Of a DNA stretch of 64,000 nucleotides, positions 1 through 64,000 are shown one piece after another. The notes beneath the pieces are model-generated. The model had not been told where the DNA came from. It made no database searches and saw only the letters and a program-made list of their open reading frames with translations. Source of the stretch: Lineus longissimus (Eukaryota > Nemertea > Pilidiophora > Heteronemertea > Lineidae); contig NC_088314.1 in NCBI RefSeq assembly GCF_910592395.1, positions 3,534,001 to 3,598,000 on the forward strand, written 5' to 3'. Position 1 is the first letter of the stretch. Each line of letters starts with the position of its first letter. A program made the position numbers and the translations under genes.

Positions 1-252
1 GAAACATCCAAAGCTGGTGGTGGTAATGACAAAGGCCAAAGTTTGGGCGAGGATGCCAGTGCTGCTGATGATGATGGAATACATACATGCCAGTGGCAAT
101 CGAGCACAAAAAACATTAAGTCCTACATGTTTCAATTTATGAATAATATTGTAAATATTGTTATTGTATTTCGAATTGATCAGTTTACCGCTTTGAAGGT
201 TGCACGATGCAAGATAACTGTAATTTTAATTTGTTGCCTTCAATGTTGGTAG
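1..252 (+). CDS. possible 3' terminal exon fragment of a gene entering from the left
   Basis: Frame 1 is open from the first base to a stop at 250-252. The first ~40 codons are Gly/Ser/Asp-rich and look like a disordered coding tail, while the last ~35 are hydrophobic and less convincing. A splice donor within the first 25 bases (GGTGGTG|GTAATG) would make the coding part much shorter. I do not recognise the protein. No intron acceptor is visible because the window starts here. It could equally be non-coding. Confidence 0.15.
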   Translation, partial: ETSKAGGGNDKGQSLGEDASAADDDGIHTCQWQSSTKNIKSYMFQFMNNIVNIVIVFRIDQFTALKVARCKITVILICCLQCW

Positions 253-1890
253 GCATTTGATCGCGAGCTGTATGCGATGACATTACCTCCTACATTTCTC
301 ATTTAAGAAGTGGGTGTTAAACATGGTCGATTCAAAAGGCCTAATACCTTGTGTTTTAAATGAGGTGGGCCTGTAAAAATTATGACACAAACTTTTCTGC
401 CTTTCTGTTGATCATTCATTTCATCACGAAATCGGAAGTTATTTTGCCTTTCGATGGGGCCATGTTTTAATTAAAACCATGTACAAATGCATTCATGATA
501 TTCCACGGTCAGGCTTAGTTGTTAACTAGTGTTTAAAATATATTTTGGAGAGGCAGTTGATGTTATCAAGGATAGATAAAAATTAATCGACAAAATACAA
601 ATCTCAAATTATGCTTTCATATCTCGCGTCAGTGTTTTCTTTTAATGCCAGGAGTGAACAAGTCAAATGCAGCAGTTGCTTTGGCTCTGTCTAATGAATG
701 CATGGCCAGAAAGTGGCAAGAAAGAACGCTGAATGAAGACAGCATTGTTACCTGACTTGGATCGATGCCCGAATGAACGTCCCCTTCCGGACATTTATCT
801 AACAAAAGTCTTGGTGGATTCTTTCCATGGACTGGCTATCTAAAGCTCATTCACATATGGATGCATAATGTGAGACGATGTCATTCCGCTACATCATCAA
901 AGGAATCCTACTCGCACCATGAGCAGTAGAACTATCATGCATGCCACAAGATCTGGATGGAAGAGACGGGCAGTCGCTTTGCAAGTGGGAAGAGGTCACT
1001 TGTCCACATTGCTCCAGGCAACATTCCCTTTGCCAATACACTATGAATCGGATCAGTGCCGAGCAGAGTGTTAAAACCTGCTCATGGAACAGCATTTTAC
1101 AGATTGTGACACTGTCCTCGAGGTAGGTTCCTCAACTGATTGAGTGAGGTAAGGGTACAATGTTGCGACATAAATTTCTCAGCATATTTGAGCCCAGGTC
1201 TCCAAAATATAAATGGTCTTGGCAGGTTGTGAAAATGTCCCAGGTTGAGCCTAGCTGTACATTTTTGTGGGCTGTGACCAACCACTTCAGATTTCTTAAA
1301 GAATTGGCCGAGTTAAGCGCAATGACCACTGTTGTGATGGCAAATCCTAACAAAATCCTCCTTGTAATGACTGAGATGTGCAAGGATTCTGTAGTGTTTG
1401 ATTATCTATTCAACTCAAGTACGTGTAAGACGTCACAACCGGAATGGTAGGACAAGTTCACTTTCAAAGCATCAACTGTATAGTTGTCTTGGTCTCTAGG
1501 TTGTACAGATTGTTTCAGTCATCATCTCAAGCTGGGCTGGAATGATTGGGAAGAATTGGTCCATTGCCTCTGGACACAGATTGTGACAACGACTGCTGTT
1601 CCGATTCTGGATTGAGAGGACAACGGTTGGTATCGGACTACGATACTACAGTATCACAATTAGGGGCTCACATTTTCAACATGCAAAATGATCATTCAGC
1701 CTTTTTTGTCAATTGGTGAAATTATCAAGCCCAGGAGCTTTATGGTGGCAAAGCATCACACATAACATCATGACCAGAGCATGGTCAGCCATGTTCGACC
1801 ATTATGGAATCCTGCTCCCATCCCAAAGCATGGGGACTTATAATGCTGGATATTGAAACAAAACAATGAAATACTTATTGCCAGCCAATC
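253..1890. other. intergenic stretch, nothing recognised
   Basis: Only short overlapping open frames on both strands (longest 96 codons at 1160-1450), without splice partners, recognisable motifs or repeat structure. I see no gene here. Confidence 0.5.
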
Positions 1891-2903
1891 ATAATAGTTT
1901 ATTATTTCGACATCAACAACAAATAAAGTACATCATACGTAGCTACATTTCTGGTCACCTCCATTCACTGGCTCTACCTTACCAAATAACCCAATAGCCT
2001 TAGAAATAACAATGATTCAGCAATACAAAGGATGAAGTGTTTTTGTAATGGCAATGGGTCAATATCAGGACTGGACAAAACCTGATAAGGCCAGTGAATG
2101 GGGCTGTAATAAGCGCACAATTAAGTTAAATACTATCAGCAACAATCAAGTTCCCACATAAATAATTACATGTAACAATTATAATATTCACTCATGTCAC
2201 GAATAGGTCATAGGACTGATCCATGGGCAAGAACCTTGTGGGCCAGATTAAGATACACCAAGTTGCCAATAGGTGCTTCTACTATGTCACAGTATATCAG
2301 TACTATTTAGACTAGCAGTAAGCACTACATTTGATAACTGTGTATAAAAATGTCACCTAGTGACAACAAACTGGCCCCACAAGCTCCAGTCTATCATCAG
2401 CCCTGAAACAGTCGAATGGTATACAATTTAGTATCCATTCAATTTCACTGAGCTTGAACCAAAGAAAGAAAACATGCCTCCAATAACTTAGCAATCTTAC
2501 AATAAACCAAAAGGAATGAAACACTTTTTAGATGAATGAAAAATACCTCTACCAATTGCTGTTACTGTTGTAGTTACGTCAAGGATAAAAATACTTTATA
2601 AACTCTTGATACATGTACATGTATACCTGTGGATCATAAGCAATCTTTCCAATTTTTTTCAATGCGGTTGAAAGATCCACACCCGCCTGCAATAGACATT
2701 GTTTTAGAATGTCACCGCTATATACTGTAGTATAACTGCTCATTGCACATACAGGGTGTTAATGGTGTACACTGGTTGACATTTTGATGTTCGCAGCACT
2801 ATGTGATGATATTCTATTCTGTTTGATTTTGTAGTGGGGATTCCAAAATCAAATACGCTCTATCTACATTTGAACTACGAATTTGGACATCATTTCTACA
2901 AGG
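1890..2903 (-). other. UBXN6 3' untranslated region
   Basis: This follows the UBXN6 stop codon on the minus strand. A TTTATT at 1898-1903 reads AATAAA on the minus strand and is a plausible polyadenylation signal, giving a 3' UTR of about 1 kb. No other gene is seen in it. Confidence 0.4.
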
Positions 2904-4513
2904 TTAGGCAGTAGAGATATCTTCAACTTGGGCCAGTACCTCATCTTTTAGATACTTAGGTGTCTGAGACGATCCTATCTGTGCGGTTATCTCAGCTAGG
3001 ACGTCGGCATCCCATGAAAAAGATATCACTGCAGCCGGGGCAAGGCCTAACTCGGCCATGGTCTTATCATCAGCTGCTAATTTATGCCCCGTTGGAGCTG
3101 CCAAATGAAATGGTACCCAATCTCTATCGAGGTGTTCTCTCACAAATTCAAACAAGGCACTACATTTCTCTTGGGCTCTGAATGTGCCCTGGAGGATTAT
3201 GTTATCTGGAAAACGAACACGCAAAAGTGTGTAGCGGTAACGACGCAGTTCTCTTTTTTCATCCGCCTCGCGCATGGCCTTTGTGCGCAACATGCCTAAC
3301 TTTTCAACAGCCTCCGTACGAATCTGTTGCTCTCGTTTCAATTCCTCAGGACTGACGTTGTAAAATTCTGGCGGAAGATCATAAGCGCCTAAACGAATAT
3401 TTCTTATACCATAGAACACCCGCAAACCTCGATCTAATTCTGGAACAATCGGTTCAGCATCCTGCAAAAGTTCTTTCGCCGATTTTAACTTCTCTTTATT
3501 GTTGGCTAATTCTTCATCCATCACATAAAAATCACATTCTGCATCTTGAAATGGTAATACTTTGCGAACGAATCCAATTGACTGCAGGAATTCTTCTGTT
3601 CCCTCCATGCCTTCGACACGCTCCTGAAATATCTTATTCCCAATCCGAATTTTACGGAACTTTTCTTCGCTTGGGTTTGCAATGAGGTTATCTAGGTATT
3701 TACACAGTGTTTCTATACAGACGCGCACCTTGTCCTTATTTTTGTTCAGGGTGTGGATCATGAGAGCAGATGCCATGTCAGGAACCTCTGCCAGTTGTAA
3801 AAGAAGAAATTCATGAATTTTTGCCTCCATTTCTGACTTAGTCAGGACTTCTGGACCCACCATTGGACACTTGAAGAAAACACCTTGACACTGTAGCACT
3901 GGTGCACTTTCGTTATAAACCTGCGAAGAAATTTATAAGATTTGAGTAAAAGAAAAGAATCTTACGTGTAGAGTCAATGATGCTGGTGATGATGATGATT
4001 ACAAATACATAATGTAAATAGCCCCAATGGTCGAACAACTGGAAACTCACCTCCTTGGGCCCCGCCAAAGCAGCAGCTGCTGCCTGCATCTGAGCTGAAG
4101 CATTCTGCTCACTCTCTATCTGCCTGCGCACTTCAGCTTCTTGGGAAGAATAGCTACTAGTTTCTGTAAAAGACAAGAAAAGACTTAGCTACACAGAAAA
4201 CTTCAAGACAGACTACACACAAATAACAACCCATGTTATGAATGATTATCTTATGTAGGATATGATGGTCACGACAGGCCAAATGTGCAACCTACTCACT
4301 CGGTCTAGAGGTTTTCGGTGGCTGTGTGAACCTTTCCAAAGCAGCCTCCCCAGCCCTCTGAGCAGATGCAGCAGGGGCCACCCGCACTAGAGCTTTACTA
4401 CTTGACGCCTGAACCGTTGGTTTCTTCTCTTCAGTGAGGGAATGAGCTCCCCCCGCTTTCTTGAATTTTATGTCCAGTTTCTTTTTCTCAAAGAATCGCT
4501 TGATTGCCGCCAT
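2904..4513 (-). CDS. UBXN6: UBX domain-containing protein 6 (p97/VCP cofactor), 3 coding exons
   Basis: Exons on the minus strand: 4513-4300, 4163-4051, 3920-2904 (214+113+1017 nt). They join in frame to 447 aa, close to the human length of 441. The start is the ATG at 4513, giving MAAIKRFFEKKKLDIKFKKA, which matches the family N-terminus (KKFF..DIKFK); an upstream in-frame ATG at 4546 adds 11 residues unlike the family. The centre (about 150-255, with CKYLDNL and KIFQERV) is the PUB domain. Residues ~355-435 form the UBX domain, preceded by the conserved REQQIRTEAVEKLG...LRTKAMRE helix and ending in ISFSWD. UBXN6 is a p97/VCP adaptor in endolysosomal and ubiquitin-dependent sorting; in the family p97 contact is through the N-terminal motif and PUB rather than a canonical UBX. 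It is encoded just downstream of a small membrane-protein gene on the same strand. Confidence 0.95.
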
Positions 4514-4737
4514 CCTGCTGAATTCGTAGATTGAACAATACCACAAATACAGTAATCAAAGTTTATGCAAAATCACCAAGCAATGATATGCATCAAATAG
4601 ATTCCGATTTTAATTTTCACTTTGAGTAAATTAAATGTTCACCAGTTAAATTTCACTGGACACCATGGATTCTCCAAGTATTTTGCAATAATTCTATAAT
4701 CTGTCCATAATTTAAATGATTTTGGCAGAAATTCCAA
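4514..4737. promoter_or_regulatory. short intergenic gap holding the UBXN6 promoter
   Basis: Only 224 bases separate the stop of the upstream membrane-protein gene (4738) from the UBXN6 start codon. The UBXN6 promoter and 5' UTR must lie in this AT-rich gap or overlap the 3' end of its neighbour. No TATA or other core element stands out. Confidence 0.35.
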
Positions 4738-5626
4738 TCACTCTCGATGCAGATGCTGATCATTCACTTTATTCGTCGTCTCATGGTTCACATGTGATTT
4801 ATTCTCTGATGATTCCTGGTTGTCAGCTGAAGTAAAAAGGATAGAATATTAAAGGAAATAATCAGACCTTCTTTTTCAATGAATAGATGAGACTGTTGCC
4901 TTCCCCTTGCATGTAGGCGTCCTTTTTGCCAGGATTGGAGGTGCAGAGCCATTAATTGAAGGTGCCCACACAACTTTGACTTTCAATGGTTTAAGCTGAG
5001 GTTGCTCGGAGGACACAGACAACATGTGTCTCAGGCTGCACCTATAGAGTGGTTGCATGTGACATCATCACCTGCCATATTGGAGGGACAGACAACAAAT
5101 CTGTGTCATGTCATGTCAAATCAGACATGTCACATATGACGTAACGGTATATTAAAGCATATAGACGAATTCGAAAAAGACGAATCAGTGCCAAAAAAAT
5201 CAAATGCGCACACTCAGAACATGTCAGAAGGCCTAAGGCGACTTCGGACAATGCCTAGAGACACGGCGATCATTTGTTCAATTAATGTCAAGGTGAAACG
5301 TGTCAAGCTCAAAGTGAAACGTGCCAAAACAAACTTCTTCGAATTCGTCTATTGAGGTAGACAGAATGGAGGATGTCCTTACTTTGGCCCATGAACATAT
5401 TTGAAATCCGTCCCCCATACACGCTCCATGAAATGCAAATCAGTACAATAATGGTGATCAGACAGGCCAAAAGAACCACAAGGATTTTCAACTGGAAAAT
5501 GACTTCAGGATGGTGCAGTGTTTCAACATCAATCACATTTGACATCAAATTATCAACGTAATTGACAACTTTACTCTGCAAATAGGTTGTATCAAGCCAT
5601 CCCCCATCTTCAACAGATTCGTTCAT
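4738..5626 (-). CDS. small single-pass membrane protein, 2 exons, 110 aa, unrecognised
   Basis: Exon 1 is 5626-5383 (donor CCAAA|GTAAGG) and exon 2 is 4826-4738 (acceptor TTTTTACTTCAG|CTG). Phase 1 joins exactly and gives 110 aa. The protein has a ~45-residue polar N-terminal part beginning MNESVEDGGWL, one hydrophobic segment at about 49-67 (LVVLLACLITIIVLICISW), then a hydrophilic acidic/Asn-rich tail of ~40 residues. There is no cleavable signal peptide; topology is probably N-out, type III. I do not recognise the family. The intron carries a MITE-like inverted-repeat element. If unspliced, the frame would run to 5309 and its tail would be encoded by that element's terminal repeat, so I prefer the spliced form. 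Confidence 0.6.
5160..5351. mobile_element. MITE-like element with ~19-bp terminal inverted repeats
   Basis: The left end ATAGACGAATTCGAAAAAG (5166 region) and the right end CTTCTTCGAATTCGTCTAT (to 5351) are inverse complements with one mismatch. They enclose ~190 bp with no open frame. It sits in the intron of the small membrane-protein gene. No clear target-site duplication is visible. Confidence 0.5.
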
Positions 5627-6316
5627 TACAGTTCTTGCTAATTTTTAGTGCAAAATGTTGTCATAAATAGGCAAAGATAGGGGTCAACCTGGAGACATTG
5701 ACTTGGTTTCTTTTCAATTTCGATTTGGTTGTTCATTCAGGAATCACTTTTTTTGTTGGTTGTGTCGGTTTTCAATAACTACAATAAGGATTCCGTGCTA
5801 GCCGTGAAGACACCGCATTGGGGAGGTCCTTTTTCTCTCTCCAGCTCTACCACCATGTGTACCTAGAAAAATAATCATGATACATCATGGAGGTATCTTA
5901 TTTATACCTCCATGGATACATGGACCATTCCCACACTCAAGCTGCACTGTGACAAACAGCATCTTATCAGCCTCTGCTTGCGCAGTGTTATTTGAAAAGT
6001 GTATGGTGAAAAGGAGTTGAAATAATACAGCCCTGCTAAATGGCAGTGTTGCAGCGATGGAACATCACGATATGCTGTTCTTTCCCCATCATCCATGTCA
6101 TCCTCGAATACCAGTGTCGATGTCAGTTGCATGCTCCTCCCCTTGCACACATCACTAGAGGTAAGTACCAAGTAAAAGGCCCTCAAGCTCGGGATGAGTT
6201 AATGTAGTCCTAAGTATTTTCACGTCGCATCTTGACGAGGTCATTTTGTCCAGAGTCTGGGATTGAAAAGAATTCACACAAAGAACAACAACAAAAAAGA
6301 TGTAAAAAATTCATAT
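5627..6316. other. intergenic region / upstream region of the membrane-protein gene
   Basis: It lies between the start of the 110-aa membrane-protein gene and the probable polyadenylation signal of the TASOR-like gene. The 94-codon frame at 5902-6186 (minus) has no splice context or recognisable composition. It presumably contains the promoter of the membrane-protein gene. Confidence 0.35.
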
Positions 6317-8118
6317 TTTATTTCAAAAGTGGCACACCTGTACAAGACAATAAATGCTTTTCTCACAATCTTCACAAAAAAGTTGTCTTTTAAAAACATG
6401 ATGAAGGTTTTTCATTGAACATTTAACAGAGAAATTTGATGAGTTTCTCACCAGTTTACCAGCCCACCAATGAAATAGCAATGCAGTACCTTTTTATCTG
6501 TCATATAGTGTACAAGTGAGTAGTAATTTACAGCACGAACAACCAAATCTCAAAATGCATGATTCTTGGGTGACAAAATCCTTTATTATGGTTTGGAATA
6601 TAAGACAAGTTACTGTTTCAATTTTCATGAAATGAAAAGACAATTATGTTGACTATGCATGTTATCATACACTGTAATGTTAAAACCGTGATCCTGAAAC
6701 CCCACCCTTAAGAAATGTTCTACCAGCTCAATCATGGCCTTCAACCCCCAACCTTCTGAAGTAGGCCCCAACCCTGGGCCTGATATTGTCACAGTTTACA
6801 ACTGCTGTACAACTCTTTTTCAATACATTTACCAGTCATTTTGAAATAACACTGAAGTAGGCCCCAACCCTGGGCCCGATATTGTCACAGTTTACAACTG
6901 CTGTACAACTCTTTTTCAATACATTTACCAGTCATTTTGAAATAACACTGTTGGAATGAAATTAAGCCCTACCCCCAACACACCTGCACACTGCATGTAC
7001 ACTGGCATTTAAGCCTACTGTAGCCTAAGTACATGTACAGAACATTTTCCTGATCTGATTACCTTTCCAAACCTTATACAATCAACCAATCATCGATAAA
7101 TCAAAATATACGCAAACTGCAAAACCATAAAAATCAAGACAAATAGAATTAGCACATCATAAAATTAAACATTATTCCAACAGCAAAAACACTTCACTTT
7201 AAAAAGCCTTTCAAATGACAACATTTTTTCATTGATCTCTGGTTAAAATATGAAAGCTATTAAGACATAACAATAATATTACAATATTCAAAGTTGATTC
7301 ACCCGCTTTAAAGATAGGGTTTTGAATGGCCTTGTGCAAAGGTGTAACAGGAATACATTCCAGATCTCATTCATCATTCTGAGCAGTTTTAAGGACACCA
7401 GAAGGTAGCAAGAACAGAAATGAAGCAATAACTTACAATCTATTCCATAAAATATTCACCGATAAGACATAGCAAGAACTGTAATTCGGCCAACTAAGTG
7501 ACGGCCGTAATTTGGTTCAGCAAAGCAACAAATAAAACAACAAAGTATGTACTCACGATGAAGCACATTTCCACAATAGGCAATTATATCTAAAATATAT
7601 ATTTCTTTTTTTTATTACCAGATCCAAATAAACAACAAAATATCAAAGAATATTGAATTAGAACACAAAATTGGACAGATATCCTGCAACATAAACAAAA
7701 AGGCAACTTTGGGTTTTTCATACATGTAGCAACAGGCAGAAACTTCAAGGTCTGGTTTATACTCAGTTGGAGTTATCAGTAACATTAGTGTTTTAATGCC
7801 AATTGAGAAACTGAGCCAGAAGTAAATTAAAACATGATTTACAGAAAACTATTATGCTTCCGAGCTATATGTTTGGAGTTGATCTAAAAGTATCACAAAT
7901 GTCTATTAAACAACTTGAAAACTGGAGTAAAAGTTCGATGATAGTTTGTTCCAAGTACGGTATACACAAGTTGGTCCGTTTTTTTGCTACTAACGAACGG
8001 CCACAACAAGACTGAGTGGGATCAAGAGTGTGTCTTGAAACAGATCTGAAATATGGCACGAGATTTTGTGGTTTTGTATTCCGGTTTTGTACTGGCATCA
8101 GGTCCATGGTCTCATTTC
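6317..8118 (-). other. 3' untranslated region of the TASOR-like gene
   Basis: It runs from the stop in the last coding exon (8119-8121) to a minus-strand AATAAA (plus TTTATT at 6317-6322). It is AT-rich and contains no credible open frame. It includes a 96-bp tandem duplication at 6758-6951. Confidence 0.4.
6758..6951. repeat. two-copy 96-bp tandem duplication
   Basis: The segment beginning GAAGTAGGCCCCAACCCTGG at 6758 is repeated almost perfectly from 6854 (one C/T difference seen), so this is a recent duplication. It lies in the probable TASOR 3' UTR. Confidence 0.9.
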
Positions 8119-8207
8119 TTACAATGGAGTGTAGTTGCAGTGGACTATTTCGACAGCATCACTGATCATTGCATCTACGAATGACGCTGGTACAGAGGAG
8201 AGCGGAG
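8119..8207 (-). other. TASOR-like exon 34: short terminal coding exon
   Basis: After donor GTCACAG|GTAATG in exon 33 (phase 1), acceptor TATTTTCAG|CT at 8207 opens a 28-residue tail (PLSSVPASFVDAMISDAVEI...) ending at TAA 8119-8121. Phase agrees. If the donor is not used, the protein ends instead with GNEEGEF at 9893. Both forms may exist. Confidence 0.55.
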
Positions 8208-11200
8208 CTGAAAATAGAATCAAATATGTGATAATGATATTAGCCTAAGTTTGAGACAGCACTACTAAACAGGTCATCACTTTCAGACAGAAAAACACTG
8301 TTAAAAGTGCTGGGGGTGAGTTTAACCCCTGACGATGAACATTTTCCAGTGCCTCACCAATTTTTCAGTTTTCTGACCAATGAACTTATTTCAATAGATT
8401 AGTATTTTCATCAGGAAAATCTTGGTTTTAATGCTGATGGAAGATGAATGTTGAAGGAAAACCGTCACCCATTTCCAAGAGGTAGCTGATGAGAACCATG
8501 AAATAAAATTCCATCGGCCTTTGTAAGAATTGCAAAAATTGGTTTGGTCAGTAGGGGTTTAATGCTGGAAACTATAAGGTTACACAATTTATCATAATCA
8601 TTTGTGGACAGCACAAAGCGATGACAGCGAGTGAACCACAAGGCAAGTAGAATCATGCATGTAGACTAATGCATGATTACAATACTGCATGCCTCCAGTG
8701 CACTTGTTACACTGTGATCATTTGATCTGATAGACACAACAAACGTTAGTCAAGTTGAACTCGCAGCAAGCAGGAGAATATTGAGGAACCCTATCTCGAA
8801 GCAAGAGGGTTACCCTCTTTGTCACCTGAGAGAGGGAGGGGCAGTGCAAGTTATTGGAAAACGTGACTGAAACTAAAGGCTTATAGAAGGAGCTCAGAAA
8901 ACCAACAAGAATATGATAGAATGCAGACTTGAAAGGTAGCTGTGGAAATGAAGATATATCTCTGAGGCTCATATCCTGAAAAGGACAAGTCTACTGTTAG
9001 ATGTTTGCCTTTCATTAGTAAGGTCTGTTCATAGAATACATGTAGAATTATTCCATAAACACAAAACACTGACAACATGCTGCTGTGAATTTCGTTAGTA
9101 TTTGTTATAATGTGCAAAAGTGCACTCATGCAGTTGATTTTAACAGCATACACAACTCATTAATTCTTTACCTGGGCTTGACATTTCCCTTGGCCTACGG
9201 CCAGGACCCCACTAATACCTGAATCTATAGGCTTTAAATGAAAATAGGTGGATTGTGATGGGTTAGAAAGTGCAAGGTATGTAACAGCAAGCAAAACAAT
9301 CTCCGAAGAAGCTTTCTTAACCTCTCAGTCCCTTTTAAATGCCATCTCATATCAACAGCATAATAATCATTGTATGCATTGTAAGAAACTAATGTTTCTA
9401 GACTAAACCATGTGCAAGGAGAAGAAGCAGGACAGAAATTTTTCTTCCAAGTAAACTTGAGTCATAAAGTTGTACATTGCTCACTTTAAACATACTACAC
9501 GTAGGACACTTTGCTTTAAGACACGAGTACAAACATCACAGAAGCCATAACAAATAAATCAAATGGTGAATCGAATCCAACAGGAGATGCATGAGCAGGT
9601 GCCTTTTCAGGCTCATACACAGCGTCCTGTGTGACGTCATTCGAGGTGAACGTCAGACAATGCGACATCAGCAAGTTCTTCTTGATATGCTATGCTGCAT
9701 GTGTTTTTCATGATCGTTTCTTGATATGCTGTGCTGCATGTGTTTTTCATGATCGTTTCATTATGCCAGAGTCACTTGCAAGGTTGTTGATATGCGAAGC
9801 TATAACCAAATCTGTTCGTTGGTGTTGTTGTTACAAACTCCATAAGGAGCCTGAAAAGGTACTTGAATAACAGCGCCATCGACAGGGATCCATTAAAACT
9901 CCCCTTCCTCATTACCTGTGACTTTCTGTTGCTTCTTTTCTTGGTTTTGCGTAAAGTATTCAGCCAACATCTCTTCTAGGTTTACGACTCCAATGGCATT
10001 CCTCTGAAACGGCTTGATGGCTCCAGCCGAGGTGATCTTGTTCAGGTCTGAAGAAGAATTAAAAACGGCTCTCCTGAGACAGGTAAAGTGCAAAACCTAC
10101 GACCTTTTGCCATCAATGGACCCAGGTGTTAATGCAAAGCCTCACCTCACTGTACCCTTTTGGCTCAAGCATAACTGCATAATGCTCTAAGCAGTAGGTC
10201 ATAGTTCAACAATTTAAAGCTTACAATGTATCTTTTCCATTCTTGTTATAATGATAAATAGAAGTCCTAGAAGGCAAACAAGTCAAAAGGGACATAAATC
10301 AAAACTCACCACTGAGCATGATGGTGAATCTGTATGAAGAACAGTGTTTACGCTGCAGCTCTAACAAACATGGCAGGTATTCTTGCGCTGGTTTGGGATG
10401 CATGTCACACTTGTGCTTGGCAAGAAGCTCGACGATCCCCTCATTTCTATAGGTGGTGAGCAGCTCTAGGATGACTCGTGCTCTCTTGGAGATGCCGGCT
10501 TCATTGCTGAAAGAGAAAACTCATCATTAAAACATCGAACAGTCTGCTTTAAAAACAATTTGTATCCAGTGTTGTTCATCCAATGATTTGTGCAATATGT
10601 AACACCCTCTATTTATTCAAAGGAAAGGGGGTTGAAGTATTCAAGTGTCTACTTACTTCTTTGCCTGTTCTGCCAGTTTACAGATGACCTGTGAATGAAC
10701 TTTAACACTCCACTCGTTGCCGCAGCGTTGCTGTTCTAGCATGTCTTCCAGCGCAGACTTCAAGTGATCTGCAATATTGGGAGAAACATTTAGGTCAGCG
10801 TTGGCAAGCAGTTTTCCTGTTGAATCTGGGTTCTCCAAGAGATGATGCAGTCCATGAAACCTACACTACTCCTGCTAAAAGGTAACGCATCCAAAACAAG
10901 AGTCCAGAATCTGACCATTACCTCTAAATTAAACCATATAAAGAGAAGAACTACAGTGTAACTTTTTGTGGCTTGAGGGGTCAATCCCTTGTGTTGTAAG
11001 GTTTCATTTCAGCAAGAGATCAAATCCAGGAGCCTATTTATAATACCAAGCAAGTGCAAGGCACTTTTTCCAAATTCCCAGTTTCGATGAAAGATAAACA
11101 TCAGTCAGTTCTTACCTGGTGAACAATCCAACAGTATATCCTCATCAGGCACGACCATTCCTCCTTGACTAAACAATGCCCCTCTTCGATATGTGCCTTC

Positions 11201-14200
11201 CTGGATTTCTGATACATCCGTATAAGGACAGAAAACTACCTGTGGGTCTTTCTTTAGAACCAGAAGATTAGGGATGAGGTTGGCTCTTGGTATATCCTCT
11301 TCAAGGATGAAGACAAGAATTTCTGTGGTGACATCTTTTGGGTAAAGAGACTGGATGTTGTACGGATCAAATAGCTGGATATTCTGGCTGGTGAGTTGTT
11401 GCTGAAAAGAGAACAGATAAATCACAGTGAAAATATGCTAAAAAGTATTTCAGATGGAGAAAATGATTATAGCTGGCATTGTCCTTGGTTTCATTTAATC
11501 TGCTGCCCTGTTGACTCTGATAACGCACTGATCAGTTTTTTGGCAAAATGTTCTGAAGCAGCTATAATCTAGAAATATATAATAACTATAATTAGGAGAT
11601 TCTGATATAAAGTAACTCAAGGGACATAATAAAAGAGAAACAAAGTATTTGAAGGCTCACCTTGACAAGGTCAGCAGTGTCATCAATGGTGTTGCACACA
11701 TAGGCATAAGTCTTTGGCTGGTCAGATTCTGGACTCTTGTTTTGGATGCGTTGCCTTTTAGCAGGATTAGTGTTGGTTTCATGGACTGCATCATCTCTTG
11801 GAGAACCCATCAATTTCACAAGATCTGATGATCGTCTTCCATCAACTGATTTCAATGCCATCTTGTCTACCTTTAAATTTGTAGTCCTCCGAATTGGGGA
11901 CCCATGCTTGACCGATTCTGTTCCAGTTGTCTCCATATTTGACCCTGCCACTTCAGAGTTGTCTTGGCTACTTCTTGTCATATCATATTGAGATTCGTTT
12001 CGTTCGATCTTGATAGATGCTGAAGCAGTTTCAGGGCTATCCTGAGAAGTCTCTGCATCCCAATAACCTGATGACTTCTGCTGCTCTAACTTTGTCGCTT
12101 TCTTCCTGAACGAGAATTTAATGGGAGATGGCGGCTGTGGCTGGTGCACTTCATTTGTTATCGTTATTTTGATAATTTCATTTCTTGCTGGTGAATGGAC
12201 CACCTTAGCATCATCTACAGAGGACCTCTTTGCTCTTTCCCCTGACTGTCTTCTCGTGCTAATACTTGTCGAGTCCTTTCCTGTTTCTGATCTAGAGCTA
12301 CTGGAAGGCTTCTCCGACCCTTCAGTAGAAGAACGTGGTCGTCCCCCACGCTTCCCTCTTCTCGTACCAAAACGAGATTGATACCGCCCATCAGAGTCCT
12401 TTCTTTCTCTTTCATTTCTATGACTTGAATGTTCATTTTTCCTGCGACTTCCGCTTGAGCTGTGGTGGTAGTTACTGTGTCGGGACATAGATTTAGAAGT
12501 AGAGGACATCGCTCTCTTCCCTGCCACAGCTGACTTGGTTTTCGGATCATCTGCAACACCATCGTCTGAGTCATCACAAATCTCACCGTCTTCCAACTCT
12601 TCACTGAAGGAACTAGCTGTAGATATTGTATCATAAACAGGTGGAGTAGCTGCAGCTTGTTTTGCAGCACACTTCTCTTTCTCAGCCTTGAGCATCATTT
12701 CAATACTTTTGGTGACATCCACTTTTACTCCTGTCGAATAACTTTCACCTGGCTTCGTAGAATCTTTGCTGATGTTACCCGATGTGTATTGGTAATAAGG
12801 ACCTTCTGGTCTTGCATGATAGTCATATGGATCAATGGACCTGCAGTCACGAAGCTTTTTCAACTGCCCAGGGCTTTGGGTCCTAGACCCCTGACCAGGA
12901 CTTCTTGACCTATTACGAGATGAACTTCTTGAGGAGTGGTGGCGAGGACTTTGTGACCTTGACCTGCTTGGTGGACTTCTTGACCGTCTGGTAGAGTAGC
13001 GTCTGGGACTTTTTGACCTTCGTGATGCCCGGCGCTGAGGACTTCTTGACCTTCTGGATTTGTTGTACCTGGGACTTTGTGACCGCGACCTTCTCGATTT
13101 ATAATGCCTAGGACTGCGTGACCTTGACCGGCGAGATACGGAAACTCTAGAACTGCGTGACCGTGACCTCCTTGATGACTGCCTTTTTGAAAATTTTGAT
13201 CTTGAGCCACTTCGACTCCTTGAGTCTGACCTTGATCTTGAATGTTTCCCAGTTATACGAGGTGGAGTTTTTGACCGAGAATCATGCTGCTGGAGAGATT
13301 GGTGCACCACGTTACGTGAGGTGCAACTGGCTGGACATGGACTTCCAAATTTGACAGGGACAGATTTTGATTCTGAGACTTCTCCAGGTTTGTCACCCCC
13401 ACTTGGTAGAGACGGAGTATGGATAGATAAGCTTCGACTCTTGCCAATAAGTTCAGATTCTGCATGCTTATTTGGTACCGGATCAGTATTCAGGTAATCT
13501 GACTTCCCAGCTGCTGGTTCCAATTCGGTAGCAGAGGTTGATATGGAGCCCCCATCAGGTTCATCACCATTTCCTGAGTCAGAGGCAGAATCAAATCCTT
13601 TCCTTCGCAAGAACACCCGTTGTCGTTTAGTCTTCTGGGCTCGCTTGCTAGTGTTCCTTTCGCCACCATCCTCTTCCACATCATCCACTAAAGCCGAGAC
13701 CACTTTCTCCACATTCGGCAAATCCTTGCATTTTTTCTTTATTGGGCTCTCTATCAGTGATGTGCAAGGAACTTGTTCCCTCTTCAAGGGCGCAACTTTG
13801 GATGGTGACAATACTCTGTGATCGCCAAGCACTTTTCTGGCATGCATGAGGATCTCGATATCCTCATGTTCTTTGTCTTTTTCAATAGAATCCGTTTCTG
13901 GTGTTCTCGACTTCTCAGATCTTTCTTGAGATCTTTCTTTGGGCTTTTCTTCACTTTCTGTGACTTTTTTCTGTTCCTCGGTCTCACTCATGGAGACATC
14001 TGTATCCGAGTCAAAACTGCTGCTTGAGGACACATTATCCTCACTTCCAACAGAGTAAGCAGAATGTTCAGGTGTACTGGCCCAATCTGATACATCACTC
14101 TCACATGGTGTGGTATCATGTATTGTAACTTGACCGTGTTTGTTATAGAGAGAAAGTGACATTTCAGATAACGCATGAAGGTGGGTCGACTTAGGAGTTG

Positions 14201-17200
14201 AATCTTCAGCTGTCTGTGTTGACCTCCTTGAGCTGCCAGAGGAAAGATTCAGGCCAAATAGGCTGTTCAAACTGTCATCAAAATGCTGGATCTCTTTTGA
14301 TTTTGCACCGTCAATCACTTGCCTTGATCGTCCCCTGGAGTCACTTTCCGAACTTGGCGATCTTCTAGACCGTCGACGTCTGTCAGAACCAGGAGAATAG
14401 GATATCTGACTAGATTTCTCAGTCACAGAACCTTGTCGCTGTAACCTATCATCATCTCCTGCATAGCGTGGTGGGCGGTCTAATGTGCCTTCATGTTTAT
14501 ATGACCGCCGACTTCTAAAGCAGCGGTTAAAACGATCATGAGACTTCCCCTCTAGATGCTCATCAGCAGGCGTCCAGTATGATGGTGACAAAACCTCCCT
14601 TGATGATCTTCTAGTTGTTGCATTTGAGGAGGCTGAGGCAGGAGAGGATCCTCTGCGTTGTAATGAACTTCCTGGTTCTTGTCCTTCAAGCCTTTCCAAC
14701 TCAAGCAACATCCTTGCCCTTGTTTTAGGAGGTGCAGACCCAGCTTCAGACCCAGTGATTTCTAGCCTCTCCTTCTCCAGCAGCATTCTTGCTCTCGTTT
14801 TAGGGGCCGAGGACAATTCGTCTGAGTGCCTAACAGGAGACTTTGACATCCCTAACTGTCTTGGGCTGCCCCTACATGTGTGTTCCTTGATAGAGGTGAA
14901 AGTGTCTTCTTGTGATTCTTTGGTAGGACTGCAGCTATGCGAGTGATGATATCTCAGTGTTTCAGCAGAACGATCTTTGGCACTTTTCATACCAGGAAGA
15001 GGGATATCTCCAGGCTTCATAGATTTGGAAGTCCTATCTTGCCCCTGTTCCATGCAGAATATATTGCAACCTGGAACTCCACCATCAGTTGTGTCGATGG
15101 AGTCAGTTGCAGAAAACCCTTTGACATTCTCATAATGTTTCCCGAGTTCAGCAAGACCAGCTGGCTTCTTTGTTTGCACCATCTGTCTAAAAGCTTTTAA
15201 CAGAAGATTCTTTCCTTTCATAGGACTGGATTTCAACGTCCCAGCATTACTACATGTAACACTCTTTTTCTCTTCAACAACATCAGCATGTTTGTCAATA
15301 TCGAACTCCATGTAATCATCTATCAACTCTGCCTTTGCCTCAGCTGCAGCTCTCCTTCTTTTCCTCTCCTCTGCATCCATGTCATGAGCCCTTCTCCCAC
15401 CTCTTTTGGCAAAGTAACCACGACCTCGGTTACCCCGACCCTGACTTTGGTCTTGAGCCGTCAAGTTAGGATACCTCATTTTCAGCATGTCACCTAGTTC
15501 TGGACTCTTCCTCGGAATTGGGTCAGGATTATCTTCAACAACCTCCTCCGTGAAACGTTGCTTTTCTGGTGAAGCAGTTTGGTCTTTCCCAGGCTTAAAA
15601 TCTAACTTAAACTTTGCTGGCAAGATTCGAGTACTTTCCCCAATCTGGTCAACTTCTTTGAAGGAACTGTCTTTCGTAGAGGACCCGGTGAGAGCTTCAG
15701 TGGTATCAGCCAACTTTGTGTCATGACAAGTCACAGTTGACTCATCAGTACTGCCTGACTTGGTAATGCTCACTTTCGGAGTAAATTCTGGTTCCTCTAC
15801 GCTGAACATATCATTAGGATCTGGTTTCACCTCAGTAGCCACAGGTTTGAATTGACGAAGAGGCTTTCCTTCAGTACTTCGCTCTGCCTCACTGGCAGGC
15901 TTCATTACAGGCTCCTTCTCCTCACCGATAGGCTTGGATGCTGTAGGCCTGGCAAAAGTATCAGAATCAGATTCACTGTCTGTATCAGAGCCCACGATAT
16001 CATCGCTATCAGTGATGTCATCAACAGCATTACCAGTATCCTGACTTGAGCGCTTTCTCTTGGCGTGCGTTCGTACCTTGGTTCGAGGAGGCTGAAGACT
16101 TTCTGCAATTGCCATCTCAATCTGGCTAAGAAGGTCAGACTCAGACTCTGAAGATTCATGTTTTTGGTCTGTATTCATCATGGCAATGCTGTAGAGGGCA
16201 TGGCTTTTTCCTCTCACAACTGCAGAAGTATCTGGTAACTCAACCTTCTGCTCAGGGCTGTAGCTAGGCAACGATGAGTCAGAGATGCCAAGGTCATCAT
16301 CATCAGTTTCAACAGAGGGTTTAACGATATCACTTTCTGAACTTGACACTTCTACATGTTCCCATTTGCTGTAACCATCAATATCTGCAAGCATACGTTT
16401 GACCCTTCTATCTTCTTTTGGTCCCTTTCTTTGAGGGCTCAACTCTCTATGCACTCTCGCTTTAGGGCTTTCTCGAAATCTACGTGTCGTAGAGGTCTCA
16501 TGATGCATTTTTGCCTGGGGGCTCTCTCTGAATCTTCTAGGCTTTTTAACCCAGCTATCTTCTCGTAAGTAATGAGAACTATATTTCTTGGTAGGGCTAT
16601 CCTGTGTAGGATCGCTTGGTGAATACATCAAGTCTGGTAAGGCATCAAACGTCGGGCCAGTGTCAATTTTAAGTGGCTGCAATAAGGACTCAGCCTCTTC
16701 TGTTAAATCGATGACAGCATTCTTAATTGACTCTGCAGTTGGACCAAGTGGAAGTGCTCCAGGTGTTGACAAACTATGTGGAGCCAAAAACTGTTGTCCA
16801 ATAGGCATATTGAGCCAGTAAGAGCCGTTCCGTGAAGACTTTATTGGACTCGCTCGTATGGGAGATGGAATCTCTTGTTCCCATGATATTGCTTCCGTAT
16901 GGTCTACATCTTCAAAGGCCAAGTCAGAGAGCTTTAGGAGTGTGTTGAATATTTCTCCTTGGACTGTCTTGGAGATGCCATCGATCTCATCTAATCTACG
17001 TTTCGGACAGAGTATGAGAGGTCTCAGATGGGGTGTAATCTCTTCTGGCATTTTTGCCTTGGGACACCAATAGTCTGGATCACTTGCAAGTGATCCGTAC
17101 TCATTTTCCCAGTTCTGCAAAGCTTCTTCTTTGACAGATTCAATCGTGCTTCCAAGCGACCCACACCGATTCAGCTTATCATAGATTTCTTTCAATACTC

Positions 17201-20200
17201 CCTGGGTGACAGAATCAACGGGGTGCTCACCCAAAGAGCTCGTCAAATCTTTCTTGAATAAACTGTGCAGTGGACGGAAATGCGGAGATACAGTAAAATC
17301 ATCATGAAGTCTTTTAGACACTGCCTTTTTTTCAGGCGAGGTGTTAGTCGAAGATATCTGAGAATCATAAAGACAATCACTTAAACTTGAGTCTAGTCCA
17401 ATGGCTTGTGACTTCATGGCATCAATTTCAAAAGTGAATGAATCCAAACGATTCTTCACCATTTCCTCATCAAACTTCTCGTATGCAGACAGCAATACTT
17501 TATTGATTTCTCCAAGATTTCTAGCATCTTCAGCAAGAGGTGTGCGTAGCTGAAACAAGTGTGCCTTGCACTCATCACCACTCAAAGCCTTACCGAGCGC
17601 TCCAATATTCATAGTGTTAAAATTATAGTTGGTCTTCGAAAGCACTGCTCTCTCCATTTGCCTGAACCGATCCATTTCAGACTTTACTGTACCATGACTC
17701 TTATCTAGTTTAATTGGCTCTTTCTTTTTTGCCTCTTTCTTTGTCTCCTCAAGCTTCTTTGTGTCCTCACGTTGCTTGGTTTTAGCTATGAATGCCTTCA
17801 TAGCCTCCATTTTCTTCCTAGCAGCAAATTTTATTGGCGACCCAGGCATACTAACTGCCCCTTTCGGCTCCTTTTCAGGACTCTCTCCAATAATGATGAC
17901 GTCATATCTGTTTTTATTTTCCTGTCCTGGCTTACTTGAATCACTCTGACTGTTGCCACCAGTTTCATTATCAGTCTGACCTCTCTCCTGCACCATCACC
18001 GCTACATCACTCTTCTTACCAACAATGATGTCACCATCTGAAACTCTTGCAGGCTCAAGTCTAACATTGCCACTCTGCTGGATGACAACCACATCTTCGC
18101 AGTCCACTTGTCTCACTGCTGATGTAAAAGAGGTTGCTGGTGTGATGATCACATCATCACTCGGATGAGTTCTTTGAACAATAATAACGTCATCATTGTC
18201 TTTGGCCTGCTCAATTCTAATGCTATCACTCTGTTGGACAACGACAGTGTCCCCACTCTGAAATCCTCTGCTTGGTCTTATCACTGTATCACTTGTCTGG
18301 ATTATGAGTACATCATCATCAGTATCATCTAGCAAAGGCGTACTGGAACCAGTAGATGATACAGTTACATCCAGGCTTTCTTTTATCCTGTCACTGTTTT
18401 TTCCCGATGGGCCAGGACTGGATTCATCCCTTCTGGATTGCCTAGGACTAACAGTCCTTGAATGGCCTGGACTTAAATCTTTTTTTCCGGAAGGACTGTG
18501 GTCTTTACTGGATTGTTTTGGACTGGGATTTCTGCCAGTTCTGTTTGCATCAAAGTCTTTTCTCTCAGGATTTCTTTCTCTGTTTTTAGATTCCAAAAGA
18601 CTCAACTTTGAGTCCTTTCTACTTGATGGGTGGGGACTGTTACGACCTTCACGACCTGCACTGGATTCTCTCCTATTGTATTGCCGAGGACTGGAATTTC
18701 TTCCTGGACGACTTGGACTAGATTCTCTTGGACTTGACTTGCGGGGACTGGAATTCCTTCTAGTTCGACTTGGACTCAACTCATTCCTACTCTGGCGAGG
18801 ACTAGAATTTCTTCCAGGACGACTGGGACTCGACTCTCTCCTACTGGACAGACGTGGACTCTGATTTCGGCCAGATCTACTTGAACTAGACTCTTCTCGA
18901 TTTGGCCTACGAGGGCTACTGGAATCTTTTAATCCTGAACAACTAGGACTGGCATCACTTCTAGAGTGGCCAGGACTGGAATCATGTCTACTTGATCGAC
19001 CTGCACTGTGACTACTATGACTTCGAGACATTTCTTCAGAATCAAATGCTGACATATTGAGGAAGTTATCACCCCTGGGACTCCTTGGGCTGAGCAGATC
19101 CCTTGGGCTGTGTCCTTCTCTGCTATTCCTCCTCCTTGGGGAGGTCTGGTCGGCTCTGAACCTTGGAGGAGTTCCCCGTTCTTGGTATCCTTTCACACTG
19201 GAATGCTGGTAATCGAAAACAATTGGCTGCTGGCTACATGTGTATTTTCCTTTGCTGCTTTCATCCTGAGAGGCTTCACTCACTGGGTACCCACCATATC
19301 CGGAACTGACAGGAGTAGGGTAAACCGCAGTGTCGACAAAGGGCGTCATGTTGAGATTCCCAATGCCAGGAATATGACTGGCAATATTTGATATGGAAGA
19401 TGGGATGTTCTCATTTGGAGTAGAACCTTGACCTTGTCTGCAGTTTGGTTCATTTTGTGGCTGGTTGTCTCCCTGTAGACTTGACCACAGCATGGTCATT
19501 TGGCTTGGTGGCAAATCTAAACCACACTGCTTCAGCAGGTTCAGAGCATGCTGAATTTCAGTATTAGGAGCAGCACAATGGGCTCCCGATGGCATCGGTG
19601 GTTCCGTTTTGATCAGTGATCTGCTGAAGGGGACTCCCATATTCGGAGACGGATTAGGCAGCCTGCTCCTTGGATCAACCAATGGACCTGGTCTCACCCC
19701 GAGTTGCCCAATGTCTTGCCTCCCACCGGCAGGCCCTAACTGGTGTTGTGAATCCCAATAGGATGTATTCACCACAAACTGGTTCATATCTGGTTGTGGG
19801 GTCCTCACATTGACCTCGAGTGGGAAAATCGTCGGCTGGGAAGGCCCTGCAGGAATCTGCGGATCAAGCTGAGGCGAGAATAAATCTGGCACCATCTGTT
19901 CTTCTTGAGGTCTGGGCTCATTATCTCGACTTAAACAGTCATCAAGTCCCATCCTACTATCAAACAACTCTGCCTCTTCTTTCGGCTCCATTTTGATGAT
20001 GGGTGCAAACTGCGGAATTTCATCTTCATCAGTCTCATCGTCCTCGTTATCACCACGTGTTATCGTGATCACCAGATTAGACAAAAGTGGGGACTTCAGA
20101 TCCACCTTTTTCCAGCAATCCTCAACGTTGAATTTTGGTTTGCAGTAATCCTTCTTCTGACGGCGTGGATCCTGGTCAGTGTTGACTTTAGACTCTAGTA

Positions 20201-22214
20201 GAGTATCAGCAGTGACATCTTGATTTGCTTCATAGACTGAAAATAATGAAAAGAGAGGAAAGTTAGGAAAGAGCTGATAAATCACTTAATAGCAATTTAT
20301 GAGATAAACAAGATGAAGCAAACGTTGTCATTTTGTACCAAGAAGGGAGCTGTCAAATAGTGTTCATCACCCCTCAAAGTTAAACTATTTCCAGGCATTC
20401 AGATAAACCAATCCCAAAATATAACATTTTGGTACTTATCCAACTGACCTTTCTCCCTCAAGTCAACATCAATCCTATGTAACCGGTATCCCTTTCTTCT
20501 CTCGCCTTCAGCTACACTCATACTTCTGACCAGATGTTTGTTATCTTCTTTCTCGGCAGCCGACGGGTCAGGGACACTCAGACTTCTAAACAAAACTCCA
20601 CTGGACTGCTCTAGTTCAGGCACTGGTTCAGCTACTTCTCCACTGAACGCATCATCATCCAACTCCTCAGGAGTATCGGCTGGAGGTTCTGGGGGACGGT
20701 CACCTAGTGGTTCAGGGGGAAAATCAGCTGGCAATTCTGGATGCTTCGGTGGCCTACCAAGTATCCCACCACGTAGCAGCGCAGCATAGCTTTGCGTCGT
20801 CCTCTCGACTTCAAAGGAGTAGTCCTCTGGTTCCAAGATTCGTTCATTTGGAGGTTTCATCCCAATGACCTTCAACATCTTTTTGTCCTCAAGTGGGTCG
20901 TCATCACCACTCCAATCTGCAGAAGAGAATACTGCAGGTCAGACAGCTTAATACTGCAGGGGGTGACCCTACAGCTGTTACCCTAAAGTCCGAATATTGC
21001 CGACATGTCCCTATTTAATAACTGGGGCTCTTGGTCTTTCTTGGATGGATCACCCCTGCATCATGCCTCCCAAGATCGATTAGCAAGCCAAATTGGGCTG
21101 AGTGTAACAATGGGGGCTTTGATTTGGATTTGGCAACCTCTGAAAAGGAATAGCACCATGCTCTCTCGCGCAGGATATTAGGGTATAGGGACTCCAGTGG
21201 TTTGAGCGAGGTGATAATGACACGGTCTCTATCCAGGCCATGCAACCGATTCAGTACAGGGACAGGGTAAGACACCAGCTTGCTCAAATTTCAACAAACT
21301 TTGTCAGAGCGCATTCTACTACTAACCTCGCATCCCATCAGTGACATTGTATTCTAGCTGAAGAAGGATCTAGATAGAAAATACCTCGACTGTTTATCAA
21401 TATCTTGACTATTTGAAAATATTTATGTTGTGGACTGAGGTGTAAACCACTCTGGATACAGATTCTGTATACTTTCAGATGTATGTATGGAGGAATTCTT
21501 CAGTGGTTGCAATGCCAGTCAATGTAGTTCTTTGCATTTTTCTTTTCCAACCCACGGCAGCATCATTACAATTTGATACTGAGACACCAATTTTCTAAAC
21601 CACCAAAAGATCAAGACAACAAGAGCAATGACAAAAAATAGAAACTCCATTTTCTTTATTTTTGATAATTTCGAACAAAGTATTAGCTCATATGAGATTC
21701 AACAAAGCATAAAATTTCTGTACAAATTACTTGTGAAATTTTTCTGCTGAGCAACTAAAACTTCCTGCACGAAGACACCGACTAGTGGCCAGAGGAGAAA
21801 GGCAACATAGCATGGCATTAGTTTTGTATAAATCACTCTCTCCTTATCGCTAACTGCTAATTCCAGATCAATTCAACCCCATTGTTTACAAACCCTACAA
21901 CACGACACGTCACATTCAGCCCGTAGTCACACTATTTACAAGGTCAATGAAAGCATACTGGTAATAAAAACAGAAATACTGTTTACCTGGATATATTTGT
22001 GGCCAATTTTTTTCCCAGTGTCATAACCTTTTGACAACTCAGCATAAGTTATTTTCTTTTTCGTGGCAAATATTTATATATACAGAAAAGGAAGGCACAT
22101 AAATATATCCAGGTTTGCAGTAGCTGACAAGTATGGAAGCATATAGAAGGCAGGACAGCACACAGCATGCAGCAGATGTACAATTGAAGGTGCAAAATTC
22201 TACGAGGATAACTT

Positions 22215-22252
<38 letters not shown>

Positions 22253-25200
22253 TTGTACAGTGGGGTTAGTCACAAAACTTACAACACACACATGTAAGCA
22301 AAAGTCATTTTCTCCAATTATACAATCATGCTATTAAGGATGAGGTTTTCTTGTTTATGATAATTTTCATTTACATGTACATATGTAGTTGGAAAAAGGT
22401 TTCGTGTTTCATGAAATTTCTCAACTGAACCTGAGGAATGATTTTCCCAGGATCAACAATATTGCTTTCCAAATGTGAATCAAAATGAGACAACAGTCAT
22501 GATCATGTATCATTACATGTACATTATCATGTATCATTACATGTACATTATACACACCATCTCTCAGTTCATAACTTTTAAACATCAATAAAAGTAACTA
22601 AAAAACCTCCCAAAAAGTTTTTCTCGCAGATTACACCAGATAGTGAGATACCATTAGGCATGCTAAAAAAGTACCCAGCATCACCTCTACTCGACATAAT
22701 TGCCTAATTTTCGAAGCATGAGAGAGCTATGTACAGGGAAACAAGCGAAGGGAGCAGCTGATATCAAAGTGACTGTGTTAAAAAAATGACCCACCTTTTC
22801 GTTTTTCAACAGATTTGCATATGCCATTATTTTGTCTGCCAACTATGTGCCTCCAATTTTCAGCTTTACAAAATATTTTGTCGAAATATAGCAATATATT
22901 GCTACATGTATGTCCTGGATTCTGATTAAAATGCTCAAAATTTCCACGTCTTACCGAAATTTGGCAAAATTATAAAATTATGCCCAGTGAAATACCACAG
23001 TTACTTGTAGTATAATAAGACAGACGAGTGAGTGAAATACAAATTCGCGAAAAACAAATTTTGGCAAGAAATGGAGATAAAATGTAGCAAGAAAGCAAAT
23101 ACTCTAAAACCAAATGCCACATGTACTGTAACAGCACACAAGAACAATCACCAGAAATTATTGACATGTACATAGATTGAGAATCAATTTCTTTTTCAAT
23201 TATTCGAAGTTAGTGCATTGTTTTCAAAGCTCAACTGAGATTCTTGGAAGAACTCCAAATTCTTCTAAAGCTTCAATAAACATAAAGTTTATCTCAATTT
23301 AATCATGATAGGAATCAAACCACACTAGATTTTTAAAATAAAACTGTTATAATTTACTTTTGGTCAGCAGTGAACAGAACAGATAAAATATCCTCAATAT
23401 ATTTCATAGTCACAGCACATAAAATGTCCACGTTTTCAAGTAAGTTCTCCAATATTTTCTCATCACAAAAAATTACCATGAAAAATACAACACTTTCACA
23501 ATCTTGTAACATCATATAGAGAATTAGAAAATAGGCAATAAGCAACAATGTACTTTTGAAGTGAAACTCCAGGCATACTGAGCCAGAATTTCAACTGCTA
23601 ACTCTTGATTTTAAAATCTGCAAGAGATTTAAGTACCGGTAGTGCAAGCTGTTGACCTAGAATTGCAACACAATACTGCAGTACAAGTGCAACGTGTACA
23701 AGGACAAACCTTCGCCCACACAAAAGTTCTTCACACATGCTAGTTTCAAAACCACCCACTTTAGTGGCGAAGTTCTGCATGGGGAATGAAAATGACTTAT
23801 TCTTTGAGCTGGCCACAGCACGCCAATGTGCTGACACGTCTCGAATACCAATCAAACAAGCCTTTCTATTCCTTCACAACACAGCTTCACCACTACAGAG
23901 GGAATAGTTACAGGGAGCCATGAAGGAAAGATACAATGAACTAATTCTTCAGAAAATTTTGACATATTTTCGTTCAAGCTAAAAAGGCTTTGATCTGTGA
24001 CAATGTTTCATTGCTCAGTCTTGTGAGCAAGAAGTGAGGATTATTACCAGTTGTCAGCAATACTTAACAGTCCAATACACTTGATTTTCAGCCCATGTCA
24101 ATTGGTTCTGCAATGTATCGGACCGCTATTACTGCCACCTTCTGGCAATAAAGTCCCTCATTGAGTAAAATGTGTCTGTCAGTCCAAGATGACACTGGTG
24201 ACAAGAGTAAGGCCATGAATTTATCTTGACAATGTTCTGATGCATCAGCAACAGTAATATTCCGAAAAGTTCTGCAATAAGGATGAGCACAGAATGTCTT
24301 CACTTGTTTCCAATACGTTTTGTGAGGGAGGACAATGTCTTTCATTCAACAGTGTGATCCCCTTTACTGGAAGTCGTAGCCAAGATACCACAATGAATAA
24401 AACCAAGGCACATAACAAAAGCCTGAGAAACTCGCAATGAGTTAAAAGAAGTATGTGTGTGTCCATATTAACACAGTCACTAAAGCTATAGCTTGCCCTG
24501 GCTATGAAGAAGGCTTAACTTTACCCGATCCGTCTTTTGAACTGTTTCCTGCATCCTGTAAGTAGAGCAAATTGCATGAAATTAGGATAAAACTTCAGTT
24601 GGTGGATTCCAAGCCAATTCCAAGAGGCAGCCATACCCATGATGACTTGAATACTCAAAGGACAAGAGGCACAAAGTGAGAACTCTTCTACACATTTTGT
24701 GAAGACTACATGTATTTGCCCAGCGAAAAGGGCCACCCTCACAAAAAGCATTACGCAGCTGACAATTAATAATATTCTCTACTTGTGTCGCCCTGGATCC
24801 TGAAGACAAGGATACCAGAGGTCAGATGCCCAAGACAATTTGAAAATACCCAACATGACTTACAACAACTGATTCCCTATCATCATCATCATCATCTTCC
24901 ATTATTTCAGCCAGCAATGCAGTTTGTGTCTTTCTTTCCTCAAAGTCGGCCGGCCGTTCATCCACAATTTCCTCATCTTTGTCAGGCTCATTCAGACTCT
25001 CCAAGTCGAACTTGCTGCGACTGAAACAACATTAGGAAACAAGCAATGGTTGGGGTCAGTGCCTCTCAAAAGAGCCTACACTGTCAGCAGAGGCCAGGGC
25101 TCGGCTGTGAGAAAGCGTGTTAGCTTTAAATACAATATACTCAAAAAACCAACTTATTTGAAATAGTTTTTCAGAAAAAAGCACAAGACTATTATCTGCA

Positions 25201-28200
25201 AGGATAGTATACCTTTCCGGATCCTCTGTAGATCGAACAAACTTGACGTCCTTGAAACGAGCACCCTTACTATCTTCTTTCACCAAAGAACGCTCTCCCT
25301 GTTCCCTTTTCCACTTGTACTGAGGTGTAGTCATATCAGATGTCAGTTCTTTCAGATTTCTGAAAATAGCAAGTGACATCACTACAAATATAGGACAGGG
25401 CAGAGACACCAGAACGCTGATGGCTAAATTGTCCTGGTCATGGGAATTGACATCTATTCCATAATTTGGTTTTGGTTTACATTTGGTTGAGTTTATAATA
25501 GTGGGTCAACGTGTCTGCTTTCTAATCTACGTCAGACCTGTCCACCATCAGATGGCCTTTCAAGAGAATAAAACCCTCAAGAAATACATTTTTTAGGCTA
25601 CATTGTATAAATGTCTAATATTCTGACGATAAGATTGAATCCAGGGCCAGTTGTATGAAATATTTTCTAAGATTTTAACATGCTGCAAAATGACCACTTA
25701 CTGATAAGACACAAAGGGAGTTCGAGTAATCGACTTGGAACTTGTCTCAGAGGACCTCCCATATGGATGATAGCGAGAAGCTTTGTCCTGCTGATGGTGC
25801 GATGATCCTGACGACTGAAAACAGAGATTATAAATCGGTTCAGAAAGCAGCAATATCGAAAGTCAATGAATTGTCTTGAATGGCCCCAATCTTCAAAATG
25901 TCAGCCCAAAGTATTGTCAAGGTTTCCCGAGCAAATAAAGTGTGATCTCAAAACTTGCCCCAGGAACACTGCCAGTTCTACTGCGTGTCACTTGCTGAGG
26001 GAACCTTTGGGGCTACCTGGTCAAGCTCAACAACAACACCATATTTAACACCCCGGCATCTCCATTGTTCTGCACCTCCTGACCCCGGTATTGATTAAAA
26101 CCTATAATAGACCAGCTCATACCATTACAGCCAACACAACCACCACCGCAAACGACAACAAGGTGCAATTAGTACTGTTTTCATTAGTAAAAGTGAGCAA
26201 ATACTACAGCAGAATCCTTATTGAACTCTGCTCACAGTAGCATTACCACACACTTGATTTTAAAGACAGTTGAGTACTGGAGGAGTTGGAGGAGAGTGAG
26301 AATAGTTGAGAGATAACTCTCCCAAGAGAAGGGATGGACCATTGAGGCAGCTACAAAAGTTCGAATGACTCCAAGATGAAATTAGTGTTTGCTGAAAAAC
26401 AAGAAACATAAAGAGCAACATTTCTAAGATTATCTGTCGAGAGTATAGAAAAGGCTTTACGATAGGGAAGGAAGGAAAAGAGGACACCACCAAGCACCAC
26501 ACGCAAGCAATATTAAAGAGTAATATGGAGCTTACAGGCTCATGACCGCTAGATTCGGCATGACATTTCAAATCCTTCTCAGACTCGTATGCATTTTCAC
26601 AGACTCCACAGCTAAATTCCTGAAAAGTTAGTTGGAACAAAATAAATGTAGGAGCGTTATTAAAGAGTGTAGGGGCATAACTGGATAAACAACAACCACC
26701 ACCTGAAACTAAAAGACCCAGTGCAAAAAATAGAGGTTGTTTCATGCTTTCAAAAGACTCGTACACAATGTGAACGTTTTTCACTCCATCGGCCAGAAGG
26801 TCCCAAACGTGACAGCGTATCCCACACACTGCGGTCTTTGTTCCGCTGGCGTTTGAGTTCATCTTCATGAGCAGCAGGCTCACGTTTATGACCAGAATAC
26901 TCTAAATGAAGGAGCAAGTTTCTTTCTGTGTAATAGTCCATAACACAAGATCCACATTGGAACACTTGGGATTTCTGAAAGATTTAGAGCTCGTCATCAT
27001 TTCTACCTAGTAGATTTCTGTCATGCATCAGCACTGCCATCCACACGCAGATGATGCAAAGGAAAGTGACACGAATCCGACAAAACAAACATAGACAGAT
27101 AGATTTTCAATAGAAAGCAGAATGCCTTCATGACTGCAGTACTGCCCACCATACATCAGGGTTATAATCATCTTATCTAAGCTAATCAGTCTGCTTTAGT
27201 ATGTAGTAGACATGAGTGAGAACACTGTTAATGAGTCAATGTTCCAGTGATGTATCAACAAAAGGTTTGGATTTTAAATGCAACTGCCACTTACAGTGCT
27301 GCCTCTTACAGTTACACTACATACACTGCAGCCTCTTACAGTTACACTACATACATAAAACATGTATTATCAGCACCTTTACCAAATACCAACTAAGCAC
27401 TGGTGCAGATGTTCCTATTCGAACAGATAACCCACCTTTTTGTCAGATTTCGATGACGATTGACTGGATGACTTAGAAGCAGTTGGCTGACTAGATGATG
27501 ATGATGATGATGATGATGGTTTCTTGTTTGTTTTTCTGTTAGTCAGGGCAGTAACTTTGTCAGCAATTTTTTTTAATTTCTGAAGTTCCTTAGCTTTTTT
27601 CTGCTCTTCTCCCCTTTTTGTGGCTTCATCTTCAATTTTCCTGACGGTACTAACATCCTAAAAATTGCAAGAAATAATTTCATTTTAGAACTGAAACTTC
27701 TGCAATCAAGCCTGGCGTGATTGAAACTGACTTGTGGCTAATACTAAAAGTGATGTACTGCAGGTGGCTATGCTGAGTGAGAACCCAAGTCACTTTGGCA
27801 TCCAAGCCTGATTGTCCTAAATTGATTTGACTGCAGAGTGATAAAATTTTACGCTATTATCATACTGTATCACAGCTTCAAATTAAATACATCAACTGGG
27901 TCAGCCCCATATACATGTAACTACTGGGCACCAATCCATGTCTCCCCCTCGAGTGATAAACTTACCGGTACAGAATGACCAGTATTCTCACGATGTTTCA
28001 GAAGCTCATCGCTATTCTTGAATGTATTCCAACAGAAGCCGCACTGGAGTTTAGCACCAGGTTTTGAGGAGCTCGGTGCAGCGTCCCTTGGCTCGGATTT
28101 GATAGTACCGACGATAGATTGAGGTTCTTTCTTGACTATTGCAGGAACAGCTGTTGATGATTCTAGGACTTTAGCTGATTTTAGCTGAAATGAAGCCAAG

Positions 28201-31200
28201 TGAGTGACATGATCAGAAGGCTTCAAGATGATATTTGAGTTTCAGCAGACAAGAGCTGAAATAGAGCAAGGCGGACTCAAAATCAGAGGTTTTTCAACAT
28301 GTACAGTGACTTTCTTTAAAGTTACATGTAAATGTCCAAGTATCTTTCTTTAAAGTTACATGTAAATGTCCTGCCCAGGCAAAAGTAGGCACTTGGGGTC
28401 AATCAAAGACAGATATTGAGTTATTGGCATTGGCTGACTGCGCACAAAATTATATTCAGCTTGATATTTTTGACACTTGACAGTTGCCTGAGAATTAATT
28501 GAGACAGCACTTCCCCCTTTTCTTCATAGTGCATATTTTTGCCAGAGCGGGAAACACATCATCCTTACAGCACATGCATGTACACAAAATTCTACCAGTT
28601 AGGGGTAAGCTGTAATTCTACACAACGTTATACAGAAGGAAAGGTAGAGAGGATAGCATCAACAACCAGAGTAGCTCAGTTACAACAGTTTGACAACAAT
28701 GAGGAGCAGAGTGGACTTATCATAGGAAATTTCTTTCTTCTGATGCCTGTGTGTCAACTTGAACTTGGCATTATCTTTGTTAGTATTATTAAGCCCATTT
28801 AACAGACTTGCAGCGAAATCAGAGGGACATGAACACTAAGTTTATGACTAAGAAACTTGTTATGAACAACAGGCTCATGCACAGAATTGACATGGCTCTA
28901 CTGCAACCCAATGGCATCAGTCAGGAATAGGATTCAGTCAGGAACAGGATTCATGCAAAGGGTTGAAGAGTTGTGTGGAAGACCAATGCAGGCTTTTATA
29001 CAGGACTTCATCAGATTGAAATTTTCAAAGAGAACTCCTACGAAAATGTAATAACGCCAGAGTTATTTCAAGGGGACAGACAGCAGGGGCTTTCCACTGG
29101 GACCAATTTTCAAACACTGTCATTCATGAGGAGAATATGTCATTGACACTATTTTCTTATCAGAGATGAGAATACTTATATTAGGACTTTCACAAATAAA
29201 ATAATTTTGATTAAAGCCCAGTGGAAAACCCAAAGCAGTAAAAAAGTGCCTAGAGTGCACAATGTCACAATATCACGCAAGGACAAGGGTGAGAAAGTTA
29301 CTGCCAAAACCAAACTGGAAAAGGACTTAGTTAATAGATCAGAATAGGAGTTACCACACCGAATCATTCACACAAATAATAGCCGAAAATCATTATACAT
29401 GTAGATGATTATGCATCAAATACATATAGCGATATCAAATTCTTACATTTTTGTGCCGTTTACCATGACCAGTGCTATCAAAATGGTATTCTAAGTTTTT
29501 TTCTAGTCTGTACTCAAGGGAGCATGCCAGACAAGTGTACATGTATCGCTGAAATCAAGACAATGATTGATGGTTTTACTATTATTTCAAATGGTTTGCA
29601 GTTTTTCTGGTACCATGCACGTTCCAGGTCTTTGGGTCAACTATAAACCCCTTTGCAGTGTGATATATTTTGCGTTTGACACAAAAAAGTACATGTAATT
29701 GAGCAATTGGGGTCACTGCAAAGAGGTTAAGGAGGGGACGGAGGTGGCTCAATTCCCTAGCCCTTTACCATTAGGAGAAGCCGCAGCAGCAAATTCTTCC
29801 TCTCTCTGATCACTCATTCGATCACAATCCAGAACAACTTACTCTCGCTTTGCCATGCTTGGAGGCAACTTGGTGCCTTTCAAGCTCAGCATTTCCCTTA
29901 AATGACTTCCAGCAAAAACCACAACTAACTTTGCTCAAAAACCTCTGTGAAAATGGAGGGGACAGAAAAAGATAAATGAAAAGTTCGAAACAGAAATAGC
30001 AGACAATAATGGAGAAGACCTGGTTCGAAGAAAACTACTAAGTTTCTGTCTGAAGACATCAAGTAACAATGAATGTCACACCATGTCGATAATCCATAAT
30101 GAGGGCAGGTATATTTCAAGGTTCAATTGGTTATGATAAGCATCAAAATAAGAACCAAATCTGAGAACTGAAGAAGAAAATGAGAGGGCTGTCCAGATGA
30201 CATCTAATCTATCCCAGTGAAAGAAGCTTTAGGAGAGACAACTCACCTTGCCTGGTGGCTCGGTCTTGATTTCAGCTTCACTACAGGTAGTTGCAGGAAC
30301 TGTGGATGTCGAATCGGCAGTCTTTGATTGACTCCTTGGCTCAGTCTGGATGTCTATTTTCATTTGCACACCATCTCTTGATAGCCCTGGGGTAATGAAC
30401 TCTGGCTGTGCCTTGCCGGTCGATGCAACCGCTTCAGTCGGGACGTCCATAGCCCTAGGTATTGACTTCAGGTTACCAACGGCTGGTTGACTCTGCCATG
30501 ACACACTCGGGACGCTGTTTGAGGATATGACAGTAATAGCGCTCGATGCAACAGTTGACACGTCAACGGCAGTGATTTTCTTTGGTGTTGAACCAAGTGT
30601 GGGGATCGTGAACACGCTATGTGTGACAGGCACAGAGGTAACAGGAAGAGTTGTAACGACAGGAACACTTGGTGCTTGCGACAAGGCAGTACGGTTCGAG
30701 AGAACAGGGATTGCACTTCCTGGGGCAAAATAGTGTACATTCTCAACAGGTGTTGTGACGGTCGGTGTTCTTGATACAGAAGAGGTCACTGCTGGGTCAG
30801 ATTTTGTCTTCTCAGATGAATCTGTGGGCAATGATGAACTGAGTACTAATTTTATACCAGCTTTCTTTTTTAAGGATTTCTGAAAGTTGGCAAAACTATC
30901 AGATGAGGTAATGTGATGAGCAGATAGGTCGTGTGTGAGGATTGGTACATGGTCTACTGGTTCTTGCTTCAGTTTTTCAGGCTTCTCACCATTGTTGTTC
31001 GATTCACCAAGCTTATTCTTTTTCCTCGGCGGTTGATTCTGACTGTCTTGATGACTAGATTCTCCTGTTGACTCTGAACTGGCCCCAACACCGCATGGTG
31101 TCGTCGCAGCACCACTATAAGCCATCTGAGCTTGACTAGTCAAAGGTGTTATACCTTTCATTGGAATGTACTGACTAAGGGATACGAACCCAGGGGCTGG

Positions 31201-34200
31201 CACAGGGCCTGCTAAACCTTCGATATTTTGTCCAGGCATAGGAGAAACAACCGCGGACTCCGTGGACTGAACAACAGAGTTTGGTTCATTGTTTCTAATA
31301 GCACCAGAATTTGACAAGTCAATAGAAGTGTCCTGTTTTGAATGTTTAGGCACATTATTTTGTCCCAACTCATCTTGTCCGACTTTTGGCACAGCCTGGC
31401 TTTGTCCCATCGGTTTGTCTGTAGCAACAGGCGATTTCAGAGGCGCCAGTGAAGCAGACTTGGGTGCTGATAGAGATTTCTGTCCTTTTCCTGAAAGAAG
31501 AAGTTTTGATGAAGTAAAGGTAAACCATAAAGCATTATTTACTGAAATCAAGTTTTCACCTATCAAATGTACAGTAGGCTTTCGGAAGCGGGGAAGGGTG
31601 GAGACAGAGCAATGCTTCAGTATTCTTTTTTTCGTTATATGTCAACTGGGCCCAATGCCCAAAAGTAGGCAATGATATTGAATGCTTCTTCTGCTATACA
31701 TATTACAACAAATGACTACTTCTTGAAGCAAGGACTCTACCTTTGTTAGTGACTGGACTCTTGGCAACAGCGACTTTCCTTTCTGGTCTAGCCTTAATCC
31801 TGTGCAGCACCTTCTTGACAGATTCTTCATTGATTTTTTCCATTTCTGAAAGTTCACCACGCTTGTACCGTCCAAGACTCCTAGAAAAAGAAACAAAGCA
31901 CATGACTGCACTCACAAATCAACTGACACACAAATATTTGCTGCTGTCTCTCTATAAACTTTAGCATAATCAATTCTTACCCCGGAGCAAGGAGAGACAC
32001 CCTCCAACAGACAATATTGACTTTGAATACAAAGCACATGACTGCATTCACAAATCAACTGACACACAAATATTTGCTGCTGTCTCTCTATAAACTTTAG
32101 CATAATCAATTCTTACTCCGGAGCAAGGAGACACCCTCCAAAAGACAATATTGACTTTGAATACAAAGCACATGACTGCACTCACAAATCAACGGACACA
32201 CAAATATTTGCTGCTGTCTCTCTATAAATTTGCCTAGAACATTGAAACTTACTTGTGTAGTGCATTGGTCAAGCCGACTTCAATCAGTTGGTGTCGTGTC
32301 ATCCTATTGTTGTTCAATCTCTCTGCTACTGGATTCCATCGAAACTCAACTTTCACATCAGTCAGAGAAGTCCCACATGCAACACCATGAAATTTACTCA
32401 GTTTCCTCAGCGGCAAATCAAGTCCCGATTTCAGTAAATAGTTGCCTTCAAAGTTCCCATGCTCCCTTGCAATTTTTGATATGAATGAACAATATTTATC
32501 ACTGGAATGAATAGAGTTAGCATGATTTCCCATAGTCCCCATTGTGTCGTCTTTTTCAGTTTTTATCTTCGCGGTGGGTATGAGCGTGACCGGTTGTTGC
32601 TGTACGGACGCCTCAGCATCTGTTTTTGTCTTTGTATCTGCTGCAAGACCTGTTGCCGGTTCTGCTGAATCCGTTGCCCTGGGTAATGGTGACGGTACTG
32701 CTGTGCCTGGTAGGGCTGCGGCATCTGATGCGATGGAGGCTTGGGAAGGCTCGGCGTGGACGAGTTTTGATTCTGTTGTCCCTGTAACTGCTGGAATCCG
32801 TTGAATAGTTTCGTCATGAATTCCGCTTGCTGTCCCACCCGGTTGGCAAATCGGAATGTTTTCTGTTGGGAGATCTTGGGTGAGTTTTGCACCTTGATCT
32901 GCAAATGAGAAGTGCGAAATACTTCAACTGTATACTTCACAACCATCACAATGTATCACAAAGGAGTTTATCTTCTTCTGAAGTGAAAAAAAGAGAGTGA
33001 TCTGAAATCACTTGCCAAATGGTTGCTGGATAAAATCTTTAATTGGGAAACAACTCCAAGGCTCTCTGTGGTTTAACAGGGGTTAAGAAAGGATAGGATT
33101 TTATTTGTCACATGAACAAAACCCAACTCAGATAATTGTCAATGCTCGGCTCAATTGCACAATCCCTCACAAATTCCCCCTCAAAAAGGTCATCATTGCC
33201 AAAAGGTTCTATGGCTGACCCTAACCAAAACCCCTGCTGGTCATAGAAGCATTTGTCAGGGATTCTGCAATCAAGGTCAAATATTCTTGGTAACATAAAT
33301 AAATGATTGGCAACATCAGCTGAAGCATGGGTCATTGTTAGTTGAAGCATCATCTAGAAGGAAATAAGAAGCATCACCAGCCACATGCCAGTTGCATGTA
33401 CACAACAATACTAAACAACCTGCTGTTTAAAAGTGAGCCCCGAAAGAAAACAGACAAGATACATTTCAGAAGAACTTATCTGTATCATGCAGACACCCTT
33501 TATTGTGCAAAAAACATGACTCAAAGAGAAATTGTAAACTAATCTTTATGATAATTCATTGCAGATTTTATGTTGGAATCTTAAGTTTCTGGGCAACACA
33601 TTCTGACATACTGTGAGTATAACCTCCTTGGTAGGATTTCAAATCATAAGGGCAAAGCGAAATGCAACAGGAAATAGACATGAAAGTGGGAGAAACTAAA
33701 ATCTACCGTATCTTGCAAGCACATATGGGATGCTAAAACGGGACCATTTAAAGGTTAATTACAAAGCTTTACTAATCGAAAGACAAAGTGCATTAATCAG
33801 AATGTCAATAGGTAGGTAGAGTTTTTGAGATGGGTAGGAATTCTTTCCAGATGCGCTGGTTCTCTGGGAATGCCACCATGAGCTTGACTTTTGTCAGTAT
33901 AAAGCTAGGGGGAAATAAGATCATACAAATTTTGCCACACGGACTTGGGTGAGTTCGGGAGATCGAGGGTTGAATACAATAGCACATAATCAAATTCAAA
34001 CTACTATACAAGACTTGCCTACAGATGAGAGGTGACATTATTCAAACATGGAAAAGTCTGAATAATTATCCACAAAGTAGTCAGTAAGCCAAACTATCAG
34101 CAATCCTGAAAGGCATGAATTGGGTATTCAAGAGTAAGTGTCAGGGTGGGGGGAGGGGGGAATTCCAATCTGTAACTTTGTTGTCACTTTTGGTGGGTAC

Positions 34201-37200
34201 GATATACTACGAAAGTCAAATCAAGCAAAGATAGAACACCAACACCACACATACTGGCAGTGATAGTTTTAGGTATTAACAGAAAGGGGTTAAAATCACA
34301 GCAACATGCAGGTCAGCACTTTTTAAAAGAAATGGTTCAAACTAAAATCCAAACGCTAGAATTTGTCAGTAAGGACAGGAGGTGTTGATTGAAAGTGCAT
34401 TTCACAGAGATGAGACCATGGAGCCCAGCCGAGACCAAACCAAAGAACAACTTGTGGACACAGGACAGGAAATGAAAATGTAAGTTTTATAAGACTGTTA
34501 ATCTATCTTTAGCAGTATTTGATTCCTGTTTTGTTTGGTAACCTCAACTGCTGTTGAATAAAGGCATGTCCAGCCAAGTTCAATATGATTCCTTTTTTTA
34601 GATAATTTCGGAGTCACTGTAAACCTTTCAAAACTGATCTGGTGCCGAAATTTGTGATGACGTTTATCGCCAAAAGGCAACACAGACCTCATTATAACCT
34701 TACATACAGTGAAGCTGAACATCAATTCTTGCAACCTGGTTCAAATTCAATACCCTAAGTGAGATAACACTACAGGTACACAAGCTCATAGACAGAGCTG
34801 TTGAACAGGAGGCCCATTTGAATTTTTGGCAAATGTCAGCTAGAGTCACGTTTCCCCATGTTAATTCCTTCCTTTAAAAATGGGTTTAAACCGAATAAGA
34901 ATTACTTGGTCTGTTGACAACTGAAAGCTGATCCTTCTATGATAAGCAGAATATAGTAGGGTTAGAAGAATCGTTATGATATTTTCTTTGGATTGTTTAA
35001 TGGAGAAGAATTTTCGGATCTGTGGAGCAGTCTCATCTCTGGTATCCAAGGACAATTAAACTCACAGTAGTCTGACTGGGGCCTGCTGTACACGGAGTAG
35101 TCCCGTCTTTGTCATTGGCTGAAACGGAACCCCAGAAATATAATGGAATTCATGGATCTTTAAGATACTAATCATAACTATTACGTACTATTAGTCAATT
35201 CAGAGTAAATGCTACATGTAGTATTGTATTCCAAGATTTTTTTAGGATTGGGTATAAAACCATCGAGTGGCAGCCCAAAATGGAGTGTCGGTGAACAGTT
35301 TTACATGCCAGCTTATATGGGAGCACATCAAGGAGCTGACATGGGACAACACTTCAAATCAGATGGTTAAAATCCAAACAAAAGTGTTAAGCATGACCTA
35401 TTCTGAGCTGTGAGAACTGCCAACTCACCATAAAGAAAGCCTATGAATTCCACCAGGGCTTACCAGAGAGCAAACACCAAAATAAAACAGAAGCCCATCT
35501 ATTCTTTGTTCTGCACACAACGACGAAGCAAGAAAAAAGCCAAACCAAGTGATTCAATATAAATGTGCATCTCAGGATGGGAACATAACTGCCTTCCCCC
35601 ATCCCCCCCCCCCCCAACCTTTAATCACTCAAACCATCAACAGCCACTTATTTTCTTTTCCTAATAGCATGATGTATGTCAGAAGGACAAGTTACATCTA
35701 AAATGTCATTCAATTAGTGTGTAAAATAAAACGGATAGGCTCAATCAAGCAGGAAACTGAAGCAAGACAGTCGGATACCAAGACAAGGCTCTGGTCTGAA
35801 TAGATCCTCAGTACTCACCAGATGTCTCCAAGATGGGCTTGTGCACCTTCGATGGCACTGCCTCTGGAGGTTCATCATCGGCCTTGCGTTTGATTCTGTC
35901 GAGAGAGAAACATAGTACATGTCATTTGGAAACACACAGCGTACGAATATATCTACAAATTTATCAATTTTATACAATACAATGACCTGACAATGACAAA
36001 TATCATCCCGTAGACGCGATATTTTGGCATGAAGTAGCACCGCGGTTTAGCCCTGCACAAGAGTTGAAAGTCCTGTACATAACGTACCTACCACAGTTAA
36101 TTGCGTATACAGGAAGTTCTGCAAAAATTGCCAACACTGACTTGCCATGCTGAAATCATGCAGTCAGTCTGCAAGATCATTCATAGTCTTTGAAATCAAC
36201 AAATTAAGTAATGTCATCTGTCTGAGATAGATTAGATAAACAAAGCTTGAGTAAAAAGTAATCGACAACATTGAGAAATAATTGAAAATAGATCAGATAA
36301 TAGAGGCGGTACATGTAACAAAAACGACACATTTTGTTCTCATACAGAGAATTTTTGAATGTTAACACAGTTTTTAGAAAAGCCAAGTTTTCCTCGCCAA
36401 CACAGTCCTGTGCATTTTCTGGAGGAGAGGACAACAAAAATATGCCAAAGAGAACAACGAAGTGAATAAACACTGAGTTACAAGTAAGGCCTCTGGATAA
36501 CCATGATCAATGGCATGAAGAGCAACACAGATGAAATTGACTCGGACTGGCTCAGCCATCCTTACTTTACATGTACGGTAGTATGCCCAACAGAAGCAAG
36601 TTACCACAACACAACAAAAAACTTTGATGTTAAGTTTGATAGTGAAAATAAGACCCGACACCAAAACTCTAAGCCTGAATTTTAAGATCAATGACCTACA
36701 TTGGTGTATATTACAAGTACAGTATTTTTAACAGACAGGTGATCTCATATTTATATGAAAGTAACTATTTTTTCATATATTTTATCATGAAGTGCAACCA
36801 TGAAATAATTAGATTTACATTAAAATATTGAGTGAAACCACACCGTACTACAGATTAATGTCTACCTGGTAGGAATATACAACGGAATGTCTGTCTTAGG
36901 TGCATGCCACACCCACTTGGTCTTTGGTTTCCTGGGAGGGAGGAGAAGCAACTATTATCAATAGTCTTATGACCAATTACTACAACATCTCCATGGCGTT
37001 ACATGTATTATGCTGGGGAAAGCATTTTACGGCTGCATTATGCTGTATAGCCACACATTGAAATGCAATGCATTGCGAGACCGCAATTTGGGCTGGTGGT
37101 CATTATCATATGTTGCATCAGACCAAAAGCCGTTAACATTTGGAGTTAAAATGGACTACGCAAGGCGTAGTGTAGTCCTTACTGCACAAAGAGCAAAATT

Positions 37201-40200
37201 TCCCCGCTCAGTTACATGTTTTTGATTTCATACACGTACACTTTTAGACAAGGAAGTAAGCATTTACAATGAGCCATAAATCCTGCACCTCGTCCAGCAA
37301 TAAAACATGAAGTATAAAACAAGTCTGGAAATCATGCACATACACAACAAATGGCTGGACCAATTGGACCCAGACAGATCTCAAGCCACAGTGTGACAAA
37401 CATCGAAACCACTTCTTACTGAGCTATTTACTTAAAAACACCGAAAACCAAGTGCTCAAGACACTTTTCAAAACATCGGACTTCAGATTAGCTCTTGGGG
37501 AAGTCAGATGAAAAACCACCCAAAACCACACCAGTCCAAACAATTAGTACATGAAGGCAAGCAGAAGCGATGTACCCCATGACATGGTTACCTGCTCGGT
37601 ATATAGACCGGGTACAACTTGGCTGATTTCCGCTTTGATCTATTTCTGAACCTGTGCATGCTGAAGTAACATGAAGATGTCAATGGAGGGCTTGTGTGAA
37701 AAAAAGTCAGGGATCCACAAATTAATTTCAAGTTACCTTAGCTAAAGCCATCATTACAGGTGGTTATTAAGAAAAAATCATCTTTCTGTAAAGTTCATTG
37801 ACACACTGAGTTGATCGGTTAGCCGCTTGAGGGGCATCTGTTCTACAAGGGCCTATTACGGGTAGACCTCGCCCGACAACTAGCTTAACCTGTTGGCACA
37901 GTTTGTGGCAGTTTAGGTAACATGCATAGCATCACACAACTTGACAAAGGCGGCTTTTAAATCATCATTCAGAGGGAAAATTCATGCAACCTGAAACCAT
38001 ACGACATGATGAAGTCATCAGAACTAAAACACACCATTTACACTCACACACACACAGAACAAGAGAACATTCACAGATCAGATGCCTACACTACCAACCA
38101 AGGGCCAAATATTTCTCTTAGCTTATTGTAACTTGGAGCCAAAAAGGTGAATGACCCTAGTGACCCTTTGATACACTGTTTAAGCCATGTACATGTACAT
38201 GCTGTAACAAAAACAAAACCACACCTACCCAGCTTTAAGCGGCAGAGCCAGCTTCTCTGTTTTGTCGACATCTTCATTCAGGAATGACTTCATGCTTTCA
38301 ACCGACTTGATTGGAGCGTCATCGTCCTCCATTTCGTAAGCGATGTCAATAGAAGCAGGAGAGCCAATAGCTGGAGTGGCAGTGGTGGGCTTTTCATTTC
38401 CTTGATCAGCTTTTGCCTTGTCTGAAACTTGGACTTGAGTTTCCAGTTGTTCATGAGACTTTGCTGTGACTGCTGACACAGGAGTCGGAGGGGGAAGCTG
38501 TACTGTTGCACGTGACAGTTCGAATGCAGATTTTGACTGCTTTACAAGTACACTTGCTATATCAGTCGGTTTGACCGGCTCTGCACCAGGGACAACAGGG
38601 ATATGAAGCTTTTGTAAGAGGGACTTGGCTAGATCACTAGCCGACCGTCCACCAGAGTCCAGGACAGAGTCAAGCTTGTCGGACAGTGGCATAGTTGGAG
38701 TTGACTGAGATGAAGTGGTGATGCTTGTCTGCTGAGGAGCACTGGAAGTGCTGTAGGGACTAGAAAAACCAGTTAGAATACTCTGCGTCTTTGGTGAATT
38801 GAAGTGTTTCTCAATATCACCTGGAGTGTATGTGCTATAGAATCCAGTTTTTGGTTTTGGCGGCGCAGCCTTTTCTTCTTCTTCTTCATGTTCTTCAAGA
38901 TATGGCATATCATTTGGAGAACTTGACCTTGAGTTTGGATCCATGTTATACAAGTCTCTTTCCGCTAAAGCCTGGTCATCAACAGGAGAAGACCCACCAG
39001 ATTTGTCCTTGAGGGATGCGAGTTTCAATCCAGTAGAGGCCTCTGGTTTAAACTGTCCAGGATTGAATTTCTGCAGAATGCTTGTCAGGGTGGCAGTCGG
39101 CAGGATATCCTCAATCAGCAGGTTACCAAGAGGTTGGCTCGTGCCAGTCGAGTGCTGGCGTGCTGCTTGCGGTGGTACTGCAGATGTCAATCCTGTACCA
39201 CTTGCAGTACTAGCCACACTAGGCTGCACACCAGCACTGCCCGGCCCTTCGCTTCCACTCCCTAAACTCTGCCGGAAACGAGGATCCCTACCAATTTTTT
39301 TCCCAGAGATTTGTGTGCCCCAAGGTTCTTTTGCATTGGCAGCACCAGAAGGTGAAATCGTCCCTTTGCTTGCTCCAGAAGGTGGACCATCCCTACCAGG
39401 CACGCGGGGAGTAAAAAGGGGCATAAATCCGAGATAAGACACTTTACTTCCTCTTATATTACCACCAGGGTATCGCACCAGTTCAAAATTGCGTTTATCC
39501 TGCACATGCCTTTCTGCCTTGAAAGTATTACTGAGTGCCGACTTCTTCAGAACGGCCAAACGTGGCATGTCAAATTTGTAGCCATCGTCAGGAAAGTCTA
39601 CACCCATAGCAGTCACTCTCGTTGGTTTAGGCGGCTCTCGTAAATCAACATCATGTTGTCCCACAGGAGGTTCTGGACATGGTGGATGGACCTGATCACG
39701 AAAAGGTCTAGCAGCAGCTTGAGAAGGAGGTTGTGAATTCGGTGGCGCTGTCACAATTTTCGTGATTTGTGATATTGCTTCCTGATTGTCAATCTTGCCT
39801 GCTGACAGTTTATACACCAGAGCAAGTAATTTCGGGTCCGCAGATGATGATGAAGCTTTGGATTGAGCAAGATCATGTATTTTTTTGTCCCGATCTCCTG
39901 GAGTCGGCAGTAATCCTCTTTCTCCTGGAGTCGGCAGTAATCCTCTTTCTCCTGGAGTTGGCAGCAATGGAGGACGACTGTACTGCCGTTTAACCTTTGT
40001 ACTGGCGCTGCTCGTCGCTCGGCCATGGTGGTCATACTGTCTTTCCGGTCCCAGTCTAGAATACAAGCTGTCTTCTGATGAAGGAGATTGATCGCGCCCG
40101 TGATCGTGGTATACTGATCCAGCCGGGGAGAAGCCAATGCGAGGTTGACCTGAAAGCAGACGAAAAGTCCTTGCAACAAAATTCCTCGGTTTGCTATTAG

Positions 40201-43200
40201 ATCATAGAATACTGAGGTGTTTGCACTACTTAGCTCTGTACTTGACTTGAGTAGGCAACACTATCTGACATTTATGAACCTCAAAATGTGGCATTTTATT
40301 CTTTATTTCAATGAACAGCAACACAAAGGCAGCAAGAAATTGAGTCTAATTCAGATGGCTGCATCAAAACTGATGGAGATAAAGAAGAAACTACCATTAT
40401 CACAAATGTTTGGAATAAAATTAGAGTGCTCTGTGGTTAAGAAAACATTTCAAAAAGGACTACAAACTACTACACTGAAACAAAAGAGAACAAAATCAGC
40501 TTACAGAATGAGGAAAGAGAGCAAGATAGAAATTATTTTGAACTCATAACACCAAACACCAAATTTTATGTTCTCCACACCTTTTGGGTAGGACTAGGAG
40601 GCTCATAAACCAGGTTTTAGTTACAGATTCCCATGTTGACCAAGGTGTGAAGGTAATGGTAATGGTAATGGTAATGGTAAACAGTTTGGGGGTTGAGGAC
40701 AGCATCAATGGGATTGTCAAACTCTGTTCACAGGTGTGGAGAACACTGCAGTTTAGACAGATAGTCACCTGCAAATGGGACGTCATAAAATGCACGATAA
40801 TCGACGTCGTGGGCAGTGCGATAATCCATGTCGTGATCAGTAGCTTGCTGCAAGAGACTACCATAGGGTTGAACACCCTCGTACGAGATTGGGTACGAAG
40901 AAGGTAAAGTGACTTGTGGGGAGCCCTCGTGTGAGACTGGTGTGTTCCACATCGATTGAGGTGTTAGAGGATGGTGAAAGACGTTAGGTGTTTGTGGAGT
41001 CATCGGCGATGAGTCTCCGGGACTTGTTAGTAGTGGACTAGAGAGGCTGTCAAAACCACCACCATAGGATTGGGTTGGGGATGATAGGACTGGCTGAGCT
41101 GTAAATGTAAGTGGTAGGAATGTGATTATGGTTTAGGTTAAAGGTTTTTAAACTTGTATGTTATGGAAGGCAGCTTATCATATCTATGTCTTGTTTCGGA
41201 TGTGAAAGCAATAAGCATGAAAGATGTATCATTTTATATGCATTTAGAGGCTATCCTAACCTAGGTTCTAGTGTTTAGGGTTTTATGAACCTAACTTGCC
41301 AAAGACAAACCAAGGCTCTGAAAACCACACAAACGCTAGTGTCAACCCCTTTCCAAAGTGGCGAAACCTTGCTCAGGTAGCAAAGAGCACCACTATTCTA
41401 GCACAGAAGCATATAGAAGAAAATTAGAATAATTGTTAAGTTGTGAAAAAAATATGTGCCTCTAGGGTAATGTGGAAATGAAGATGAAGATACCAGCACA
41501 CTTTTCAAATATATACCTCTGGAAGCTGCCAACCTGGACATCCTGGGCGAGATGAATATACAATGCAGAGATATCACAGGCAGTTTAGTTGAAGGCAATC
41601 CTGAAAATAAAGGAGAACGAGGTTGACAGGAGGATACAGGTTTTCAATGGTGGCTCAAGGCTGACTACCAGGTTTAGTTGCCACGGTGATTTGGGCCGAG
41701 TAGCTGACTTTTATATGTGTCCTCTAGGGTACAACATCATGGAATTAGCCCCCCCCCCCCCTTGGTTGATCCGATATCTTTGCTGAGGTCACCCCACAAA
41801 TTCGTTGCTGAAAATCATCTATAACTGCCTGAAAAGTTACTGACTTACCAACTTTCACAGTCACATCACAGTCAGGAATCAGCAAGATAGTCACATCCTC
41901 CTCTAACTTTGCAATCAGAAACTGAAAAAGAAACATATTTTAAAAGATAGATTGAGAATTGAACGTAGGTTGTACAAATCACTATTTCCTTTATGAATCC
42001 CTTGATTAACAGGCCAGTGAATTAAGTCACAAGATGTAACACCCATGGCCAGCAAGTGACTGTCAACCTCACACTTTGACAAGTTGCCTGTAGGGAGCAG
42101 TGTCATTAATGAATGAGCGAGTGGATTCTGTCTGTATGATTGGTCCGACTCAAATGAAATTTGCCCAAATGGAGATGGCATGATCTTTAAACCAGCTGCT
42201 GCATGACCCTGTAAAGCTCAAGTGTCAAGGAAGATGATCCACCTACAAACCCACCTTTTTCTTCACCTCCAAAAACTTGACGAGTCTCTTCAGATTAGTT
42301 TCATCACCTTTCTGGGGCCGTATGTCACAGCAATTGTAAAACTTCCCATTGTATTTTTTCTCGTTCCCCTTCACCAGGCTGTATATGTTACCCAGGAACC
42401 GAGACTCCAATACACTCAACGGAAAGCTCGTGTTTATCAGGATTTCATCAGATCTGAAACAGGAAAACATTTGAACAAGTTTATACATGTACAAATTGAA
42501 ACAAATTGAGGCATTTGTTTGTTTAACAAATCATTCATACCAACTTCTCTATCAGCAGCAAAATTGTCATTGGTGGTTTTTTTTTCGGATTTGAAAAATA
42601 AATGTGACCTGTGAGACAGGCCACACATATACAAGAAGACCTCACCAGATAGTTATCACACTCACATCTTTGCAGGCCTGACAGCATTGTTGAAGGTCAC
42701 CAGCTCAACATAACAGGTCAAGGCGTACTTGTTCTTCAAGATGCCACTCCAAGCCACATAACCTTCACTCTCTGTGCACTGTACTTCTTTGGGTGCTGCA
42801 GCTGGTTTTGGGACAGAGACAGGTGGTCTTGAGACGGGACTGCAAGAAAAGAAAAGCAAAATTAATCTAGACACTTTCTAAGCTAGTTTCATAAAGCAGA
42901 AAACTATGCCTGAAACACTGTCACTGAATATGCCAAATAAAATCATCAAGGAATCAAGCCCCCCCCCCCCCCACCCCCACCCCCCACGTGGTATGCCTCA
43001 ATCATGTCTATGTACGCATATAGCCTTATATACTAACCTTGGTTTTATGACTGATTTTAATGGCTTGGGTTCGCTGGTTGGCACATACTGGAACTGTAAC
43101 ACAGCATATTGACAGATCTGTCTGGGCCTGGCCTTGGGTTCAAAATCTTCATCATATTCATAAATGTAGAGCTGAAATAGATGAAGATACTAATTCACAA

Positions 43201-45595
43201 ATGGGACTTGGAGAAAAGCCAGCAATTTTTTCTCGAGTTATTGTTTTCATGTGGCAGAACGAGTAACCTGCAGCAAGGATAATGTTTTACACCAAGAGTT
43301 CGATGCTAGGAGCAGCTTGGGAAGGGGCAGGTCAACTGAGTATGCTGAAACACTGTGCACAAGATAATCACTTGGGTTTATTACAATTTTAATACATGCC
43401 AGGCTTTGATTTGATACTCATAACACCACTGCTTGACTATCAAATTCACAAAATACCATAAAATATTTTTCAATTTCTACACTGTATTCATTCTGTTGTC
43501 ATACCTGTGCTGATTCAAATGCTTGTTTCATTCCAACTTGAGACGGATCAATGCTGGTGGTCTTGGAGATATGGCAGTCAAAGTTAGGCGTGGGATCAAG
43601 TGGAATCTCACCCCGGTTCTCCACCATCGGTTTGACCTTGCCTTTCATCACTCTGAATATTACCAAGTTTCCTTTTACTCCAGTTGTAAGGGTAAAAGGT
43701 TTTAGAATGTCGGAGAAGCGACACAGAGTGACACCTGGAAAAAGTTATAATCATACTTTATTATTAAGCCCACTGTTCAGTTCTAAGCAGTTGCTGATTT
43801 TTTGTGGTTTTCTAAAAAGTTGTTAAAACTAAAAGGGCAGATACTCCAAGATATTATGATGTTACAATTGGACAGCTGCCTTGCAATAGGTTCAACTAAA
43901 GACTTCTACTTGTCCATATGGCAACTACTTTACTGAAGTAACTTTTCCATAAGAGGATAGTTGTCCAGGACAATTGGACAAGTAGGATAATCAAGCAGTT
44001 TCAACACGATGAGAGTGTCAACACATCACATGATCAACGAAAGAAATAATTAACCTTTTGTAGCATCACCAATACAAGACGACGTCACATTGCCAGCTCG
44101 GATCCCCTCCTTGCAGATCTGGTGTAGCTGAAACAGAAAGGAGAGAAATTCAGGTTAACCAGGAGGGCTTCCCGACTTCTTAACTCGGCCCGTTGCTGAA
44201 GATCTCCGATGCTGGAATCGGCAGCCTGGTGCCCACGGGTGGTTTTCAGGTGCCCCTTAGATCAACCTGCACCCTAGAAAGCTTAAGTAACACTCTTATC
44301 AAAATCAAAATGTATTGTAGCATAAGTGAAAATCTTCTAAGTTTTGGATGGGCTAGCGGCACATCAAATAATTGAATGAAGCCTAAACAGTCACGGCTGT
44401 CCACCTACCTCAATCTGATCAAACACAAGTAGAAATGCATAACTGTCGGCAGTTTCTTTCTCAGAATAACCATCAACTCGCATCTCCTTTCTCTTCTCTT
44501 GATACTGAAAAGACACGTTATATCCAATCATACCAGTTTCTTGGAATAATTCAGAATTTCTTCTAGTTTATAAACAACTTGAGCTCTTTGACATGAGTGT
44601 TTGAACGGTGAGTTGTGTCAAAGAAATGCTAGTGTTACCATGAAATTGCAGATGACTTATAAATGGAATAACAGCACACACTATGACTAAGGTCATGACA
44701 ATAACTCGGTGAACTGATAATGATAAAAATCTTGTAGTTGTACCTCATCCATGATATTCTGATTATGAACGAGCTGAGCACTCTGGTACTTGAAGGCTTG
44801 GGTTGAACCTCCTCTGTCCTTGAAATTTTGCTGTATGATTGGCAGAATCTCATTTTTGAATTCTCTAGAAGTGAGTGTCAATTCTTCAAATAAACCTACG
44901 AACAGAAAAAAGACCTACTAAGGAGAGATAGTTTTATCAGCAACTGCATGATATGTTGATGTCTGGTCGCTACGGTCTGGTCCATACAGTACATCACTCC
45001 ACCAATATCGTTATGCTATATGAACTTTTCTCTAGACTCTGACGATTGCATGTTGATCAAAAGACAAAATATGACAAATTCGAAATATTCAATTGCAATC
45101 CCACATCTAACTGAAACTGGCCTAAATACCTTTTTTCACCTTCTGTCTTTTTGGAATCGTGAATTTTTTCAATGTGTCAATATCAAGATCCTGGTAATCA
45201 GCAAATTCGCCTCGATCTTCTTTATCTTTGTCAAGTCTGACATTTTCAACATCAACATTTTGAGAATACAAATCCCTCGATGACACATCTCGCCTCCTCC
45301 CATGGCCAGCAGAGTTGTCTCTTTTACTAGCCCCTTGGCTGCTGGATGACGCAGACCGACCTCTTATTACAGGAGGTGGCACTTGTCCACCACCTGCAAC
45401 AACCGTGGAGGGATGCGGCGCAGAGACTGCTGAAGAGGGCATACCAATAGCCACCTTCGCATTTCCATGAAAATCTGACTTTTGGCGATCATATTTTGGT
45501 ACATTTTGTTCATGTGCACAAATTTTCGACCCATTCTTTTCATCCTCTTTGGTGTCCTTTATATTACTAAACAAATTATCAAAGAGATTAGCCAT
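8119..45595 (-). CDS. TASOR: giant TASOR-like (HUSH complex) protein, 34 coding exons, about 5,775 aa
   Basis: TASOR scaffolds the HUSH complex with MPP8 and periphilin and directs H3K9me3 silencing of transposons and intronless DNA. Evidence here: exon 1/2 joins as KKGLFEELTLTSREF, matching the family entry into the pseudo-PARP (DUF3715) domain; exons 2-6 follow that domain to its end; exons 7-9 are SPOC-like; exons 30-33 match the TASOR C-terminal domain. I traced all 34 exons by GT-AG signals; every junction keeps phase and the total (17,328 nt) is divisible by 3. The start is ATG 45595 (MANLFDNLF). Human TASOR is about 1,670 aa, so ~4,000 residues are extra: C2H2 fingers, SPR repeats, SIM-like run, RS domain. 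The donor of exon 22 is the weakest call. An alternative is two genes fused by my model, but no internal start, stop or polyadenylation break is evident. Exon coordinates are in the segment entries. Confidence 0.8.
8208..9915. other. terminal intron of the TASOR-like gene
   Basis: 1.7 kb without convincing coding content. It holds an inverted-repeat element at 9599-9862. The open frames on the minus strand at 8465-9153 have no matching splice phases that I could find. Confidence 0.45.
9599..9862. mobile_element. MITE-like element, ~16-bp terminal inverted repeats
   Basis: Left GGTGCCTTTTCAGGCTC (9599-9615) and right GAGCCTGAAAAGGTAC (9847-9862) are inverse complements with one mismatch. Inside is a 39-bp direct repeat (9681-9719 and 9720-9758), which produces the repeated LICYAACVFHDR frame at 9631-9870; I do not regard that frame as a gene. 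Confidence 0.5.
9893..11401 (-). other. TASOR-like exons 30-33: TASOR C-terminal domain
   Basis: Exons: 11401-11116, 10768-10657, 10506-10310, 10047-9916 (or read-through to a stop at 9893-9895). Landmarks following the vertebrate TASOR C-terminus are VTTEILVFILEEDIPRANLI, GGMVVPDEDILL, LKSALEDMLEQQRCGNEWSV, EGIVELLAKHKCD, CLLELQRKHCSSYRFTIML and NLEEMLAEYF. The fold is probably the PIN-like and helical part of TASOR. This end fixes the gene's identity independently of the N-terminus. Confidence 0.9.
12850..13260 (-). other. RS (arginine-serine) domain (exon 29)
   Basis: About 135 residues (~4970-5108) are dominated by RS/SR dipeptides and SRSPR/SRSQSPR units, for example RRSRSRSPRHYKSRRSRSQS. 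Such domains occur in splicing factors and in nuclear-speckle and chromatin-associated proteins, and are substrates of SRPK/CLK kinases. It is not part of vertebrate TASOR as I know it; the HUSH partner periphilin has an Arg/Ser-rich low-complexity part. Confidence 0.9.
16805..17290 (-). repeat. internally duplicated ~75-residue module (exon 29)
   Basis: Copy 1 (about 17285-17060) starts HFRPLHSLFKKDL, continues VTQGVLKEIYDKL, ALQNWENEYG and ends PDYW. Copy 2 (about 17040-16805) starts HLRPLILCPKRRL, continues TVQGEIFNTLLKL, AISWEQEIP and ends GSYW. The order and spacing of conserved positions agree. The module looks helical and is not low complexity. A weaker third copy may precede it (FQLRTPLAEDARNLGEINKV). 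Confidence 0.55.
17885..18345 (-). other. tandem SUMO-interacting-motif-like segment (exon 29)
   Basis: Within ~155 residues (about 3275-3430) there are about eight short hydrophobic strings next to acidic or Ser residues: DDDVLIIQTSD, SGDTVVVQQSD, NDDVIIVQRT, SDDVIITPA, CEDVVVIQQS, SDGDIIVGKK, SDVAVMVQE, and YDVIIIGESPE. The pattern (V/I)x(V/I)(V/I) with acidic flank is the established SIM core. Several units share DVVIxQ(S/T) context, which suggests tandem duplication. A run of this kind would favour poly-SUMO binding. Confidence 0.75.
18380..19060 (-). repeat. SPR-type degenerate protein repeat (exon 29)
   Basis: Residues ~3040-3265 repeat short units such as RNSSPRQ, RRESSPSRPG and RNELSPSR. 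At DNA level the unit is degenerate at ~33-66 bp periodicity. It is disordered and rich in Ser-Pro kinase sites. The antisense strand gives a Leu/Gly-rich 186-codon shadow frame. Confidence 0.85.
20917..24524. other. 3.6-kb intron of the TASOR-like gene (between exons 27 and 28)
   Basis: No coding signal is seen. It contains a TAC trinucleotide microsatellite (22215-22253), a duplicated 24-bp unit with TACATGTACATTA words near 22500-22550, and AT-rich unique sequence. Confidence 0.6.
22215..22253. repeat. (TAC)n microsatellite
   Basis: About 12 uninterrupted TAC/CTA units lie in the large intron. Confidence 0.95.
26536..29944 (-). other. TASOR-like exons 18-23: five single-exon C2H2 zinc fingers
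   Basis: Exons: 29944-29843, 29548-29447, 28184-27966, 27657-27436 (linker), 26974-~26765, 26619-26536. Five fingers have the form C-x2-C-x12-H-x5-H: CGFCWKSF...HQVASKH, CLACSLEY...HFDSTGH, CGFCWNTF...HRENTGH, CGSCVMDY...HLEYSGH, CGVCENAY...HAESSGH. The H-x5-H spacing and the GH ending are typical of U1C/matrin/JAZ-type fingers, which often bind RNA or dsRNA. All these exons are phase 0 at both ends. Exon 21 is a Lys/Glu coiled segment plus a poly-Ser run from a TCA repeat. The exon 22 donor is uncertain: I use TGT|GTACGA for phase. Confidence 0.8.
29640..29735. repeat. small inverted repeat in a TASOR-like intron
   Basis: CCCCTTTGCAGTG near 29649 and CACTGCAAAGAGG near 29714 can pair with one mismatch across ~50 bp. 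It is possibly a fragment of a small element. Confidence 0.4.
30247..31490 (-). other. TASOR-like exon 17: Ser/Thr/Val/Pro-rich region
   Basis: A 1,244-nt exon (residues ~1612-2027) encodes a disordered region. It includes basic clusters (PPRKKNKLGE), repeated KxEP-type motifs (LKQEPVD, IKTEPPGK) resembling SUMO acceptor consensus psi-K-x-E, and long Val/Thr/Pro stretches. It ends phase 0, directly before the zinc-finger exons. Confidence 0.75.
31741..35895 (-). other. TASOR-like exons 14-16, with a conserved-looking globular segment
   Basis: Exons: 35895-35819, 32898-32253, 31880-31741 (residues ~1325-1612). Exon 14 has a basic nuclear-localisation-like RIKRKADDE. The first part of exon 15 is low-complexity Thr/Ala/Pro. 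From ~1480 the composition changes to a balanced ~125-residue segment (SDKYCSFISKIAREHGNFEG ... LGRYKRGELSEMEKINEES) that looks folded; I do not recognise it. A 128-codon Gln-rich frame on the same strand in another phase (32563-32949) is an overlap shadow. An exon-like block at ~35.07-35.11 kb was left out because its phase does not fit. Confidence 0.65.
31896..32228. repeat. ~134-bp tandem repeat, about 2.5 copies, in the intron before exon 16
   Basis: AAGCACATGACTGCACTCAC recurs at about 31897, 32032 and 32166, with the intervening ~134 bp nearly identical between copies. The array ends a few bases before the exon 15 donor at 32253. Confidence 0.9.
36866..37651 (-). other. TASOR-like exons 12-13: pair of similar short cassette exons
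   Basis: Exon 12 (37651-37592, 60 nt) encodes FRNRSKRKSAKLYPVYIPS and exon 13 (36931-36866, 66 nt) encodes a 21-residue block ending TDIPLYIPT. Both enter and leave in phase 2, both are multiples of 3, and both end Y-I-P-[S/T]-Arg. They can therefore be spliced together, singly, or as mutually exclusive alternatives without breaking the frame. Confidence 0.6.
38229..41098 (-). other. TASOR-like exons 10-11: long disordered linker
   Basis: Exons: 41098-40769 and 40149-38229 (residues ~532-1283). The linker is Pro/Ser-rich, with a 9-residue repeat LLPTPGERG in three copies, an acidic Glu run, and a short likely helical element near residue 710 (KLLALVYKLSAGKIDNQEA). The exon-10 donor GCAG|GTGACT is fixed by phase with exon 11; ignoring it would end the frame 29 codons later. 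Confidence 0.75.
39890..39970 (-). repeat. in-frame 27-bp tandem repeat, 3 copies (exon 11)
   Basis: Three adjacent 27-bp units encode LLPTPGERG, LLPTPGERG and LLPTPGDRD. The units are nearly identical at DNA level, which indicates recent, probably length-variable expansion. Confidence 0.9.
41849..42839 (-). other. TASOR-like exons 7-9: SPOC-like domain
   Basis: Exons: 42839-42666, 42453-42255, 41921-41849 (residues ~384-532). The sequence EGYVAWSGILKNKYALTCYV starts a beta-rich domain typical of SPOC. It continues through LSVLESRFLGNIYSLVKG and ends with FLIAKLEEDVTILLIPD. The position directly after the pseudo-PARP domain is the TASOR arrangement. Confidence 0.75.
43038..45595 (-). other. 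TASOR-like exons 1-6: N-terminal tail and pseudo-PARP domain
   Basis: Exons: 45595-45130, 44895-44744, 44504-44409, 44127-44055, 43734-43505, 43171-43038. Residues 1-~150 are a disordered leader. Residues ~150-384 are the pseudo-PARP (DUF3715) domain, with landmarks SREFKNEIL, AQLVHNQNIMDE, ADSYAFLLVFDQ, QICKEGIRAG, GNLVIFRVMKGKVK, LDPTPNFDCHISK, and LYIYEYDEDFEPKARPRQIC. Each has an aligned counterpart in vertebrate TASOR. The vertebrate domain is known to lack NAD+ binding and catalysis but to be needed for silencing. Confidence 0.9.
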
Positions 45596-46725
45596 CCTGA
45601 AAGACTAATTTGGACATATTTTGATTGCAAAATCGTGAAAACTTTTAGTCAACACCATCATCCACAAAAATAGATAACTCTCATATTGTCCAATGAGCGA
45701 GTATGTGACAAACGTCTGACACTGTCGTCTTATAATCGTTTTCATTGGTCGCTTGAAATATGAGGCGCCGAAGCAGCGATAAATGCCAAGTGCCGGTGTG
45801 AAAGAATTTCTAGTCCTTCAAACTGCACCAATCATTTACCAGCTGTTCCATTTAAATTTATACCGGTATATCAAAATTTCATGTCCAAGTCTTCAGAAGA
45901 AAATATTCACCGAGAAAGAGGTTCTGCATGTAGAAATGTACAGAGCAATTTTGCGCTGCGACATATTCCTTAACGCCGAAAACTGGCCTGAGTTGAACCG
46001 ACGGTCACTCCCTGCCGTGCCAGGCACTGGAACGACGAAAATGTGACTAATATACAAACAGCGCTCCATAATTAAGATCAAGTCTTGCGCAATTACCAAA
46101 AGGTTGAACATTTTTCGAATGGAAAAGAAGTGAACTTGCAATATCTGAAGTGCGGTGATAGTCGCTGTGTGTACACAGTACATGTGTATCGTGTGTGCCT
46201 TTTTCCGCAAAAAACACTGAAGTTTTCCATCAAATACTCCAAATCTGATATTCAAACTTGTTTTGAAATTGTCATAAGTTGGTGAGAAATATCAGAGTGT
46301 TAATTTTGCTGACAATTTAGCCATGTTTTCATGTAGATAAAAGCTACAGTAGGCCTAGGCCTATGATGAGTATACGCATTGATTACATAACATACTACAT
46401 CAATGCAGAAAGTTTGTGTACATTTTCAGATGTATTCAAGAATTTACAGAGCAGAAAGCAGCAGCTTCACCAATTCTCGTCATGGCAACTGTAGTTATAC
46501 ACAAATTTCACTGACAAGCTCAAGCTCAAGCAGACACACTTGGTTATGCCATGCCCTCATGACGTCCTGAACGTCAGAGTGTAGGGGCCTATTAACAAAA
46601 GATCTCATTGTCGGGTTGATGGCATAAATCTTGTGGTACATTTCCTTTCTCTTTTACCAGGGTGCGAGCTTGGTCGTAATGCTGCTCCTTACCTTTTCAG
46701 AGTTCCTAGGTCTAGCATTGCCAAA
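45596..46725. promoter_or_regulatory. divergent intergenic region between TASOR-like and MYND genes
   Basis: 1.13 kb separates the two start codons, which point away from each other, so both promoters should lie here. A 3' splice site (ACCTTTTCAG at 46691-46700) just before the MYND gene's first ATG suggests an upstream non-coding exon in this interval. No TATA box or other element is clear. Open frames here (for example 45783-46046) have no support. Confidence 0.5.
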
Positions 46726-49700
46726 ATGAGGAAGATTCGTCTTTGTGAGGAAGACTTTGGGATGTTTGATGATGAGATCTCGCCGTCTTCCTATGAATAC
46801 TTCCTGAAGCATAAAGATGCCTTCAAGAGAATGTGGCAAGATCAGGTATAAAAGAAAATGCTGGCATCGATCAATACAGGATTGTAATGTAGGAAACTCA
46901 AAGCTACATCCTTTAACCTTTATCAGATAAACATGGTGACTATGTTGCAACAAGCGCGAGGACACTCAGTTGGGAGGGCACAGATATTTCCGTCAATGCT
47001 TGCATCCCTCTCCTCCACGGCCTCCTCCAATCTCATAAGGTGTTGTCGTCTTCAATTTCCACCAATTCCCCAGAAGGAAATTACAGAATTACAAATGTGA
47101 CATGCATTGGGACAATTTTCATGCAATGGTATCATATGACAAAAATCCATTTCTGCTTTCCAGGGACGCAAGTTCTGGTCGAGGTTTCTGTTTTGTTTCA
47201 AGACGTTTACTCTGACACATGGCGCTATGAAGGATTTCCCTGCGAAACCTGAGCACTATGAAGGCATAGTGGATGAGCTGTTCAAGTACATTTATGCTGA
47301 GTTTGTCAAAGGTATAGAGTGTGGAAATATTAACAGTACCGGTACATTTATCCTTAAAGTGTTGAAAGTTTGATTCAAAAAACCAGTCTCAGTACCTCGC
47401 TTGGTTACTTCTTTACATGTAGGTCCTCTTTAAGGATGCTTGAAGTATGCTTGTAGCAATATTAAGTTAGAAGGCGCTTTTAAAATCAATGCATTAAATG
47501 TACAATTCTTTTTCTAGGGAAATATAGCCAAGCAAAGAACCTAGTTATGGATGTAGTGGTTGTGGCACAAAGTAGGCATCTGATCCCACATTTAGAATCA
47601 AGATCCTTTGGTAAGTTGGCCTACTGTGTTTTAACTCCTTTGCTGGCCTGAGGCTATTCCATTGTTTGCAAGGGGGAGAAAGGGATACTTCCAGTGACCT
47701 CGTTCTTGATTATTGCATCCATCTTGATTAAATCAATCTCATTTCTCATCAAGCAATGACGTTGTCCTCATTTCTTTTAGCCAAGGATCCGTTTTATCAC
47801 AAGGAGACCCGAGAAGTTTATCGCCGCCTGTTTGGACCCCCAGGAGAGAAAGAATCCCTGCTGAAGGTGAGCTTGAGAGAAAAAAAACTAGTATTGAAAT
47901 TATTCACTGGTCGGCTCCAGAAGTTCATGTGGATGCCTAAAAATTTGGATCCTGTATTCACAAGAGCAGAACACAAGAACTGCATTATACAGCTTCATAA
48001 AAAGTGTTACATGTAGACTTTACTTGTTGTCTGCTTGTGATAATCTGAAAGTCATCTTCTTTTTCAGGTTTACTTCTTTCTTTCCCTGTATCTTAAATTT
48101 GGTGGATCTGTAGTGGAGTGTCTGCGGCAGTGGGTAGGAGCAGATTTATGTGCATCAGATGATGACATGTACTTGCATGGACCTAATATGGAAACCTCCA
48201 ATTCACCGCCTGTTGTTAAAAAAACTATTTCAAAACCAGATATTATCAGCATTCTCTCGGAATCTTTTTATTTGAGAGAGGATGGTGAGAAAATGTTTCA
48301 TGCTGAGCTGAATTATGGCGATACCAAGGGCCCGAAATTTATCTTGGAATGGGCGTACGGAGATCCACGTATTTTCGAGAATTCTGAAAATCCACTCTAT
48401 GATAAGGATTGTGACAGGACTGAAGATTGGCGCACGGGTCTGAATAAGTTGATGTATATGAGGTTCTTGATCTTCGCAAAAAATTATTTGAAGAAAACAG
48501 AAACTGAGGCGGAGTCGTATGTCCGAATGATGACCCGAGGACAGGAGGATGTATCTCTGAATGGGATTGATATGAAACCAAAACAGAGAGTGAAGACTGA
48601 GGATTTAAAGGTGAAAGGTTCCAGTGATGTGAAACCGAAGAGTGCAACTGTGCAAAAGAATGCCCAGGTAAAACCAATGGATGGTACGAAGCCAAAAGCT
48701 GCGCCAGTCAATGGTAGAGCTAGCCCGTGTGGTTCGAAGGAATGTCTTCACAGGTCAAATTCTGGTAACTCAGATGGTACAAGGCGAGGATCTCCATCAG
48801 TCATTGTCAAGGAAAGAGAAGGTGAATGCTGTTCTTCAAAGAATTGTGTTTATAGGAAGAAATCGGATGCATCAGTGGGCACAGGTACCTCCGCAGATGC
48901 CACAAAGTGTAGATCACCACCAGTCGTTGTTAAAGGGAGGGAAGGAGAGTGCTGTTCTTCTAAGAACTGTGTTTACCGAACAAAGTCAGATGTGTCGACT
49001 GCCGCTGAGAAGTCACCACTAGGTATGATGGGAAGAAAAGGCATACCAGTTGCCAGTGGTAAAGAAAGTGTAGTACACGCTTCTCTGGGGACAGAACCGC
49101 ATGAGAGTGCTGTGCCAAAAAACCCTGTGGGTAAGTCTCAGTCGGCTGCAGTCCAAGCTGGGACTATGAAGAAGAATGCCTCCACCCAATGTGGGCCAGA
49201 ACCGAAGCAAGTGAAGAAACTTGGAGGAGACAGTGGAAGCAAGGGACCTGACTGTCGTCACAAAGTCGATGCAAGCGGAGACAAACCAGCTGAGAAAGGG
49301 TGTAAACCGAAAGAGTTCAAGTGCACTTGTCCAAAGTCAGCTAAGCCGAATACCAAATCTGGGGATTCTTCCAAGTCCAGTGAAAGAGCTCCATGGGATA
49401 AGGATTACAAGCTGGCCCTTGAGGATATTTGGAAGTTCAAGAATAAAACTGCAAATAAGAAGTCAAAGGGCAAGGGCCTCCAAAGTGATCTTCCAAATCC
49501 GCATGAAATTTCTTACGAAGAGGAAATGTCTTTGTTGGAGTTGTGTGAAAAGGCAAAATTTGAAGAGTATGCACTAGATAAGTCCATGCGTAGTTTACTG
49601 CCAGATAAGCTTGTGCCAGACGACTTCAAAATCGTCCACGCTGAGTTTTTGCAGTCCAACTCCAAGAAGATTGAGAAGCGTGTGAAACTCATCGCAGTCA

Positions 49701-51299
49701 GTCAGGAGGGCATGAATGGCAAGGACTTGAAACAGCTGACGTATACAATATCATTTCCCAAGCTTAAATTTGGCGCTAAACCATCTCAGCCAGAGGTTCG
49801 GGTTGATGGAGGCATAATGACCATTTCTGGACCTCGAGATGATGGTGATAAAGATGGTGATTTTGATGATCTGGATATGGCATCTGCAACCGTTGAAGTC
49901 AAACCACATGTGAAACCGGAAGCAACAGAGAAAAAAGGTTTGTGTAATTAAAATGAAATACTGAAATTTGTGAAGCCATGAGCCATTTTCAGCACTGTTA
50001 GTGTCGGCTTTAGTAAAGAACAGGCAAAGAAAGGAGCAGATCTGCAAATGTAAGATTAAAAATATTGGTGTATGTGTATGAAGTCGTTACTTTTATGAAA
50101 AGAGTGCCAAGTATTTGTAATTCGACTCAAAGCCCTGCCAAGTACTTGCTGTATCATATCATTCAAAAAAAACTTTGGTGTGTGGCAAAGTTACAGTGGA
50201 ACGATACCATAACTACAGTATAAATGTAAGGTGAGCTTATACATGTATTTTTGGTTTTATGTTGAGATTATTCACTGCAGATCTGAAACCAGCAAGCAAG
50301 ACTTTCCCCACTGCAAAGAAGACTTCTGCGAAAATGAAAGAAAAGTTCGAATATCCAGAGAAATTCTACATTGATGGCGGGAGTATGCATGATGTGCCCA
50401 TGGACGATGGTTTTGACTTTGAAGGGGCGACTGGCGGGGACTTTGTGATCAATGAGATGGTTCATGTTGGAAAAAATTGTCGGATCTGCACCACGTGCTT
50501 GAGACCTGAACCAAAACCGAAGACTTACAAGAAATGCCAGAAGTAAGTGAATTTTCAAACCAAGTGCCAGGAAAGAACATTGTGATTTAGAGTCATGGTT
50601 CTAGCCACAATAAAGTCTCGCTTATTTTAGTAATTGATAATGCAGCTTTACCAGACTGTTCATATACTAGAATGGGTTCAAAACTAAAGATAATCTCAGC
50701 TCTTAAATGTTATGAATCTTATACCTTGGTCTCGGTTTTTTGGTCGATGTAGAAATGAGCCCAGATTTTCATCATTCCAGCTCTAGTCAAACCATGATCA
50801 GTTCTTAGTGTAAAGTATGTCTCTCTTGTGTAATAAGAGTTCTATATGTCCGTTACGAGTCTTTTCCATTGTTTCAGGTGCAAAGACCTGAATGTGAGTA
50901 AGCCAAGGTACTACTGTGGTCGTGAATGTCAAGGTACGTATTAAGCGGGTGTGTACAGTCACAAATTGGAGATACATGTAGGTGTACGATGTCTGTGGTG
51001 GTCTTTTAAACTTGGAAGCCAACTTGGAATAGTTCAGGTTGCGGTGTTCAAAACCACACAGACAGAGATTGCCAGAATAACAGACAGATCTTTCCTCTCC
51101 AAGGCATTGAGAAGATGGCACTGTGATTGGGCAGTGGCTAACTCTACAGAGTTTCAGGTCTGCAAGTCCTCTACCCATTCCAGTGTCGAAGTGGAATGTA
51201 CTTGATTCATGTTCTTGGAATTCATTTTCAATTTCATTTGCAGCTATCGATTGGCGAGATCGTCACAAGAGGGAGCACCGGGAAGGATTGCTTATCTAA
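46726..51299 (+). CDS. MYND zinc-finger protein, 8 coding exons, 896 aa
   Basis: Exons: 46726-46845, 47164-47311, 47518-47610, 47781-47866, 48068-49937, 50281-50542, 50878-50933, 51244-51299; phases agree and the total is 2,691 nt. The start is ATG 46726 (MRKIRLCEEDFGMF), just after a probable 5' UTR splice acceptor. Residues 1-~265 look globular and helical (GRKFWSRFLFCFKTF, HYEGIVDELFKYIYAEFVKG). The middle is Lys/Ser-rich with a Cys-containing repeat. The C-terminus (~838-893) is a MYND finger: CTTC, CQKC, YYCGRECQ, DWRDRHKREH, with His rather than Cys as the last ligand. MYND fingers bind proline-rich peptides and occur in transcriptional regulators and cilia-assembly factors. The rest matches no family I can name. 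Confidence 0.85.
48715..49000 (+). repeat. Cys-containing protein repeat in the MYND gene
   Basis: Two near-identical units with GECCSSKNCVYR(K/T)KSD (about 48820-48870 and 48945-48995) and a diverged earlier one (PCGSKECLHRSNS) alternate with SP(S/P)V(I/V)VK-REGE. Pairs of cysteines spaced C-C-x4-C could chelate metal or form disulfides. The unit is about 125 bp. Confidence 0.8.
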
Positions 51300-52264
51300 A
51301 ATGACGACAAATCAAAGGAATTCGGTAACCTGCAAGAAAAGGGACTATCGATGTCGCAAAATACCCTCGGCCAGATCTTTTTATGTTGTTAGAAAATGTG
51401 GACGATTGCCAGTGTACCTCTAGTGAATGTGTTCTCTCAATCTCTGCTTGTCTCATTTTACAAATTTTGGGAATCTCCTTTAGAATATAAATGCCAATTT
51501 CACAGTATCTGCATGCACTAGGATATTTTCTGGTGCAGGAAACTATTTTATGTGTTCTGCTTCCTAGCATGGTCTTTAACAGTATTATTGTAGCTTAGAA
51601 TTCACCAGCATTTGATTTCTATTGAACCTTTGAGTTATACATTATACATGTATGGTCACTGCAAGATGGCCATTTCCATTGTGGCAGGAACCGCACGTGA
51701 TGAGATTGAAGTTTCTTTAACTTTCTGTTTCTAGTGCCATTTTGAAGCATTTTAAGCATATCAAGTATTTTGTAGTTAAATAAGAGTATTGTATTCTATA
51801 GTTGTAGCAGTATTCTAAAACAGTCCAGACACAAGGAACATAAAATAAGCAGACTTGTACAGCAATGAAAGATAGCAGTCACTCCGAAACCTCTTCCAGA
51901 CACCAATTCAGTTTGTTCGACTATTGTCTATTCAATTGTTCTTCTTCGATAGTTTGTGTGACCTTTTGTGAGTAGATGTTTTTCTAATGGAGACTATTAC
52001 TGTAAAGTTTGCCAGGGGCTGTTGCGACTTTCAAGATGGCGGGACTGTTTATTATTAGGGACTGCTTTATGTTTCGGGCAGTCTCATTAGCTCTCAACTT
52101 GAGTTAAAACATGAGAAGTCTTCTGTAAGGAATGGACAATTCTCGTTTTGTATTTACATGTACCTCAATTTTATTTTTACTGTCATCTTAAATACATCTT
52201 GATGAATAAACAGGTGTAATTCAAAGACATATGTTGTATATCACATTCTGCTACAGACCCCACG
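51300..52264. other. convergent 3' ends of the MYND and THNSL1 genes
   Basis: Plus-strand AATAAA at 52205-52210 would end the MYND mRNA near 52.23 kb. The minus-strand AATAAA (plus TTTATT, 52170-52175) would end the THNSL1 mRNA near 52.15 kb. If both are used, the mature 3' UTRs overlap by roughly 80 bp. No other gene is seen. Confidence 0.45.
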
Positions 52265-55200
52265 TCATTGCTTGTCGGCAAAACTGATCAACTCCTTCAA
52301 AATTTCCCCTTTCATTGGGGAGCACATTGTCTTGTGGACTCTCTCCCTGAGCAAGGTCTCCTTTAGCCTTCTGTGCATGATTGGCTTGCCCCCAATCTGT
52401 TCCAAAGTGTCCAGCATCTCTGATGGGCTACCTTCAGTGGATGCCCCTAATGACTTCAGTACATCCGGGGCAAATTTGGCATAATGAGCCGTAGCTGCGA
52501 TGACTAGAGGTATGTCTCCCTGATTGTGACGACCTGCAACTGTCTTGGCGACGGCCGTGTGAGGATCAAGAAGCATACCTGTAATGGGAAGAGAAATGCT
52601 CTATCACAAATAGGAGGTGAACAATTCCCAATTTGCAGCTTGGCAAACATTTCACAGTATCTGGAGCTGCTACAGCTGCAAGGTTTTGGAACAATACTTG
52701 GTTCCTCTACAAAAGATGAAATTTCATCAACAAAATAGTGTCAAGTTCACACACAGTTGCCAACATTCCAATTGTTTACTGTGCTTTCTGCATCCACTTG
52801 GGTCTACTCTATCAATTTAATCCATTTTGGATTGAGAAATAAGGTACCCCTGGTCATACCTGTTTCCTCAAAAGTGCTTCTGATAGTCTTTGAACAATCG
52901 TCTTCCGAGCACCAATCTGCTACAACATCTTGTTGAAGTTCCTGAAAAAACTGGAGAAAGAGAGAAATTGGCAAGTTCGTCTTCAACCTTCGTCACAATT
53001 TCAACCTGCAGGAGATGATGGCTTATCAATGTGAGAATCATACATGGCAGTGGACGTAGCTACAATGTATGTCCCATAGCTTGAATTGCCGCTTAATCCA
53101 ATGGCCCGATTAAAGTCCAACAGCAGAGAGTGTGCACCATACATTGGTTACGTCAAAACCAATCTAGTGGAGTTGAATGTGCACTCACACAGCAGTTTAG
53201 GACACATTCATCCTTGCAGTATTTCAGAGCAATAGGTGGGACACTGCCAGTTCAACAGTAGGCCTCTGCGCAAAGATGAGACAAGTTTGAATGATTTCGA
53301 AACCTTCTCCCTATGACAATGGTTCCACAGTCCGAGGGGATCCTCAGGATTTCGCAGAGACAAACATTCATTAGATTGTGTTTACCTGTTCAGACACCTG
53401 GAAGAATTTCTTCTCTCCTAATGCAGAGTAATACGCGTCCACATTCTGATGCCAGCCACCAGACTTGTGGAACAAGAACCTTTCCAAGTTGGATGACTTG
53501 AGAATGTCGATGGCTGGAGACATTGTGACTTTGAGGTTGCGGGATCGGAGGTCATAACAACCAGTTTGGAAGAACTCGGTCAAGATGTTGTTCTTATTTG
53601 AAGCTAGAATCAATCGCCGGATGGGTAGTCCCATTTTCTGTCAAAATAGATATTTAGTTTTATAACTAAGCTAAGAACATCAACAAGACAGTTAAAAGAC
53701 AATCTCAACCTTTTGTTATGAAACAACCAAGTTAGCATGTACAATTTATCCTATGATGAACTGAAACTGATAAATTATTGTCCTAAATGTACCTGCCTTA
53801 CATACAAGTGGTCATTTGAGTACAAGTAGAGGTCAAATGATGGTCCTCAGTATAGACAGTTGGAAGCTAGGTTGTCCCTGGAATGAAGTACAGACAATGC
53901 AATGTCACATCTCAGGTCGAATGAATTACAGGCAAACTCACCTTGGCATAGTAGGCAGACAGAATATTCCCAAAGTTTCCTGTTGGAATACAAAGGTCAA
54001 TTTTATCGTCCATTGCGACCACTCCCTGCTTGACCAGATCAATGTACGATGAGACATGGTAGACAACCTGTGGTAGGAGACGTCCCCAATTGATAGAATT
54101 GGCTGCACTCAGCTTCGTGTTGAAGTTGGTCAATAGTTTGTTATTTATGGTGTTGTCATTGAAGATATCTTTGATAGTTGTTTGGCAAAAGTCGAAATCA
54201 CTTTGGACACCTAGAAATAGAGGGAGTATTTGGCTTTAGTGAGAACAGTTCGCATGTTGCTCGACATTTTAAACCTTCCTGAAAAAGATGAAATAACTGT
54301 TAAGATGAATTGGGGTGAAAATGTATTCCTTTTTTAATTAAAATTGATCATTAATATTTGCAACTTGTTCTTGCAATGTGTGTCATTGATACTGATTGTA
54401 AAATGTATTGATTTTGGTTTTGAAATCCCAGGGTGAAATTGTACATTGATTTTATTGTATTTGTTGAATGAATTAACAGAAAGTGAGCACCAAAACATAG
54501 TGTTTATCACAAAAAGAATGGTAAAATACTTCTTAGCCCAGAGCATCTCACCATGTGACATTTGTGACTGCATTCACACTCCATGCAGTTGACTCTGTCA
54601 CCGGAGTAGCACTGAAACTGTCTGATCAATCTATCCATCTCTCCCCGGAGACTGTTACAGCTTCCCCGTACGTCTATATTAAGCCAATCAATATTGTATC
54701 TGTCTAATAATAGATCCATTATGGATGGCGGTACAAGTGTCACCAAGGTGAGAGTCTGACCAGAAAGAATTGTGGTTTAACGCAATAACACATTTTTTGA
54801 GAGGGTGGATCTGATCAGTTACACAACGCCATGGATCGGGAAACAAGGTGAGCATAAATTTCTGGATATTCTTTAGGTATTTATCAAGTCAGACGTCTTT
54901 GTCTGACAGGTGTCGATTTGATGTATGGTTGTAAAACATTATTGATTGCGTTGCATTGGCAGTATCCATGTGATGTATCCGGACACTGATGTGACTCCAA
55001 CCCACTAATGTAAAATCAAGATTAAAGAACTCCGAGTCTCTTTCCACCAGGAGCAGCTGACATTGTCTCTAGATACCTGCCTGTGCTGCTGATGCTGGTG
55101 AAATTGATTTGTGCACGGTATTGTGTGTGCAGTATTGTGTGCCATACAATGCCAACAGTATCTGCCATTTTCTTCTATTCTGTCTGCTAAAGTGACAGCG

Positions 55201-58200
55201 ATAAAACTGAGGGGGAGAAAGGTCAAGTGTTGTATTTGACAATAGCATAACATCCTGACATAACCAGTGGTTTTCAATAAACAGCAGAACCTCCCTTAGG
55301 AGACACTCCTCTATTAAGGTCACCCTCTGTATTAAGGACACTAGTTTTGGCCCCAAATTGGGTCTTTCAATTCAATTTGACCTCACTTATCAGGACATCT
55401 CTCTATTAAGGACAACACTTGTCAGTCCTGGGGTTGTCCTTGATAGAGAGGTTCTACTGTACTAGCTACTTGAGAGCATTTTGAAGATGCTGCAGCTTCA
55501 TTCCATTCGTTTTCATTGTTTTCCTTTGCAATGACCATCGCAAATGGGTGATTATCTTCGCAAGCAATTAAATCGCTTGTCTAGTTTGTGGGCACTTTAT
55601 ACACAGCTACTCCAGTCTCTAGTATAGCTGTAAATTAATTGATTTTCTAATTATTGTGCAATACACAAGGCACATAACTAAACTTAGCTTTGTAATTGTT
55701 GTTGATATAATAGGTTACACCCTTCCATGTATGTGATCAGGGAAAAATCAAAAGCTTTGTTTGTTTATGTCCTGCAAAAATCAATCAATTTTCAAAGCAA
55801 TTCTTCAAAGCAATTTTGATATGTTGATATTACCAGTAATCAACTGATTGTGTACATCATAAGAGAGCAAAGTCTAACATTTCACAATGTCGATAATGGC
55901 AAACTAGTGGTTTGAGTATATAACAGTCATGTTCAGAGCTTAATAATGACAAAGCCTAAAATCATCCTTTAATTCTCACACAAACATTTGAAGCATATAC
56001 CAATGGAAGGGTGAATTTAATTCCTGTCAGACATGAATACATGACATTTCTCACAGCCTATTGTGGTGTGCTGCAACTCAGCAATAACCTTTTCCTGTAG
56101 ACATAAGTAACAAAATCCACCATTTCTAAAAAAGTTTGCATCATATGATATGTAGCTGGTTTTTTACATATTTTTGTTGTTCATCTGAATATCATCTTAA
56201 CATCTTACTTAAAGGGCTACTGCCTTCTTCAAAAACTGGAAAACTGAACTTGAATTTGAATATGGTTTATCTGATGCAGAGCAATCTTGGACACGACTGA
56301 AAGGGATATAATGTCCTTGTACACTTTCGGATGTCACCCTGTAAAATACTCCACAAAGTAGGTTGTCACTTTACTATCGACAGCAGTCAGTAATTCACCC
56401 CACTCCTCCTTAGCATCTCCATCTAGCGAAAGATTACCTTGAAAAAGGGTAGTTTCAAAGGTTGCCAACTTTAAAAATATATCTTATGATGGAATACGAT
56501 CTTTCAATTACCGCAACACCATAGACCTGAAGACTTCAAAGCTTTGATGTTTTATGTTACAATTGGAATATCAGCTGAGAATAGATAATCCTCATATTTT
56601 TTGGCTAAATCCTCATCGTTTACAACTGAAACATGAATAGTGAGTATAGGGTTTCTCAGAAAAAAACACAAACTTTGAACAGTGCAGAACAAAAAGAATT
56701 TTTATGCATTCAGTATACTTTGCTGGCATCTGGAGCAGTTTTTGGGAGTTTGAATTTCAATGTGGAATTTTATTAAGTGTATTCTAATCTGATTTGTCCT
56801 CTTGCAGTGAATTTTTGATCTAGCTGAGAGACCAAGATACATGGGCTAGAATCTACAAAATGAGGGACTGGCGCCTGGCATTGCTGGTCATCGGTAGGTC
56901 CACACACCCTGGACTCAATATCAATGTGTCATTGTTCCACTCTCCAATTGAAGTGCAGCTTCATGCCACTACAGACCAGTACTTTTGTTCACAGCGACAA
57001 GATGCACGCTATGGACCGAAATGTTGCTCCAATGATATCATATTGCAATGTAACATAACACAGGTTTTAAAACATCATTGTTGCAAGACGCCAGAGAAAG
57101 CCAAAGTCAGCCGAATAACATAGAATAACATCCAGTATAGTGAAGTGGTTTAAGACTGAAATGATGATACGACCTTTAAAGGTCAATAAAACATCTATAA
57201 GCCCTAATTGATAAACAGGCAATTTTTCTAGTTCACATGCCTCCTGTGCAAATATCATGTGACTTCTTTCATAATTTCAGGACTTCAATCTTGCATCTAT
57301 CAATATGCCTGTGGACAGGAGATCGACCTCTTCACCCTGTGTCCATCGCTTATGTCAGGAATCCAAGTGTGTGCTGATAAATATATGCCAGGAAAACAGA
57401 CGCCGATCATGGCCATGTTTGACCCAAAAGCAATTGGAAAAATAGATTTGAATCTGGGAAGTTTTAGAGAAATGTGCAGGTACAGTTTGTTTCAAAAGTT
57501 TTAGAAAAGTTTGTATCATTGAAATTATAGCTTGCCCATGTCCGTGTTATTCCTTAATAGTGTGAGAAACAGGTGCAAGTTTATCTAGCTTTGAGTAGAT
57601 GTTGTTTGCAATAAGGCAAGTTACTGTTAGCCAGTATAGTTTGTTATGAGCGTTCAACTTTAAGGGTGTAATCATCTTCCTATAACCAACGATAGGTCAG
57701 GTGATAGGACAGATGATTTCTGCCTCCATTGCACTGCCAGTTTCAGTAAAATGAAGCACATGTAGTATGTGTATAATGTTCAAAGTGGCTATTCTTACGA
57801 CTAGTCGTAACTTAGGATTTATGCGATTTCAGAGATTAAACTGAGGATCTCGGGATATAAGACTAGTGTAAAGGAAGGGTTAGGGTTAGGGTTGGCGCTA
57901 GGAGTAAGTGTTAGGGTCAGGGTGAGCGTCAGGGTTAGGATTAAGGCCCAAAAAGGTGAAAATGATCGTCGTAAGAATAACCAGTTAGTTTGTATGTAAA
58001 ATGCATTAGGGATCGTCGTAAGAATAGTCGCGGCCTATAATGTTTTCTACCCACCACTCTTTATGTCTTCGTAATAAAAGCACATATTTCATATTGATCT
58101 TTTCAGTACAATGTCAATGATAGACCAAATGGAAAACCACTTCGTGTGTATCAATACAGTCTTGAACATCACCACCTGCCCCGCCCTTGGCCTTGACCTT

Positions 58201-61200
58201 GCAGACTTACTGAACCCCAACATGCTTGGGGCCATGAAAAGATCGTGGAAGTACACGTGCCAACACTTGGAAGGTATTGATTCTAATTATTTGATCATTC
58301 AAAAACACAGAAATGGGCAGATATGGAATACATTATCATGCCCATCCTTTGCACCCTACTCTAGGGGCTAATTGGGTTCGTTTAAGTCTTGTCAGTTTTG
58401 GCGGGTATTTTGGTTGCACTATTCCCCCTTTAAATCTTATGATTCCTACTTTACAGTTCTGGCAAGTGAAGCGGCACAAACGTGTCTGATAGAGACCAAC
58501 AAACAAATGCTGAGATGTATAACAAAAAGGTCACGAGAGAAGAAGCTGAAAGATGCTGTTGAGGAGGCTACAGAAAATAACTCAAATCAACAGGATGTCG
58601 TGAAATTAAATAATTGCATGTAAGTAGACAAAGTAAGGTTTTGGGTCATAGACTGTTTCAACTTCAGTAGAGGTTATCATCTCATGACAATTAGTAGACT
58701 AGAACCTTTTTAAAGGGGCTATTTCAAATGATCAGTTAATAATGATTTTCAAATCTTTCTTTCAGAATGTATAGTTTATCATCAACCTGTTTCAAGAAAG
58801 CATTGGATTTAAAGGGCTGTCCACAGAACATCAGTGACGTCGCCTGGAAGTCGGTCAGTCTAGTGATCCCCACAGCATGTACGACTGGACCTTACGCAAT
58901 CTATAACAAGTTATTTTCTGGGACAAGCGAAAACTCTTCAACCTCAAAAACTGTTAGCATTCTTCCTTTCGTGTTGTTGATATTATATGTTACTTTCCTA
59001 GATTGGACATAAACTCAATGTAGCTATACAGATTACCTAGTTTTTTTATATTTTACCAGGAACCGACAAATTGCTTTGGCGGTGTTCACAGTATTCTTCT
59101 ATCTCCAAGATAAACGTTGTGTTTCTTCAAAAGAAACCAGGAAATCAAATTGAAACTTTCATCATGCAGGCCTAAAATGAAATAAGCTATGGTTCCAGTA
59201 ATCACCAGACTAACACTCATTGACAAGTCGCTACAAATGTACATGTAACTCACTTACCCATGACTTGCACGTTCCTGCCTCTCACTGATGCCATCTGGTG
59301 TTTCTGAATGTCACTGATGCCCTCCTCTGGGTACAGCACCATCAGCTTTGTTGATTCAGGATCTGGAAGGAGTAAATTTAAGAGTTGAGATTATGAAATA
59401 CACCAAATGCATTTGCCTTTGAACTTATTTGCTATTGTCCTGTAGTTTTGTCATGAAGAATTGTTCCAAAAGGTTTTTGTTTTTGACTGGCTTTTCAAAA
59501 ATGACAATCAATCACTGTGCCAGTGCCAATGTTATCACAATTACATTTTAAGTCTTCACATTTTTTCACATTACAAATTTTTTTTTGTAAATTCGTTATG
59601 GTTTATGTTGCGTCCCCATGGTACCATACATTGTACTATGACTTAATAGGTGGATGAAACGAGGAGAGAGGATTGTTGAGTGGCCATGTGCTTTTTCAAG
59701 GCACCAAGTTCCTGTTGTAACTATATATAGCTGTTGTCTTTTCAATATCATATTAAAAAAAGACTAAAAAGGTTTTTCTTTCTTTATCAACTTGGGTATT
59801 GGAATTTCGAAATGAATTTCACAGGGTCGTGATTAGGAAGGAGGGTAAGGAATGAGATTGTCGAAGAGCAGAATTTGACAACAGTTGTGCGTACCTGTGT
59901 GCCTGATGAAGCCATCTAATACTGCACTCCCCGTGTCACCAGAGGTTGCCACCAGTATCAGGTACTTGTGTTTTGGCAGACCGTCACAACAAATTGCCTT
60001 CTGAAAGAACTGTGGCATCAACTGTAAAGCAAAGTCCTTAAAAGATGCTGTTGGACCATGAAAAAGTTCCATGACGTAGATATTATCTTTGAGGTGAATA
60101 GTAGGACAAACTTTGGCACAATCGAAGATGTCTTTGTTATAAGCCGACGACACCATTTGGGAGAGTAACCTCGGATGAAGGTCTTGAGGGGACAGCCATC
60201 TTTCCAAAAGCCTCTGAGCAAGATCCTTGTAACTGAGACCAATTAACCGTGACAATTCCCCACTATGTAAGACTGGTATGTCTCCGCTTGGAACATATAG
60301 TCCGCCATCTTGGGCGAGTCCTTCCCGCACCACGTCTAGGAATGATTTACGTTGTCCTGATGAAACCTCATGCGCCGATCGTGTTGATCTGTATCCATCT
60401 TGTGCCTGGTGTAATTTCAACTCTTTTAGAACTTTCTCTGCTGTCTCTTCAACTGTTTCATCATTTCTAACCAGAATTCTAATGTCGTGGACTCCCTCAT
60501 AGAATTGTTTTCGATACTTCAGAGTATCGCCAATTGGCTGGCCGCTATATTCGCCAACAATTCTTAAATTTTTTAATATCTCAAGACGATCAGTCACAAT
60601 TTTGTCATCGACATCAAGATACACCACTGGCCCTAATGACCTTAAGTGATCCTGTGCTGGCCGGTACATTGGATTTGAACCAGTCAGGGAGACAATATGG
60701 TTGGAAATGTTGAAATTCATGAATGCCTTCCCCTCCGCTTCCACAAATTTCCCATGCCCGACTTCTAGCAACTGAAATAGAAGACAATTTTTATTGTTTA
60801 TAAATTTTGGGATGAAGGTAAATAACAGTTGCTGGTACCACAAGCCATTTCTATGATCCAGTTGATGAACACAGTACTTATTTGTGACTGAATTAAATAC
60901 ACAGAAGAGAAAGCTCGAACAGGGGTTAGTAAATACCTTCTGAGCAACTGGCATATTCCAGTAGGTCTCTAAGAAGTCATTGTCGACATCTACCACCGGC
61001 ATTGCAAGCTTCTTTGACAATATTCTGCCAACCGTTGTCTTCCCAGATCCTGGGCTACCCATCAACACCACATTATCCTGAAGGTAAACAGAAATATGCA
61101 CTAAAGATCTCAACCTACCACCTAATAACAGACTAAATCCAATCAGTTTGTCTGGAGCTTAATAGTCTTGCTGCAAACATTATCATTCATAGTCATTAAA

Positions 61201-61947
61201 GTAATGTCTCGAAGAAACATGCCTTGTCGCTCAGTGAACACGCATCTTACTTCCAGATAGAACCTTAGGCCAACAAAGTTGTCCAGCAAGACAAAACCAC
61301 TCAACCCTAGGCGTTGTAGCCCATCACCCCCACTGCAGTGCATGTGCCTCTAATAAGGCCCAACTAGGGACTGACTAATGCCGCCCTTAACTACGAGTTG
61401 TCCAGATTACACGGACAGAGGTAAGATTAAATGAAAAGGACCAATTTGGGAAAAAATATCACTGTAGTGAGCAGATCATGCTAACAGAGATGTCTGCTAA
61501 GGGAAGTTTGTTCAGTTCTATGTTTTACAATAGATGGGCAGCCTTATTTTTTAATATCTCACCTTTTCTTTCCTTACACTGCAACCAAACAGTCTGATCT
61601 GTGAGTACCATCTTTCAAAGGGATGGGTTGCCCTCAGACATCGGGATAGGCCAATCCTAGACAGCCACATCATGACTGAAGTTCCTGAATTGAGTATTGA
61701 CGGATGCGTCTGGGGTGGTGTCCTGCAGAAAAACATTTACAATTAAGTCCCAGTCATCAACCAGGCCTGCATGGGTCAACAATAACGGGTTGAAACGCAT
61801 ATACAACAGTATGCTCTGTCCCTAACTCCCGCCTAAGCTACAGATCATCAAAATAAAAACAAACCTTCCATGTCCGTGGAAAATGTTGGGGAGACCCCAA
61901 ATAAAGCCGACACGTGGCGAATTCAAATTTCCCGCGCTACCGGCCAT
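52265..61947 (-). CDS. THNSL1: threonine synthase-like 1, 9 exons, 760 aa
   Basis: Exons: 61947-61865, 61722-61563, 61077-60937, 60771-59895, 59362-59258, 54210-53942, 53637-53386, 52941-52860, 52578-52265 (2,283 nt, all phases consistent). Human THNSL1 has 743 aa. The Arg-rich stretch MMWLSRIGLSRCLRATHPF is a typical mitochondrial leader. Residues ~82-240 are shikimate-kinase-like with Walker A GSPGSGKT (~88-95). From ~255 the threonine-synthase-like, PLP-dependent fold follows: GGLYVPSGDIP, HGPTASFKDF with the Schiff-base Lys at about 373, SGDTGSAVLDGF, SANSINWGRLLPQVVY, IPTGNFGNILSAYYAK, and DPHTAVAK. Animals do not make threonine, and the vertebrate protein's substrate is unsettled. Intron 5 (5 kb) hosts other genes. 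An upstream ATG in good context (61947) is in frame, adding 45 residues before the ATG at 61673. Confidence 0.95.
54198..55253 (-). CDS. possible small secreted Cys-rich protein inside THNSL1 intron 5 (3 exons, 153 aa)
   Basis: Candidate exons: 55253-55077, 54755-54552, 54278-54198; all joins are phase 0 with reasonable acceptors (TTTCTGGTCAG, CATCTTTTTCAG) and donors (GTATCT, GTGAGA). The product starts with a signal-peptide-like MLCYCQIQHLTFLPLSFIAV, followed by RYCWHCMAH, then a Cys-rich centre (CYSGDRVNCMECECSHKCHM) and a short Cys-rich tail. No family is recognised. Against it: the last exon overlaps the acceptor and first 13 bases of THNSL1 exon 6, and the model rests on signals alone. 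The 204-nt middle exon is the best supported part. Confidence 0.35.
55281..55460. mobile_element. 180-bp MITE-like repeat with terminal inverted repeats
   Basis: It begins ACAGCAGAACCTCCCTT and ends with the inverse of ACAGTAGAACCTCTCTATC. Internally, variants of CTCTATTAAGGACA recur in direct and inverted orientation. Similar short elements are, as far as I know, common in marine invertebrate genomes. It has no coding capacity. Confidence 0.6.
55461..56859. other. non-coding part of THNSL1 intron 5
   Basis: AT-rich, with no open frame of note on either strand. It presumably contains the promoter and 5' UTR of the nested plus-strand gene that starts at 56860. Confidence 0.45.
56860..59012 (+). 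CDS. secreted, probably GPI-anchored Cys-rich protein, 5 exons, 269 aa, nested in THNSL1
   Basis: Exons: 56860-56893, 57281-57479, 58107-58273, 58457-58619, 58766-59012 (810 nt, phases agree). The N-terminus MRDWRLALLVIGLQ is a signal peptide. About 15 cysteines are spread through the mature chain in patterns such as CIYQYAC, CPSL...VCADKY, VCINTVLNITTC and CFKKALDLKGC, consistent with disulfide-bonded extracellular domains, and there are N-glycosylation sequons (NIT, NIS, NSS). The C-terminus is a Ser-rich spacer then a hydrophobic end (ILPFVLLILYVTFLDWT) with no cytoplasmic tail, the layout of a GPI-attachment signal. The gene lies wholly inside THNSL1 intron 5 on the opposite strand. I do not recognise the family; lineage-specific expansion families of this type are common in invertebrates. 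Confidence 0.8.
57789..58027. mobile_element. short element with inverted ends and telomere-like core
   Basis: CTATTCTTACGAC (57789-57801) and its exact inverse GTCGTAAGAATAG (58015-58027) bound ~240 bp; a third copy of the arm lies at 57967-57979. The core (57877-57945) has degenerate GGGTTA repeats. It lies in intron 2 of the nested gene. Confidence 0.55.
59013..59257. other. 3' side of the nested gene, adjoining THNSL1 exon 5
   Basis: The nested gene's 3' UTR must end in or beyond this stretch. Only 245 bp separate its stop codon from THNSL1 exon 5 on the other strand, so its 3' UTR may run antisense across that exon. No AATAAA is obvious. Confidence 0.3.
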
Positions 61948-62497
61948 TGTGACTGAACGTGGCAAGGCAACACGACTCGGAGATGACCAGCTTGGCTGCT
62001 GCAAAATATCGGCTACCAAATTTCTCAACTAAGTCATCCATGAACTCTACGTCGTCATGTGATATAACAATCTCATATACCTTCCAGTTAAGTAATCCCG
62101 AAACGAACGAAAACTGTCGTCTGCTGCCCAATCAGCTATATCGTCACCGCACGGACCACGAAACTATCACAGGGTGCGCTGCTGTTATCAGGTCTTATCA
62201 CCATGATGGGCGGGAACGTTTAAACTCATTTTTCGAACCGGTAATATCGACAGATGGAATCTTCAACATTAAACCTGGCCTATTCCCTAACGGTCAATGT
62301 ATATGTCGGCAAATAGCTTGCCATGAAGACAATCCGAATGGCTCCTGGCCTAATTTACAGTAGTAGACCTATTCATTGATCTGGCGATTCGGCACGGTTT
62401 GCCCCCCCCCCGGACTGCATTATCTGCATCACAATCAGTCAAGCGTTCGTCGGACCTGGCCGATTTTACAGTGAAAGGGCATCTGTTTGGCTGTGTT
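61948..62497. promoter_or_regulatory. THNSL1 upstream region
   Basis: It holds the THNSL1 promoter and 5' UTR. On the plus strand an ATG-initiated frame (61983-62363, 126 codons) runs away from THNSL1, only 36 bp from its start codon. It has no splice partner or recognisable domain, so I do not call it a gene. Confidence 0.35.
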
Positions 62498-62739
62498 ACT
62501 ACACTCCGGACGCAGTGAATTTGCCTATAGGATGACTATGGACGGCATCGCCGGGTAGTCTGCCACTGGATCTGTCCTTTCTGTCGCGCTCATGGCCAAG
62601 ATGAAACAACAACCATTTCCTAATAATCTGATGAACATTTAATAGTGCATCCCTGGGCAGCCCATTGCACCATCCTAATAGGGTCTCCTTATGGGTGAGG
62701 AACGAGGCCGGTCCACTGTCCTTGCGTCCGGAGTGTAGT
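62498..62739. mobile_element. MITE-like element with 17-bp perfect terminal inverted repeats
   Basis: ACTACACTCCGGACGCA (62498-62514) has its exact inverse complement at 62723-62739. There is no coding sequence inside and no obvious target-site duplication. Confidence 0.55.
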
Positions 62740-64000
62740 CAGTGTTGATTGACCAACTGGTCGAACGGAAAAAAGGGACTCTCAGCTTCTCAGTAATACT
62801 GTCATGATCATAACGCTTTTCCCAGCGTTTATTTTCATATCACTCTAATTAAGCGATGCGAACCTGCATGGGAGGCTACATGGTCGTGGACATGTTTTCC
62901 GTGTCATGTCTTGATTGGTCCATTATTGTCGCTACCTAGCTCTCAGTGGGCGTCTCACAAGGGATGCGAGGGTAATGTGCCAGGCGTGAAATGACATGCC
63001 ACTCAACCGAGCTGGAATTGGTGCTAATGTGACCTTAGTAGGCTATGCTTTAAAGGAGATTTGATCACTGTCACGGTAATCAGCAGCATTTCCCGTGGCA
63101 ACATAATGGATAGGGATTATTCATTAGGGCTGGAGTGGGCGGGGTGGGTTACCGGTTAAAAACGTTTCAAAATGTAAGTAACGTACACAAAAGGTAATAT
63201 TATCTAAACCCGTAAATCGTTGCCTATACACCTTTCCAGAAATGGGGCGCTGAGTGTCCGAAATAGTGATGTCATAAGGGGAAACTAGGCCTCATGGTGG
63301 AGGGACAAAGGAGATAGTCATGGTTGACCAACACACTTGAATGCCTTTAATGACGGACAAGGGGGAAAAAGTTAGTTCCAATGCAAGCCACCAATTTCGG
63401 GAAGCATGTATAGGTTTATGTTTTCTGGCACTGATAGTTTATATTTGTATGTTATATATCATACAAACCTACTTTTGAATCAAGTTGGAGAGATCCCTAT
63501 TGGCAATTTCGTGTACCTTAATCTTGCCAACCTGGCTTCAGCCTACTATATATTCTCCCTTTAACAGCTATGATTGGATTGAAGGTATGTCAACAAACTT
63601 GAAGGTTGTCTCACCAAGATATGAGATCAGAAGAGTTTGGCAGAATGATTGATTTTCCCCGATATCTAAAATTGAATTAAATTCATCCGTGGGCAAACAT
63701 GATAAGTTTGACATGGTGCACTGGGCCGATTAGATATATATATTTGCGATGAAGGTCACATCACAGGCACTCGAATAGCCCATCAAAATGAAGGGGTGAT
63801 CATGTTTGTGGGGTGTCATCTCAACCCCGGCGCAGCTTCAACTATAAGCGTCGCCTCGCAAAGGAGAATTTTTATCGCAGCGACATGTGATGATTTAATA
63901 TCGCATCGGGATCCGACAAAAGTCTCTCGTTTTTGGTTGTCGCTGCTGATACCTGCGACAAGAATATGTCGATATACAACACTTCCGATTGGCGACAATA
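62740..64000. other. intergenic stretch with a small AT hairpin
   Basis: No gene is seen. A hairpin-forming sequence lies near 63440-63468 (TTTGTATG, AT-rich loop, CATACAAA). The 60-codon minus frame at the right edge (63816-63998) is too short to judge. Confidence 0.45.

Follow-up and report, generated by a model that had tools for sequence, protein, structure and literature searches.

A Candidate TASOR Gene of Lineus longissimus Predicted to Encode a Giant Scaffold With Conserved Folded Ends and a Different Middle

TASOR is a subunit of HUSH that silences transposons in humans, and the human protein (1,670 aa) carries a pseudo-PARP domain, a SPOC domain, DomII and a PIN domain in that order. 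The HUSH complex has been described as specific to vertebrates (Douse et al., 2020, PMC7532188). In human TASOR, MPP8 is bound by residues 525–633 (DomI) and periphilin by residues 1000–1085, and the proximity partners of TASOR include the matrin-type finger proteins ZNF318 and ZNF638 as well as RNA-processing factors (PMC7532188). TASOR-like proteins defined by the arrangement DUF3715-SPOC-DomI have been reported from across the metazoa, DomII and PIN being given with the vertebrate architecture (Schopp et al., 2023, PMC10578480); the abstract, results and phylogeny methods of that study mention neither fingers nor giant size. The pairing of SPOC with DomII-PIN is also present in Chp1 of the Schizosaccharomyces pombe RITS (PMC7532188). 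In mouse cells, MPP8 and ZCCHC8 provide the physical link between HUSH and the NEXT decay complex (PMC9433625).

The window analyzed here, a stretch of 64,000 nt from NC_088314.1 of Lineus longissimus, harbors on its minus strand a multi-exon gene running from 45595 to 8119 (∼37 kb), as traced from splice-site scores and open frames. The model comprises 34 exons, which make up 46% of the gene length and are joined by 33 GT-AG junctions, and has 17,322 coding nt (a multiple of 3) with a single terminal stop. The predicted protein is 5,773 aa long, or 5,754 aa with an alternative in-phase acceptor of exon 31 (10825 or 10768, either equally possible). The start, stop, strand and length of about 5,775 residues proposed in an earlier note on this DNA were thus reproduced; its statement that 34 hand-traced junctions kept phase with a total divisible by three was right as to the open frame and the total, and the junctions were counted as 33. 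The splice sites of the model were partly hand-chosen, and the weak points are the donor of exon 22 at 26828 (score −0.8), the acceptor of exon 31, the 31-nt exon 24555–24525 and the last intron (9916–8207). Exons 18, 19, and 32 have coding scores of about zero. The predicted start ATG has A at −3 and G at +4; as it sits immediately after an acceptor, a 5′ UTR exon is expected. The features of the locus are as follows.

45401..46450, no strand: CpG-normal block at the 5′ end of the TASOR-like gene, common to the divergent neighbor
45130..45595, minus: exon 1, with the predicted start ATG at 45595 and a disordered N-terminus
43038..44895, minus: exons 2–6 (44895–44744, 44504–44409, 44127–44055, 43734–43505, 43171–43038), pseudo-PARP/DUF3715, aa 157–368, from PDB, Pfam and human alignment
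41849..42839, minus: exons 7–9 (42839–42666, 42453–42255, 41921–41849), SPOC, aa about 410–518, from phmmer against reconstructed human SPOC
38229..41098, minus: exons 10–11 (41098–40769, 40149–38229), Pro/Ser-rich insert, exon 11 with coding score 121.9
39964–39896, minus: three LLPTPG[ED]R repeats within exon 11
35819..37651, minus: exons 12–14 (37651–37592, 36931–36866, 35895–35819), short, with YIPS/YIPT motifs; best-scoring sites, phases fit
30247..32898, minus: exons 15–17 (32898–32253, 31880–31741, 31490–30247), with psi-KxEP SUMO-type sites
26536..29944, minus: exons 18–23, five C2H2 fingers and a linker exon, from strict pattern matches
29944–29843, 29548–29447, 28184–27966, 26974–26828, 26619–26536, minus: the finger exons, one finger each, phase 0-0
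27657–27436, minus: the linker exon, K/E-rich, then Ser-rich
20449..25814, minus: exons 24–28 (25814–25702, 25359–25213, 25020–24864, 24555–24525, 20916–20449), acidic linker, holding the 3.6-kb intron 24525–20916
11661..20236, minus: exon 29, 8,576 nt/2,858 aa, in-frame coding score 504
about 18944–18390, minus: SPR-repeat block in exon 29
18314–17892, minus: SIM-like cluster in exon 29
17840 and 12128, minus: two SPIKF motifs in exon 29
17684–16860, minus: helix-rich segment in exon 29
about 13292–12842, minus: SR domain in exon 29
12593–12579, minus: EDGEI motif in exon 29, aa 5173
11116..11401, minus: exon 30, TASOR alpha/beta domain (DomII), from PF23314
8119..10825, minus: exons 31–34 (10825 or 10768–10657, 10506–10310, 10047–9916, 8207–8119 with the stop), PIN_TASOR and C-terminus, from PF24630 and collinearity with reconstructed human TASOR

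Sequence search of the PDB with the spliced head identified the human TASOR pseudo-PARP domain (6TL1, 6tl1_A) over its entire length with E = 4.1e-45, the sole other listed match being a designed repeat protein (E 0.0012). Pfam analysis of the head showed PF12509 (DUF3715) with E 2e-28 and 99.7 bits against a cut-off of 28.5, and 85 of 207 aligned residues (41%) of the pseudo-PARP domain were identical to the human protein. The SPOC domain that follows was matched by phmmer to a reconstructed human SPOC segment with E = 2.7e-6 in a search of 10 targets with shuffled controls; the match showed 28/115 identical residues (24%) and was collinear with that of the pseudo-PARP domain. The SPOC piece on its own gave no match in the Pfam and PDB searches. 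A candidate exon at 42208–42068 was dropped from the model, as human SPOC aligns without those residues. With the pseudo-PARP domain as the query, no related locus was confirmed in the genome and viral contigs searched.

At the other end of the chain, PF24630 (PIN_TASOR) was found with E 1e-25 and 90.6 bits against a cut-off of 27, and PF23314 (TASOR alpha/beta, DomII) with E 5.8e-6 and 26.8 bits, just short of its cut-off of 27. The two matches adjoin each other and are collinear with human TASOR, and DomII-PIN shared 65 of 192 residues (34%) with the reconstructed human sequence. The C-terminal pieces gave no match in the PDB sequence search. For comparison of the whole chain, the human TASOR query was a reconstructed sequence of 1,661 of the 1,670 residues, for which 6TL1 and 6SWG served to check two segments. 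In its numbering, human residues 96–457 aligned with model residues 141–518 and human residues 1261–1433 with model residues 5506–5703, with no match between model residues 519 and 5505. When open reading frames of at least 25 aa in six frames were compared with the same query, all eight matches lay on the minus strand in the head or tail. On these alignments, the predicted gene has a head and a tail homologous to and collinear with those of human TASOR, which bears out the TASOR identity that the earlier note had given to both ends.

The two proteins differ in what lies between. The stretch from SPOC to DomII is ∼5,000 residues long here, much of it of low complexity, against ∼730 in human TASOR (limits 505 and 1233), and relative to the human protein the fingers, SR blocks, SIM cluster and EDGEI motif are present in addition. 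The earlier remark that such residues are not known from vertebrate TASOR holds against the reconstructed human TASOR, the one vertebrate form compared. The reconstructed human segment of the MPP8-binding DomI was unmatched in the model by single-sequence search, and no DomI-like frame was matched among the open reading frames of at least 25 aa. The helical segment that binds periphilin (human 1014–1095, the query being confirmed against 6swg_C) was likewise unmatched in the model; divergence of so short a segment is possible, and a single-sequence search misses diverged helices and easily overlooks short docking segments of this kind. These missing matches make it worth testing the idea of the earlier note that this chain may itself carry functions which partners supply in vertebrates.

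Five strict fingers of the form C-x2-C-x12-H-x5(6)-H were seen in the minus-strand frames of 41.2–8 kb, where 200 block shuffles gave 0.02 on average. The count agrees with the five C2H2 fingers reported before. The spacing was uniform, C-x2-C-x12-H-x5-H in five out of five. The best Pfam matches of these short pieces were generic C2H2, OTU1, KIN17, and ASCIZ, all below cut-offs, and among the zf-met, U1, and jaz models the single match was to jaz (E 0.18, below cut-off). As the best family matches are generic and fall below the cut-offs, a nucleic-acid preference of the fingers cannot be stated, and their earlier description as RNA-type goes too far. ZNF318 and ZNF638 have fingers of C-x2-C-x12-H-x5-H spacing and SR-rich stretches, and the present protein resembles them in these two features. 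As an origin of the middle, ZNF318 was rejected, the part of it compared giving just a biased 3.8-bit coiled-coil match.

Exon 29, which was also within the training set, has a coding score of 504 in frame, the remaining frames being negative. It contains the SPR repeats, SIM cluster and SR blocks, in agreement with the SPR repeats, SIM-like run and RS domain noted earlier. All motif patterns were picked after reading the sequence, and the following counts are to be read with this in mind. The SIM-like pattern [DE][VI][VIL][VIL] occurs six times in 141 aa of the cluster (same-stretch shuffles: mean 0.35, maximum 4 in 2,000) and nine times in the whole protein against 2.2 expected. The protein also has six psi-KxEP SUMO-type sites against 0.46 expected, a number reached in none of 500 shuffles, and 13 psi-KxE sites against 5.3 expected, reached in one of 500. 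The sequence EELEDGEICDD in an acidic stretch, searched as [DE]DGE[IVL], fits the ARS2-binding class [ED][ED]GE[ILV], listed in ELM as LIG_ARS2_EDGEI_1 (PMC10767929). Of the contacts made by such motifs, that of Red1 with Ars2 has been solved and that of ZFC3H1 with ARS2 seen by pull-down, human ZFC3H1 and FLASH being examples (PMC9402713). Since the relaxed pattern also arises in 18 of 500 shuffles, the EDGEI motif is suggestive only as an ARS2 contact. Similar to the ARS2-binding adaptors (Red1/ZFC3H1, ZC3H18, FLASH), the motif here is placed in an acidic stretch; the short motif alone is in common, the other domains of these adaptors having no Pfam match here. PxVxL (HP1) and RVxF (PP1) motifs were not above chance in the protein.

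In searches for domains, the middle yielded no homology in Pfam with read-through frames (20286–30000 in three frames, 30001–40260 in two of three frames, and exon 29), through which alone the small middle exons were scanned. Single middle exons, including exons 11, 15, and 17, showed nothing credible in Pfam beyond the fingers, and exons 29, 11, and 15 had no match in the PDB sequence search. For the helix-rich segment 17684–16860, AlphaFold2 run without an alignment gave a mean pLDDT of 37, which is uninformative. A less disordered stretch was found at aa 1486–1596, in the region of exons 15–17.

The locus has several repeats and mirrored frames. SPIKFxxRKK occurs twice in exon 29, ∼1,900 residues apart, and two SPIKF were obtained in 0 of 500 shuffles. 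A minisatellite of ∼134 nt in three copies, the other two matching the first at 97 and 71%, lies at 31893–32268 across the border of exon 15 and intron 15, and a tandem 96-nt duplication with 98% matches is placed just downstream of the gene at 6756–6950. There is also an inverted repeat of 91 nt (10827–10917/11719–11809, 88/91 identical): the arm that ends intron 30, right next to the acceptor of exon 31, repeats the 3′ coding part of exon 29 in reverse. The two arms could pair across exon 30 in the transcript; alternatively, the repeat may stem from an error of the assembly. No repeats were reported by BLAST self-comparison. The plus-strand open frames 18262–18864 (200 aa) and 38841–39437 (198 aa) mirror repeat-rich coding exons and are probably not genes.

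The number of genes was evaluated from phase, gene finding and base composition. With the best donors and acceptors chosen blind to phase, 28 of the 33 junctions agreed where 11 were expected (binomial 1.5e-9, an optimistic p-value as exon frames and rough limits were hand-set first); the mismatches fell at junctions 1, 22, 23, 24, and 32. A simple gene finder, trained partly on large exons of the same gene and in its first version missing the PIN exons, called one gene under two intron penalties (5,709 and 5,439 aa), its exons differing locally from the model (part of the pseudo-PARP exon is read in a different frame, and the last exon is at 8791). Forced splits cost 5.3–14.9 log units in eight of the nine introns tested (those >600 bp, of 33). 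At the last intron (9916–8207) the cost was 0, which affects only ∼30 residues. Lax boundary penalties gave four genes (45595–27182, 26941–24502, 22827–9516, and 9184–8791).

The CpG profile of the 64,000 nt showed three CpG-normal blocks (threshold 0.85, set after the profile was seen), at 2801–3850, 45401–46450, and 61651–62700, with none in 8–45 kb. The second is possibly a promoter shared with the divergent plus-strand neighbor (45760–49951), whose predicted start lies within it; in the large open frame of this neighbor there are Cys-rich repeats (ECCSSKNCVYR), and Pfam gave no match for it at 0.01. The third block covers the predicted start (62204) of a predicted minus-strand gene at 52265–62204 with shikimate kinase and the threonine synthase N-terminus, which we take to be THNSL1-like. 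The first block instead falls on a coding exon, that of a minus-strand open frame with PUB and UBX domains (2904–3932, presumably UBXN6-like by this domain pair), and the predicted start of the UBX gene at 7008 is without a block. Such blocks are hence an imperfect sign of promoters.

A single transcript, proposed earlier as the simplest reading, is favored by the phases, by the one-gene calls, by the TASOR domains standing at both ends in the human order and, more modestly, by the lack of CpG-normal blocks inside 8–45 kb, with the reservation that a split at the 3.6-kb intron 24525–20916, the weakest join, is cheap; taken together, the sequence makes one transcript likely. Two adjacent genes would arise if the boundary lay in this intron, with a pseudo-PARP/SPOC/finger protein (∼2,470 aa) and an SR/SIM/PIN protein (∼3,300 aa) together forming a split TASOR. 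The split there costs 5.3 log units under standard penalties and none under lax ones, when the finder breaks at that place itself; the join hangs on the 31-nt exon, one of two candidates fitting with both site scores >1, and an in-frame ATG is present near the start of exon 28. Human TASOR, however, joins both ends in one chain and in this order, the phases across the small exon fit with the best-scoring sites, and the supposed second start has no CpG-normal block (maximum 0.64), although some predicted starts lack one anyway. We regard a pair of genes as quite unlikely. It is far less probable still that the exons of unrelated genes were chained by eye or brought together by a faulty assembly. 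The partly hand-chosen splice sites and the 91-nt inverted repeat connecting exon 29 with intron 30 would agree with such an artefact, but the blind best-site result, TASOR at both ends, and the gene-finder scores of 65 for the plus strand (8–46 kb) against 934 for the minus strand (7.6–46.2 kb), to be read with the training on part of the gene that flatters the minus strand, speak against it.

On the reading that we favor on balance, this is an invertebrate TASOR gene encoding one scaffold of ∼5,750 aa whose head and tail would act as in HUSH and RITS, in transposon repression and complex assembly, and whose long middle would be a flexible arm recruiting silencing factors linked to nascent RNA and to SUMO. 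RNA may be contacted by the SR blocks and perhaps also by the fingers; the EDGEI motif may contact ARS2 and RNA-decay adaptors; and the SUMO-type sites with the SIM cluster may gather the SUMO-dependent H3K9-methylation machinery. The domain ends and the motifs are seen in the sequence, and every contact proposed for them is inferred. Some support comes from mammals, in the link of HUSH to NEXT and in the matrin-type finger proteins and RNA-processing factors among the proximity partners of TASOR. The proposal that partner functions are built into the chain fits this anatomy and gains slightly from it, the DomI and periphilin segments being unmatched and SR, SIM/SUMO and EDGEI elements present, and may be kept as a fair hypothesis. 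In its stronger form, TASOR would have lost the docking of MPP8 and periphilin and become a self-contained HUSH in which one chain does both jobs, with fingers and SR blocks for nascent RNA, an ARS2 contact, and SUMO sites and SIM cluster for H3K9 methylation; we consider this unlikely. Rather unlikely, too, is that the gene is single and its middle a lineage-specific disordered expansion devoid of partner-like function, the protein working in a normal HUSH beside separate MPP8 and periphilin. Low complexity does mark much of the middle, the middle segments tested showed no domain homology, a single-sequence search can readily overlook docking segments that are short and helical, and many large nuclear proteins have SR, SIM, and SUMO motifs; the five uniform fingers, the tight SIM cluster and the psi-KxEP sites well above the shuffled expectation argue against a mere expansion.

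Among known systems, the predicted protein agrees with the invertebrate TASOR-like proteins in having DUF3715 followed by SPOC, and differs from them in that DomI is unmatched and that DomII and PIN, features of the vertebrate layout, are present (PMC10578480). As DomI is among the features that define TASOR-like proteins, its missing match counts against the favored reading. With Chp1 it has in common the pairing of SPOC and DomII-PIN; it differs in having a pseudo-PARP domain, in being much larger and in showing no chromodomain among its Pfam matches. No giant or finger-bearing TASOR appeared in titles and abstracts among the matches listed in literature searches. The layout, as read from the sequence, would be new for the TASOR family, with the known ends kept and a middle for which no precedent was found; it may prove common in some phylum, which would lessen the surprise and leave the structure of the finding the same. 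The working of HUSH depends on how TASOR gathers its partners. A chain of over three times the human length, with both folded ends of TASOR kept and a different middle, would show which parts are ancient and which contacts replaceable, and it allows a direct test of whether the RNA-decay and SUMO links, which in mammals are partly supplied by partners, lie within the scaffold itself.
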